Of a stretch of DNA of 64,000 nucleotides, positions 1 to 64,000 are shown piece after piece. Numbering within the stretch: the first letter of the stretch is position 1; each line of letters starts with the position of its first letter. The notes under the pieces were generated by a model. That model ran no database searches and was not told where the DNA came from. It saw only the letters and a program-made list of their open reading frames with translations. Both the position numbers and the translations under genes were made by a program. This DNA is from Tetradesmus obliquus (Eukaryota > Chlorophyta > Chlorophyceae > Sphaeropleales > Scenedesmaceae). The stretch covers positions 5,997,001 through 6,061,000 of the forward strand of contig CP126195.1 in assembly GCA_030272155.1 (NCBI GenBank), written 5' to 3'.

Positions 1-111
1 GTTCCCGTAGTATAGACATCCAGCAGCAGCTCATTTGAGGGGCACCCAGGGCACAGCAGCAGCAACAGCAGCAGCAGCAACAGCAACAGCAGCAGCAGCA
101 GCAGCAGCAAT

Positions 112-146
<35 letters not shown>

Positions 147-909
147 AAACAGCAACAGCAACAGCAGAAACAGCTCACCTGAGGGGCACCCAGGGAGCAT
201 GGAACACCGGCACCTCAGCTTGAATTGCCTCACGCTCCTTCACCGCCTGCGCCGCTGCTGGCTGCCGCTGCTGCAGCCGCGCCAGCACCAGGAACTGATG
301 TGTCTCTGGTACAAAGGCTGCTAGGAGAAAGCCAGCCAGGGCTGAATATGCTGCCAGTGCCATAAAGGTGCTGCGCCAGCCAAAGGCCTGCAGCGAGCGT
401 TTTAATGCATGGAGTGTTACAGTGCATACAGGACATCGTGAGAGGGGGCTGCAGTATTCAGTGTGGCCAAGCTATGGAGTGCAGCAGCTGTGATGAGTTG
501 CAACAAATTCGCTTGAGCACCCTGCCTAGGCATGAGGCAGGAGGCGCCATGCAGTTGTGAGGTGCAGATTCGTGGCAGTACTCACGTCGGATAGCCCGCC
601 TCCCAGCAGTGGACCAATGACGGGGCCAATGAGCAGCGGGATCATGAAGGCGCCCGAAGCAGTGCCGCGCTGGCTAGGAGGGTAGATGTCAGCAATCACT
701 GCAACAGCAGCAGCAGCAGCAGCAGCAGATTACTCACACGGATCGGGGCCAAGCGCATAGTACTAGCATGGCAGAGTATTTGACGATACTGGTGAGATGA
801 GCAGGGCACAGCTTCATATGCAGGTTGGGCACAAGCAGCAGCAGTAGCTGCTGGTGCCGTGCATGGTGTGTATGGTGCAGCCAGCGCAGCAATCCACAGA
901 GCCAAGGCC

Positions 910-958
<49 letters not shown>

Positions 959-3313
959 TATTATTATCAAAGCCAAGGCCTCACCTCCATTGCCGTTGGT
1001 CATAAAGGAGGAAACTGCACGGCAGGCAGGCAGGCGGCAGGAGCAGCAGGACAACATGATGGGTCCAGGTGCTGACTGATAGCAGTGTACGCAGCATAAT
1101 GAACTGTGGTTCTTTGTGCGGTAGTGCTACTCTGCACGTTGATGATCTCTGCAGCCATTGCATTGCCCACACCCGACACCATAAGCTGCACACGCCATAC
1201 TAAGCACCAGCCCCACATGCTGCTGCATGCAGCAGTGTTCACAGACCTCCCAGCACCCTGCATGGCCCACGTGACTGCAGCACCCCTTAAGATCACACCA
1301 TCCAACCGGAACTGCCTTAACCTGGCAATGACATGCAGGTCAGAGAAGCAAGGCATAAAATGCTATCTGTTGGTGCGGTTTGCACTTAGAGCAAGCTGCT
1401 GGTGAGGTGGGGTGCCGTTGCGCACCGCAGTAAGACGTCTCTGGATATAACATGAGAGATTTGGTGCTCAAGGTGTGCAGTGTGTTTTACGGTGCTCACA
1501 CTCCTTTTCTGGTCTCAGACCTGTGTTCAACCTGTTGTGGCTCATACCACCAGATGGTGCCAGGACCCACATGTAACTATCCTCTCTCAAAAAAGCAATC
1601 GTGCTATAGGATGTAGCCACATCACCCAGCCGCACCTCCTGCGCCCTGCAGGGCCCTGAACGCCACCAGCGTTGACACATTAGGGGCAAAGATGCAGCCG
1701 AAAGTAGCGCCCAAAAAGGCAATCGTGGACACCAGGTACACAATGCGTCGGCCGTACCTGCAGCAGCACAGGCAGTACATGCGTTCTGTCGCATCAGGCT
1801 GCCATCCACGATACAAGAGAAACTCATTTTCAAACCCCACCGTAACACAACCCTATATCCACTCATTTTTGCCTATCGCTGCACCCAACAGCAGACAGTC
1901 TGGCCCCACCAGCCGCCCAAAGTGTGCAGACCCCCACCAATGACAGCTGGCAGTCAAACCGCTTGCACTGCTGTATTCACAGTCACATTCGCCAGGTCGC
2001 TCACTTGTCGCTTGCTGGGCCCCACACCAGTCGCGCAACGCCCTCCATCACCATGTAGATGCTGATACTGGCTGCACCCAACGGTACAAAAGAAGCCCCA
2101 GGCCACACCAAGCCCTAACCCATCCCTACACGCATTCAAATCTGCCAATCACAGCACCCATCAACAGACAGTCTGGCCTCACCAGCCGCCGAAAGTGCGC
2201 TGGTCCCAAGCAACAAAAGCTAGCAGTCTCAACGCTTGCATCACTTGTATATTGAACAAACACTGCCAGGTCACTCACTTGTCACTTGCTGGGGCCCACA
2301 CCAGGCCAGCCAGCCCCACCAGCACCATGTAGATGCTGATACTGGCTGCAACGAATACAAGGAATCACATGCCAAACCCCACCATGCAACCCTACACGCA
2401 CCCGCTTCTGCCAACCAAGGCACCTAGCAACAGACAGTTGGCCCCAGCAGCCAACACAAGCGCGTAGCGCAGGTTTCATGACACTCAAGATTCCTAACGC
2501 TTGCATCACTCTTACTGCCGTGCTCACTTGTCACTTGCTGGGCCCCATACCAGGCCAGCCAGCCCCACCAGTGCCGTGTAGATGCGAGAAACACCATCCA
2601 AGCAAAACCTTAACCCATCGTCACGCTGTCCTGCTCCAGCGACTGCAGCACCCCACAACAGACAAGCTCCGCCCACAAACTGCGTGTTGATGCTGAAACT
2701 GACAGTGGTGTAACTCTTCATTTAACAGTCTACCAGCCTCAACACCTGCACTGCTGCAGTAGTAGCTGCCAGGTCACTCACTTGTCGCTTGCTGGGCCCC
2801 ACACCAGGCCAGCCACACCCTCCGTCACCATGTAGATGCTCACGCTGGCTGCAACAGATACAAGGAATCACATGCCAAACCCCACCATGCAACCCTACAC
2901 GCATCCTTTTCTGCCAACCAAGGCACCTAGCAACAGACAGAGTGGCCCCAGCAGCCGACACAAGCGCGTAGCGCAGGTCCCATGACATTTAAGAGTCCTA
3001 ACGCTTGCATCACTGTTACTGCCGTGCTCACTTGTCGCTTGCTGGGCCCCACACCAAGCCAGCCAGCCCCACCAGCACCATGTAGATGCTCACACTGGCT
3101 GCAACAAGCTCAGGGGACGTCCTCAAGTCCGCCTGAATCACCTGTGACAGGCGCGAGTGTGTGAACCAGAGGCAGCAAGATGCAGCATGACACGGCAGGA
3201 TGAGGACAGACAGTGGAAACAGTATTGACATATGTGAAAGGCGCAAGAAACAGCTCGTGCAAGGCTGCTGCTGCACAGCAAAGCGTGCACAGCGGAGACT
3301 TGAGCGTGCAACC

Positions 3314-3357
<44 letters not shown>

Positions 3358-4153
3358 GCCGCTGTTGTTGCTTCTGCTGCTGCAGCAGTCCGACTGTACT
3401 TAATGTACGGGCTGCTGCTGCCTGCTGCCAGTTCCCTCCCAGCCAAGGTATCAATGAATTGCAGCACAGCATCTGCTGCTGCTGCGGCCTTGCTGCCTGC
3501 TGCTTCTGTTGCTGCTGCTGCTGCTGCTGATGATGATGATGATCCTATGCTGTTAGGACAGCTGCTGCCTGCTGCCATGTCCCTCCTGCTGCAGCTGCAT
3601 GCCATCCCCAGTCTGCACACCGCCCATACTACCAGCTGGGCCATTGCCACTGCTGTAGAGCAGCTGCGGTGCATCAAAGTCAATGCGGTGTCGCTTTTTT
3701 CGCCATGATGATGAAGCCGCTGTACTGTTTGCAAGTGCTGTGATGCTGATCTTGCTGCTGATGTGCCATTGACGGCACGCCGCAAATGCCAGTTACCAGT
3801 TACCAGAGAAGGGCCACAGGCCCACCCACTAAGGAGCCAGACAAGGCTCAAGGGGCCCAAATAGAAGCTAAGCAGAAACACAATGCACTTTCACCCCTCA
3901 CCTGCAGCGCTGGCAGGTAGATTGTGTCTGAGAATGGCACCAGCATGGATGCAAAGGCAGCCACCAGCAGTATGCTGTGGCGCCTGCAAGGACTCAGCAA
4001 GTCATAGATGCTGCTGCTGCTGCTGCTGCTGCCGCTTGCAGGGCTGTCGCTGTTGCTGCTGCTGCTGCTGCGCTCAGGGGTGCCTGCAATGATGTCCACT
4101 GCTGCATCCTTGTCTTGCCTGCCTTCTGAGGGAGGCTTGTGTGTCGGAGACAT
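1..4153 (-). CDS. MFS transporter, drug:H+ antiporter (DHA1-like), 3' partial
   Basis: A proton-coupled major-facilitator exporter of the membrane. Exons seen: 4153-3902 (ATG, Ser-rich cytosolic N-terminus, then TM1 ending YLPALQ), 3141-3032, 1757 to 1636 or 1626, 698-586 and 387-179. Exons 2 and 3 join across a split codon to give GPASDKYGRR, the MFS motif A loop between TM2 and TM3. Exon 4 holds VIADIYPPSQRG and LIGPVIGPLLGG (TM4/TM5 region), and exon 5 holds FGWRSTF followed by TM6. The gene runs off the left edge, so the C-terminal half is missing. The direct join of exons 3 and 4 (donor after 1636) is in frame but about ten residues short for the family, so a tiny exon may lie in between. 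Intron 2 carries four decaying copies of the exon 2 donor edge, and 38-52 echoes the exon 5 donor edge. Family assignment is firm; the substrate is unknown. Confidence 0.85.
52..175. repeat. (CAG)n microsatellite, interrupted
   Basis: Nearly pure CAG/CAA tract in an intron of the MFS gene. On the sense (minus) strand it reads CTG. Confidence 0.95.
911..967. repeat. (ATT)n microsatellite
   Basis: Imperfect ATT trinucleotide tract with two interruptions, in an intron of the MFS gene. It is one of the few non-CTG microsatellites in the window. Confidence 0.95.
1468..1600 (-). repeat. Dispersed repeat family A, copy 1
   Basis: On the minus strand this reads GAGGATAGTTACATGTGG, then TCCTGGCACCAT, then TGAGCCACAAC, GAGACCAGAAA and AAACACA..TGCACAC. 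The same ordered blocks recur at 9365-9488, 16965-17025 (truncated) and 29885-30015. It lies inside an MFS intron. No coding capacity was seen; the element class is unknown. Confidence 0.75.
1999..3141 (-). repeat. Five-copy tandem array of MFS exon 2 edge
   Basis: The genuine exon 2 (3032-3141) is followed in the intron by four further copies of its 3' half plus splice donor and some intron. They lie near 2777-2850, 2524-2590, 2275-2345 and 1999-2060, spaced about 250, 253, 250 and 275 bp apart. Each keeps the stretch encoding PASDK followed by a GTGA-type donor. The copies differ by substitutions and small indels. Only the 3032-3141 copy keeps the 5' part of the exon and an acceptor in the right phase. 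Confidence 0.85.
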
Positions 4154-4226
4154 TGGTGGCTGCTGCTGCAGACTTGATGCGACTGCCTGCTCTGTAATTG
4201 TCCTCTGCTGCTGGCACTGCTCCTGC

Positions 4227-4289
<63 letters not shown>

Positions 4290-6072
4290 CAGGTAAGTGA
4301 AGGCAGCAGCTCACGGGATGCCCAAGTGCCTCAACGAGGAGCACCTGACGCACCAAAAATGACTTTAAGCGTGCTATAAGTATCACCGGACCGCTTGCCT
4401 GCGCCCGATGTCACTGCTTACGAGGGGTTCATAATCAACAGCAAACAAGGGACTTGCAAGTGTCCTACAGGCGGAACTACCAGCCCAATCCAACAGCTTT
4501 TATCGTCGAATTGGCATGAAGGGCATGAAGAGCTGGTTGGTCACAACAGTTTGTGCAAATGAGGCGATCGTCCTGCTCCACAAGGTGTTCGAGGCAGCTG
4601 CAACGACTCTGCTGCAAGACACGGCAACTCATGTTCAGCAGATCATAGCAAACGGATGTTATGAGTTTGTAGTCTAGCCTGCTGGGTTCTAGGACTGGTA
4701 ATCCAGGTCCAGGGTTTAGAAAGCCATGTGTTCCTTGAAGATTTCTGTGTGTGCTTTCCCATTCTACAGCCATCACAGTAACTACGTCGAGTCCTTGCCT
4801 CCAGAAATAGCAGCTTAGCAGCACCTCCAATCAAGTTGCGCTGCTGCTTATTGCTGCACCAAGCCTGGCAACTTGCACTTGCGGCTTGAAGCCGTATGAC
4901 ATGCAGTCACTGCATGCGTACACTGAGTGTACGGCCGCGGCGGTGGCGGCCACTGCACTGCCTTGTAAATTGACGAAATCTATACAAAGCCAGGATCCCA
5001 GAGGACGCTGGTCATGCACAGCTGCGCACACCTTCAAGCAATGCTGACCCAGAAAACCCCCGCCAAGGTCTTCTGGCACTGCGAGTTTAGGGCAGTACAG
5101 ACAAGGCATCGAAACAGCTGAATGTAGTGCCTTCGCATTACACTATTGCACCAGAGAACTGGCATGCCTGAAGCGACCAAGGCATGCTGCACTGCACTGT
5201 GCATTATATATGCAGCGTGGCTGGCCCCAGTGGGCGGAATTGTGTAAAAAGCGACCCAATTAACCATTCAATGAATCAAATACACGTTTTTCTAGCAAGA
5301 GGTGCACCCAGACGAAGGAGCCACTCAAAAACCACCTTGGGGGATTCCTAACCAGCTATTGCAAACCCACAAGCCAGGAAAGGTGACCCGTGCAATGTCA
5401 AGTAAACCAACATTGGAAGCAAGTCAAGTAAACCAACATTGAGGTGACAGGATCATCCAAGTTAACCCATCTAAAATACCTTGGAACCATCCCACTGGTG
5501 GCAACAACAACGCAGCCAACACACAGCCCACTGGGCCAGGATCATCAGACTACTAAAGAAGGATTGGTTTCAGCCCTAGTTAGGTCTCCTGCTACTGCTG
5601 TTTGTGCCTGGCATCTGCACAGAGCAAGCTGCAGCTGCTGCAGCTGCGGAGGCGGCAGCCTCAGCAGCGGCTGCTGCTGCAGTGGTGGACCTCGCTACAG
5701 CCTCAGCCATCTGGAGCTCCAACACTGCACCACTCCTCCTGCGGAAGCAATTCACATAGCACCAGTCACTAATACGACCACAAATCCTTGTTGTAAAACT
5801 TATCACAGGAGGTTTGTGGATGGGGAAGTTCGAGCACATTGCCTGTGTTGCACTTTGTGCTGTTGCAATGGTCAATTTGCAAGCATTCTGGTCTACAACT
5901 CACTCGCAGGGGCCATATCCAGCACAACACTGACTTGCACTCAAGCTGTGTGATACATACCAATGCACATCAGGCCTGCTGCTGCCAGGCAGCCCCACCT
6001 CATCATCTGCCGGGCCCACTGCCCCTCCACCCCTCTCCCTCTACTCTGGCATGGGGATGATCATGTTACCAT
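4154..6072. other. Intergenic, no gene recognised
   Basis: Upstream of the MFS start codon. It contains a (CTG)n tract at 4226-4286, a SINE-like repeat at 5265-5378 and a 17-bp direct repeat (CAAGTAAACCAACATTG) at about 5399 and 5426. The 3' flank of the coiled-coil gene is at the right end. No open frame with convincing protein character was found. Confidence 0.6.
5265..5378 (-). repeat. SINE-like dispersed repeat, copy 1
   Basis: The minus strand matches 53124-53262 over about 115 bp: shared blocks GGCTTGTGGGTTTGCA, GCTGGTTAGGA, AGTGGCTCCTTC and CACCTCTTGCTAGAAAAACG. Copy 2 ends in a pure TGAT tail; here the tail is degenerate. A short length, a simple tetranucleotide tail and dispersed copies fit a SINE, but pol III boxes are not convincing. 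Confidence 0.6.
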
Positions 6073-6966
6073 TTAAGCCATAGCGCCATCAGCCCCGCAG
6101 CCCCACCTGTCTTGAAACTGCGCCAGCTGCGCTTCAACCTGTTTGAACTGCGCCTGCAGCAGCGCATGGTCGTCTCGCAGGTGGCCGTACCGCAGCTGCG
6201 CCTGCGACAGCTGCTCACTGTACAAGCGCTGCACGCACACGCCAGCTGCTAGCGCCACTCCTGCAAGCAGGAGATGCAGGAAGCAGACAGCAGCAGGCGA
6301 GTTTGATGAGACCATGCCAGCATCACATGGTTGCTACGTAGTACGACCCGCAGTCCAGTCTGCCCTGATTGTGAGTGGTCCCTGCGGTGGCAGATGTCGC
6401 AGAAGGACTGCAGCAATAACACCGTCCACCACCTTGCCGCTGCTGCAGCTGCTTCCAGCCATCATGCTACAGCACGCGTCAGCTGACTCAGAGCACCACC
6501 AAATATACCTGCAATCATGCTACATCATGCGTCAGCTATACGGCGGCACCTATCACTCGCAATTGCTCAGCCGCACTAAATAAGGCAGCTGCCTTACGGC
6601 CGCTGGGCTAACGCATCACATGAAGGGTGCATGCAGCCGGACCTGTCAAGGCATGTAACAACAAAAACTACTACCTGCGTCATGCACAGCGCATACACTG
6701 TCAAATGGCATGCTGCTGCTGTCACACGCTGGTGCAAGATGCGGTTCCTGCAAGAACAAAGCAGAAGCTGCTGCAGTTTCTGTGCTGCTGCATCTAATGC
6801 TGGCTGTGGCATTGATGGAGTTAGACAGGTCAGCCACACCTGCATATGGCAGGACCTCCTGCACAGGCTGCGGCAGCTGCTGCCACTGCTGCTTCAAGCC
6901 GGTGATTGCTGGGTTGAGGAAGTCAACATCAACCTTCATGCCTGTAGCATGCACAGGCAGCACCAC

Positions 6967-6998
<32 letters not shown>

Positions 6999-7479
6999 GT
7001 GGCATCACCACCAGCAGGGCAAGTGCTGACAGCATGCAGCAGAACACTCAGCTGCATGCGACCAGGGATGCACCAGCAGCATGGTGCTGCCTGCTGCAGG
7101 GTAAGACTTGAAACCTTTGGTGTGCCCTGGTGCAATGCTGGTATGTAACATTTCCTTACCAAGTACTTTTGAAAGGTCCGGGGGCTTCCATGACTTGCTT
7201 GCTGTCTGTAGCTGTGCTGAGACTGCTTGTGTGTGTTGCCACAGGTGCTGCTGCACTTGTGTGACTTGCTGCCTCATGCCAGTCCACCAAGCGGCGCCAG
7301 CTGACCCGGAAGCAGCTCCTGCAGCATGATTTAACGTTAAACTATTTTATGAAGGGCAGGTTCGACGTGACGTGCACTTCACAGTATGCTTGCACACCTG
7401 CTGCAGATGCTTGAACAGAGCCAGCCCCTGGTGGCCCCACAGCCGGTGCACTGCTGGCAGAGGCTTCTGGAGTGCTCAT
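6073..7479 (-). CDS. Small unknown coiled-coil protein (176 aa)
   Basis: I do not recognise this protein. Four exons join in phase: 7479-7398, 7318-7160, 6941-6840 and 6260-6073, all GT-AG, giving 176 residues. The first about 40 residues are Ala/Ser/Gly/Pro-rich. Next come a Gln-rich helical stretch (MRQQVTQVQQHLWQ), a middle exon with LNPAITGLKQQWQQLP, a short Ala/Val-rich hydrophobic patch (VALAAGVCV) that could be a weak membrane anchor, and a final coiled coil with Leu/Gln heptads (LSQAQLRYGHLRDDHALLQA). The stop codon is TAA. It is divergently placed from the ATPase, with 1.28 kb between start codons. The phase-perfect joins and helical character argue for a real gene; transcript evidence would settle it. 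The function is unknown. Confidence 0.65.
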
Positions 7480-8611
7480 TCTGCATATAAGTATGATTTG
7501 TTACTTCTTATGACAGCCAATCAATGCAGCTGCAGCGGAGTGTAGCGGTCACGGAGGTCGCGCATGTAGCAGGCGTTTGAACTTGGTCTAGTCGCGCATG
7601 CATGGAAACATCATACGCAGCACGGATGTCTATCGGAACATATGCAACCCATGTGTTACATTGTTGCAAGCTGACAGCATTGACCGCATTGCTGACCTGG
7701 CAGTGTTACTGCAGTGCACTTGTGGATGGCATGGACCATGTCAAGCAGACAAGGGATCAGTATGAGGCAAGAAAACCGTTTCAGTACTCGTTCGGCGTGT
7801 AGTCTGCTTCAAGACCACAGACAAGAACATGGATGTTGCAGCAGCAGCACACCATACGCCCTTCACTTCATCTCGGCTTGCTGCGCTTTATTGGGTCAGC
7901 GTGATTGTTATGGTAGGCCTGATATCTTGGTGGAGTGCTCTTTGCAAACAATCATTCAGGGCCTTTCTTTCAAAGAACAACAACATTGTTGTTGAACAAA
8001 GTTTGTTGCAAGCCACGTGTCACCCGCATGGTGATGCCTGCTGCTGGGTTACTGCCTGATTTGACCTGAACATTCGTTTTCTATCAACTTCTGTACTTTT
8101 TACTCCATCAGTAGGCGCACATGCTGTTTTGGTCCCGGCTCGCACGTCACATTTTTGGGGGGTTACCGCCTTCTTCTGCAGCATGTATGTTGCTGAAGCG
8201 AAACGGTAGCTGCTGCACCTCTACATTTACAGTCGTATTCTGAGGTCCAAACAGCTTTAGGTGCGCATGCACGAGCTGCTTTCTGTTTCGATCGTCAAGT
8301 CCCCGCAAAAAAAACCTTCAACCAGGCTGTTCTGGCACAGCCTGTAGCAGACTGCACCGTGTGCAGTGGTGAGCGCAATCTCTTCTTCTATGTTTTGTAA
8401 GGGTAGCTGCTGTACCTTGCACACCGTTGGTGCCAGCTGTTGGCTTGCCCAGCTGAACAGTACATGCTCATGCACTGGCACGTCTGCTGATGCCAGTGGC
8501 AAGTGTGACCTGCCAGGTGCCATTTTGTACCTGGTTACACACAATGGGCCAGTGCAGAGCATGTCACGGGCAGCACAGCTCTTTGTCACTCGTTGGCATG
8601 GGTGCATGAGG

Positions 8612-8657
<46 letters not shown>

Positions 8658-8755
8658 GTTGCTGCACCGTAGGCTCGCCTACCACGCACCAACCTGATCA
8701 TTGTCCACAGGGAGTTCCAAACAAGCAGTCATCTGAAGTGCCGCAGCACTCCAAG
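7480..8755. other. Divergent intergenic region
   Basis: Lies between the coiled-coil gene (minus) and the ATPase start (plus), so it should hold both promoters. No promoter motif is identifiable. A 76-codon frame at 7829-8059 starts with ATG and has one possible TM segment (WVSVIVMVGLISWW), but no family match was recognised. (CTG)n lies at 8610-8656. Confidence 0.5.
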
Positions 8756-10397
8756 ATGAGCTCCACAGGTGCGCGGCCGCTGCAGCAAAGCCACAAACCC
8801 TAGGTTTTGCTGGCCAGGCTTTTTTGAGTCAACCCCTGCTGGGCTGACAGCAATGTGCTTTGCTGACAGCACGACGAGCAGCAGGCATGCATAAACCATA
8901 AATCAGCGCAACAGGTGCGCGGCCTCCTCTGCAGCGCTAGTGCTAAGCGCCAGGGTGTGCAGGCCAGGCCGGCTGCGTGCCAGGATCCACATGTAACTAC
9001 TCATCTTTGATAGTTTGGTGTGTTTCCTCCCCATACGATGCTTTCGATAACTCCTGATTAGGTTCCCCACTCCTTTGTTGAGTGGGACATGTTACTTAAC
9101 GTAACATTACATAACACATGACATAACCCTGCCTGCAGTGGAGCTGGCGGCTGCAGGTGCCTCGGACCATGCAGTGGACCTCGCTGCCGTCATCAGCCAG
9201 CCAGCCAATGGCAGCCCGCCAAAATGGGGTTCTCACTCCTTTGTTGAGTGTGTATGTGAACTCAACATGATGTAGCGTGTGCCGCCTCTGCCTGCAGTGG
9301 AGCTGGCAGCTGCAGGTGCCCCTGGCAATGTGGACCTCGCTGTCGTCATCAGCCAGCCAGGCATTTTTTTGAAAGAGGATAGTTACATGTGGGTCCTGGC
9401 ACCATGTTGGATGGTATGAGCACAACAGGTTGAACACATGGTCTCAGACCAGAAAGGAGAAAGAGCACCGTAAAACACAATGCACACCCTTGAACGCCAA
9501 GTCTCTCATGGTGTATCCATTACTTGTGCCTCCTCTGCCTGCAGTGGAGCTGGCAGCTGCAGGTACCCCAGACACTGCTGTGGACCTCGCTGCCGACATC
9601 AGCCAGCCAGCCAATGGCAGCCCGCCAGAGCCAGGCAGCAGCAACAAAGTGGAGGCAGAGGTGGACTTTGCCAAGATATCAGTCAAGGAGGCCTTCCAGC
9701 TGCTGAATGTGAGTCGCCGCAACTTTGCAATGCCGTCCTGCTGCAGATGCTGCTGCTGCTGGCCACAAACCAGCCTGCTTGAGAATTTGAGCTGGTACTG
9801 CTCGGTCAGCTGACGTATTGCCGTTGCCCAAACGTGTGCCGCTGCGCCCCAATACCAGCACCCTTGCACGCACTGTTGTGCACCACCAGGGCACGCCTGC
9901 TGAAGCATTGATCCACTCTCAAGCAACGCTCTCTGCCTGTGTGTTGCTGCGCCCGCGCAGGCCACGGCTGCTGGCTTGAGCGAGGCGCAGGCTGCTGAGC
10001 GGCTGGCCGAGTTTGGGCCCAACAGGCTGCCGGAGAGCTCCACCAACCCCATCCTGCGGTGAGCCTTGCAAGTGCTGCTGCTGGCCTCAAACAGCAGTGA
10101 GGCATAATGCAGCGGCAGCAGCAGGGGTAGCCAAGTAGGGCAGGCAGTCAGCTGCACCAGGCAGTTGAACAGCAGCAACACTGCCAGTGCCCATCATGGT
10201 GACTGGCAGTAAGAAAACAGCATTTAGGCATGTTGCATGGTCCGCCTCCACGATTAGATTTCTAATGTGCTTTCTAATCGGCAATTCACAGCCGCTGGCT
10301 GCCTCGCCATGTGCAGGCTCCTGGTTTATCTGTGGACCCTCTGTTCAACAAGCGGCCGCGTCACAGACAAAAGTATATGTGTGATGCATGTGCCTCT

Positions 10398-10431
<34 letters not shown>

Positions 10432-13400
10432 GCTGCTGCTGCTGCTGCTGCTGCTGCCAGGTTCCTGGGCTACCTGTGGAACCCGCTGTCCTGGGCCATG
10501 GAGGTGGCTGCAGTGCTGGCCATCATCCTGCTGGACTACGCGGACTTTGCGCTGGTGAGGGCGCTGCTTGCATCGCGCTTGTGTTACACAACCACATGTA
10601 GCTGCTGCCTCTTGGAATAGGTATGCTTGTGACCCAGACCTTCATCAGTGTCAGTTCACCACTTCAACCACTGGTAAGGGCGCTTTCCGTTTTTCACTAG
10701 AGATACCGACCTTCATTGCTGGTGACACTGGGCCTGTCTTCCTCAGAAGGCATCACCCAAAACAAGAATGTAGAACAGTGGTGAGACGTAGGCACTCCTG
10801 CAGCCGTTGCAGCGCTGCAGCAGTGCGCCGCTGCTAACGCTATGCTCGGGTGCTCACCAGGCTGTTGGCAAGAAAACAGCAGCAGCTGCACAGTAGTAGG
10901 TAGAATGAGTTCCCACGATTGAACCTCTCAGGACCATACCAGGCCTGTCCTTGTCCTTCTCTTACTTGCGCGTGGAAGAGCATAGGCTCAATCCGGCTTG
11001 CCTGCTTCTGATGCGTAGGACTTGTAACTTGTAACTAGCAGCTGCGCAGACCGCCAGGGCCCGAACTCGGCAGGCAGCAGCATGGTGCTGTCTCACAATT
11101 GCTCAGCAGAACAGTGCGTAGCCCAGCCTTTCAGTTGGCAAGCTGCAGCACTGTGATGATGTAGGAAGTGAGTTGCCGAGTGTTGCTTCTGCTGCTGCCG
11201 CTGCTGCTGCTGTTTCCCTGCCAGATTGTTGCGCTGCTGCTGCTCAACGCCACCATCTCCTTTGTGGAGGCGTCCAATGCTGACAAGGCCATCAAGGCGC
11301 TGGCAGGCGCGCTGGCACCAAAGTGCAGGGTGAGCTGCTGCTGCTGCCGCCGCTGCTGCTGCTGCCAGCATGAGTGACACCTTCAACATGTACTGAGCAG
11401 CGGTGGTTTTGGAATCGAAGCTGGTGCAGTAGCGCAGGATTTGAGCTTCTACATGGCAGCTGCCTTCACTGCTGCATTCGCACGTCACTCAGCAGCAGCT
11501 GCTGCAAGGAAGCAAGCGTCGACATGCCTGTGTCTGGGCGTATGCTTCTGCCACCAGCCTGCCGCTGCCTGTTTCTGACCGCCGCAGGCGCTGCGTGGCG
11601 GTCAGGTGCGGGCCATGGACGCGTCCGACATCGTGCCTGGTGACGTGCTGTTGGTGCGGCTGGGCGACATCGTGCCCGCTGACATAAAGATCTTGGGCGA
11701 GGAGGAGGAGGAGGGTGCGGAAGAGGCGGCAGCACCCATGCAGGTGAGACGCCGCATACAGATACAATCGTTACATGTGGGTTCTACCACCAGCTTATAC
11801 AGATCCTGGGCGAGGAGGAGGAAGAGGCAGCGCCCATGCAGGTGATATACCCAGGAGAGCAGCGTCGGCAGCACCAGTTGGGTTGACGTAAACAATGTGC
11901 AATCCTGTTAAGAAACACAGCATACGGCTTGTGGGCGCAGCAGCTGAAACCTGGGACGACGTTGCAAGCTCTGTTTTTTCACACCTGTGGTTGCTGCCAC
12001 ATTCATGCCGGGTGCTTTTTGTGGTGATCGAAGTTGCAACACTTTATTATGCGCATGCTGCTGTTGTTGCCGGCCGCGGATCGACCAGGCCGCGCTGACA
12101 GGGGAGCGCCTGCCGGTCAACAAGCATACAGCTTGACTACAGCAGCTGAAACGCTAGGGATGACGTGGCAGGCATAGATTTTTGTATTTGATGTGATTGC
12201 TGCTGCATGCCTGCAGGGTGGATTTTGCAAGCGATTCTAAATTTGAACACTGTTGTTTTACCCCTGCTGCTGCTGCTGTGTGCTGCTGCAGATCGACCAA
12301 GCCGCGCTGACCGGGGAGAGCCTGCCGGTGAAGAAGTTCCCTGGGGACGTGGCCTTCAGCGGCAGCACCGTCAAGCAGGGCGAGCGCCACGCACTGGTCT
12401 ACGCCACAGGTGACAAGCGCAGGGCAACTCACACCACCGCCTTTTTTTCGCCACCGCCTTCAGGACCTTGTAGCAGTAGTTGAGCTGTGTCATATACATG
12501 TGCACTTCAGCCCTGTCTGTTGTCACCTGCATCACTGCCCTCGCCTGCTGCTGTCTGGTTCCAGGTGTGAACACCTTCTTTGGGCGCGCTGCTGCCCTCA
12601 TCGGGTCAACCAACAACGTGGCAAACATCCAAAAGGTGAGAGGTGCTCAATCATTCCTTGCGAATTTTCATTTTTTGCAGTACACCATACATGATGCGGC
12701 TGTCGTTGTGGGGGAGCAGATGTTGTGTCCTATGTACAAATCCTCACTCCGCGCAGTGCGTGCTGCTGACACAAAGCAAGTGAATACATTGAGACAGCCT
12801 TCACAACGGTTGATCAGCAGGTCAACTATAGATCATAATTTCTCAATAGCATTGTCTGTTCACATTGGTCTTGCAGACTGCTGCACTTCTGCACCTATCT
12901 GCTAGCCGCAGCTGCTCCAAGATTCATACGCTTCTCCCTGCTGCTGCAGGTGATGACCAAGATTGGGGCAGCCTGCTTGATCACTATTGGGCTGTGGATC
13001 GTGGTGGAGCTGGCGGTGCAGTTTGGCGGCTACGGGCACAGCTGTTCCATTGGGGCAGGTGGGCACGGCAGCATGATGCTAGTCATGTGGCAGTGTACAA
13101 TGCATGCAATGCAGATTGTTTTGGTGCAAGCTGGCGGCTACGGCTGCTCCATCGGGGCAGGTGGGCAGGGCTGCATGATACAAGTCATGTGGCGGGGTAC
13201 AGCACCTGCAGGGTGCAGTGCATGCAGGGTAGAGCGCATGCAAGGCACAGTGCATGCAGTACGGACCCTGCCGCTCAAGCCCGCTGGTTGAAGCTTGTAC
13301 TTCTGTGTTGTCGCCCGACTGATCATATATCTCTACCGAAATGCGGCTGTATGAATGCAGGTCGCTGCCCCACACTGACCAACCTGCTGGTCATCATTGT

Positions 13401-14969
13401 GGGCGGCATCCCCATCGCCATGCCCACCGTGCTGAGCGTGACGCTGGCCCTGGGAGCGGCACAGCTGGCAAAGCACGGCGCCATTGTGGCCCGCATGAGT
13501 GCCGTTGAGGAGATGGCCGGCATGGATGTGCTGTGCAGCGACAAGACAGGCACGCTCACACTCAACAAGCTCAGCATCGATCTGGCCGCAGCACATCCGA
13601 TGGGAGGTGAGTGAGGGTGGCTGTGGTTGCAGTGCGGTTGCAGTAGGACGGCATGCATGCAGTGTGTGGATGCACATGCTTGCAGTGCGTTGGAGCGGCC
13701 ACGCTAAACAAGTTGAGCATTTATATCTTTACAATATCACAGCACGCCACCCCATGGGAGGTGGGTGAGCGCGGTTGTGGGTGTGTTTGCGGTATGACTG
13801 CATGCGTGCATGCATGCAGTGGTGTCCCTACGTTGAACAAGCGCAGCATAGATCTTACTGCAAGCCACAGTATTGCAAGCAGTCCTGTCCTGACATCACC
13901 CGCCACTGTACGCTCTATGGCCTGGCTGCAGGAGTGGACGTGAACGGCCTGATCAAGTACGCCGCACTCTCAGCTGACATAGTCGGCGAGGAGGCGATCG
14001 ACCTGGTGCTGCACAACACCTACTGCGACAAGGACCGCCTGTGGGCGCCAGCCGGGCTCTACACGCGGCTGCGGTGTGTGCCCTTCAACCCCACTGACAA
14101 GTTCACGCTGGCAGTTGTGAGGGATGATGCAACAGGGCGAGTGGTGCGGCTCATGAAGGGCGCACCACAGGTGGGTGTGGTGGTATGGTTGCGACACCGT
14201 ATGATGCTTTGCAGGTAGCAACTGGCGTGTGCTGCCCTTTCCAGCACTGCTGCTGGCAGGACTTGCTGCAGAAGCGCGCAGTGGCGCACGCGCAGCTAGA
14301 GCACCTACAGGGGCTAACGGGCGCTATGTTGCGCCTTGTGATCCACTTCCCTGCCTTCGTGCTGCTGGTGCTGCAGGTGGTCCTGAAGCGTGCACACAAC
14401 TACGAGGCCATCCACAAAGAGGTTGAACAGAAGATCAGGGACTATGCCTCACGCGGCTACAGGGCGCTGGGCTTTGGCCTAGCTGAGGGGCCTGGCGGGC
14501 CTGATGCGCCCGGCACGCAGTGGCAGTTCCTGGGGCTGCTGCCGCTGTTCGACCCACCGAGGTGAGTGCTGCTGCTGCTGCTGCTGCTGCTGCTGGCTCC
14601 TTGCTGCTGTTGGTTCTGTGAGTTTGGCGGTGCAAGTCCCTCGAATGCTGCAGCATGTGACACCATGACAACAGCACTGTAGGCTGCCCCTGTGGGTTAT
14701 TGGCAGAAAATATGCGACCCGCCAAGGTGAGTACTGCTGCTGCTACTCTACTCATCACCGCCGCTGCTGGAGCTGTGCCGTGGAGCTGACGTCAGCAGAC
14801 GTCACAGCCAGCATGCAGATATGGCGCTATGCATCGCTGGTTCAGTCCATTGCTTTCCCTTCCTTACTGTTGGATTGGAAACTCACCATGCAATATATTG
14901 CGGCTATATAGCCGCTTGAGGTGCTGTTGGAGCTCCTGATGGTGCCTATAGAAATTAGAGTGCTTGCGG

Positions 14970-15017
<48 letters not shown>

Positions 15018-17283
15018 AGGCACGACACCGCGGAGACCATTGAGCGCTGCCACGCGCAGGGCATCGCGGTGAAGATGGTGACTGGCGACCAGGCGCTGAT
15101 CGGCGTGGAGACTGCACGCCAGCTGGGCATGGGCACCAACATACACAAGATAGAGGTGCTGCTGCAGGTGGGGCCAGGATGTGCATTGTCAGTTGTTTTG
15201 GCGGTTCTGTGGAAGGTGCAGGTGGTGCCACAAGTTGGGTGGGATTCACAGCATTCGTTGTTGTTTGGTGTTCTACAAGATAGAGGTGCTGCTGCAGGTG
15301 GGGTGGCATGTGCACTGTGGGTGTTTGGGCGGTTCTGTACAAGATAGAGGTGTTGCTGCAGGTGGAGCGGCATCTGCAATGTGGGTGTTTGGCCGGTGCT
15401 GTACAAATGTGCTGCAGGTGAGGCGCGATGTACAGTGAGTGTTCTGCTGCATGCTGCAAAGAGGTCTGATGCCCGACCTGACTTTGTGTGCTGCTGCTGC
15501 AGGCCAAGGCCGGGGGCGGGCTGGTTGATGGCCATGCCGATGTGGGTCAGCTGTTGCAGGGCACTGACTGTTTGTATGAGCAGGCTGCACCTGCATTGTT
15601 CTGCTGCTGCAGGCCAAGGCCGGGAGCGGGCTGGTTGATGGCCATGCTGATGTGGGTCAGCTGGTGGAGGCGGCAGACGGCTTTGCTGAGGTCTTCCCTG
15701 AGCACAAGTTTGAGATCGTGGCCATGCTGCAGGTGAGCGGATGCAGCAGAATAGCGGTTGCGTATCTGTTGCAGCACAGCGCAAGGTGTAGTTAGTGATT
15801 AAGATGTAGCAGCTAAATCCACATGCGCCATGTGCGTCGCTTACGACTTCCTGCGCTCCAGGTGGTGCAGATAACTGGCAGCCATGGTGTGGTTATGAAT
15901 GGGATAACAGCCTGTGTTGTGCGCTGCTGCCTCTGGCACCTCAAATGCAGGCGCGCGACTACATGGTGGGCATGACATTATGCATAGATCTGAGCAGAAC
16001 ACGATGTATTGCCTGTGCGCTGCAACCTCTGCCTCCACACATTTCGCAGGCGCGCAACCACATGGTGGGCATGACGGGTGACGGCGGTTGGATTTTGATC
16101 CATTGCTCAAAGCCTGTGCTGTGTGCTGCTGCCCCTGCTGCCTCATCCCCCCTCATGACTAGGGTCGCGACCACATGGTGGGCATGACGGGTGACGGCGT
16201 GAACGACGCGCCCGCGCTGAAGAAGGCGGACGTGGGCATCGCGGTGCATGGCGCCACAGAGGCGGCCCGCGGCGCAGCAGACATCGTGCTGGTGAGAGGG
16301 TGTGGCAGGCGCACAGCCGATATGCGGGGGGCAATTTACCAGGAAGCATGCTGTGATGACTCAATTGTCTGGGATAAAACAGTGTCTGCCGTAGTAGCCA
16401 GGGGATGCTTACCAGGAGCCTTTGACACATTGACCTGCCTCCGCTGTTGGCTATGGTTGAACATACTGAGTTGTGCAAGCGTTCTAACACCGCTGCCTGC
16501 ACTTGGCCTTTCCCCCGCAGACAAAGCTGGGGCTGTCGGTGATTTGGAGGCGGCAATCGTCAGACTGAGCTACCTGTTTCTGCACAACTCCACGCGCTTG
16601 TCATTGCTGCCTGCGCTTACTTCCCCACGCAGATGGAGCCTGGGCTTTCTGTGATTGTGGAGGCGGTGATTGGCGCGCGCTGCATCTTCCCGGCATCATT
16701 GTGCCCTGTTACTGCTGCCTGCACATCCTGCTGCAGACGGAGCCCGGGCTGTCCGTCATTGTGGAGGCGGTGATTGGGGCGCGCTGCATCTTCCAGCGCA
16801 TGACCACCTACGCCAAGTACACCGTGGCCATGACCTTCCGGGTGTGCTTCACCTTTGGCATCCTGACCATCGCCTACAACTGGTGAGGCGCTTGTGTACA
16901 GGCTGGCAGCACTACAAAGGCCGTCCTGCCTGCTTTGCTAGCGCTGTGTTAGGCCTGCTTGTTTCGAGAGAGGATAGTTACATGTGGATCCTGGCACCAT
17001 CTAAGATGGTATGAGCCACAACTTTGCTGACCAACGCCTACAACTGGTGAGACTGTAATACATACCAAGTATGAGAACAGGATGTGCTGGCTTGGGTGAA
17101 TGTATTGGGGCACAGCTGCTTTACCGGGCATCCTCGCCATCGCCTACTACTGGTGTGTTACCCAAATGCAGCTGCGAAAAGGCACTGGGTGAGCTTACAT
17201 GCATTGACAGTACAGGGTGTGGTGACATGCAAGACATCACTTGTGCAGAATGTCGTGTAAGCTGGATCTCACCAGGGCACCCT

Positions 17284-17328
<45 letters not shown>

Positions 17329-18187
17329 ACCCTCCCTCCCCCAGGTACTTCCCCACCATCCTCATCGTGCTGCTGGCTGTCTTCAACGACGGAGCCATGA
17401 TCGCACTGTCCAAGGTAGGCACAAGCTTGCACAGCTTGAAGATGTCATGCGCGCTGCACTGAAAGCAGATGCCCCAGCCCGTTCACACATGAAATGACAC
17501 TCCTGAAAGAAAAGTAATGGTTTGCTCACGTGTGCATGTTCCCTCTCTGATGCTGTGATGCGCCCCTTTTCAGCCAACCTATAAACCTGCAGCTTCTGCG
17601 CTGAAGTTTGCCGGCATGTTTCACTTAGAAATCAGGGATGCTGCACTCTTATGCAACAGAACCATGTAAGCGCAGTCCCTTACGATCAAATGCTCGTTTA
17701 CTTGCATCCATCGGCTGTTGGAGTGTCTGCCGGGCAAGTCACCACTGTGGTTGGTTGTCAAAACATTGTACCGGCTGCTCTGCAGGACCGCGTGACTCCC
17801 AGCCCCACCCCCAACAGCTGGCGGCTGCGTGACATCTTCATAGTGGGCATTGTGTACGGCCTGTACCTCACACTCAGCACATGGGTGCTGTACCACGTGA
17901 GTGCGGGTGGCTGCAGCAGCAGCAGCAGCAGCAGCAGGAGCAGGAGCAGCAGCCGCATACATGCTGATTGTGTGCAATGCTCTGTACATGCCTTGTCGTT
18001 TGTCGCGCTTGCGCCTGCCTGCCTGCCTGCCAAATTTCAGCACGCCACAGGCCCGGGTTTATGCATTCGGCTACATGATTACTGGCTGCTGCAAACCACA
18101 TGCTGTTTACTGTGGCTGTTGCTGCCGCAGTTCCACTTCAACAGCTTGCTGCCAAGACAACTCAGACTTACCACACGCGATGTTTGT

Positions 18188-18247
<60 letters not shown>

Positions 18248-20294
18248 CGCCGTCCCTGGCCCACCTGCTGCAAATCCACCTCAACAGCTTGCTGCCAAGA
18301 CAAGCTTCTTCGAGAATGCAATCGGCATGTTCTCCCTCAACGACACAGATGCAGAGCTCATCCCATTCTGCAGCCGCCTGCTGGCCTCCCGAGGCATCAC
18401 CGACCCCTCAGCTGCCGCCGCCAGCCTGACTGACCTGCTGGGCCCCCAGTACGCTGCTGTGGGCGGCAGTGCCATGGAGCAGTGCCTGGTGGAGCAGCGC
18501 TACGTGAGGGGCGCGCAGCTGCGCACACTCGTCTACGCCCAGGTGGGTGTGAAGGGGGCGGGGGCATGTGTTCTACTTCCAAGTGGGTGTGATATGTTGA
18601 GGAAACACTCGTCATCTGCTTGGTGGGGCAGCGCTACATGAGGGGCGCGCAGCTGCGCACACTCATCTACGCCCAGGTGGGTATCAGGGCGGCAAAGGCA
18701 AAGATTTGATGCATTTGCCCCTGCGGTTCTGTTGTGTGCTGTGCTGCGCACGCCCCGCCACTTGGACAAAATTACGTGTCAACACAACAGGCTGAATCTG
18801 ATGAACATTGCGACTCAGCCAGCCATCACTTGCGTTCAAAGAAGTTAGGAGTGGCTCCAAGCATCTGAACCCTTCCTGTAACGTCTTGCAAGCCTTGCTG
18901 CGGTGCGAGTCTGTCTGCTGCTGCTGATTATGATGTGCCTTTGCTGCGCCGCAGGTGTCCATCAGCGGCCAGGCGCTGGTGTTTGTGGTACGCAGCGCCC
19001 GCCACTCATTCACCACACTGGCGGGCGGGCTCACCTACCTGGCCTTCTTCGGGGCACAGGTGGGCCGGGGAGTTTGCTTTGGCAAAGTGTTCGTGTAAAT
19101 GTAAAGTTAGGTGACGTAAGAGTATCAGGCACTTGCATGGCCTGTTTTGGGGCGCAGATGAAGCGTTGGTTCCCTCCAGCACAGTAGTACTCAACCTATA
19201 TGTAATGCAATGCATCAAGGGTAGCAGGCACGCATACGTGCCAGGTATGTACCTCGCCTGGTTCAGGGCGCAGGTGGGCTGGTGGTTGTTTTTGACCAAG
19301 CAATGTGATCACAGGATCGCGTGTGTTCCTTCAGCACAGTAGCACTCAATCGCATGCACATGCACGCTGCCACCACACAGGCCGCATCCACGCTAATTGC
19401 CGCGCTGGGCTTTGGCGGCTATGCGCCACCCCCAGCCGCCGAATCCCTGCAGCCCTGCTCGCCCTGTGCGCCAGCAACCTTTTCTTTGTGCAGGCAGGCT
19501 GCATCCCCCCTTGTCTCTACGCTGGCTTGGAGGATTTGCAGTTTGCAAACAAGCATCACAGCCATCAGCTATTTTACCCTCAGGTTTTGTCTTCTTCTTC
19601 TTCTTCTGCTCCCGCAAACCTGCACACAGGCTGCATCCACGCTTATTGCTGCGTTAGGCTTTGGTGGTTACGCGCCACCCCCAGCAGCCGAATCCCTGCA
19701 GCCCTGCTCGCTGTGCGCCACCAGCCTCGGCCACCATCCTGCCTTTTGGCCCAGCGGGCGTGTGCCCATTGCTGGCACTGAGGGCCGATTCATCGCAAGC
19801 GTTATTGGCTGCACCTACTATGTGGTGGTGGCCTGGATTTGGTAAGTGGCGGTGCACTTTTGGTGACCTGATGGAGAACGGAATGGCTGCATCTGAAACA
19901 TTTGCATGTAATCAGCCGGCCATGGAATTTGGTAAGCATAATGTGCCGCATGTTACGTGTGCGCCACCAGCTTCGGCTATCAGCCCCACTTTCTGGCCCA
20001 GCGGGAGCGTGCCGACTGCTGGCACTGAGATAGATAGATAGGGGGGGTTACATGGTGTGTTCATGCGGCATACGCCATCACAGACACCTGGTAAAATAGG
20101 AAGCTGCAAGCAGCTCAGCTCGGGCTGGCACTGAGGGCCGCTTCATTGCCAGCATGATCCGCTGCACTTATCGACTCGTAGTGGCACGGATCTGGTGAGC
20201 GGCGGGGCAGCGGCTGTTGTCTGTTTGAACTATAGTGCTGTGAATACGTATGTGCGGTGACTATACTGAGTCGCCAGAGTCTCGTATGTTGATT

Positions 20295-20343
<49 letters not shown>

Positions 20344-20748
20344 GCTGCAGGTCGCTCATCTGGTACGTGGCGCTGGACCCTCTCAAGTGGCTGCTGATCT
20401 GGGCCCTCAACGAGGACGGCGTACGCAGCAGGGCCAGCTGGAAGCGCTTCGTGCGTAGGCGGGCCAGGGACCCAGTCAAGACGGGTGAGGCGCAGCGCTG
20501 ACCGGACAAAGATGGCAGAAATGTCCCCTGTTTGTCACTGGCTTGCATACGCAAATGTATGCTTATGTCTGCTTCCTGTGCTGCAGGTGCGTGCAGCCAT
20601 AATGCATGGAATGTGCATGTGTTGTGGGTCGTGGTGCTGCCGCTGCGGACACTATGTTGTACTTGCGTCCTGTGCTACATGCATGCGCATGCAGTGGACA
20701 TGCTTGGGGTGTATGTGTACACTCCTGTTTGACTGGTGTTGCTGCTGC

Positions 20749-20786
<38 letters not shown>

Positions 20787-21474
20787 GCGAGGAGGCTCAG
20801 GTCACGCTGGGCCCTGCTGCCGCCACCTACCTCAACCCCATGGGCCGCGCGTCACTGCAGCGGCCAAGTGCAGCCATGCTGGCACGCGCTTCAGTCATTC
20901 CGGTGAGCGCTCACCACTGCTGCCAGCGACCTTTTGTAATGAGGGTAGCAACCTACGGTCCTGGCACTCTTCGTTGAACGGGAATGAGCCACAGAGATGT
21001 CAGACACACGGTTCGCAACGCAGCGCAACACTGGGAGCATCTTATCCGCGTCATCTGTGATATCACAATACAATCATGATGACAGCAATGATCTGACCAC
21101 ACATCCTTCCTTCGCTCCAAATGGGTTCGGTACCGTTCTTGAGCTGTGGCGTTGCTGATGTCTCTCAATGATCTGTTATGTGACTGTATGTATCTGCTAT
21201 TCCAAAACCTTTACTCTTGCAGGTGGAGGTGGATGCAGTCAACGGCCTGCGCCGCGTGTCGGGCACCATGGCACGCCGCGGCAGCCTGGAGGTCGCCAGC
21301 CACCTTGCTGCATTGAAAAGCAGTCAGAGCCTCATCCCTTCCAGCAGCCCCTTCGGCCGGCGCAGCGTGCAGCGGCCTGCTGCAGGTGGCGCTGCAATGC
21401 AGCAGAGGCGGGGTGGCGGCGGCGCGGCGGCGAGGCACAGCAGCCTGCCTACACAGCTGCCACACGTAAAGTAG
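8756..21474 (+). CDS. P-type (P3A) plasma-membrane H+-ATPase
   Basis: Electrogenic proton pump that uses ATP to export H+ and energise the plasma membrane. Twenty-four exons join in phase to 1131 aa: 8756-8768, 9545-9708, 9961-10058, 10461-10554, 11225-11329, 11588-11743, 12292-12409, 12565-12635, 12950-13058, 13361-13606, 13932-14170, 14377-14561, 15020-15167, 15613-15732, 16163-16291, 16737-16882, 17345-17414, 17786-17896, 18288-18542, 18955-19059, 19630-19841, 20351-20484, 20787-20902, 21223-21474. Visible motifs are TGES (about residue 217, actuator), PIAMP in M4, DKTGTLT (phospho-Asp about 370), KGAP (about 467), TGDQ (about 554), and TGDGVNDAP (about 631). The six C-terminal membrane segments follow. 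The 13-nt first exon is the weakest call. Compared with plant pumps it has an acidic Glu-rich insert just before TGES, a long extracellular loop in exon 19 and a Ser/Arg-rich tail without the plant penultimate-Thr motif. Most introns contain exon-edge echoes. Confidence 0.95.
9130..9360 (+). repeat. Two echoes of ATPase exon 2 acceptor edge
   Basis: Copies near 9130-9215 and 9290-9360 repeat the CTGCCTGCAG acceptor and the first 60-80 nt of exon 2 (genuine copy 9545-9708). The third copy is the only one followed by the complete exon and a donor in phase. A copy of dispersed repeat A sits between the last echo and the real exon. Confidence 0.85.
9365..9488 (+). repeat. Dispersed repeat family A, copy 2
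   Basis: Same ordered blocks as at 1468-1600: GAGGATAGTTACATGTGG, TCCTGGCACCAT, CAACAGGTTGAACAC, CAGACCAGAAA and AAACACAATGCACACC. It lies in ATPase intron 1, opposite in orientation to copy 1. Confidence 0.8.
10399..10457 (+). repeat. (CTG)n abutting a 3' splice site
   Basis: CTG tract with one CCG interruption, ending three bases before the acceptor of ATPase exon 4. Similar sense-strand CTG tracts occupy 14970-15018, 17284-17330, 18190-18245, 20298-20344 and 20740-20783, each just upstream of an exon of the same gene. Confidence 0.9.
11794..12128 (+). repeat. Echoes of ATPase exons 6 and 7
   Basis: 11794-11842 repeats the end of exon 6 (ATCCTGGGCGAGGAGGAG through CCCATGCAG and a GTGA donor). 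About 12081-12128 repeats the start of exon 7 but encodes TGER instead of the catalytic-loop TGES and lacks a usable AG acceptor. This shows that it is a decaying copy and that 12292-12409 is the real exon. Confidence 0.85.
13125..13165 (+). repeat. Echo of ATPase exon 9 donor edge
   Basis: Repeats the GGCGGCTACGG...TCCATCGGGGCAG stretch plus a GTGGG donor, 107 bp downstream of the genuine exon end at 13058. Confidence 0.8.
13683..13865 (+). repeat. Two echoes of ATPase exon 10 donor edge
   Basis: Copies at about 13683-13770 and 13815-13860 repeat the region around TLNKLSID after the phosphorylation site. The first also keeps the CCCATGGGAG donor edge. Neither is in a frame that could replace the real exon end at 13606. 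Confidence 0.8.
15277..15425 (+). repeat. Three echoes of ATPase exon 13 donor edge
   Basis: ACAAGATAGAGGTGCTGCTGC plus a GCAGGTGG donor recurs near 15277 and 15339, and in shortened form near 15400, after the genuine exon end at 15167. The flanking intron text is also partly repeated. Confidence 0.85.
15500..15570 (+). repeat. Echo of ATPase exon 14 acceptor edge
   Basis: CTGCTGCAGGCCAAGGCCGG followed by about 50 nt of exon-like sequence, 111 bp upstream of the real exon at 15613. Confidence 0.85.
15945..16090 (+). repeat. Two echoes of ATPase exon 15 acceptor edge
   Basis: Copies near 15948-15975 and 16047-16085 repeat the HMVGMTGDG-coding start of the hinge-motif exon. The genuine exon is 16163-16291, with TGDGVNDAP complete. 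Confidence 0.85.
16516..17156 (+). repeat. Echoes on both sides of ATPase exon 16
   Basis: Acceptor-edge copies start near 16521 and 16632, and the genuine exon is 16737-16882. Donor-edge copies encoding a TIAYNW-like end lie near 17025-17050 and 17130-17156. A truncated repeat family A copy sits between them. Confidence 0.85.
16965..17025 (+). repeat. Dispersed repeat family A, truncated copy 3
   Basis: GAGGATAGTTACATGTGG, then ATCCTGGCACCATCT and ATGGTATGAGCCACAAC, after which the match stops. Located in ATPase intron 16. Confidence 0.75.
18128..18165 (+). repeat. Echo of ATPase exon 19 acceptor edge
   Basis: TCAACAGCTTGCTGCCAAGAC recurs here upstream of the (CTG)n tract, and the genuine acceptor region is at 18281-18301. 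A donor-edge echo of the same exon lies at about 18620-18678 (CTACGCCCAGGTGGGT). Confidence 0.8.
19137..20195 (+). repeat. Echoes of ATPase exons 20 and 21
   Basis: Exon 20 donor-edge echoes lie near 19137-19160 and 19257-19276. A long acceptor-side echo of exon 21 spans about 19375-19490. Donor-side echoes of exon 21 lie near 19963-20030 and 20121-20195. The genuine exon 21 is 19630-19841. It is the only copy that is open throughout and ends in a donor with the right phase. Confidence 0.8.
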
Positions 21475-22330
21475 TCTCATGGAGAGCCATGGGGTCATGC
21501 GCCTGGCTCATGTGTTGAGCTGTGGCACGGGGCAATGAAACGCTTGTGCCGGTGCCTGCCACCTTGCTGCATTGAAGAGCAGTCGGAGCCTCATCCCTTC
21601 CGGCAGCCCCTTTGGCCGGCGCAGCGTGCAGCGGCCTGCTGCAGGTGGTGCTGCGGTGCAGCAGAGGCGGGGTGGCGGCGGCGCGGCGGCGAGGCACAGC
21701 AGCCTGCCTACACAGCTGCCACACGTAAAGTAGTCTCATGGAGAGCCATGGGGTCATGCGCCTGGCTCATGTGTTGAGCTGTGGCACGGGGCAATGAAAC
21801 GCTTGTGCCGGTGCCTGCCACCTTGCTGCATTGAAGAGCAGTCGGAGCCTCATCCCTTCCGGCAGCCCCTTTGGCCGGCGCAGCGTGCAGAGGCTTGCTG
21901 CAGGTGGTGCTGCGGTGCAGCAGAGGGCAGGTTGTGGCGCAGCCGCCAGGCACAGCAGCCTGCCTACAGAGCTGCCAAGCCCAAAGTAAACTTATCTGGC
22001 CCTGTGTAACGTGACGGGGTCTATAGGCCGGAATCGAGGCTCAGAGGCATGGCCTTTTGGGGTATCGTTACACCCTGGCAGCATGCGCATCATGGTGCGT
22101 GTATTTGGCTGTGGCCTGGTGGCTTCGACAAGCCGCGGCAGCGAGCCACCTCGCTGCGCTGCGCAGCAGTCAGAGCCTCATCCCAGCCATTGGCAGCAGC
22201 CCCTTCGGCCGGCGCAGCGTGCAGCGCCCCACAGGTGGGGTGGCTACAGCGCAACAGAGGGCGGGCGGGGGGTGTCTGCGGCAAGGCATAGCAGCCTGCC
22301 GGCAGACCTGCCAAGCCCATCGTAGCAGAG
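21464..22330 (+). repeat. Tandem copies of ATPase terminal exon, about 257-bp period
   Basis: After the stop at 21474 the last-exon sequence recurs downstream. The string CACGTAAAGTAGTCTCATGG occurs at 21464 and again 257 bp later at 21721. A third copy begins near 21820, and a more diverged fourth copy spans about 22130-22330. Copies 2-4 are not needed for the protein and would lie in the 3' untranslated or downstream region. Confidence 0.85.
22005..22009 (+). promoter_or_regulatory. Possible TGTAA polyadenylation signal
   Basis: TGTAA is the usual polyadenylation signal in chlorophycean algae. This one lies about 530 bp after the ATPase stop, beyond the tandem last-exon copies. Assignment to this gene is inference. 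Confidence 0.3.
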
Positions 22331-22552
22331 GGCAGACGGCAGCAGAGGGCAGACGGCGGCAGAGGGCAGGCGGCGGCAGAGGGCAGGCGGCGGCGGAAAG
22401 CAGGTGGCGGCAGAGGGCAGGCGGCGGCAGAGGGCAGGCGGCGGCAGAAAGCAGGCGGCGGCAGAGGGCAGGCGGCGGCAGCAGGCAGGTGGCGGCAGAG
22501 GGCAGGCGGCGGCAAAAAGCAGGCGGCGGCAGAGGGCAGGCGGCGGCACAAC
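22325..22552. repeat. 17-bp minisatellite
   Basis: About thirteen units of consensus GCAGAGGGCAGGCGGCG with variants such as AAAGCAGG in alternate units. The 17-bp period is not a multiple of three. All frames on both strands therefore stay open and give long but meaningless reading frames. Confidence 0.9.
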
Positions 22553-24246
22553 AACGGGGCACATCAGCCGGCCTACACGACTGCCAATTACAGAATAGAA
22601 GCTCTGGGCTGTTGCGCATGCTGTGTGTGTTTGGCCGATGGCCTGTGGCACTGGCGGCAATGGGGCAGCAACTGCGGCAGCAGCCCTGCAGCGCCGACGC
22701 GCTGTCTCCGCTCGAAACTGCACAGCTGCGAGTTCAGTCCAGGCGGTATGCAGCTATAAATGGTGTATGCCTCTTGTAGTGTCTTCCCAGCAGCTGTGCT
22801 GCTGGCCAGCCAGCAGTGGCTGCTAGCTCTTAGCAGGATGTCCCTGAAACGCTCGAAGGACAATGGGCCCTGAAACTTGGGCAGCATTGCATATTACGGT
22901 GGCGAATGGTGCAAAGGCCCGTACATGTGCTCCGAGCAAGTCTGCGGGTGACCGCCCAGTGTTGTGGCAGGGCGCTAATCAAGAATTTTATACATTCTGG
23001 ATCGTGCTGAGAGTTGCGATGGTGTGAAAGCTCAGCTGAACGAACACAATGTTTGATGCCTGTTCAGACCAAGGAGAGGACAGATCTGCAGCATAGTGTG
23101 CACTCCTACTCTCGGGTTTAAGAACCCTCCTACACACCATGACCCTGCCTGCTGCAGCGCTGCTAGCAAGCAGAATCACTACATAGTGTGCACTCCTACA
23201 CATAGTGTGCACTCCTACATGCCACGTCTGCTGGAAATAAGTTCAAAAGGCAAGTGCCTCTCGCCAACACAGCACCCCAACCAATAGCTTCGAAGCTCAC
23301 CAGGAATTCCTGGGGGGGAAGCCAGCGCCACAGCAACAGACAGCGTGTTTTCATGTCCCACGTGTCAAATGGCTCAGACAGCCGCAGCTCACAACCGGCA
23401 TAGAAGTAACACCACCCAGGCATGCGCGTAGCGCTCATGCGCTACTGGCTACATTGTGTAGCATGTCACAGTAGTCACCGGGATCATGTATTCGAGGCTG
23501 GACTCAGTATATATTATGTTGCTCTAAACTGGGGGATCGCCACAACAATACCGTCTATATTGGCTTAGCCAGGGCAGAATTGACATTGACATTGACATTT
23601 CTTCTTCCCTCTCTCTCAATGGAGCGCTTGACATACCATACTATCAAAACGCCTCACACACATAACAAAAAATAAACTGAACACTCTCCCTTTACATCAT
23701 TGTGACCGTCAAAGCTTGCGTCACAACATGGGCTCAAGGAGTAGTGTCACCAAGGCAGCTCAAGAAACTGCAGCCATCCTTGAATATATAACGAGCTCGC
23801 GTTGGCAGATGCTGCAAAAGACAACTAAACCTATACATATTCACTGTCCAAACAAACCTATACAAATTCACTGTACGGATGCGTTGAATCTAAAATTTGC
23901 CTATAAACATGTGCTGGCGCTGCAGTACAACTTGGATTTGAAAGAACTGGCCAGCCTATTGGACGGTCTGCAAATGCTGGTGGCTGCACACTCCCAAAAC
24001 ACGAGATTGTGTGGCAGACCAAATTTAAAATAGTCAAGGTCGTTGCCACAGCCGACAACATCTGAGGCGCCAGCCATCCCCACAGACGCATTAATATGAA
24101 GCAATATTGCAAAATCAATCAGCTATGCTTGACAGCTCCCAGCTGGTGGATCGTAACTGACAGACCACCAACCCAAACGAACCCCCAATTGAATCCCAAA
24201 AAACGGTGGAGAAAACAATGATGTCGCTCAGCCAGAGGAATTCACC
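22553..24246. other. Intergenic with AT-rich island
   Basis: No recognised gene. From about 23480 to 24240 base composition becomes clearly more AT-rich than the surroundings. Short repeats are GTGTGCACTCCTAC (three copies, 23097-23217) and TGACAT x3 near 23580. A 105-codon frame at 23716-24033 starts MGSRSSV and has no recognised homology. It contains two similar PIHIHC/PIQIHC blocks caused by a short DNA repeat. Confidence 0.5.
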
Positions 24247-27200
24247 TCATGATCGCTTCAAGATAACCACCTTGGCCTCGGCTAGTCTGAGCATGCCAGC
24301 TGCCTGTGCACGCACTGACACCTCACCCGCTGCAATAGCCTGGCACCTGATGCGGGCTCTGCCCTCCCCGTCTGTGGTGGCGCTGAGGCTGCCGCACTTG
24401 AGCGTACTGCTGGCAGCGTGCTGCATGAGGCTGAAGTTCAAGGTGCGGTTCTTGACGCTGACGCGGTGTGAAGTAGCCGACAGCCGTGCAGTGAACCTCA
24501 CGCTGCGGCCCACCCTTATGGTCCTGCCGCTGTCTGACGTCAGCGTGATCCGAAATCTGGCTGGCCGTGGGGAGGGGCTGCGGACGTGTGATGCAGGCGG
24601 TGGCGGCAGCGGCAGCAGCAGCAGCAGCAGTGGTGGTGACCGGCAGTAGTGAGCGACATGCGGTTTGAATCTGAACCTCAGCTGGCCGCCGGCTTGCCAC
24701 ATTGTTGTTTGGACTACAGCCTTTGAACTACCAGGCTGACGATGTAATGCGCTGCAGGCGCATCCCCACTGGGGTTCGAATCCTGGTAGCGGGACAGGAT
24801 TTAACATTCGCACCAGCGGTGTGAATCGGGGATGATATGTGGGTGGGATACCCATGTGGCCAGCATGCGGGTACTGCAACAATCGTGGTGACTGCCCCAT
24901 GCCCTCGCAGGCCCCATATACATACTGCTCAGCTGCTCCACGCTTCTGTCGCCATGGCATCATATAGCACACATCAGCCGCTGAGCATGTGTGTGATGCC
25001 ATGTTGCCCTGCCGGCGGCAGCCGAGTGCAGGTGAGCTGTGGCTGCAGCAGCTAAACCAGTTGCAGCACTTCACCTGCTGGTGCTGCTCCTTTCTTGCTG
25101 CAACGTGAACAACGCAAGCTGCCTGAATGCTACATTCAATTCTACCTGAAATGCTGCCTGAAGTGCCATACCTTGGGGAGGGGCGTGGGCTAGGTTTTGG
25201 GCTGGGGCTGGGGCTAGGTTTTGGCACAGGGCTGGGGCTTGAACGCGGGCTGGGTGATGGGCTAGGTTCTGGGCTGGGGCTGGGGCTAGGTTCAGGGCTG
25301 GGTGATGGGCTAGGTGATGGGCTGGGTGATGGGCTAGGTGATGGGCTGGGTGATGGGCTGGGTGATGGGCTGGGTGATGGGCTAGGTGATGGGCTGGGGC
25401 TGGGGCTAGGTGATGGGCTGGGGCTGGGGTTGGCTTCAGGGCTGGGTTCAGGGCTGGGTGATGGGCTGGGGCTGGGGCTGGGGCTAGGTTCTGGGCTGGG
25501 TTCAGGGCTGGGTGACGGGCTGGGGCTGGGGTTGGGTTCGGGGCTGGGGCTGGGGCTGGGCTCTGGGCTGGGTTCAGGGCAGGGTGATGGGCTAGGGCTG
25601 GGGCTGGGGCTGGGGCTAGGTTCTGGGCTGGGTTCAGGGCTGGGTGACGGGCTGGGTTCAGGGCTGGGTGATGGGCTGGGGCTGGGGCTAGGGTACGTCG
25701 CACAGTGTTCCGTCTTTTTTATAGGTAAAGAGCGGCATTTTTTTGGGAAAGGTCATAACTTGGGCGTCCGAAGGCCACTTGGCACACCGAAACTTGAGCC
25801 GAAAACCTTGCACCATGTACTATCATTTCAGGCAGCTTAGGGCAGTACCATAACGTATAAAACGTTTGTTATGGCCCTCCAAAGACGTGGTTGGCGGAGT
25901 GAGACCGGGCAATGCACTACGAGCGCGCATTGCATCCATAGCTCGACGTTTCACTGGCTGAGCTTGATATAGTAAACGTTATCATATCATTTGAAGTGTT
26001 TAGTGTACGTTTGAAACATCAAGAGCGCACGGACGAAGTGTTTTCCCACCTATTTTCACACCCACGTTCATAGCGTGAATGCACACGTGTGTTGGCATCA
26101 CCATCACCCAATCACATTGGCATGATTGTTGATCCAAAGCAAATGCCGTTGTTCAAATGTGGAAAATGGACTGGGTGTCTCGTAAGAGGGTGCTTTCCCA
26201 CATGTGCACCGTCGAAGCGCGATTGCAGCCGTGTTTTGCCATCCCCTGCAAGCCACCACATTCGCACGTGTGTCAATACAGCATAAACAATAACGGGGCA
26301 AGGTGGAAAGTGGATCGCGTGACTGTTCTGAAGGTGAATCCTCACCTGTGCACCTTCGGAGCGAGATTGCACCCGTGTTTTGCCATTCCCAGCACGCTCT
26401 TACATTCGCAAGTGTGTCTCAACATCACAAAGAATAACGTTTGAAGGTGAATAGTGGATCGCGTGTCTCTTCTGAAGGTAAATCCTCACCTGTGCACCTT
26501 CGGAGCGAGATTGCAGCCGTGTTTTGGCATCCCCAGCAAGCTCCCACATTCGCAAGTATATATAAACATCATCAAAAGTAACGTGTGAAGGTGAAAAGTG
26601 GATCGCGTGTCTGTTTTGAAGGTGAATCCTCACCTGTGCACCTTCGGAGCGAGATTGCAGCCGTGTTTTGGCATCTCCAGCAAGCTCTTACATTCGCAAG
26701 TGTGTCTCAACATCACAAAGAACAACGTTTGAAGGTGAATAGTGGATCGCGTGTCTCTTCTGAAGGTAAATCCTCACCTGTACACCTTCGGAGCGAGATT
26801 GCAGCCGTGTTTTGGCATCCTCAGCAAGCTCCCACATTCGCATATATGTTTGAACGTCATAAACAATAACATGTGAAGGTGGAAAGAGGATCGCGTGTCT
26901 GTTCTGAAGGTGAACTTTCACATGTGCACCTTCCGGGCGAGATTGCACCCGTGTTTTGGCATCCCCAGTAAGCCACCACATTTGATTGAGTGTTTCAATA
27001 GCATGAAGAATAACTTGCTAAGGTGGAAAGCGGATCAAGGGTCTGTTCTGAGGAGCGAACATTCAAATTTGTAACAACAGACACGCCATCAGCACAGCGA
27101 CGTTCAGTATTTAGCTCATTCAAGAAACATCTTTCATCGATAAAAAAACATACTTTAGCATGCCTTTGCCTGCTGTAGATGCCTAAGTACTTGTGCAATC

Positions 27201-28585
27201 ACGCTCGGAAGGGGAAGGTGAGGATTCACCTTCAAAACAGGTACGCGATCCACTTTCCACCTTCAGACGTTACTTTTGATGATGTTAACATATACTTGCG
27301 AATGTGGGAGCTTGCTGGGGATGCCAAAACACGGCTGCCATCTCGCTCCGAAGGTGCACAGGTGAGGATTGACCTTCAAAACAGGCACACGATCCACTTT
27401 CCACCTTCAAACGTTATTCTTTGTGATGTTGAGACACACTTGCGAATGTAAGAGCTTGCTGGGGATGCCAAAACACGGGTGCAATCTCGCTCCGAAGGTG
27501 CACAGGTGAGGATTCACCTTCAAAACAGACACGCGATCCACTTTCCACCTTCACACGTTACTTTTGATGATGTTTACATATACTTGCGAATGTGGGAGCT
27601 TGCTGGGGATGCCAAAACACGGCTGCAATCTCGCTCCGAAGGTGCACAGGTGAGGATTTACCTTCAGAAGAGACACGCGATCCACTATTCACCTTCAAAC
27701 GTTATTCTTTGTGATGTTGAGACACACTTGCGAATGTAAGAGCTTGCTGGAGATGCCAAAACACGGGTGCAGTCACGCTCCGAAGATGCATGGGCTCAAC
27801 AGGTGAGCACAACTCGCAGAACGGACACACGGTCCGCTTGTAACATTCAGCAAATGATAGATACGCTGTCTCGATATATTTTTGGGTATCTTTGCTGCTA
27901 GTGATGCCGTCCTAAGCCTTCAAACACGCCCACAAGGTACCGCACCGGTGCTTTGCAGGCCTTGGAAGCTCACGTCGGCATCTCGTGCAGATAGAATACA
28001 ACTACAAACAAAACATAGCATATCTAACATTATATAGACATTCTGAGAACACCACGGCGCGATTTGCAAAAACTGCCAAAATTCCGACGCAACACTGTGC
28101 GACGTACCCTAGGTTCTGGGCTGGGTTCAGGGCTGGGTGATGGGCTGGGGCTGGGGTTGGGTTCAGGGCTGGGTGATGGGTTGGGGCTGGATTCAGGTTT
28201 GGGTTCAGGGCTGGGGCTGGGGCTGGATTCTGCGTTGGGTTCAGGGCTGGGTGATGGGCTAGGGCTGGGCTCTGCGCTGGGTTCAGAGCTGGATAATGGG
28301 CTGGGGTTGGGGCTAGGTTCTGGGCTGGGTTCAGGGCTGGTTGCTGCACTGCCGCCTGCCTGGTTGTTTGGAGACTCTACCAAGAATCCCTGCTCCGTAT
28401 TCAAGTTCCTGTGCTGGATGCTGTAGCCGTTCTGCGAGTGCCAGCTCTCAACCTGTATTGGGCAAGGAGCAGCAGGGGCGACAGCAGCAGGGTCATTGCA
28501 GCGCTAAAACTACTAACAGCTACCATAACAGCGTACACTGACACAGTTGGTGACTGACAGTGTGCACAGCAGAGCATCAGCGGCT

Positions 28586-28668
<83 letters not shown>

Positions 28669-29003
28669 TCAACACTTCGGGTACAGCTTGGTGCAGCGCG
28701 CATGCCTCACACTCAGACGCTCAAGTTAAACTATCTGAGAAGAAAACATGCTTTTCAGCGGCCTGACTCAGGCGCCTCAGTGAGTTGTGCTAGCCGGTCG
28801 AGCAACCGGCCCGGTGCCGGGCAGCTTGCGCAGTCACCAAAACGCACCTGAGCCATGCTTTCTGTCTTCAAACCAAACGCTGGACCAGCAGCAGCAGCAG
28901 CAGTAGAAGCAGCTAAAACGCTTAATGTTATGAGAGCCAGGGCTGCTGCAAGGGCAAGCCAGTTCAGTGCCCTGGCGGGATGCGGTCTCGTGCCGGACTT
29001 CAT
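24247..29003 (-). CDS. Secreted Ser-Pro-rich matrix glycoprotein, interrupted by a transposon
   Basis: Probably an extensin-like cell-wall or matrix protein. Exon 1 (29003-28848) encodes 52 residues with a signal peptide (hydrophobic [18 protein letters not shown]). Exon 2 begins at 28452 with [14 protein letters not shown], then becomes a long SPEPSPSP array, and ends at 25172. Exon 3 (24577-24247) ends the array with SPSPRPARF and adds about 100 residues of beta-rich sequence like a bacterial Ig-like (Big) domain. A 2419-bp DNA transposon (25691-28109) sits inside exon 2. Without the element and one TA copy, exon 2 is 860 nt, all junctions are in phase and the protein is 448 aa. This shows that the host frame was intact before insertion. 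Whether the present allele is expressed is unclear. Prolines are likely hydroxylation/glycosylation sites (family knowledge). Confidence 0.7.
24728..24789 (+). other. Compact branched structure, tRNA-like 3' half
   Basis: An 8-bp stem CTACCAGG/CCTGGTAG encloses a 6-bp hairpin (ATGCGC-TGCAG-GCGCAT) and a 4-bp hairpin (CCCC-ACT-GGGG), followed by TTCGAAT. GGTTCGAATCC equals the tRNA box B/T-loop consensus. The first hairpin can also be read as an anticodon arm with loop CTGCAGG (anticodon GCA). No D arm or matching acceptor 5' strand was found, so a normal tRNA gene is not supported. A tRNA-derived relic or a structured RNA are both possible. It lies antisense within an intron of the Ser-Pro gene. 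Confidence 0.4.
25173..25690 (-). repeat. Ser-Pro coding minisatellite, left block
   Basis: Degenerate 6-12 bp units (AGCCCC/AGCCCTGAACCC on the minus strand) encode SP and EP repeats. It continues at 28112-28370 on the other side of the transposon. The plus strand is also open (Gly-Leu repeats) but has no gene context. Confidence 0.9.
26090..26990 (+). repeat. Left tandem array, about 144-bp units in about 289-bp dimers
   Basis: CACCTGTGCACCTTCGGAGC-like landmarks occur near 26199, 26344, 26488, 26633, 26777 and 26920 (spacing 143-145). Two unit types alternate: one with CCCACATTCGCAAGTATATA, the other with CTTACATTCGCAAGTGTG. This makes a higher-order dimer. Confidence 0.9.
27195..27800 (-). 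repeat. Right tandem array, inverted relative to the left array
   Basis: The reverse complement of the same units, with landmarks near 27207, 27348, 27491, 27637 and 27778 and the same alternation of the two unit types. Together the arms can fold into a hairpin of several hundred base pairs around a spacer of about 200 bp. Confidence 0.9.
28588..28668. repeat. (CAG)n tract of about 27 units
   Basis: The longest pure triplet run in the window. On the sense (minus) strand of the Ser-Pro gene it is (CTG)n inside intron 1, about 135 bp upstream of the exon 2 acceptor. Confidence 0.95.
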
Positions 29004-29884
29004 TTTGGCCAGCAGCGGCCAATGATGTGCGAAACAAGCCAATAAATGTGAAAGCACCTATCACTTGGACACTCTCTTGTATCAATTCGACACAAGACCG
29101 TCAGTGATTGATGGTCTTGTGTCATCGCACTGTGACAGGCAGCATTTGCACACATCCGGGAAGTTTGCATATAATTATATAGGCCACAAGAGCGAACAAA
29201 CCTTAATTGAGTACTTTTACGTATTTGCACTTGAATTGTATCTATGTAGAAGTGTGTGCATCGTATCCTGGTGCCGTAATATTACGATTATTCGCTGCTG
29301 CCACCATGATCCGTGATGGTCAACCATCATCATCAGCCTACCCTGCTGCTTGTACATGCAACGTTGTGTGATGATCACGACTACCCCCCTGATTACATGT
29401 ACAAGCAGTCGGGCAGGCTTGCACGTCACCTGCATATCAGTGATGTGTAGGTCTGCACTAGGCCTGCTGGAGCAGTCACTGCAGCGCACTGCTCCTGCAG
29501 GCTCAGGAGCAGCACTCAGTGCCAGTGCCAGCCACATGCCGAGCTAAGCCTTGAGCACATAGCTTCAGCAAGAACGCAACCACAGCACCTCAGGAGACTT
29601 CCATGCTTACATGCTGTATGCAAACTCTCTGTGAACAGCAGGTGATCGTGCAGTATACTGCACAAGTGCAATGTTGGTGCGTCCTTGGCCTTCCTTTGAG
29701 GAAGCAGAGCAATGCAATCAGCTGCAGTGATGACTCCTTTGAAGAAATGCAGGAGCAAGAAACAACAGCTTGGGGGCTCAGTCCCTGCAGCCAACAAGAG
29801 TCTTGCAACATCGCCAAACTGGTGTGGCCAGGATTGCCAAAGATCTACACCAGGCGGCACGCAAGTGCCAAAGCGCAGTCCACA

Positions 29885-30015
29885 TTTTTTGGGGAGAGAA
29901 TTGCTACATGTGGTCCTGGCACCATCTTTGATGGTATGCTATGAGCCACAACCGGGTGAAGACATGGTCTGAGACCAGAAAAAAAGAGAGTGAACACCAA
30001 AGAACATGATGCACA
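29885..30015 (+). repeat. Dispersed repeat family A, copy 4
   Basis: GCTACATGTGGTCCTGGCACC, then GATGGTATG, ATGAGCCACAACCGGGTGAA, CATGGTCTGAGACCAGAAA and GAACATGATGCACAC. It is the most diverged of the four copies but keeps all blocks in order. Confidence 0.75.
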
Positions 30016-30719
30016 CATTTGTACGCCCAACATGTGTTGGTCTGTCAGCCAAGCATTGGACCAACTCGAAGGCTGCAGCGCTGCAAACGTTGGCGAGCCA
30101 AATAAAACGGACGCAAAGAAGGTTGAACACTGCTGGAAGCTCAACAAAGATGAAGTGCTCAGGCAGTAAAGGTTGATGCAGATTGCCTTTCTCAAAACAG
30201 CAATCAGTGCGCCTGCCAGCGCAAACAATTGACAAAGGGAACAGCGTACTAGTCAAACAATTGCAGCGCACAGGGTGGCCACCATAGGCATTGGTGCAAA
30301 AGTGGAAGATTGCCTAACTGCTTCGTTTGCCGCCTGCCAGTGAAAGTTATCGAGACACAGCGCTGGCAGCTGCACCTACTGCTGCTGCTGCTGCCGCTGC
30401 CGTCCCCACTGCTCCTTCAGCATTGCACTAGTGCATGCAGCGTCTCGCAATGGGCACGCCATGTAAATGCCGCCACCACGGGCAACAGGCTCAAAAGCAA
30501 CATGCAGGAATGCAGGATACGCATCACACGGCATGTGTGCGGTTCCAGTTCGGAATGTGCATATGCAAGTGTAACATAGCAGTGCTTTGCGTACGTGTTG
30601 GCCGAAGTTGTGCAACGTGGCCCATCAACTGTTGCAGCACAACCCGAACACTGACTCCAGCTGCAATACAATGGAAGTCCCTTGAACACAGCCGCATTTG
30701 GGTAGTTGCTGGCAGCAAC

Positions 30720-31600
30720 TTGCTGCAGTACAGTCGGAGTAACACGAGTAACATGAGTAGCCCTTAGATCTCACCAAGGACCTGGAGGTTGTCTACCCCC
30801 CCATCTTTCAACCAAGAACTGGGCAGGTAGCTGGTATGGCAGCCAGATCAACAATCCATGATGTGTGAGATGCCACCACAGGCTGCAAGAGCAACCAGCC
30901 AGAGCAGCAGGTGCAAGAGACCCTCACACCCTGACCGCTGCAGCAGCTGCTACTATTGGTACGACTGCAGTGTATGTGAAATGTAAATGCTGTGTGTGTC
31001 ATTCATATGCAATGTCAGTGCAGTGTGAGTGCATCTCCCGCGGGCAGCAGCATGAATCATGGTCAACATGCAATAAGCAACTCAAGGTGCTGCAAGACAT
31101 CATCTATGCGACAGCCGCGTCCAGTGCGTATGGAAACAGATGCAAACAGCTGTGCAGTGGTTCACACATGCGTACATTCATGCAAAGCATCTCGCGACAA
31201 CTGCTGCATCACAGTCTGACAATACACCCGTAGCCATGTCACGCATGTGTCACAAACACAACCACACATACATGTGCATCAGGCAACAGTTGCTGCAGCG
31301 CAGTTTCAGTACCATGAGTAGCCCCTGGATGCAATCAACGCCCTTTTAGCCATCCACCATACAAAACTACACATGTAGGGGTGCAAATGTAGGAGGCAAA
31401 CAGCTGTACAGTGTTCAGCACATGCATAACCCCATGCAACACCACCACGCGACAGCTGCTGCAGCTCATACCAAACACGTCCGCAAACAGCCGCACCACA
31501 CAACTGGCGCTGCACGCAGCCGCATCATGCAACAGTTGCTGCAGCAAGGTTGAGTACCATGAAGTAGCCCCTGGACGCATTCAAAGCCCTTTTAGCCATC
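30720..31600 (-). repeat. Echoes of SGNH-hydrolase last exon 3' end
   Basis: The end of the coding sequence around GYSWHSNC plus the following CAGCAACTGTTGC recurs near 31306-31330 and 31556-31580, about 250 bp apart. A poorer copy lies near 30725-30768. The copies lie downstream of the stop at 31771. Confidence 0.75.
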
Positions 31601-31770
31601 CACCATACAAAGCTACACATTTGGGGGTGCACATGCAGGATGCAAACAGCTGTACAGTGTTCAGCACATGCACAACCCTGTGCAACCCCCTCCCCCTACA
31701 GCTGCTGCAGCTCACACCAAACACGTCCACAAACACCCGCACCACACAAGTGGCCCTGCCCGCAGCCACA

Positions 31771-34048
31771 TCATGCAACAGTTGCTGCAGCGCAGTTTGA
31801 GTGCCATGAGTAGCCCCTGGACGCAACCGGAGACCCAGAGGTCTTAAAAGCCTGCAGCTTGTAAGCATACTGCTGCCCGGGCACAATCCCCGCATCAAGT
31901 GTATCAAACCACAACACCCGAGCCGCCCCCACAGCCTTCAGCATCACCCAGTTAATGCTGCTAGTACAGTTCCCCTGCCCCCTAAACAGCCTGTAACCGC
32001 TGTAGCTGCTGCTGGCAGGGCCAGGGGGTGACCAAGAGAGCCGGATCCTGCTGCCTGAGAGAGCTGTAGCACTCACCCCAATAGGTGCAGTAGGCACTAC
32101 AGCCTCAACTGTGGCAGCAGAGCACCCGGCAGCATTGCAAGCCTTCACACTGTAGCTGTAGCTTGTAGTGGTGGGGTTACCGAATGCATCAGAGTCAACG
32201 TAGCGCTGCAGCACACCTGGTGCCTTTGCGACAGTGCGGTAGCTCTCAACCCACGCGGCTGCACCAGCACGCCGTGCCACCACAAACGAATCGGCTATAT
32301 TGGCCGCACTACTGCTCCACTGCAGGAGGACTGCAGACTGTCCCCTAGAGCTTGCAACAAGGCCCGTAGGTGCTGCGGGTGGTGTGCCTCCGCCACCTGC
32401 ATAAGGGCACGCCCCATGGCCTTTCCAGCAGTTCCAGAAGATGTTGAGCAGCGGCAAGAACTCGGCGGTGGCTTTCAGGTTGCCGGCCTCCAGTGATCAG
32501 CAGCAGCAGCAAGGCAGGTTGTGAAAGCACCAAAAACAACAAGCAATTGTGCAGCGCCTCTCATCGCATCTTGACAACAAACATGATAATATGCAGTGAA
32601 GCGCAGCAATCCTGCCGCTGATGAGCACTTCCAGATACTGCTGCTGGAACTGCCAGCTGACATGCTGACATGCATCTCCAGCAGCCTCACCTGTGAAGGG
32701 TGGTCGTCATCGCTTGGGTACTCTGACACGTCATTACTGCCGTCATCATCACCGTCAACCTTGTGCTGGATGACGCCTCCCCAATACCTGTGGTGATTAC
32801 CGCTTGTGCGGCCGATGTCATTGACGCTTGGATCGCCGCCGTTTGAGGTCAGCACATTGTAAAAGTCAAACACTGCTACATTCTTGTAAGGGTAGGTAGC
32901 CAGCCACTCACTGAACAGCCACTGGTTAAGGAAGCGTGCATTAGCAGCGTACTCTGGATCCGTCAGTGGTGGAGCTGTGATTGCCACAAACAGCTTGTCC
33001 TGCCTCGTGGCAAAATACTTTAGTATCTCTTTGTAAATGCCGATTGCATTTGCCACAGTGTGGTACTCTGAGTAGGCATCTTGTCCCTTCAACAGGTTGC
33101 GGCTGATGTCAGGGGACACTTTTGACTGTGGGCCCTTCAGTGCACTGTTAGGGAAGCAGGACTTGAACATGACGATTGTATTTTGCCCGCCTGGGTTCAT
33201 GCTCTCTTCCATGCGGGAGTACACTTCACTGTACTGCCCATTCTCTGCGTACAGCTGGTCAGTGATCTGCAGCTTGCGGTTGCCAGCAAACCACTCGTAC
33301 CAGTTCCCAATGTCAGTCCTGTCTCCAATCGGATGTCCACTGCCAAAGTCAGGCCCCCAACCATAGTTAGTGTCAGAGACATAGTAGTTGTTGTCTCGCA
33401 GGGCTATCCCCAGCCCACCATTGTCATCTGCCAGCCAGTTCTGCCCCGTCGAATGATGTATGAAAACCAGCCGCTGCGGCTCAGCTGGCGGCGTAGAATT
33501 GAAGGGTAGGCTTCCAGCCAGCATGATTTGGGGTTCAGCAGTAACACCGGTTGCAGCAGCTGCATGTGGTGGTGCTGCTGCTGCCTTGAAAGGTGTGGGC
33601 TGCTGCTCATCCTGCTGTGGCTCTGCTGCTGCAAGGAGACAGACAGGTTAGCAGGTGGCAGCAGCACAGATAGACACGAGCACCATGCAAGGCAACACAT
33701 TCAGTTGGATGACGTAGCATCTGCATGCATGGTTGAGTTTTTTTGCCATTGAAAGGTGTCCAGCAGGGCGAGTGTTGCTGTCAAACCCCACTACATAACC
33801 TGCTGCAAGCAGGGGTTGTGCACATGGCAAGGACTTGCGGAAAACGTGCGGCATGCCTGGCCTGGCATGCTGCATGTAAGAGGGGGCCAGGGGGCACATT
33901 CTCCCAGCGCAGCCGGCAGCAAGCTGGTGCAGCAACACCGGCACACAGCCTCAGGCAGTTGCTCACCTACTGCCCCAGCTGCAAGTAGCAGCAGGCATGA
34001 TATGGCGGCCACTGTGTGCCTTGCCTTCAAGTGCCCGGTGCAGTGCAT
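31771..34048 (-). CDS. Secreted SGNH/GDSL-type hydrolase with two FN3 domains
   Basis: Likely a secreted esterase-like enzyme; the substrate is unknown. Exons 34048-33967, 33628-32691 and 32487-31771 join in phase to 578 aa. Residues 1-27 form a signal peptide (AAISCLLLLAAGAV). After an Ala/Gln/Pro-rich linker the catalytic domain starts at about residue 80 with RLVFIHHSTGQNWL, continues with YGWGPDFGSGHPIGDRTDIGNW, and ends with DDDHPSQ plus AGNLKATAEFLPLLN. These blocks are typical of bacterial SGNH-like hydrolases annotated near GDSL lipases. Residues from about 365 form two fibronectin III domains (APTGLVASS.., APIGVSATALSG..). The neighbour is the secreted Ser-Pro protein on the same strand. 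The bacterial-like domain pairing suggests old horizontal transfer, but three phase-correct spliceosomal exons show that it is domesticated. Confidence 0.85.
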
Positions 34049-35504
34049 GGTGCTTCACAGAGATTCCTGCACAGCACACAGCAGCAATTGCTGTTCAACA
34101 AGTTGTTGCAGCGACTGAGGACCGCGTTGGGCATGAGGATGCAGGCGCTGTGGTGCAGCAGCATAGCCAACAGCAAGCCTCTTATTGTATGAGCACACTT
34201 TCCTGTGTATCCTTCCTGCCCATAACATTCACAGGTCTAACCACGAAGGAACAGGAACTTCATAGGCTTCATGCAGAACTTCATGCATATCTGGATTGCA
34301 GGCCACCGTTGATCAATGGGCTCGCAGAACTAATCCTTAAAACCAATTTCGACTAATGCGGTGCTGTGGAGGAGACGGGGCACTGCTTCAACTGCAGCAT
34401 CTACCGTGCGTGTGATGGTGAAGTCTGCTGTGCCTCACCAACTGTTGATATTTGGATAAACGAGTTGTTTGTTACGCAGATACAACCAACAGGCCTCATC
34501 AGACGGCTTTGATGGGCAGCATGTATCGGCCATCCTCCGGCCTTCCAGCATGGCACGCCAACGACGGCAGCGAGCTAATTCCAGTGATATCAGCATACAT
34601 TTATTGTTAAAGTCTCTTCATGCACTGCAGGGCAGCCGGGTCTGCACAGCAGGGCTGACCGCTACGCACCTGCTCTCAAGCAGTTCCGAGACGCACGAGC
34701 TCCCCTGCCCAACGATGGAGAGGCCACTCAGGGCAGTCACGATATTTAGTCAAGTTTGATGTACCTGCTACGATGTGCGTGACCTCAGACCTTGACGCAA
34801 TTTGATGTTTTCTCTACACTGCTGCTGCTGGTGCTGAGCATTACTGTCGTGTTGTCAATCGCCCGCCCTTGATGCAATTGAGCAGTGCAATCATCGCTAT
34901 CGAACACCTTCGCTGTGCTTCACGGTCGCAAACACCAGCTTTTGGTCTGACCACCTCTTCATGAGGCGTCATGCAAGTGTCACTGTTACTGTCGCACAGG
35001 TGAGTTACGACTGCTGTGCTGCAACACGCACAACACACAGGCCATCCAGCTGTAGTGCTAAGTCATTGTACATCACAGCGTGCCACAGACCGCAGTTGTG
35101 GCCGTGTCAGCTGCAGCCATCTGCATCAACAGCGCAGACTGCGGCTGCCACGCAGCACTGCTGCCAGATGGCACTGCTGCCGGATGGCACTGCTGCCAGA
35201 TGGCATCTGAGATGGCCCCTAGCCACTAGTAGTGCTTTTGGTAAAGGCAGTTCCCTGGTACCATGCGTAACAAATCGTGAAGGCACAGACCATGATTCCT
35301 CGTCAAACCTGGAGGCTGGTCATACGACTCAAAACCTCGCCAAACAAAACAAGTGCGCCAGAAAAGGCACTGCATGATGCACAGCAATAGGGCGCCTGTT
35401 GCTTTTCCCTGCTGCCGCTCCCTGATAGCAGATGCTGTGCTGACACTCGCCATACTATCCCTCCACCATACCGTACAACTTATCACTTTGCATCGCCAGC
35501 CGCA
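34049..35504. other. Intergenic, no gene recognised
   Basis: Upstream of the SGNH-hydrolase and downstream of the carbonic anhydrase stop. It contains an 18-bp tandem repeat (GATGGCACTGCTGCCRGA, three units, 35167-35210). No protein-like frame was recognised. Confidence 0.5.
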
Positions 35505-37845
35505 TCACGCCTTGCCTGCTGGTGATGTCAGCACGTGGTGCATGCGCCCCGTCTGCACATCATACACCATGCCATAGATTGGGATATCTTTTGGCATCAA
35601 CGGTGCATTGCGCAGCAGCCACACATCCTCCCTCACACTGGCCGCAGGGTCTGCAAAGGGCCGCATGACAGCGTTGAGCACCTTCTTGCGCACAAAGCGC
35701 GGCAGCAGCAGGCCCCACGCGGACGCCAGCGCCTGCATACACGCCCAATGCAGTTTGCAGCAGCCATCCAAGTTGAAATTTGCATTAGCTGCAGCTGATC
35801 GTGCCATTTCATGTCATTGCAATGGGATGCGAGGGAAGCAGGGCAGCAGCCAGGCAGCACTCGGACGCCGGCGCCTGCAGAAATGAGGACAAACCACACA
35901 CGTCAGCGTTCCGCAGCAGCCGGCAGCATTGGAGTGTTTGAGCAGCTATGATGAGCTGATGATGTGGTCTTGTGTCATGGCATTACAATGGGATGGGTTG
36001 CAAAGCAGCACCGCGTGGTGCACTGCCGGCATCAGCAGCACACCACAAAGCTGCTGAGTTCTGACCAGCACAGTGCTCTGGCCAGCGCCTATTCTGTCAC
36101 ACTGCAGTGGCTTTATGCAGCACCTGTGTCCAGCGCCTGTGCGGGCGAACCTGCACTGCGCATGTGTCTGGCCATTCTGCACATGCGCTGTCTCCCACCC
36201 ACCTGCTCTGCCCAGGTGGTTACGCCCCACTCGCTCAGGTGCGAGACATCTTAAACGCAGCTTGCAGTGCATCAACATCTGCATGCCCCTGCCCCAACCC
36301 CCTACACTGCACCTGCCTGCCACCCACCTGCACCGCCCAGCTCACCCAGCAGCTGCATGTGGCGCCTACGTCACACATGTGTTACGCGCTACAGCCGCCC
36401 CCCACGCACCTGCACCGCCCAGGTGGTGACGCCCCACTCGCTGAGCAGCTGCCGCTTGCGTCCCACCAGCTGGTCGTGGTGGCGCATGGCCGCTGTGGTG
36501 CCTACGTCACACATGTGTTACATATGTGCTACACCCGCCCCCCACGCACCTGCACCGCCCAGGTGGTGACGCCCCACTCGCTGAGCAGCTGCCGCATGCG
36601 TCCCACCAGCTTGTCGTGGTGGCGCATGGCTGCCATGGCGCCGCAGTCGGTGTGGTGCAGCAGCAGCACCGCACGCGTGGCCAGCTCAGGCACCTCCTGC
36701 AGGGGGAACACAAGAGAAACACAGCCTAATAACAAAAAACCAGTTAAATTGGTCAGAACATTGGCAGCGCATACAGCCAGCAGCGCTGGCAGAGCCACAA
36801 GTAGCATACCTGTATTCGGGATACAGGAGGAGCATGGAGCGTAACTGGTCAGCTTACTAATCTATTTGCAGGGCACATGCTGCCCTGCTTAGCAGCGAGC
36901 CAGCTTGCACGCCCTTCCTGCGCTAAGCATGTGTTTTGATCGCTCTGAATTGCTAGCAGCATGCTAAAGGATGGTGGCTCTCTGCTTGCTGCAACCCTGC
37001 TTCAGCAGAGGTCGGGTGCTAGCACCTGCAAATGCACAACTGCAAATGCACAACTGCAGCCCCAGCGCCTGAAGTACCCACCTGCGCCACAAATAGGCTG
37101 CGCACAACATCCATGGTCACGCGCCCCCCTGCAGTGCACACAGTCTGGTAATGTGATAGGCGATGCAGCATAGGTGTGTTTGTTTGCCACAAGCGGCTGC
37201 CAGTTGACTTGTCGCCGTGCATGCTGTAGGACACTGTCCAGCCGGCCTAGCAGCCTGGCAGTAGCACTGCAAGCTGCCACCTGCCTGTGCGCTTGATAGC
37301 ACACAAATGCATGCTGCGTCATCACCTGCATTGCGGATGATCTCCACATCTCCAATGTCCACGCCTGGCAGCATCTTGTCAATCAACAGCCGGCTGTCCA
37401 TGCAGGTCACAATGGACAGCTGCAGGCACAGAAAAAGGAAAGAAAATAACAGCATTGGCGCGATGTTTACAGAGTGCTGCTGTGTGCTTTCAGGGGTGCT
37501 GCCAACCGCTGCAACTGCTGGTGCTGGTCCTCATGGCCTGGAGGCAGTTCCAGTGATAAACAGCAGACCTAGCGTGCATGTGCAAGTAAAATCCCGTCTT
37601 CTTTAGGTGCTAGGGTTTCATTGGTAAACTGAACTCAGCTTGAACATGCAAAATGCAGCACTTGGCTCAGTTGTGGCTGTTGTTACAAATGGCAGCAGCT
37701 GCTGTACTACTGTTCTCTGGCTGCTCACTTTCTTCTTGGCACCCAGGGTCATGGGCTTGTCAAAAGACTCCGCATACTTGCTATTTGCGTTTATTATATC
37801 ATCCAGCATGTTGGGTGAGCGCGGTGCAAAGTCTGCTGTCGTCAT
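35505..37845 (-). CDS. Beta-class carbonic anhydrase
   Basis: Interconverts CO2 and bicarbonate using zinc. Five exons, 37845-37729, 37419-37326, 37128-37082, 36696-36556 and 35732-35505, join in phase to 208 aa. Zinc ligands and the catalytic dyad are visible: C45 with D47/R49 in TCMDSR, and H101 and C104 in HHTDCG. EIIRNAGGRVT and the C-terminal [28 protein letters not shown] match the family. The short N-terminus ([16 protein letters not shown]) has no obvious transit or signal peptide, so a cytosolic enzyme is likely. It resembles the compact bacterial-like beta-CA group rather than the long chloroplast plant enzymes. Donor-edge echoes of exon 4 follow it at 36200-36500. Confidence 0.93.
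36200..36500 (-). repeat. Echoes of carbonic anhydrase exon 4 donor edge
   Basis: The end of exon 4 (GTGGGGCGTCACCACCTGGGC plus the GTGCAGG donor, minus strand) recurs near 36410-36490. It recurs again in shortened, more diverged form near 36200-36240 and 36320-36350. The first echo also copies about 60 nt further into the exon. Confidence 0.8.
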
Positions 37846-38800
37846 GTCGCCTGGTTCGCAACGCCTTGTTTATCTCGGTGATCTGGTCGACCGCGACTTT
37901 CTTAGTAGATGTAAATATTTTAGTCTTGAAATGCGGATTCACTGCTCAAACCCGTTGCCTGGTATGATGACCAGCCCCACGCACAATACATTGGACACTT
38001 GCCAGTGAGTAAGATCCCAGCGCACTGCACATCATGCCGGCACCGCAGAGCACCAACAGGACTTTTGATGTGACGAGTTGCAGGAAGCACACTTTGCACA
38101 AGCACCATGCAACATAATCCTCAATCATAGGTCTAGATGGCTCAACCCCACAGCCCCAGCAGGCCAGTGTGGCCATCCAGCTTGCAACACTGCAAATGCA
38201 TCCCCATGGGTATGCTCCTCTGACTGCAGAGTGCATTCTTCAACACAAAAACACATCTTGCCGTGCGAGAGCCAGCTTGCTTAAGCATCTGGCTAGAGGC
38301 TGTCAGCCACTTGATAGGCAAAAAAACTCACGAACAATGAAACCACGAACAATAGTACTTTCGCTTCCCATTGCAGGAACCCTCACTCTTCCTGCAGCTC
38401 CCCTACCCCAGTGATGAGCTGTGACAAATGACACCTGTACAACATGCATACACTGCTGTCCAAAGATCACAAGAACCGCACTGCGCCGCCCACATATCAG
38501 TGCACTGCAGGACTGGGGGCGCACGCTTTGCCTAGGTCCCCATGGGGCGATGCACATGCATCAACAAGCCATGGTGGCATGCACATGAGCATGACAACAC
38601 TCTTCTATGTACTGGGCCGCCAAGCAGCAGCTTGTTCAGCTGCAGGCGTCTCAACACTCACCAGTATCGTGTTTGTGATTTCAACCCTACCTGCAGCGTG
38701 TTCATCGATTTCCAACCCTACCTATAGTACCCTTGAGCTACTGGAAAGCTGTTACTGCAGCCTCAACAGCACAAACTCGCACTGCCAGGCCCGCCCTGCC
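37846..38800. other. Intergenic between carbonic anhydrase and SAMHD1-like gene
   Basis: Should contain the carbonic anhydrase promoter and the 3' UTR of the SAMHD1-like gene. No motif or extra gene is identifiable. Confidence 0.45.
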
Positions 38801-41800
38801 TCAACTGCCCTCTGCTGCGTCCTCTTCTATGCCCGGCAGCCCAGCACCGCCCCTGCTGCTGCTGCTCCTGCCGCCGCCGCTGCTAGCCTTACTCTGCTTC
38901 GCTGGCCGCCCATCCACCGCTGCTGCCGCATCTGCTGCTGCTGCATCACACTCCAGCTGGCTGCCAAAGCCGCAGCTGCTCCTGCCGCCGCCGCTGCCAG
39001 CTTGGCTGCCGTGCTGCTGCTGCTGCTGCTGCTGCTGCTGGCTGGCCGACTGCATGTCTTGCGTCAAGCTGCGCTTCCTGCTGGGCACCTGCAGCAGCTG
39101 CTCGCCCTGAGACCCCAGCTGCAGCACCATCGCCACGCCATCATGCTCCATCGCTGCATTGCCATCTGCGCCGCCACTAGCATCTGCAGCAGAGCCTATC
39201 TCAGCAGCAGCGCTGCCGCGCGGCGGCAGCCCTGGCCCCGAGCCGCCAAAGCAGTTGGCGCCCCAGCTGACTCGCCCGGAGCTGCCAAACGCAGCCGCAT
39301 CCGGCAGGGCAAACTGCTGCTGCTGTTGTTGCTGCTGTGCGCGCGACTGGCGCCAGGGCGTGCCTGGCGGCTGCGTCTTGAGCTTTGCGTTGGCCCACTG
39401 CTCAAAGGCGTACTTGAGCGCTGCGCAGTAGGTCTTGTCGCGGTTCTTGCTGTACACGCGCACCTTCTTGTCCTGTGGCATGGCAGCACGGCAGCACGGC
39501 AGATGAGGCAATTACACAGATGTGCAAGGCAGTGTGCCGACATCAGCTTGTAACTGCGTATTGATGACTCGCTACCCCGGAAAGGTGGCCGGTGGTCGCG
39601 TAGTGTCTTGCAGGACTACATCAGCAGCTAGCACGCACACCAATCCAGCGCGTATCTGTGCCTCTTTTATCCTGCAGCTGCTCAAGCCGCACATGTGTGC
39701 GCCCGTGCACACGGTGGCCACAGCACTGACGGCTGCACTCCCTCCCCACCCTCCGCACACACGCTGCATCAATGCCCGGCTGAATGTCACTCCTGCCCAC
39801 CACCACGCCATCTGGTACATGCTGCCCAGCATGTTGCTGCCTAATTACAAGAGGATGCTGCAACACCACGCTTCACACCTGCAGCACACCACCACACCCT
39901 CCACATACACGCTGCATCCATGTCCGGCTGAATGTCACTCCTGCCCACCACCACACACCTGGGTCCTGCTGCCCAGCACGTTGCTGCCTAACTGCAGTTG
40001 AAATGCCACACACCATGTCTCACAACGCTTCACACCGCACCTGGTACACGCTGCCCAGCATGTTGCCGCTGATTTGCACATGGAATGCTGCATCACCACG
40101 CTCCACACCTGCAGCACACCTCCACACCCTCCACATACACAATGCATCCATGTCCCACAGAGCTTCTCTCCTGCACTGCACCACACACCTGGTGAACGCC
40201 GCCCAGCATGTTGCTTCCTGTCTTCACAGGACATTCTTACACCGCCATGTCCCACACCGCTTACATACAAAATACAATCTCTCTGTCAACAACCCTGCAC
40301 CACACCTGCTACACACTGCATGTGCTGGCGCCGCGTCCGTTCCCACCCAACTTAAAATGCGCACATTGCACGTCATAGCAGCGGACCACGCACCTGGTAC
40401 ACGCTGCCCAGCATGTTGCTGACGTCGCTGGGCTGCATTGCAAAGGCGCGGTCGCCCATGTCCCTGTCACGTGTCTGGTAGAACAGCACGGTGTCCATGG
40501 GGTTGGCCTCCTTCATGCCCTGGTCAATGTGCGTCTCGCACAAAATCACGTCCTGCGCGCGCAGCTGCACCTGCGAGGGTGGTACAAAAGTGGCGTCAAT
40601 GCAGCAGCAGAACAAAACAGTGGTGTTCTTCATGCCCTGTTCAATGTGCGTCTCGCACAGGATCACGTCATGCGCGCCTTGCAGCACCTGCGGCAGCAAG
40701 AAACAGACAACAGGGCTACGGCAGACAGAACAGTAATGGGAATCATGCCCTGGTCGATGTGCATCTCGCACAGGATCACGCCCTGCGCCCGCAGCTGCAC
40801 CTGCGGCAGTAAGAAACAGACACTAAGGCAGCAGCAGACACATCCGTGATGTGGTTTGTGCCTGGTCAACGCGCGTTCCGCACATGATTACGTCCTGCGC
40901 TCGCAGCTGCACCTGCGACAGCAGGAAGCAAACACCAAGGCATCATGTGGAAGCTGAGCACCTCCTCAGCGCTGGGCAACCCACCGTACATGCGGCCACA
41001 AGCAAGCAAGCATAACGGGTCAACCAGCGCTGTGCAACGCCACCCCTGGCCGCACCCCAACATATCAGGTAAACAAACAAGTTGTGGCGAACAATCGAGC
41101 CACAGCAAGCAAGCCACAACATTCGGCCTCACCCCATCAAACTTGGCGGAGCTCTGGTAGCCGATGACTTCCTCAGCAGTCGGCATCCCCGCATACATGC
41201 GGCGCGCCGCAGGCGTGAGCGTGACCTCCTGCACAAACTTGTATAGCTGGCGCCGCGCCATTTGCCGCATCAGCTCCTGCGCCTGCGAGGTGCGGCGGCA
41301 GTGCATCAAGCAAGCCTGAGCAGGTGAACAGTGTGGGAGCGGATGTTACATCAGCACAGTGGGTGTCAGCGTGTGTACAAGCGGGCCTCTCCTGCAACTA
41401 CATGACACAGCTGAGCAGTAACACGAAGCCGGCCAGCACAAGCAAAAGCTGAACATAAGGATGACGATGATGATACTAAACCAGGCGAATCTCCCGCACC
41501 TGCTGCACCGCCTCGTAGTGCTCGTCGTGTGGGTGCAGCCGCAGCGCCTGCAGCCGCGGCAGCAGGCTGTCATCCAGGTTCAAGTACAGGCTGATGTCTG
41601 CCGTGTTTTCAACAGCCTCGCGCAGCCCCAAGGGGGCCTGAGCAAGTGCCAGCGCTTCGCACACCATGAACTCCACAGCCTTTACCTTCCTGCGAGCAAA
41701 AGACAACGCACACAACAACAGCAAGCCAAACCAAGCAGCGTGATCCAGTGACATGCCAGCGCTTCGCACACCATGAACTCCACAGCCTTGACCTTCCTGC

Positions 41801-44800
41801 AAGCAGCAAACAACACACAACAACAGCAAGCCAAACTAAGCAGCGTGATCCAGTGACACGCCTGCTTCGCACACCATGAACTCCACAACCTTCCTGCAAG
41901 CGCAGCACCACAGCGAAACACGGAAAATAACAATGCACGTGACCAGGTGCTGCTTGAAATGCCAACACAGCGCCACATACACAGCCTATGTCTTCCTGCG
42001 GCCCACCCCAAAAAACTGCGAGATCAAAGGAACTCAGCAGTATCACATGGCACAATGCGATGTGCAATGCAACAAAAACAAACGCAATACAGGTATATCA
42101 GCAGGTTTAAAGCGCCAAGGCTGCCAGTGCACACTGTCGCAGCTTCCGTGCATACCGGTAGTTTCAGAGCACAGAGCGACAGCGTGTGTCAGGAGCAGCA
42201 TCAGCCCACATCATGCAAAGCACCCCGTCGAAGCATAGGCAACATACAGCCTGGTACAGCAGCAACTTACTGGTGTGTGTACACGCGCCGGTGCATTTCC
42301 GCCCTGCTGCCAAAGAGGCCCGTGGCAATGTTGCCGTACTCTGTCATCTTGAAAATGACCTGGCGGCAGCAGCAGCAGCAGCAGTGGCACAGCAATGAGG
42401 GTCGAAGCAGAAGAAGCATGCTTCAATAAGGGCAGAGGCGCACATGCGGAATGCATGCAAATACTGGTGCCTGCTCTGCTGCTCTTTTCTGCCTGCTGCC
42501 CTTCACAGTAGAAGACACTGCGCAGCGCCAAGCCATGCACAACAATAATCTCCATGAACTTCGCGGTATATGTTGTGACACGCCATGATGCTGTACAGCC
42601 GAGCGCATTTCGACCAGCAGCCGCACCTGCTCCTTGGCCCTGTCCAGCCTGCTCAGCTTCATGAGCCGCGCCTGGTCGAGCTGCACCGCCACGCCGCACA
42701 TCTTGCTGTCGCGCAGCAGGTAGTCAAACTTGTCGACGTCGATGCCGTTGCGCTTGTTGGCCACCTGCAGCAGCACGACGCAGCGCAGAAGTTTCAGTAG
42801 AACATTGCTCAGCAGCAGCAGGTAGTCAAACTTGTCCACATCGATGCCGTTGTTTACCACCTGCGGCGGCAGCAAACAGCAGACAACGAGTGTGCATGGT
42901 CTGTGTGCTTATTGTCCCTCTGCAATGCACAGCACCGTGGTGACAAGGGGTATCTTTGCAGCAATGAGGAAATTTTGGGCATCAGCGTCATGGTAGCACA
43001 TGTGCAGGAGCAGCTGTAGCTGCTATTGCTGCAAGCTGCCGGCCTGCAGCAGCGGGTGCAGCAGTGGACACAGGACTCCCAGCAGGCACCACAGACATGC
43101 GAGTGCGGCAGCCGCAGCAGCGGTAGTGGCAGCAGCAACGCCCGGCACTCACAATGTCAAACAGCCAGGGCGCTGATGGGTAGTCTGCTGCGGGGTTGGC
43201 GCTGCCATGCATCAGCGCCTTCACCAGCTGCATGCCGGAGCCATCTAGGCCGGCCAGCACCTGCACAGCAACACAATAGGCACAGTCAGGCGACGCACAG
43301 CAGCAGCATCAGCAGCAGCATCAGCAGCAGCAGCTGCTGCTGCAAGCACACCACCAGCTGCATGTCGGAGCCATCCAGGCCGGCCAGCACCTGCATAGCC
43401 ATGAAAGAGACAACAAAGACAACATGAGGCGACGCACAGCAGCAGCAGCAGCAGCGACAGTAAGCACACAACAAGCTGCATGTCGGAGCCGTGCAGGCCG
43501 GCCAGCACCTGCACATCGATGAAAGGGACAACAGAGACAATATGAGGCGATACACAGCAGCAGCAGCAGCAGCAGCAAGCACACAAGCAGCTGCATGTCA
43601 GAGCCGCCCAGGCCGGCCAGCACCTGCAACGGCACACACACAAAGCAACACACACCAATTAATGTGCACACATTCACCTCAATCTGCTTGCTCCCTAGTA
43701 GATGCATGCGTTCAAGCGCGATGTGTATAGCCCAACATGCTGCTGAATCCCCAGGTCAATGTCGTTGCAAGCGCAGCAATCTGCTCACTCCATTGGATGT
43801 CTGCATTGAAGCGGGGTGTGTACAACAACAGCGGGTGTGTATGACAGCAGGCTGCTCACCCCCAGGTCGATGTCATTGCCTGAGTCCCCGCTGGTGATGT
43901 AATCGAAGATCTTGTTGGACATGGTCTCATGGTGCCTGCGGGGCAAGTTTAAGCGCTGTGAGTGTATGGGTGTGTAAAGTGTGATGTGTTTTGAGGATGA
44001 ATGGCTGACTCGACAATGTGAGGCAGAAGAGCTCGCCATGAAAGCATGCCGCTGCTGGCACTGCAACTGCTGCCGCTGGCGGCTACGCTGCCCTGCAGCA
44101 CCGCTCAATGCTCCTTGACAACCTGCACTGCTGCTGCTGCTGCTGCTGGCTGCTGCGCTGCCTTGCAGCATGTCTCGCTACTCCTTGACGACATGCGATG
44201 CGAGTGCTGCTGCTGGCTGCTGCGCTGCGCTGCAACAGGTCTCATCGTTTCTTGACAACATGTAATGCATCTGGTCACTGCTGCTGGTGACCGCTGCGTG
44301 CTGCTGCTCCCGACTTGTTGGCAACCTCTTATGTGCCTGCTGCTGGCTGCTGTGATGTCCTGCAGCGTCGCTCACAAGAGATTATATGTACGTGCTGCAT
44401 CTGCTACTGAATTTCTGCGCTGCACTGCGCCGCCCTGCCACTCTGCTGCTAGCTGCTGCGCTGTCCTGCAGCGTTCTGCGCCTCACCATTCTTTGACCAC
44501 CTGCGGGTTGCCAGGGAACAGCTTTGGCAGCAGCTCCTTCTCAAAAACGTGGCTGAAGGGGCCGTGGCCCAGGTCATGGCACAGCCCTGCGGCAGCAGCA
44601 GCAGCAGTGACGTTCAGTTTACTGTGTGATGTTTGGCTGAAGGGGACTTGGCCCAGATCGTGGCACAGCCCTGCAGCGGCAGCAGCAGCAGCAGCACAGA
44701 TGCTCAGTCGACTGTGGCATGTGAGGCTGAAGGGGCCGTGGCCCAAGTCATGGCACAGCCCTGCAGCGGCAGCAGCAGCACCAGCAGCAAAGATGCTCAG

Positions 44801-46553
44801 TCGACTGAGGCATGTGAGGCTGAACGGGCCGTGGCGCAGATCGTGGCACAGCCCTGCACCGGAACCAGCAGCAGCAGCAGCAGCAGTATGCTGCCAGCAC
44901 CCCCGCAGCAGTTGCTGCTGCTGTTGCTGCTGCCGCCACCCACGCAGCATCTGCTGCTTCTACCAGGCATCACCTCTCATCCGCTTATCGCCAGCTGCGA
45001 TATGGAGGAACATGTGGCCTCCCTAAATCATTGCAGCATCTGCGCGCCACCACTGCTGCTGCTGCTGTTGTGGCAAAGTGCTGCACTAGAAATGCAGACG
45101 TACCCACGCACGCACCTGCCAGCTGCAGGATGGTGAGGTGGCGCCTGCCCTCTGGCTCAAAGTTGCTGCAGCTGCTGCCGGCAGTTGTGCTGCTGACTGT
45201 AAACACCCATGCTCATGCAACTTGCCAGCTACATTTTATTAGGCATTCCTGGCGCTATGCAGCTGCACCCTTTCTGCTGCTGCTGCTGCTGCTGCTTGTC
45301 AGATGACCGCATGCTGCGCTGCAGCCCCGCACGCACCTGCCAGCTGCAGGATGGTGAGGTGGCGCCTGTCCTCTGGCTCAAAGTTGCGCAGGGCCCAGCC
45401 GTCAGGGCCTGGCCCGCCCCTGCTGCCTATCAAGTGCCTGCCCCACTCGGCTGCAAGCATGATGTGCAAATCATGCATGAGCAGCCAGCAGGCAGAGCAG
45501 CAGAAGAATCGGTGCAATGTGGGAATGTTGTTGCATGGTTTGCTGGTGCGACAGCCACAGACGATCGAGAGCGCAAGTTCATGATGACGATATAAAGGGC
45601 TAGGTGCACTGCAGCTGTTGTTGCACAGTGTGTAGGTGCTGGCTGTTGGTGTGCTGGTGTTGCTGCTTGGTTGCGGCCGTTCTGCCAGCCAGTGCAGCTG
45701 CAATAGCCGCAGCGACGCCATAGCGCCTTGCAAGAACAGCTGTGCAGCAGCTGGACGTGCAAGCACAGTCACGCCAACAAACATGAACATGCTACCGTTG
45801 CTTGTGTACTGCTGCATGCCGTCATCTGCGTGATCGCTGTATCGCTGCTGCTCATAGGAGCGCTGATGCTGTGTGGTACCCACTTGCCAGGTGGCCAACG
45901 CCTATGCTGTGCTCAAAGCGGTTGTGACTGGCTCCAGGGAATATCTGCATAAGCAACATGGTGTTGAGGTGTAAGCATAGTTGTTGTGTGTTGTAATTTG
46001 TGACAAGGGTGTTGACACACGCATGTGCTAGAGAAGGTGCACGGCTTGGATCAAAACATGCAGCAGCAATGACGATCCGTTCGCTTCCTGCAAAGGATTG
46101 TGCAGGGCCTGCGAGCATTTTGTCCTGGTGCAATAAAGCGTAGCCAGTACATGTTCCTGAAAAACATGGCAGAGCAACCTGATACGTGCATCCTGCTGCT
46201 GTTTTAGCCAGCCCTGCTGCATGTCGGTACTTTGAGAGCCATTGCACCAGCTGTTGCAAGCGGCTCACATAGTAAGTAAGGCCCAGCTGCTTGAGGTTTC
46301 TTAGCCTCTGAAACTCTGGGGTGTCTATGATAGCCACTGCTGCCCTGTGCAGAGTGATGTGTCCTGCAGGACAACGAGCAGCAGCAACAGAGGTGTTTGA
46401 ACAGTGCTGCGTGCTCTGTGGCTCAGGATGCGCCTTTGTCCCCTAATTACCATGAATATTGTCGTTGAACGTCTTCTTGCGGCGAGCCTCGCCGTACTGA
46501 TACTCCTGGCTAGCCATGAACTGGGGCGAGCCAGACCGGTCCGACCCACTCAT
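38801..46553 (-). CDS. SAMHD1-like HD-domain dNTP triphosphohydrolase
   Basis: Predicted to hydrolyse dNTPs to nucleoside plus triphosphate and so control dNTP pools (family knowledge). Thirteen exons join in phase to 690 aa: 46553-46451, 46363-46269, 45944-45884, 45450-45337, 44586-44487, 43935-43860, 43260-43153, 42764-42627, 42359-42271, 41689-41500, 41282-41133, 40570-40394 and 39472-38801. The HD-site residues are present: H73 in FPGASHNRFEHS, H128/D129 in LCHDLGHGPFSH, and an Asp in GIDVDKFDY. W-HHETMS, HRRVYTH, RQLYKFV, DTVLFYQ and KVRVYSKNRD match the conserved downstream blocks of SAMHD1. There is no SAM domain; the protein starts just before the HD core (KKTFNDNIHGHI). The last exon adds about 190 residues of Gln/Ser/Gly/Ala-rich tail. 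Echoes of exon edges occur in most introns. Exon 11 could start one AG earlier. Confidence 0.93.
39815..40215 (-). repeat. Four echoes of SAMHD1-like exon 12 donor edge
   Basis: The exon end (minus strand AACATGCTGGGCAGCGTGTAC plus CAG and a GTG donor) recurs near 39815-39843, 39958-39985, 40042-40068 and 40187-40212. The real one is at 40394. Spacing is 80-205 bp. Confidence 0.85.
40630..41000 (-). repeat. Echoes of SAMHD1-like exons 12 and 11
   Basis: The 5' part of exon 12 (encoding VILCETHIDQGM) recurs near 40636-40692, 40745-40803 and 40864-40920, each with its CAG acceptor side. A copy of the exon 11 part encoding MYGGLPSAEEV lies near 40950-41000 (real: MYAGMPTAEEV). Confidence 0.85.
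41745..41893 (-). repeat. Echoes of SAMHD1-like exon 10 acceptor edge
   Basis: The start of exon 10 (encoding KAVEFMVCEA) recurs near 41745-41798 and 41856-41893, upstream in the sense direction of the genuine exon 41689-41500. Confidence 0.85.
42815..42865 (-). repeat. Echo of SAMHD1-like exon 8
   Basis: Copy of the GIDVDKFDYLL-coding segment with its acceptor side. It lacks the AACAAGCGC part and is not followed by a usable exon. Confidence 0.8.
43344..43625 (-). repeat. Three echoes of SAMHD1-like exon 7 acceptor edge
   Basis: GTGCTGGCCGGCCTGGATGG-like starts of exon 7 recur near 43344-43393, 43466-43509 and 43584-43622, each preceded by a CAG acceptor. The genuine exon is 43260-43153. 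An exon 6 donor-edge echo lies near 43749-43770. Confidence 0.85.
44640..44855 (-). repeat. Three echoes of the catalytic HD exon acceptor edge
   Basis: The start of exon 5, encoding the metal-site peptide GLCHDLGHGPFS, recurs near 44640-44672, 44730-44765 and 44822-44852. Variants include DLGQVPFS and DLRHGPFS. Only 44586-44487 continues into the full exon. Confidence 0.88.
45110..45165 (-). repeat. Echo of SAMHD1-like exon 4 donor edge
   Basis: Encodes NFEPEGRRHLTILQLAG followed by the same GTGCGTG donor as the real exon (NFEPEDRRHLTILQLAG, ending 45337). Confidence 0.85.
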
Positions 46554-48493
46554 GATCCTAGGCTATACTGCGTGCTACGTCTGGTGATTCGCTTGCAGTA
46601 AATTGATGTTTGATTTCAAGAGCAAAGTGCCGGATCCAGCAGCAAACGCAACAGCTACGTGGTATATCACTGTATGGACGGGCTCTACGTCAAGGTACAG
46701 TTCAAGCACAAGCCCAAACCAGAAACGGGTCATCGACACACTGAATATGTGCGAGAGGCAACCAAAGGCTGCCGAGCGACCTCTGAGATGACATCGTTAG
46801 CATGTTTGAACATAACAATGACAATGCTCCTAACAATTGGGTGATCAGCCCTCCAACTGTTGAGCTGCGGCCCTGAAGCACAGTTACCGCAGCGCGTAGC
46901 AAGCAATTGACGTGCTGTGTACAAAAGCATGTGCATGTATGCATCCTTGAAAACATGAACCATCTGTCTGCTGCGGTCATGCCAGGCGACTAAAATGCAG
47001 CGCAGCCATGCCCGTGATTGCTATGCATGCTTGACGTGAGCCGCAAAACGTGCCCATTTCTCCTGTGTCACATCCTGTCACTATCAGCACCCTCCCTCGC
47101 AATGGACTATTCAACATACTCAGCACCTACGAGCCTCAAAGAAGTGCACTGCCCTGGCAGGGCAGGGCCAGGCCTCAGCAGTCAGGTTGCGGGCACTGGC
47201 TGTACAGCGACAGGTGCAGCGATGCGTTGCAGCATGTTGCGCCCGTGCAACCAGCAATGCCTGCAGGCAAGCACATTGTTGCTGTGAGGTCAACGTTTGG
47301 CACCAACTAACATCAGCACAACACTGAACACGTTGGTCAGGCAGTCTGCGAAGCGTGCATGCAAGGATATTGCAGGCAGATCAGGAGCGTGCATGGGCTT
47401 GAGCTGACCATGCATATGCGTTGCTGCCAAGTTGCCCTGTCAGTGCACGGGCGTGTGCATACTTGTCGCTGATGTCATCATGAACACGTAAAGGGCCGTA
47501 GCACGAGGGCAGCACCACGACAAACACAACGGCCACACACACGCAAGGGAAAGCCATGTCAAAAGCAGGGACTAAGCACACAAACACATGCCTGAGGGAC
47601 CAGGCCTTTCATGGCATGGATCTGCGTTATCCATATATGCACGTGTAATATGCACGCAACAGTGAACAATAACCAGAAAGGATGAAGCTTGGCAAGCAGC
47701 AGGTACCCAAGAGCCCAGCACACCAGCAGATACGCAGCAACACAGCGCCCTGACCTTGCCGAGCCTGTTTCAACTCATTAATTGCATAAAATACGCTGTT
47801 CACTTGGTGCATCCCATACCCTTGCAGCTGGAGCAGCCCCAGCATGCCGACTGGCGTCATTCAACAATATCACAGCTCCTGACACCAGAGTGTGCCAAAC
47901 GTCAGTGGCAGTGGCAGTAGCACTGCACCCACAGAACAATCCCTGGCCCATGTAGAGTTCACGCAACCAAATGTCACACTCCTGCACCACCCAGCACCCC
48001 CTCGTGTTTTGAAGTGCAATCCTGCTGCAGCACTGACCTTCCAAAGTTAGCGTCCCGCAGCTGCTGTATGCAGCCGCCAGTGTCATCAGCAGCACGCAAC
48101 AGCTGCCCCCGCAAGCCTTGCAGCACTGGCTGCAGCCCGCAGCCACGCTGCTGCTTGGGATAGCTTATGCACAGCTGCGCTGTATGGCTGTAGTGGCAAC
48201 AGCACAGCGGCAAACAGCAGAAGCAGGCAAGGCAGGCAGTACCAGTGCATGTTAGATCATCGTGCTGAGCCAGGAGCCAGGAGTCTTTCATGTTCTCAAA
48301 TGTGGGAGTGTGAGCATGGGGCATGTAGCACGTGGACTACCACACTCCTCCTAAGCAGGAGTGCAGAGCACCGGGTTATCTTGCGTTAAACACGTTCAGG
48401 TTTCACTGCAGGGCGCCGGTCACTCAAAAAAGTCCAAGTCAGCTGTCACAGCTGAAACCTACAGCAGCCAGGGCGGCAGCACATGCTCACCCG
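46554..48493. other. Region without a firm gene
   Basis: Between the SAMHD1-like start and the UBA-like gene stop. On the minus strand two short ATG frames begin with signal-peptide-like sequences: near 48248 (CLPCLLLLFAAVLLPLQPYS) and near 47557 (MAFPCVCVAVVFVVVLPS). Helical stretches such as GLRGQLLRAADDTGGCIQQL (about 48090) and HQVNSVFYAINELKQARQ (about 47790) end at GT donors. They might be exons of a small unknown gene, but I could not join them convincingly. Confidence 0.3.
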
Positions 48494-48611
48494 CTATGCG
48501 CCGTTGGCATGTGCTGTGCCGTTTGCAGCTGCTGCCGCGCTTTGCGTTGAGCTGGTGGTGCTGCTGAAGCTGCTGCCACGCGCCAGCAGCACGCTGTCCA
48601 TCAAGCCTGCG

Positions 48612-48675
<64 letters not shown>

Positions 48676-50191
48676 CCGCGATGCATGAAGTTCACTGTGA
48701 GGGGCTTTCACAAAACATCCATCAACATCCATAAGGCAGCCTCGCGTGCACTTGCAGGCAACAAGTACATACATCAGCAGCCACGCCAGGTCAGCTCAAC
48801 CAGCAAAACATCACGCCTGCATTCATGCACCTGCAGCACTGTGTGAATCGCTCTTCTTAGCACATATGCTCACCTGCATCGGGGTGCTCCCCCAGGCCTG
48901 TTGGCGGCAGCATGTGGCGCGCAATGAACTCCTCCACTGCTGCTGCCAAGTTGAACTGCGTGGCCTGCAGGTATGCGTCTGCTGCCTCGCGCTCCACCCT
49001 GCAGATGGAGCAGAAGTTGGTCCTGCAAGGGACAGGCGTGGCAGCAGCAAGCCAGCAGTTGTTAGGCCACATACGTATGTGCAATGAAAGTGCATGAGCA
49101 AGAGCAGGTGCGTCTGGCATTTAGCTCAGGTGTGGTGCAATGGAGCGGCTGCATCCTTGTGTTGCAGTGCATGTGGAGTGGTGCGCGTCGTTCGTCAGAG
49201 CAACAGAGTGGAGCTGCACAGAGCTCTGCTAACAGAAAGCAACTGCAGGACTGGTCGGGTGCTGTGCCACATGCATCCGCCATGTTGGCGTGTTAGCCAA
49301 GACATGCTGGCAGCAGCAACACGCAGCTGCTGCTGGCTGCTGGGTAGCTGACACGCGCGGCCTCTCCAAGTGTGGCTGGTCACCTGAGGTAGTTTTGTGC
49401 CATCCCCTGCTCAAAGTTGGCAGCTGCTGCTGCCGCCTTTTGTGCCTTGTCCCGCATCTGCTGCGCCGCCTCACGCATGTTGTGCTGCTGATACGTGAGC
49501 GCCTGCGGCTGCTGCTGCTGGAACGCTTGCAGGCACTGCTGCAACACCTGAGTGTGCCATACTGCCACAGCAGCCCTGCGACGATGCAAGACCACAGGCA
49601 GCACGAATTACTGCTTCCCAACGCCAGCGCATGCCAGCTCATGCGATAGCCTGTGTAAAGCCAGTGCACATGGCATGCTGGAGCGCGCCAGCTGTACAAA
49701 GTGCAGCAGCATCTGCTGGTCATCAAAGCAGATGCCAGTGCTTGCCCAGGCCCGTTGCAAAGGCAACAAAAGATGGTGTAGCAGGTACTAGTAGCATCAA
49801 GCTCAACACGAGACTTCAAAACTTGCCTGCATCAGCTATCGGAAATCATGAACTGAGCCTACCGACAGTCTGGCAGGTGAACAGCTTGTGCAGCAGCAGA
49901 CAGCACACAGAAGCACACTGCTGCCGCCGCACTACAGCGCAGCGACACCCACCTGATGTCGTTACAACTCTGTTTCAGGTAAAACTGGGCCTCTGTACGC
50001 CTGCAGCCCGTGATACGTTGAAACTCGCTAAGGACAGCCCCTGCGCTGCTGCCCTGAGTAGCAAAGGCATCAGCCTCCTGCAGCGCTGTTATGAGTTCCT
50101 GATGTACACCGACGAGCGTCTGTATGGTTGAACGTGGGTCCTGCAATGAAAGTTGCGACATCCGCGCAGCTAGTAATTCAGTGCAGTTCAT
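48494..50191 (-). CDS. Small protein with two UBA-like domains
   Basis: Probably a ubiquitin-pathway adaptor. Exons 50191-49953, 49575-49384, 49022-48874 and 48606-48494 join in phase to 230 aa. The first UBA-like domain spans the exon 1/2 junction (SEFQRITGCRRTEAQFYLKQ then SCNDIRAAVAVW). A Gln/Ala-rich coiled coil follows (MREAAQQMRDKAQKAAAAAA). The second domain is TNFCSICRVEREAADAYLQA then TQFNLAAAVEEFIARH. The tail is Ser/Thr/Ala-rich and ends at TAG 48496-48494. No UBX or other effector domain is present, unlike p47/UBXN proteins with similar N-terminal UBA-like folds. A (CTG)n tract (sense) abuts the last acceptor. A donor-like GT follows the stop, so a longer isoform cannot be excluded. 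It is divergent from the glutaredoxin gene. Confidence 0.7.
48611..48674. repeat. (CAG)n tract at a 3' splice site of a minus gene
   Basis: On the sense strand this is (CTG)n running directly into CCCGCAG, the acceptor of the last exon of the UBA-like gene. Confidence 0.95.
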
Positions 50192-51120
50192 TTTGTCGCC
50201 GTGAGAGGCTGCAAAAGTATTGAACAACAAAGCATATGACGTGGCTTTGTTCAGCCTGAAGAAGGTCAGCACGGGGCCCAAAGCACGTAAACGTTGGCAG
50301 GTGAGTGTTAGCAGTGGGTCAGCAGCAAGGTTGGAAACTTTCAAGCAGCCGTTGATGTCGCAGAATAATAAGTCGTTTATTTGATCTATAGCCATAAAGC
50401 TGCGTCTGCCAATGCACCGACGGCTGATCCACTGTATGCATGCTGAACTCTGGTGCTGGCTGATCACCATACTAGTAAAATTAGACCACAAGGGCTTGCT
50501 CTTATGATGAAGCAGACTGCCAGAAGTCAACTATAGTCTGATACCTTGGTTATTCTAGTGCTGAGCCTGAACATGATGCGCTGGTAGCAGCTGAGCTACA
50601 CAGCCCCTCACTTTCAGGCACTGTGAGCCAGTTGTGTGCGGTTTTGCTTTGTGAGGCACACTGCTGTTCCTGTGTGCCTCAAAGAATACAGCTCTGACTA
50701 TTACTCAAGTTCGTTCGTGTATTGAGGATCGGCATCATCTGTCCAAAGGCAACGTGCCAAGCGCTTGCTGTGCAAGCATCCCTGAAGATGAGGCTTGTGT
50801 TCAGCTGCATCAGCACCAAGCCACGGCAGATGAAATTGCTCAGATTAATATAATTTTAGGATGGCTGTGTGAGGGTTCAGGCTTGAACAACATGCAGGTA
50901 CATGCAAGTGTCAGTGACACAGTGATAGACCACTTCATGTGGCAATGCCCTGCCCGGTTACTTAACCAGTGAAGTTCCGCGACTGCTTTCAATTCTGTGC
51001 GAATGCTTTTAAGACTGTTGGCTGTTTATGCTGTTCTGACACGCTCCTAAACTGGTTTGGCCTGTGTGCTTTCGCTGCACGCTGATCTGCAGAAGCGATT
51101 AGCCAGTGATCGCTTCCGCC
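50192..51120. other. Divergent intergenic region
   Basis: Separates the UBA-like gene (minus) from the glutaredoxin gene (plus), so it must contain both promoters. No core promoter motif can be named with confidence. No other gene is seen. Confidence 0.5.
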
Positions 51121-52333
51121 ATGGCTTCTCTTATTCAGCCAGTCACATCCACCGCGGAGTTCGATGCAGCTGTCAAAGCAGGTGTCAAGGTGCGGCCGGC
51201 AGTCTGTGTTCCATCAGCAGCATCTTGGTGCAGACAGTACCTCCTGCAGGCAAACCGCCAAGCAGCTTCATGCCGCATGAGAACCTCAACTTCTTCTTTT
51301 CTAGCAGGCAGTGGCGTTTTTCTGGGCAAGCTGGAGTGCCCCCTGCAAGCACATGGCACAAGTGCTAGAGGCCCTTGCACAGCAGCACTCAGGCATCACG
51401 TACCTCAAGGTGTGCTGCTGCACTTGCAGTTTGCGGTGCTCATGCAGCAGCTGATTTGTTGCTTAACACCAGCAACAAGTTTGTAGTTGAATATTTTTGG
51501 GAGTTGCATGCATGCATGCATGCGGCATGCATGTCACGTGCCGTGGGCATGCGCGGGCACATGCAACGCAGCTGCACAGGCGCGCTGTTTACCACACAAG
51601 CAACCGTCACATGCGGCACAGCACTTGTGTAGACCATGTGACGTCTCCTTGTTTCTTGTCGCAACAGTATGTCCATCACTGGCAGCGGTAGAACAACAGC
51701 ACCTTTTGCACCAAGCAACTACATGGCGTGCACAGCGTAGCCAGCCCTCCTGCTGCCGCCGCATCTCTTCAACATCATCCGCAGCTCCGGTGCCCGCGCT
51801 GACCCTGACGCTCCTGACTGCTGTGCTGCTGCTGCCTGTGCAGGTTGAGGCAGAAGAAGTGGATGACGTCACTGAGAAGTTTGGGGTCACCACAGTGCCC
51901 TACTTTGTGCTGCTGCAGGTGACCTGGCCTTTATTTAGCACCTGGCATGCAGCAGCAGCAGCTGCTGGCCTGCACTTCAACAGCTGGCAGCTGGCAGCCT
52001 GCAGCAGCGCACTATAGCACCTCAATGCAGCTTGCAGGTTGCAGCCTGCAGCAGCATTCTACAGCACAGCATCGCAGCTTGGCATCATTAAGCAGCTTCT
52101 TGGATCCTCATGTTTGCCTTTTGCCTCATGCAAGGCAGCCCACGTGCATCAAGGGGGGGCACACAGTGCTGCCGTGTTTTAAGGTATGCCTGCATGTAAA
52201 CCGTGCACTCCTGCAGCGTGTCAAAACGTCTGGCTTCTGCTATGCTGCACATGACTGCTTGCAGGACGGCAAGGTGACAGACCAACTGGAAGGAGCAGAT
52301 GCAGCAGGCCTCACAACAAAGGTCGCAGCACTC

Positions 52334-52369
<36 letters not shown>

Positions 52370-53225
52370 CCATCAGCCACACCTGCAGCCGCAGCAGCAG
52401 CAGCAGCCCCAGCAGTAGCAGCAGTCCCAGCAGCAGCGCAGCCACAGGATGTTACTGCGCGCATCAAGCAGCTGCTGGCCAGTGCGCCTGTGGTACTGTT
52501 CATGAAGGGCAATGCAGCAGCGCCGTACTGCGGCTTCAGCAGGCGTGTGGTGGAGGCGCTGCATGGTGTGGGTGTGGGCAGCTTCAAAGATGTGGACATC
52601 TTCCAGGACGAGGAGCTGCGGTGAGCATGTTCAAATACTGGTCTTGTGTTGTTGGTTTGAGTTTCAATTTGGTGGAGGCGCTGCATGGTGTTGGTGTCAG
52701 CAGCTTCAAGGATGTGGACATATTCCGGGACGAGGAGCTGCGGTGAGCATGATTGGTTGTCTTTGGGATACCCTTGCGTTGTTTAGCTATGACTTGTAGC
52801 TTGGTGCAGGCGCTGCATGGTGTGGGTGTGGGCAGCTTCAAGGATGTGGACAGCTTCCAGGACGAGGAGCTGCGGTGAGCATTTGGTCTGAGCCTGATTT
52901 GCCCAAACAAATGTGTTCTGGGTTTTTTTGGGTTGAAACTTAAATTATACGATAATGAACATCATGGGGCATGCAGTGATGGTTGTCAAGACGGCGCGGT
53001 GGCATGTGGCTGCTTGTATAATGCGTCCGGTGTTTGGGACAGCATGTGTGCAGGTTCAGTTCTCGTGTGCTTCTTTAGGACATGCAAAGCAAGTGCTTTT
53101 GTGTTCAAGGTTTTGGCCGTATCTGGCCCTGGCTTGTGGGTTTGCACTCGCTGGTTAGGAGTCACCTAAGGTGGTTTGGGAGTGGCTCCTTCCTCTGGGT
53201 TCACCTCTTGCTAGAAAAACGTGTA

Positions 53226-53260
<35 letters not shown>

Positions 53261-56157
53261 AACTGATTGGGTTTTGGGGTTCAAATTTCAAGTCAAGATA
53301 ATGTTAATGAACATCATGCAATGATGTGTGTCAGGACGGCGCTGTAGCACGTGGCTGCTTGTATGCTGCGTCCGTTGTTTGGGACAGCATGTGTGCAGGT
53401 TCAGTTCTGACAGCATGTGTGCAGGTTCAGTTCTGGTGTGCTTCTCCAGGAGGCGTGCATCTATCACCAGCATGAGGAGTAGGCTGTAGCCCAGTACAAC
53501 ATGCAGGGCTTATGATTTAAGTTGGGAACCCCAGCTGCCGCTCAAAGGCTGCACGCATGCCGCCTAATGCTGCTGCTGTGTGCCTGCAGGCAAGCGCTCA
53601 AGGAGTACAGCAACTGGCCAACTTACCCGCAGCTGTACGTGGCAGGCGAGCTGGTGGGCGGCTGTGACATAGTGGGAGAGATGGCGCAGTCTGGGGAGCT
53701 GCTGCAGCTGCTGCAGGAGAAGGCGCCAGCAGCGCTGCAGCCGGCAGCGCCTCAGCAGCAGCAGAAGCAGGTAGGGTGCTGCTGGAGGGTTTTGTAGTGG
53801 TAAAAGGTGTACGAGGTCAAGACGTCTCCTGCGTGGCTGCTGTGCTGTGTTGGGAAGTAGCAGTGGAGAGCCAGGAGCAGCCTGGGGTTGGGTGCAGTAG
53901 GCTTGAGACTGCATGTGCAGCAGCAGCATGTGGGCCGGGGATGATGCTGCAGGAGAAGGCGCCAGCAGCGCTGCAGCCCGCAGCTCCTCACCAGCAGCAG
54001 AAGCAGCAGGTAGGGTGCTGCTGGGGGTTTCAGTGACAGTCCACTTCGTCTGACTACTCTCATATGCTTCACATGCTTAAAAAAATTATGCAAACTCGGT
54101 GTTAACAGTAAGCTGGCTCCTTTGTGGCTGCCGTTCTGTGCTGGGAAGTAGCAGTGGAGAGCCAGAAGCAGCCTGGGGTTGGGTGCAGTAGGCGGCATGT
54201 ACAGCAGCAGCATGTGGGGCAGGGATGATGCTGGAGGTGCATGATGTGGATGTGTGTGTGCAGGCAGCTCAGGTGCTGACATGCACAGCAGCTGCCGAGG
54301 TGACTGCCCTGTCGCGTGGTGCCTGGTGCGAGCTGCTTTCTTAGCCAGCGTGCTCATGTACCGCTATCCTTATCTCGCAGTACTGCTGCTTTTTGGGCTG
54401 TCCTGCAGGCGCCAGCAGCGGCACCAGCAGCAGCAGCAGCAGCAGCACCGGCAGCAATGACTGAACAGCAGCGGGAGCAGCTGAAGCAGTTGACAATGAA
54501 GGAGCCTGTGATGGTGTTCATGAAGGTATGCGTGCAACAGCAGCTGTGTGTAGCAGCGTTACGTCACACAGAGTTACTGGCAGTTCTGTTGCCAAGAACC
54601 AGCAGAGACCAAAGGCTTTGTAGTGCGCTCGAGTGCTTGCTATGTCACCAGGGCATCTGTGTTGTACGAGATTGTACGGTTTGTGGCGCTAGCTGCATGT
54701 CAAGCCCAGCACTGCCTGCGGGGATGTGCCCCTCTCAATAGTGCTTTGGCAGTAGCCACTGCTCCACTGCATGCGTCTAGCAGGTGCTTCACCTGTGCTC
54801 AACTCATCAGGCGGTTGCTGCTGCTGCTGCTGCTCGTGTGGGGTGTGCCCCTCTCATTGGTCCTCGGGCAGTAGCCACTGCTCCACTGCCTGTGGCTAGC
54901 AGGTGCTACACCTGTGCTCAGCTCATCGTGCCGCTGCTGCTGCTGCCGCTGCTGCTGCTGCAGGGCACCCCTGAGGGCCCCCGCTGCGGTTTTAGCCGCA
55001 AGGTGGTGGAGGCGCTGTCATCAGCTGGCCTCGCCTTTGGCAGCTTTGACATCCTCAGCGATGAGAGTGTGCGGCAGGGCCTCAAGCAGTACAGCCAGTG
55101 GCCCACTTACCCCCAGGTGAGCAGTACAGCGGTATAGGTAGGGATGGTAGGAGGCGTGGAGGCGCATGCGGTATCCTCATCGCCACACACTTCCCCTCCC
55201 TAACTTAGGCGGGTGTTAAGTGTGAACACACCACGCGTAGCTCATTCATTCAGTCATTCACCGTGGCACACTAGTTGTATGTACTGCCCACTCAACCCCT
55301 GGGTGAGCAGTGCAGCCAATGGCCCACCTACCCCGAGGTGAGCGCGCAACGTAAATGACGCTTGTATGTGTAACAACATGGCTTGCGGGTTCTGAAGATC
55401 CAAGGTTCATGCGTAGTTGTGCATGTGTCAAGCACAGCACAGTGCAATGTATGCTGGAGGTTGCTTGTATTGCTCATACAACCCCTAGGTGAGCAGTACA
55501 GCCAGTGTCCCAAACGAGCATCAGAGCCGGTTATGCCTGGTATCGTGTGTGATGCTGGTGTGCACGTTGCGGCGCCTATTCAATGCTGCTGTGACTGCCA
55601 ATCGCCGTTCCTGCTGCTGCTGTCTGCTGTGCTGTGTTGCCGGCCGATCACTTGTGCAGGTGTATGTGCAGGGCGAGCTGCTGGGCGGCTGCGATATCGT
55701 GCTTGAGATGGCTGAGTGTGAAATGCCAGATAACACTGCTGCTGCTGCTGCTGCCGATCACTTGTGCAGGTGTATGTGCAGGGTGAGCTGCTGGGCGGCT
55801 GCGACATTGTGCTGGAGATGGCTGTGTGTGAATGCCAGCTGACACTGCTGCTGCTGCTGCTGACACTGCTGCTGCTGCTGCTGCTGCTGCTGCGGCTGAT
55901 CATTTGTGCAGGTGTGCGTGCAGGGTGAGCTGCTGGGCGGCTGCGACATTGTGCTGGAGATGGCTGTGTGTGAATGCCAGCTGACACTGCTGCTGCTGCT
56001 GCTCGCTATGCTGTGCTGTGCCGTGCTGCGTGTCGTGCAGGTGTATGTGCAGGGTGAGCTGCTGGGCGGCTGCGACATTGTGCTGGAGATGGCTGGCACT
56101 GGCGAGCTGAAGCTCAACGTGGAGGAGATGATGCACCGCATGCAGGCCACCGACTGA
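51121..56157 (+). CDS. Monothiol glutaredoxin, Trx-Grx-Grx (GLRX3/PICOT type)
   Basis: Cytosolic Fe-S cluster-binding glutaredoxin involved in iron trafficking (family knowledge). Eight exons, 51121-51189, 51308-51409, 51844-51918, 52265-52620, 53590-53770, 54409-54525, 54964-55116 and 56041-56157, join in phase to 389 aa. The N-terminal thioredoxin-like domain (residues 1-106) has WSAPC at 32-36, so only the second Cys of the Trx motif remains. Two Grx domains each carry the monothiol CGFS site (C171 and C308) and WPTYPQ plus GGCDIV glutathione-site blocks. Linkers are Ala/Gln-rich and coded by GCA/CAG triplets. The first Grx has [12 protein letters not shown] where the family usually has KGTPxxPxCGFS; the second keeps the consensus. 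The order matches animal Grx3, whereas land-plant GrxS17 has three Grx domains. Introns contain many exon-edge echoes and a SINE-like insertion. Confidence 0.95.
51500..51560. repeat. CATG/GCATGC palindromic cluster
   Basis: GCATGCATGCATGCATGCGG and nearby GCATGC words in glutaredoxin intron 2. It is self-complementary and could extrude a small cruciform. Confidence 0.8.
52668..52876 (+). repeat. Two echoes of glutaredoxin exon 4 donor edge
   Basis: About 75 nt of the exon end (GTGGTGGAGGCGCTGCATGG through GACGAGGAGCTGCG and GTGAGCAT) is repeated at 52668-52747 and 52806-52880, 121-134 bp apart. Identity is high, and the donor is kept in both. Confidence 0.9.
52965..53452 (+). repeat. Duplicated intron segment flanking the SINE-like copy
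   Basis: The segment near 52965-53085 (GACGGCGC..GTGGCTGCTTGTAT..GTTTGGGACAGCATGTGTG) recurs at 53300-53452. Within the second copy GACAGCATGTGTGCAGGTTC is itself doubled. Confidence 0.8.
53124..53262 (+). repeat. SINE-like dispersed repeat, copy 2, with (TGAT)n tail
   Basis: Matches the minus strand of 5265-5378 and ends in a tail of about nine TGAT units (53226-53260). It is inserted in glutaredoxin intron 4. Confidence 0.65.
53942..54012 (+). repeat. Echo of glutaredoxin exon 5 donor edge
   Basis: CTGCAGGAGAAGGCGCCAGC through CAGCAGCAGAAGCAG and a GTAGGG donor, 240 bp after the genuine exon end at 53770. If used, it would add another Ala/Pro/Gln linker in the same style. Confidence 0.85.
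55299..55973 (+). repeat. Echoes of glutaredoxin exon 7 end and exon 8 start
   Basis: Exon 7 donor-edge copies lie near 55299-55338 and 55488-55512. The exon 8 acceptor edge (GTGCAGGTGTATGTGCAGGG through GAGATGGCTG) occurs at 55654-55722, 55757-55823 and 55907-55973 before the real exon at 56041. Confidence 0.9.
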
Positions 56158-57254
56158 TGACTGATGGTGTAACACGCAAATCATGATAGTTATCATCATT
56201 ATCTCATCATGAGCGCGGCTGCTGCAGCTGTTTTGTCTCAATGGGCCGATGGCGTCACTGCTATGGCTTGATTGGTACTGAGCTGTTTTTGCCGCATTGT
56301 GCTCGGGCATCATGTCCAGCGCAGGGCTAGAACAGGAAATGGTGCACTGCATTGTCAGCATGCAGGCCACACATTGAGCGCAGCGCAGCGGCTGCTGGTG
56401 TGTTGGTTTGCCCAGCTGGGCTGCAGCCGTGTAGCTGCTTCACAGCCAGGTTACATGCCAAATGTGCTTGCGTTGCCAAGGCTGGCGTTTCCTGTATCAT
56501 TCATCGGCTCCATTATGTGAGTACGCGGTATGCTGCATTGTTCTTGTAACGTTTGCCTGCATGCACGCTGTAACTCTTGATATTCCATCACCGTGAGTGA
56601 GGCTGTAAAGTTACATGCAACTGTGTTTTTTTGCGTGTGTGCGGTGCAGTACGGCATGCTGCGTCGCAGCTGTTGCTGGCCAGGCTTACAGGCCTGGGCC
56701 CTTCGCCTGCACTCCCAACTGACACAGCGTGATAGCATTGATCGAATCATGCAGCTGACCTTGCTGGTTTGCTGCCTGGGGTGCCAGGTACTAATCGGGC
56801 GTGGGACACAGTTTTAGGCTAAACCCGGCGGTGGCCGGTGGCGTCGGACCAAGGTCGACATTTGATAAAGCAATGTCAGTGCTGCAGCTCAGCAGTCAGG
56901 GACGGTTAGGCAACCCGCATACTTAGGGATACATAGCACAGCAAACTACGCAGGACCCTCCTGCAGTTGTAGGCCGTCTTCTTATTGCAGGCAAGTCAAG
57001 ATCGCTGAAAAGCTGATGGACCGAAATGATTCCTTGAAGCTATGAGTTATGATGTAGCTTTGGCGTCCGCTTGCTGAGCTGCTGACCCGCAGGGAGATGG
57101 GGCTTCCGGCATTGCAGCTTGTCTTGCTCAAGTACAGCAGTGTGGGTTCAATCACGGCATGAGCTTGAATTCTCATCATGCTACTGTGTGTCCTGTAGGC
57201 GCGGGCGGCTTCTTACGCTACCTGGTGGTTACGCACAACCCAGAGCACGGGATC
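56158..57254. other. Intergenic, glutaredoxin to ankyrin-RING gene
   Basis: TGTAA occurs 11 bp after the glutaredoxin stop (56168-56172) and again near 56546, and either could be the polyadenylation signal. The rest should hold the promoter of the next gene. No gene is recognised. Confidence 0.45.
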
Positions 57255-59994
57255 ATGGGCGTGACCAGCAGCAATCTATCGAAACATGGATCGGAGGTGT
57301 TGAAGCTATCATTTGCTGGTGCGTGCGACAGTGATCCCCGGCAGCCGACGCCCGACACCACTGTAACCCCTGCCTGCATGGGACACAGCGCGCTGAGCCG
57401 GCCTTTACAGCAGCCTGTGTTGCATCGTTCCCATCGGATACATGTACCTCAACCGCACTTTACATTCGGACGCCATTCAGCAGGCTTGCAAGGCGTGTGC
57501 TGATGCCCCTGCTTGGTGTGCTGCTGTGTCTGCACAGGTGACGCTGCTGGAGTGGCCAAGCTCGCAGATACTTACCCAGAGCTGCTGCAGTTCTGCAACT
57601 ATGGAAAGACCACCTGCTAGCACCTTGCTGCTCGTGCTGGCTCAGCAGACGTGCTGGCTGTGCTGGTCAGCAGAGCAGAAGACCTCAAGTACAGGCACTG
57701 CCTGGAGCAGCGCCTCAGCAAGCAGCAGCTGCCCAAGCAACCGCAGCAGCAGGAAAGCCTGATCCAGGAGATGGTGAAAACGCGCAACTGCTGCTTTGTG
57801 ACGCCGCTGATGATGGCAGCGGAGAGCGGCTGCGCCGACAGTGTGCGCCTGCTGCTGCAGGTGCGGGTTCAGGGAATTAGTCTGGCGCTCAGCCGCTGAT
57901 GCGTGCATATGATTTTCAGCATATGTTTTGCAGCATATGACACTGCAAAGCAGCGACTGAATACTACCGTACACTGTCACAAACAGTGCTGCCGCATCTG
58001 CTGCAGTATCTCAAGTCAGTCTGTCGCTTTGGGGTCCTGAACGCTGCTGTGTTCCGCGCGCCTGCTGCAGGGCGCCAACCCTTGGGCTGTCGACGACAAC
58101 GGTGACAGCGCACTCCATTATGCTGCAGGTGAGACCATGCGGTCACGTCTCTGCCCACCTGTGCATATCGCGGCTGCAATCACGCTGCACTCTGCTGCTG
58201 TAACAATGAGCACAGTCAGCAGCTGCAGGCATGTGCTTGGCTTGCCTGGCTTGCGCCTGCATGCCTAAATGAATGAATTAATGAGCTACGCGTGGTGTGT
58301 GCACACTTAACACCCTCTTAAGTTGAGGAAGGGGACGCGTGTGGCGATGAGGATACCCCATGTGCCTCCACGCCTCCTACCTGCATGCCTCACCTGACTG
58401 CGGGCTGCTCATCTGCCTTGCAAAGCTGCACGCCGCAGCATCGCATCCGCAACCAAGTCTGGCTTGTCTGCTCGCTCCTGCAGCTGCAAGCATTTGTTGC
58501 ACCAGAGCACAGCTATAACCATGCCTGGCTTGTGCGGCTGCAGGTGCCGACAAGCCCGCCATTGTGAGCCTGCTGCTGGGCGCTGCTGGCGACACCGGCC
58601 CAGTGAGGGGGCCCAACGCGCCACACACCAGGTGACCACACGTGACCCTGACTCAGTCAACATGCTGCTGCTGTGTGAAAGGCGTCAGTTGTGTTCTGGG
58701 TGTATAGTTCTCAGTGCTGGGGCATTGCCAGACGCTCCAACACCTTGCCTGCTGACCCCTCATACCGCCCGCACCTTGTGCTTTGCAGGTATGCCAACAT
58801 ACGCAACAACACAGGCCTGACCGCAGTGCACTACGCTGTGCGCGCCGGCGCAGCCCAGGTGCTGCAGGTGCTGCTGTGCGGTGGCGCCAATCCCTTGCTG
58901 ACATCGTTCATCGACTGCATGTGGGAGGGCCTGCTGCGCGGCTCCAGCCCGCTGCACCTGGCCGCCAGGAAGAATGACAATGCGCTGGCGCTGCAGCTGC
59001 TCAGGGCATATGTGAGTGCCGTGTTATGGCCGGACCCTAGTAGGGTTGCAAACAGCCTGCGTTCAGCACCTTGGTTTGTGGATGTCCATGTGTCTGCTGC
59101 CGCCAGCATGCTTTTTTCTTTTTCTTCTTATATTTGTTTTTTATGCGAGCACAGCTAGCCGCATTTGGGGATTGCTGCTGTGTTTTTATGAACCCCTGTT
59201 GCACCTGCTCAATGTCTGTTGCTGCTCCCCAGCTGATGACGCAAGGGCGCTGCTGACCTGTAACTTCAATAATGTATCTTTACTTGTATCTGCCTTGCAA
59301 CTTGCAGGCCGAGCAGTGGCAGCACCGCGGCCACCCAGACCCACGCCTGCTGGAGGACCGCACCCACTGCCTGCCCTATCAGCTTGCGCTGCGCCACAGC
59401 AATGCAGCACTGGCAGAGTGCCTGGACCCCACCACACCGCTGGCCTCGCTGTTTGGAGATGCGGCAACACAGCAGCTGCCTGCCTCGGTGCTGCTGGGGC
59501 CTGCAAGCCTGGCGCAGCTGGCACGCGCTGCTCTGCACAGGAAGCTTGAAAGCGAGCTGAAATCGCTGCAAGATCAGGCTGAGGCAGCGCCGGTGACTCT
59601 TTCCCAGAAGGCAGTTTTACAGCCCGTCATGATGATTGTGGCTGAGGGTGAAGCAGCAGATGCTGCAGTGAGTGACGCATCTGCTGTGCTGTGCTGTGCA
59701 ATTAGCGAGGTGCTGTGCTGTGCAAGCAGCAAGATGCTGACGGGCGCTGATGTTACGACAGCTGCCTGCAAGTCTGAAGATGCAACAGCTGCAGGTGATG
59801 ATGATCAGGATGAAGAGACTGATGATGATGGTGAGCCCTGCGGGGTGTGCTTGGACGCTGCTCCCGCGGTGTGCCTGCAGCCCTGCAAGCACCGCATCTG
59901 CGCAGACTGCTGCGCCACCATGCTGGCAGCGCAGAGCAGGTGCGTGCTGGTGTGCCCGTTCTGCAGGGGCGGCGTGGGGGCGCTGGGGCCGTAA
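57255..59994 (+). CDS. Ankyrin-repeat RING E3 ubiquitin ligase, XB3/XBAT type, with an in-frame TAG
   Basis: Six exons join in phase: 57255-57318, 57538-57860, 58071-58128, 58544-58631, 58789-59011 and 59308-59994 (480 codons plus stop). The start MGVTSS fits N-myristoylation, as in plant XB3 proteins. Ankyrin repeats follow (GDAAGVAKLADTYPELL, FVTPLMMAAESGCADSVRLL, GDSALHYAA, GLTAVHYAVRAGAAQVLQVL, SSPLHLAARKNDNALALQLL). An acidic linker precedes a C-terminal C3HC4 RING (CGVCLDAAPAVCLQPCKHRI..CADCC..CPFCRG). Residue order and spacing match XB3/XBAT32-type ligases that attach ubiquitin to membrane-signalling partners. At 57618-57620 codon TAG interrupts the first ankyrin repeat (KTTC*HLAARAG), where the family has Leu. 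Everything after it is intact. An assembly error, a recent null allele or readthrough are possible. Confidence 0.85.
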
Positions 59995-62900
59995 GTGCAT
60001 AGAGACGATGGTGTCTCGCAAGCAGTGCATGCATGTGCATTTTTAATCAAAATGTGAGGATACGGCCGATGCGGCAGCGCAACAACAACAACAGCTTGCC
60101 AGCAGTGCAGACAGCACGTTTGACTGAACAACTTGACCACAAAAGACGTTGATTAGTGCGCAGTGGCCTGCATGACATACGCCACACCACACTTTTTTGT
60201 CTATGCGCACGTGGACTATATACAAAAATTAATTGTACGGTGCGAGCAGGCATCGAGCACGCTCGCGTGGGCGCTGCTACTTTCTACTACATGGCTGAGA
60301 TGCCCTACTTTATGCTGCGGTGCGGTGTACTTCTTGTGTTGCACTGGCAGCTGGCTGCCTGTGTGTATTGAACGGTTGGACGGGGTCCTTTATTCTTCAT
60401 TGATAGGAAGAGGTTTTTTGCGCTGTGCTGTGATGAGCGTGCAGCTTTTGAGCTGCGCAGGAGCACATGGACAATAACTACTGGGGTGTTGGGTGCAACT
60501 CGGCTGTTTTAGCTCAAGCTACCTAGGGAGCGCTGCGGACCGTGCAGCGGCGGCAACATGCATGTGTGCATATGCATGCATGTTGGGTTGTGGAATATCT
60601 GCATGGTGCTTGCCGTACTTTTTTGCGCTTATAAGATAACAGCATCAACGTTTTGTAGTGGCAAAAGCAGAAGCTTGCAGGCTGGCGGCAGCTGCCCTTA
60701 GCACGCTTCTGTGTCTTAGCATCCTAATGTTGATTGCCTTCTTGGAGATGGGATGCTGTTCCACTGTGTCTATGTGGTGCTCATGAGCAAAGCAGTGAGC
60801 AATGTCCTGGACCTTTGGGGGCTGTGGAGCACAGGGGCTGTTGCGTGGTAGCGCTGCCTCTTGTACTGTTGTTATGAGAGCATATTTCAGGCCTTCTCAT
60901 CTGGTGTGATCTTCGTGGTGCACTAGGCGGTTAATCACAACAGGTTGCTGTTTGCGCTGCGTGGTGCTCCGGGGGCGCATGTCTCGGCGTGCAGATGTGG
61001 TTTTGGTTGCTGTAGACAGCCGGCAGCCTTGTGCTTGGGTTTGACGCCATTCCTTGTTCTGGGGTCGCATGTCTCGGACGAAGGTGTTGTATTGTGCTTA
61101 CCTAGGCAATTGACTGCGCGGAAGCCGGTGTTGGCTGCGTGTCTTGTCAAGGAGCGCATGTCTTTGAGTTGGCTTCTGCATTTCTTGATAGCCCTGTTTT
61201 GATGAGAGGCATGGTGTGTGGCTCTTGGTGCCATTTTGAAGTTGTTACGGGCCGTTACACATCTTTTATGTCAACAATGCAGCGGTGCAGTGCATGCCAC
61301 GACCCAGCACACCTGGCTGCTTTTGAGGCCTTCAATAGGATTACTGTCATTCGTTGCGCAGGCTGCTTGCTGGTGCTGCTCGCTACGCTGTGCGGCAGCC
61401 GCTTCGCTGTTGACGGAACGGCAGGACTGCAGCAATGAGACACACTGCATTGCTGCTGCGAACCGGGCGTGCTTTGGTTACAGCCGCCCGGTTGTGCGTG
61501 CTTATGTTATTAGATTTGCTGTGAGGGGATGTTTTGTTGGTCACCCCGTGGTGACCCTCGCGCCCCTATGTTGCAGAGCATGATGTCACCCTGCTGGGTT
61601 ATGTGATAGCCCAGACAGATGGCTTCCCTGATTGCCCTGCATCTTGAGCAGCTGTACTACAGAAGGATCGTTTGGTTGTATGCAAGCAGAAGAGCCTGCT
61701 GCTGCATCTTGTTGTATGTTACGCCAGCAAAACCAGGGCCTATTTAGCCTGCATGCGCTGTGTGCGCATGCTATTACGTATACCACTGCAACTGGCATGC
61801 CACTGCACTTATACCACTGCACTTGGCATGCCACTGCACTTCTACCACTGCACTTGGCAAGTGTGCATGCGCATGCACAGTATGTCAAGCAGCAGTACAT
61901 AATACTATTATATCACATACCATTACACGACCTGACAGACCCAGCTGATGGTTACAAGCTGTCCATGCCGTACTTGGACTTTACTGTACCCTAGAATCTG
62001 CTTGTACTGCATTACACATTGTCCTTACACCTGCCGCAGTTTGTTGTGCAAGGTGAATTTCGACATGCAGGTAGCACCCCAGTGGATGGGCTGCTAGAGA
62101 CGCTGGCCTGGACTTTTGTGGCTTTTCATACCTGGCAAGTGACAGCGTGCTGGTTATGTTCCAAATTGCAGGGCGCCGTGCAGAGTTGCTGCCCAAGGGT
62201 CTGCTGACGCTGACATGCCCCGTGCTGCTAGCAGTGAGAAGAACAGCAAGTGCCTCTGGTGTGAATGTGTTTTTTGGCTTTTGTGATGCAATGCATGCAG
62301 CAGCAGGATTGCTGAAGTGCATGCCTCATGCAGCGCAAGGTGTGCATGATGATGAAGTGATACAATGTGCGCGCATGGGAGCGGCCCACTTGGCAGAACA
62401 GTTTGCACAGCTGCTGTGCTGTGGTGTGCAGCTGCACTACGAGCATCTGTACACAGTGATGCAAGTGCATATAGCTGCTGCTAGCTCTGCACGAGCATAC
62501 ACACGAAATTTGGTGCATGGCACGGCAGGGTTGGGCGTCACTTGACAGCGTTGCCCAACGCTTTGGGGTGGCTCTACAGCTGTCCTGCAGGATGCTTTCT
62601 GCGTTCAGCTTTAGAGGCAGCTGGCGATGAACGCATCAAGGGCTGGCTTGCAGTAGTCTGCTGATTTCAGGCCACTTGCTTGTTTGCTGATGACGTGTGT
62701 TGAGCCTGGAGACTCTTGCCAGTAGTGGGTGTGTGCTATCTATGGAGTTTCGGTAGTCAAGTGCCTGGCTGCTACTGGCGTATCGGTAGTCAAGTGCCTG
62801 GCTACGATTGGCTGCTTCGACAGGTGGTGATGGCTGCCGTGCTTTTTGTAAAGGGAGAGTTTTCATTGTAGAGGGTTTCTTGTGTTACTGTGTGCTCCCT

Positions 62901-64000
62901 GGTGAGCTGCAGCCGCCAGCGGCATGCAGCGTAGCATATGGCTGCTCTGGCTCTGGCCTTGGTGAGGTGCAGGTGGGCTGCTTTGATACACGCTCAGCTG
63001 CCGCAGCTGTCACAGCGGCTGTGACAAATGGTATGGCTGCTGTGCTCTGGCTCTGGTCGGCGACCCGTGGCCCGCGGGTCGCGGTGACCCGCCGGCGGGA
63101 GCAGCAGCGCAGTAGTTCACTTACACTGCTGAGGTTATTGACTGTTACACATGTATACTTGGGTGCTTGTCCCAGATGATCAGCAGGCTGCCTGCGCCTG
63201 GTTAGCTGCTGTCTGGCCGGGTGGGGTGCAGCTCTCGGCACCGGCTGTGCAGGGGCGCCGGCGGTGCATGCGCAGCCAGCACAAGCTGCGCAAGATGCTG
63301 TACATTGTGCAGCTGACGTGGCATCGTGCCATGTGGGCGACCCACGTCTTTAGGGTTGCTGGTGGCGGGTTGCTTTTTGTCATGCCTGCAGCAAGGGGGG
63401 GCACTAAAGAAATTCCAGGACATCATCACAAGAAACCCAAACGGGGTCCCCCCCCCCCCGCACTCACCTCAAAAACTTGCGCCTGCAGGCGCCTGACTTG
63501 CTGATATGTTTATTGGTAATAGCAATAATGTATCTAGACGACTGCAGCAGCTGTGTTAAACGTGTGGTTGCAGCAACCTGTCCGCCAGTTTACCCGACCA
63601 AAAAAGTTGCTGCTGCTGGGATTTGACATGCACCACACCAGTGGTCAGTGGATTGTAAGCTGCTCCACATGTAAATAAGTGTTCACTAGCCTTGAAGAGG
63701 TGTGCAATGGTTATATTATGATCTAAGCTTTCAGACAAGCTTATGTGTGTCCCAATCAGGCACCTGGCAAAAAAGTTAGGAAATCCAAGACAACAAGTTG
63801 ACCAGGCCCCTGCCCCCCCCCCTCCTGCCCCCCCCCCCCCCCCCCCCTCCCACTGGGGTTTTTGGCAAACCACGCCGGATGGCCTTAAATTTAAAAACTT
63901 TGCAGTAGGTAATTGTTATGTTATATTACATATCCCAACGTTTTTAGGCGGAAAGGAAAGATGATGCTGTCAGTGGATGGAGTGCCCCCCCTTGCCTGCA
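59995..64000. other. Right-end region without recognisable genes
   Basis: No protein family, tRNA or rRNA was recognised on either strand. Features seen: a diverged 90-bp tandem repeat (CGCATGTCTCGG landmark near 60976, 61066 and 61156); a 30-bp repeat with ACCACTGCACTTGGCATGCC at 61790-61860; a 31-bp direct repeat (CGGTAGTCAAGTGCCTGGCT) at 62751 and 62782; and poly-C runs. The GC-rich palindromic patch GGCCCGCGGGTC lies near 63071. Confidence 0.5.
63813..63847. repeat. Poly-C tracts
   Basis: Ten C then, after TCCTG, twenty C. Another run of twelve C is at 63448-63459. The opposite strand is poly-G and could form G-quadruplexes. Run length may also be unreliable in the assembly. Confidence 0.85.

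Follow-up and report, generated by a model that had tools for sequence, protein, structure and literature searches.

Introns of this 64-kb stretch of the Tetradesmus obliquus genome (the window) harbor, beside their exons, partial copies of those exons that include a splice site. What generates these copies, here called echoes, and are they in use? The initial annotation had described them for nearly all the multi-exon genes and had proposed a recurrent local process that copies exon-intron boundaries; as a whole, its observation of exon-edge copies in introns is partly confirmed. We analyzed the window (W) together with six 40-kb blocks of the same genome (C1 to C5 and C12), 304 kb in total; these seven regions make up 0.3% of the genome and lie at fixed positions, not being a random draw. 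Exons were called with a self-trained ab initio gene model, which favors exons that keep the frame and is the only basis for exons lacking homology support. Short-period repeats were masked before counting, and an edge probe was dropped if its exon was shorter than 30 bp, if no predicted intron adjoined the edge, or if over 6 of its bases were masked. A strict set of 83 echoes excludes those themselves predicted as exons and those with parents shorter than 80 bp.

For 103 of the 639 predicted exon edges, a sense copy lay at most 900 bp away on the side of the intron, compared with 1 of 639 in the antisense control, thus bearing out the sense orientation described initially. Antisense probe matches numbered 0 in all twelve probe classes, and local repeats no more than 700 bp apart were direct in 218 cases and inverted in 2. 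Sense copies accompany 38 of the 136 edges in the window; blocks C1 (0/87), C2 (2/114), and C3 (5/64) show that the description of "nearly all" multi-exon genes as affected fails in other parts of the genome. The spacing, said to be usually 80 to 260 bp, was well estimated, since 128 of 177 echoes lie 75 to 274 bp from their parent edge. Offsets of 100 to 149 bp constitute the commonest step (63/177), and 47 of 177 fall at 200 to 274 bp.

Within the window, edge copies were recovered in the H+-ATPase, SAMHD1, glutaredoxin, and MFS-like genes, but the carbonic anhydrase and SGNH hydrolase identities were not confirmed, no Pfam match to either having been found in the frames scanned (not all six everywhere). 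Alignment to a plant plasma-membrane ATPase (PDB 5ksd) supports the H+-ATPase parent exons, and a Pfam match supports the glutaredoxin gene; the MFS-like exons match Pfam MFS_1 with E values of 4e-7 and 1e-4, under the curated cut-off. On the forward strand, the H+-ATPase exon at 12292-12409, which carries the TGES motif and is supported by the 5ksd alignment and the gene model, has an echo of its 5' edge at 12080-12124 that reads TGER and has lost its AG, the duplicated stretches around it (11914-12124 and 12119-12336) being 72% identical. Further along this strand, the 3' edge of the exon predicted by the gene model at 12950-13058 is copied downstream with donor and intron at 13123-13201 (80% identity to 13015-13099), and exon 13361-13606 has its 3' edge, donor included (source, 13594-13661), repeated at 13748-13810 (75%). 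Exon 15020-15167 has two echoes of its 3' edge (15275-15297 and 15339-15361). The acceptor and 5' edge of exon 15613-15732 are copied at 15487-15560 with 93% identity, this copy being partly predicted as an exon. Two 5'-edge echoes (15951-15976 and 16050-16086) belong to exon 16163-16291, and one (16633-16690), with a weaker upstream copy within 16492-16606, belongs to exon 16737-16882.

On the reverse strand, the 5' edge of predicted exon 41500-41689 is echoed at 41754-41796 (duplicated stretch 41647-41804/41754-41901, 89% identical). The start of the SAMHD1 VANKRNGIDVDKFDYLL exon (42713-42775) is copied at 42815-42871, and the gene model fuses both as one exon. Three tandem echoes of the GLCHDLG 5' edge of the SAMHD1 HD exon (44487-44586) lie at 44634-44670, 44725-44760, and 44818-44853, and predicted exon 45333-45450 has a copy of its 3' edge, together with the donor, 221 bp off at 45104-45171 with 96% identity. 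Also on this strand, a tandem array with steps of about 250 to 270 bp (1797-3106) lies beside the MFS-like exons 586-698 and 1636-1757 and includes copied predicted exon edges. Around the glutaredoxin gene, on the forward strand, copies of the 3' part of the exon ending at 52620 occupy 52670-52874, with 52704-52742 and 52836-52874 predicted as exons; 53945-54237 duplicates 53709-53953, that is, a predicted exon end, its donor, and the following intron; the 3' edge of exon 54964-55116 is echoed 221 bp downstream (55306-55337); and a tandem array with 110- to 142-bp steps lies downstream of the glutaredoxin exons (55643-56095).

We favor, with a probability of roughly 0.55, the reading that short head-to-tail duplications, most often in steps of 100 to 149 bp, straddled splice junctions and that the echoes are their halves on the intron side. 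The tandem geometry is apparent from the direct orientation, the same-side placement, the offset peak, and the exon-side end of the copy, which is abrupt in 77 of 83 echoes. Copies of 3' edges lay downstream in 22 of 294 cases and copies of 5' edges upstream in 20 of 296, while wrong-side copies amounted to 5/276 and 5/270; the pooled rarity of the wrong side (10/546 versus 42/590) is predicted by duplication of a unit crossing one edge. In such an event, a tandem unit crossing the junction would duplicate head-to-tail; judging from the geometry, the copy still joined to the remaining exon would stay the exon edge, and the other would be left behind within the intron, still carrying its splice signal. 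Slippage or unequal exchange within gene bodies rich in repeats is the probable driver.

Duplication in these regions also occurs away from splice boundaries: 78 distinct duplication pairs have no contact with predicted coding sequence (for example, 54721-54834/54840-54953 and 52925-53063/53272-53408), and a 144-bp satellite spans 26063-27790. Random placement of duplication pairs was tested in W and C1 to C5, before C12 was added. Among the 129 local pairs inside predicted gene spans, 35 were intron-intron, contrary to the claim that every copied piece crosses a splice junction, and 71 (55%) contacted an exon edge, compared with 45% under random shifts within gene spans. In favor of the initial annotation, edge probes were copied several-fold more often (about 7%) than exon-interior (0.6 to 0.9%) or intron (0.9 to 2.5%) probes. 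A recurrent local copying process is supported. Given the noncoding duplications, the 45% random contact, and the rarity of wrong-side copies, no process that targets exon-intron boundaries as such has to be invoked.

Several observations do weigh against plain tandem duplication. Intron probes adjoining the edge were copied in only 2 of 232 and 3 of 199 cases, far below edge probes, and intron-intron pairs were fewer (27%) than the 52% expected in W and C1 to C5 under a null that bars copies wholly inside exons. The 100- to 149-bp bin is the largest in both classes, but this preference is stronger in coding-touching pairs (49/140, 35%) than in noncoding-only pairs (16/78, 21%). Edges may stand out because intron sequence turns unalignable before exon sequence. 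In favor of this, four predicted 1-kb exons of a tandem gene family in C1 are 88 to 92% identical, and all six pairs lose alignment near the splice sites (2 to 16 noncoding columns). Some other exon pairs of this family retain 34 to 198 noncoding columns, and the exon/intron contrast in C1 might also stem from gene conversion among the exons.

Flanks likewise divide the echoes. In the 77 echoes of the strict set that could be tested (6 were untestable), the spacer between parent and echo was homologous to the echo's own intron flank, above the 99% null, in 39, not homologous in 36, and between in 2. A homologous intron on the far side would be absent from a copy of spliced RNA, so the 39 argue against the RNA-mediated copying that had been suggested. 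The 36 have the same exonic identity as the rest and, together with echo-echo pairs, which are 89% identical over the exonic 30 bp but homologous on the intron side in only 39 of 118, count against tandem duplication. Only 2 of 62 spacers had matches elsewhere in the 304 kb, and in a whole-genome search that skips common words, one 601-bp echo locus in C12 found only itself among the best candidates listed; an introner origin of the spacers is not supported, and no paralogue source of this echo appeared among those candidates.

As a type of event the duplication is ordinary; the synonymous-rich divergence of the copies is not, and it also speaks against tandem duplication as a full account. 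In 48 loci, taking the longest echo per edge, parent and copy differed at 147 synonymous and 72 nonsynonymous codons; a dead copy is expected to show about 37% synonymous changes, and the observed share was reached in 0 of 60 simulations. The codon-position ratio was 4.29, compared with 1.48 (SD, 0.15) for a neutral copy. In the window only, the signal was weak (21:19, reached in 2 of 60 simulations). Among the changes in multi-copy loci that were restricted to a subset of the echoes, 123 were synonymous and 127 nonsynonymous, against a 28% synonymous share under random mutation; later copying from the parent confounds this count, which thus lies nearer neutral. Neutral decay was rejected for the pooled set. 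"Decayed" is apt for some copies, with a lost AG or stops (the 83 strict-set echoes have 6 stops in 372 changed codons), but 74 of these 83 keep their splice dinucleotide and most differences are silent, so that, judged by their codons, the echoes do not look like simple decay; such differences are unexpected of dead copies. The divergence would need an ingredient beyond duplication, either selection on the copies or already diverged alleles as their source. That partial exon copies, at about one edge in six of the sampled regions, are under protein-level purifying selection though not whole exons, serving as alternative exon ends or conversion partners so that introns hold a working reserve of exon edges, is a speculative idea that we think rather unlikely.

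Direct use of the echoes, whether as alternative ends of exons or in the role of tandem (mutually exclusive) exons, with purifying selection keeping their codons and splice sites, is unlikely as well, even with a synonymous share far above neutral. In 3'-edge copies with unrelated flanks, donors score 6.0 versus 6.4 in parents while barely resembling the parental donor (4.45 of 6, versus 4.18 for two unrelated donors), which favors use; acceptors of 5'-edge copies with unrelated flanks, however, score 6.7 versus 8.8. The 74 intact dinucleotides are about what 5 to 6% change per site leaves and prove nothing taken alone. A second splice site at the copy's other end was not enriched over background (22/70 versus 0.33; 4/53 versus 0.17), no splice-site peak occurred at the homology end, and the frame beyond the echo was no more open than the other two; complete alternative exons were rejected on these grounds. 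The exception to the missing second site is a group of 24 small exons (33 to 75 bp) copied whole, 22 with lengths divisible by 3, which favors use, but the gene model itself prefers frame-keeping exons. Use is further opposed by the six stops, and an extra partial active-site peptide would be hard to fit in H+-ATPase or SAMHD1. No edge-proximal conservation gradient was seen. A split exon, with its 5' piece upstream and its 3' piece downstream, was also rejected, both edges being copied in only 7 of 41 exons, with varying sums and no matching splice sites; the idea had been prompted by C12 23400-23520 (48 + 72 of 121 bp).

The copying of boundaries as such that the initial annotation proposed, whether through RNA-templated repair or through template switching at splice motifs, would explain the excess of copied edge probes, but we consider it improbable. 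It would fit the many alignments, part of them computed before C12 was added, that stop 5 to 7 bp into the intron, a 59-bp exon piece in C4 copied without difference between unrelated flanks, and the more frequent GT start of exons among 5'-edge parents (11/24 versus 56/254). Placement is nevertheless close to random, half of the testable echoes retain a homologous intron flank, paralogous C1 exons show similar flush ends, and the synonymous-rich divergence would be left unexplained. CTG-type tracts at the exon-side end were not enriched (2.23 versus 2.62), and trinucleotide tracts were rejected as breakpoints.

Equally doubtful is a source in diverged alleles or a hybrid partner, in which unequal exchange between homologous yet diverged chromosomes would have joined two versions of one exon edge, along with the intron and splice signal belonging to each. 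It would account jointly for the synonymous-rich differences, the own splice signals, the unalignable flanks, and the present lack of visible function, but it requires a third-position divergence of about 0.2 between alleles, arrays of four or five differing copies need many alleles, and the locus searched genome-wide gave no second match among those listed. An assembly artefact, with unmerged overlaps between haplotypes giving local exon-piece duplicates with diverged flanks, is very improbable given many copies per gene at 100- to 150-bp steps, similar noncoding arrays, and a genome in 17 contigs.

The proposed tandem duplication across splice junctions resembles several known systems. Like tandem exon duplication and mutually exclusive exons, it places head-to-tail exon copies in neighboring introns, some small exons here being whole; mutually exclusive exons, however, have both splice sites in each copy, whereas copies of larger exons here are one-edged, with no second splice site found. 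Introner elements also generate splice-site-bearing sequence repeatedly, but they form dispersed families of similar introns, while the spacers form no such family in our sample. Potato RdRp is reportedly a case of intron gain by tandem duplication. PMC2891723 describes such gain from exonic sequence with a proto-splice site; a short in-gene tandem duplication making extra splice sites is common to both, but our unit crosses an existing splice junction, and an internal AGGT at the same register was not enriched (9 of 83 echoes versus 10 in random parent pieces), so that Rogers-type intron gain was rejected. In the green algae Chlamydomonas and Volvox, introns have the highest density of tandem repeats, and these are enriched close to intron-exon junctions. 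The sections of that study used here (PMC3887541) concern repeat motifs and mention neither partial copies of exons that include splice sites nor divergence structured by codon.

Were one exon edge in six to have a copy close by, complete with a splice site, the genome would be a natural laboratory for how tandem duplication gives rise to exons and alternative splice sites and lets introns grow. Should RNA and relatives confirm the synonymous-rich divergence, the copies would not be inert. Gene finders call for caution, as echo copies can be called as exons, and several were by the gene model used here.

Echoes, that is, sense copies of an exon edge inside the neighboring intron, were analyzed in 304 kb of the 104.66-Mb genome (17 contigs), namely, the window and six 40-kb blocks taken at 1.50-1.54 Mb on contigs C1 to C5 and C12. 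A simple gene model was trained on this sequence and retrained after C12 had joined; its predicted exons displayed the donor CAG/GTGAG and the acceptor CTGCAG/G, with a median length of about 280 bp for the predicted introns. H+-ATPase exons of the window were checked against the plant plasma-membrane ATPase (PDB 5ksd) and SAMHD1 exons against PDB entries. Pfam matches comprised E1-E2 ATPase, HD, glutaredoxin, and ankyrin, with MFS_1 falling under the family cut-off.

When 30-base probes had to match at least 25/30 bases within the adjacent 400 bp of intron sequence, 3' edges were found downstream in 22/294 cases and 5' edges upstream in 20/296, several-fold above intron probes (six sets, 2 to 6 matches per 199 to 253 probes). 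Edge probes matched on the wrong side in 5/276 and 5/270 cases and exon-interior probes in 10/1119 and 8/1263, while antisense matches numbered 0 in each of twelve classes. Under looser settings (23/30, ≤900 bp), 103 of 639 edges were copied, giving 177 echoes, against 1/639 in the antisense control, showing that exon-edge copies in introns are real and exceed chance. Repeat pairs ≤700 bp apart were direct in 218 cases and inverted in 2. The initial annotation placed such copies in nearly all multi-exon genes, which is overstated. Local duplications covered 0.7 to 1.6% of the C1 to C3 blocks. Coverage was 14.6% in the window, 15.6% in C12, 12.0% in C5, and 8.0% in C4, ranging within a single genome from about 1% to 16% by region.

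Echo offsets peaked at 100 to 149 bp (63/177), with a further 47/177 at 200 to 274 bp. In the strict set of 83 echoes, which excludes those predicted as exons and parental exons under 80 bp, the exonic piece was short (medians of 39 to 49 bp across four classes) and similarity ended abruptly within the exon, with none beyond in 77/83. The spacer was homologous to the echo's own flank in 39 of the 77 testable echoes, such homology being missing in 36. Splice dinucleotides were intact in 74/83, although 5 to 6% change per site would leave about as many intact anyway. Between echoes of a pair, the exonic 30 bp were 89% identical and the intron side was homologous in 39/118. At 31370-31957 of the C4 block, in a gene presumably resembling RAD54, several 60-bp exon copies lie in tandem, and one 59-bp copy is identical with unrelated flanks. 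At 14688-15407 of the C5 block, a single exon 3' edge occurs in five copies; an acceptor-like stretch of pyrimidines and CAG is common to most of the spacers, which vary otherwise.

The copies had also been said always to span a splice boundary. Among 129 duplication pairs within gene spans of the window and C1 to C5, 71 (55%) touched an exon edge, against 45% under random shifts, but 35 (27%) were intron-intron, against 35%, so that "always" was too strong. A null forbidding copies wholly inside exons raised the intron-intron expectation to 52%; it excludes observed classes and was therefore not relied on. Part of the excess of edge over intron probes is probably a visibility effect. In a tandem gene family of the C1 block (L009-L012, 26557-37811), exons of about 1 kb are 88 to 92% identical while their flanking introns are mostly unalignable: all six pairs of the four predicted 1-kb exons lose alignment near the splice sites, after 2 to 16 noncoding columns, with third positions differing by about 11 to 16% in five pairs and 22% in the sixth. 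Certain other exon pairs of this family retain 34 to 198 aligned noncoding columns. From such alignments, introns in this genome apparently lose alignability earlier than exons do, and old tandem units would thus be detected mainly via their exonic part. An equal exon/intron contrast could also arise if the exons underwent gene conversion. The echo-echo comparison above displays this contrast as well.

Ordinary tandem duplication across splice junctions is the most likely mechanism. The nearest cases in the literature searched are tandem repeats enriched near green-algal intron-exon junctions (PMC3887541) and intron gain through tandem duplication in Drosophila (PMC2891723) and potato (PMC4974935). 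Widespread one-edged intronic exon copies were undescribed in the titles and abstract openings listed, mostly from non-subscription journals, which is no proof of absence.

The part deserving further attention is the codon pattern of the copies. A dead copy is expected to gain changes at every codon position. At 48 loci, taking a single echo per edge, parent and echo differed at 147 synonymous versus 72 nonsynonymous codons, and by codon position at 40, 36, and 163 sites. In 60 simulations that took their mutation spectrum from noncoding duplicates, kept the parent under constraint, and let the copy evolve neutrally, the synonymous share was 37% (SD, 3%) and the position ratio 1.48 (SD, 0.15). 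The observed values were 67% and 4.29, and the observed share was reached in 0/60 simulations. The excess held with (48:21) and without (83:37) a homologous spacer and for single (70:29) and multiple (77:43) copies. C12 gave its largest share (76:18), and it remained without C12 (71:54); the window by itself gave 21:19, a share reached in 2/60 simulations. At loci with at least two echoes, changes limited to some echoes were 123:127, random mutation giving 28% synonymous, a count that argues for the excess less strongly than the 48-locus count. Either the copies are or were in use part of the time, or two versions diverged before joining. Two results speak against a function: a second splice site at the echo's other end was not enriched (22/70 against a background of 0.33 and 4/53 against 0.17), and the reading frame past the echo was no more open than other frames. 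The copies hence show coding-like divergence but lack a visible route to whole exons.

The window also harbors other repeats. A 144-bp satellite forms two facing inverted arms (26063-27051 and 27168-27790; best-matching stretches, 84 to 92% identical), and a 259-bp unit is repeated 2.6 times with 94% identity at 21295-21988, with a weaker copy at 22141-22313. GGGCTGGG-type minisatellites (36-78 bp) occur at 25180-25692, where they underlie a 501-aa minus-strand open frame, and at 28114-28330. A short dispersed repeat is found in both orientations (1442-1597, 9364-9519, 16956-17022, and 29883-30027) and recurs in the C5 block at 70-133.
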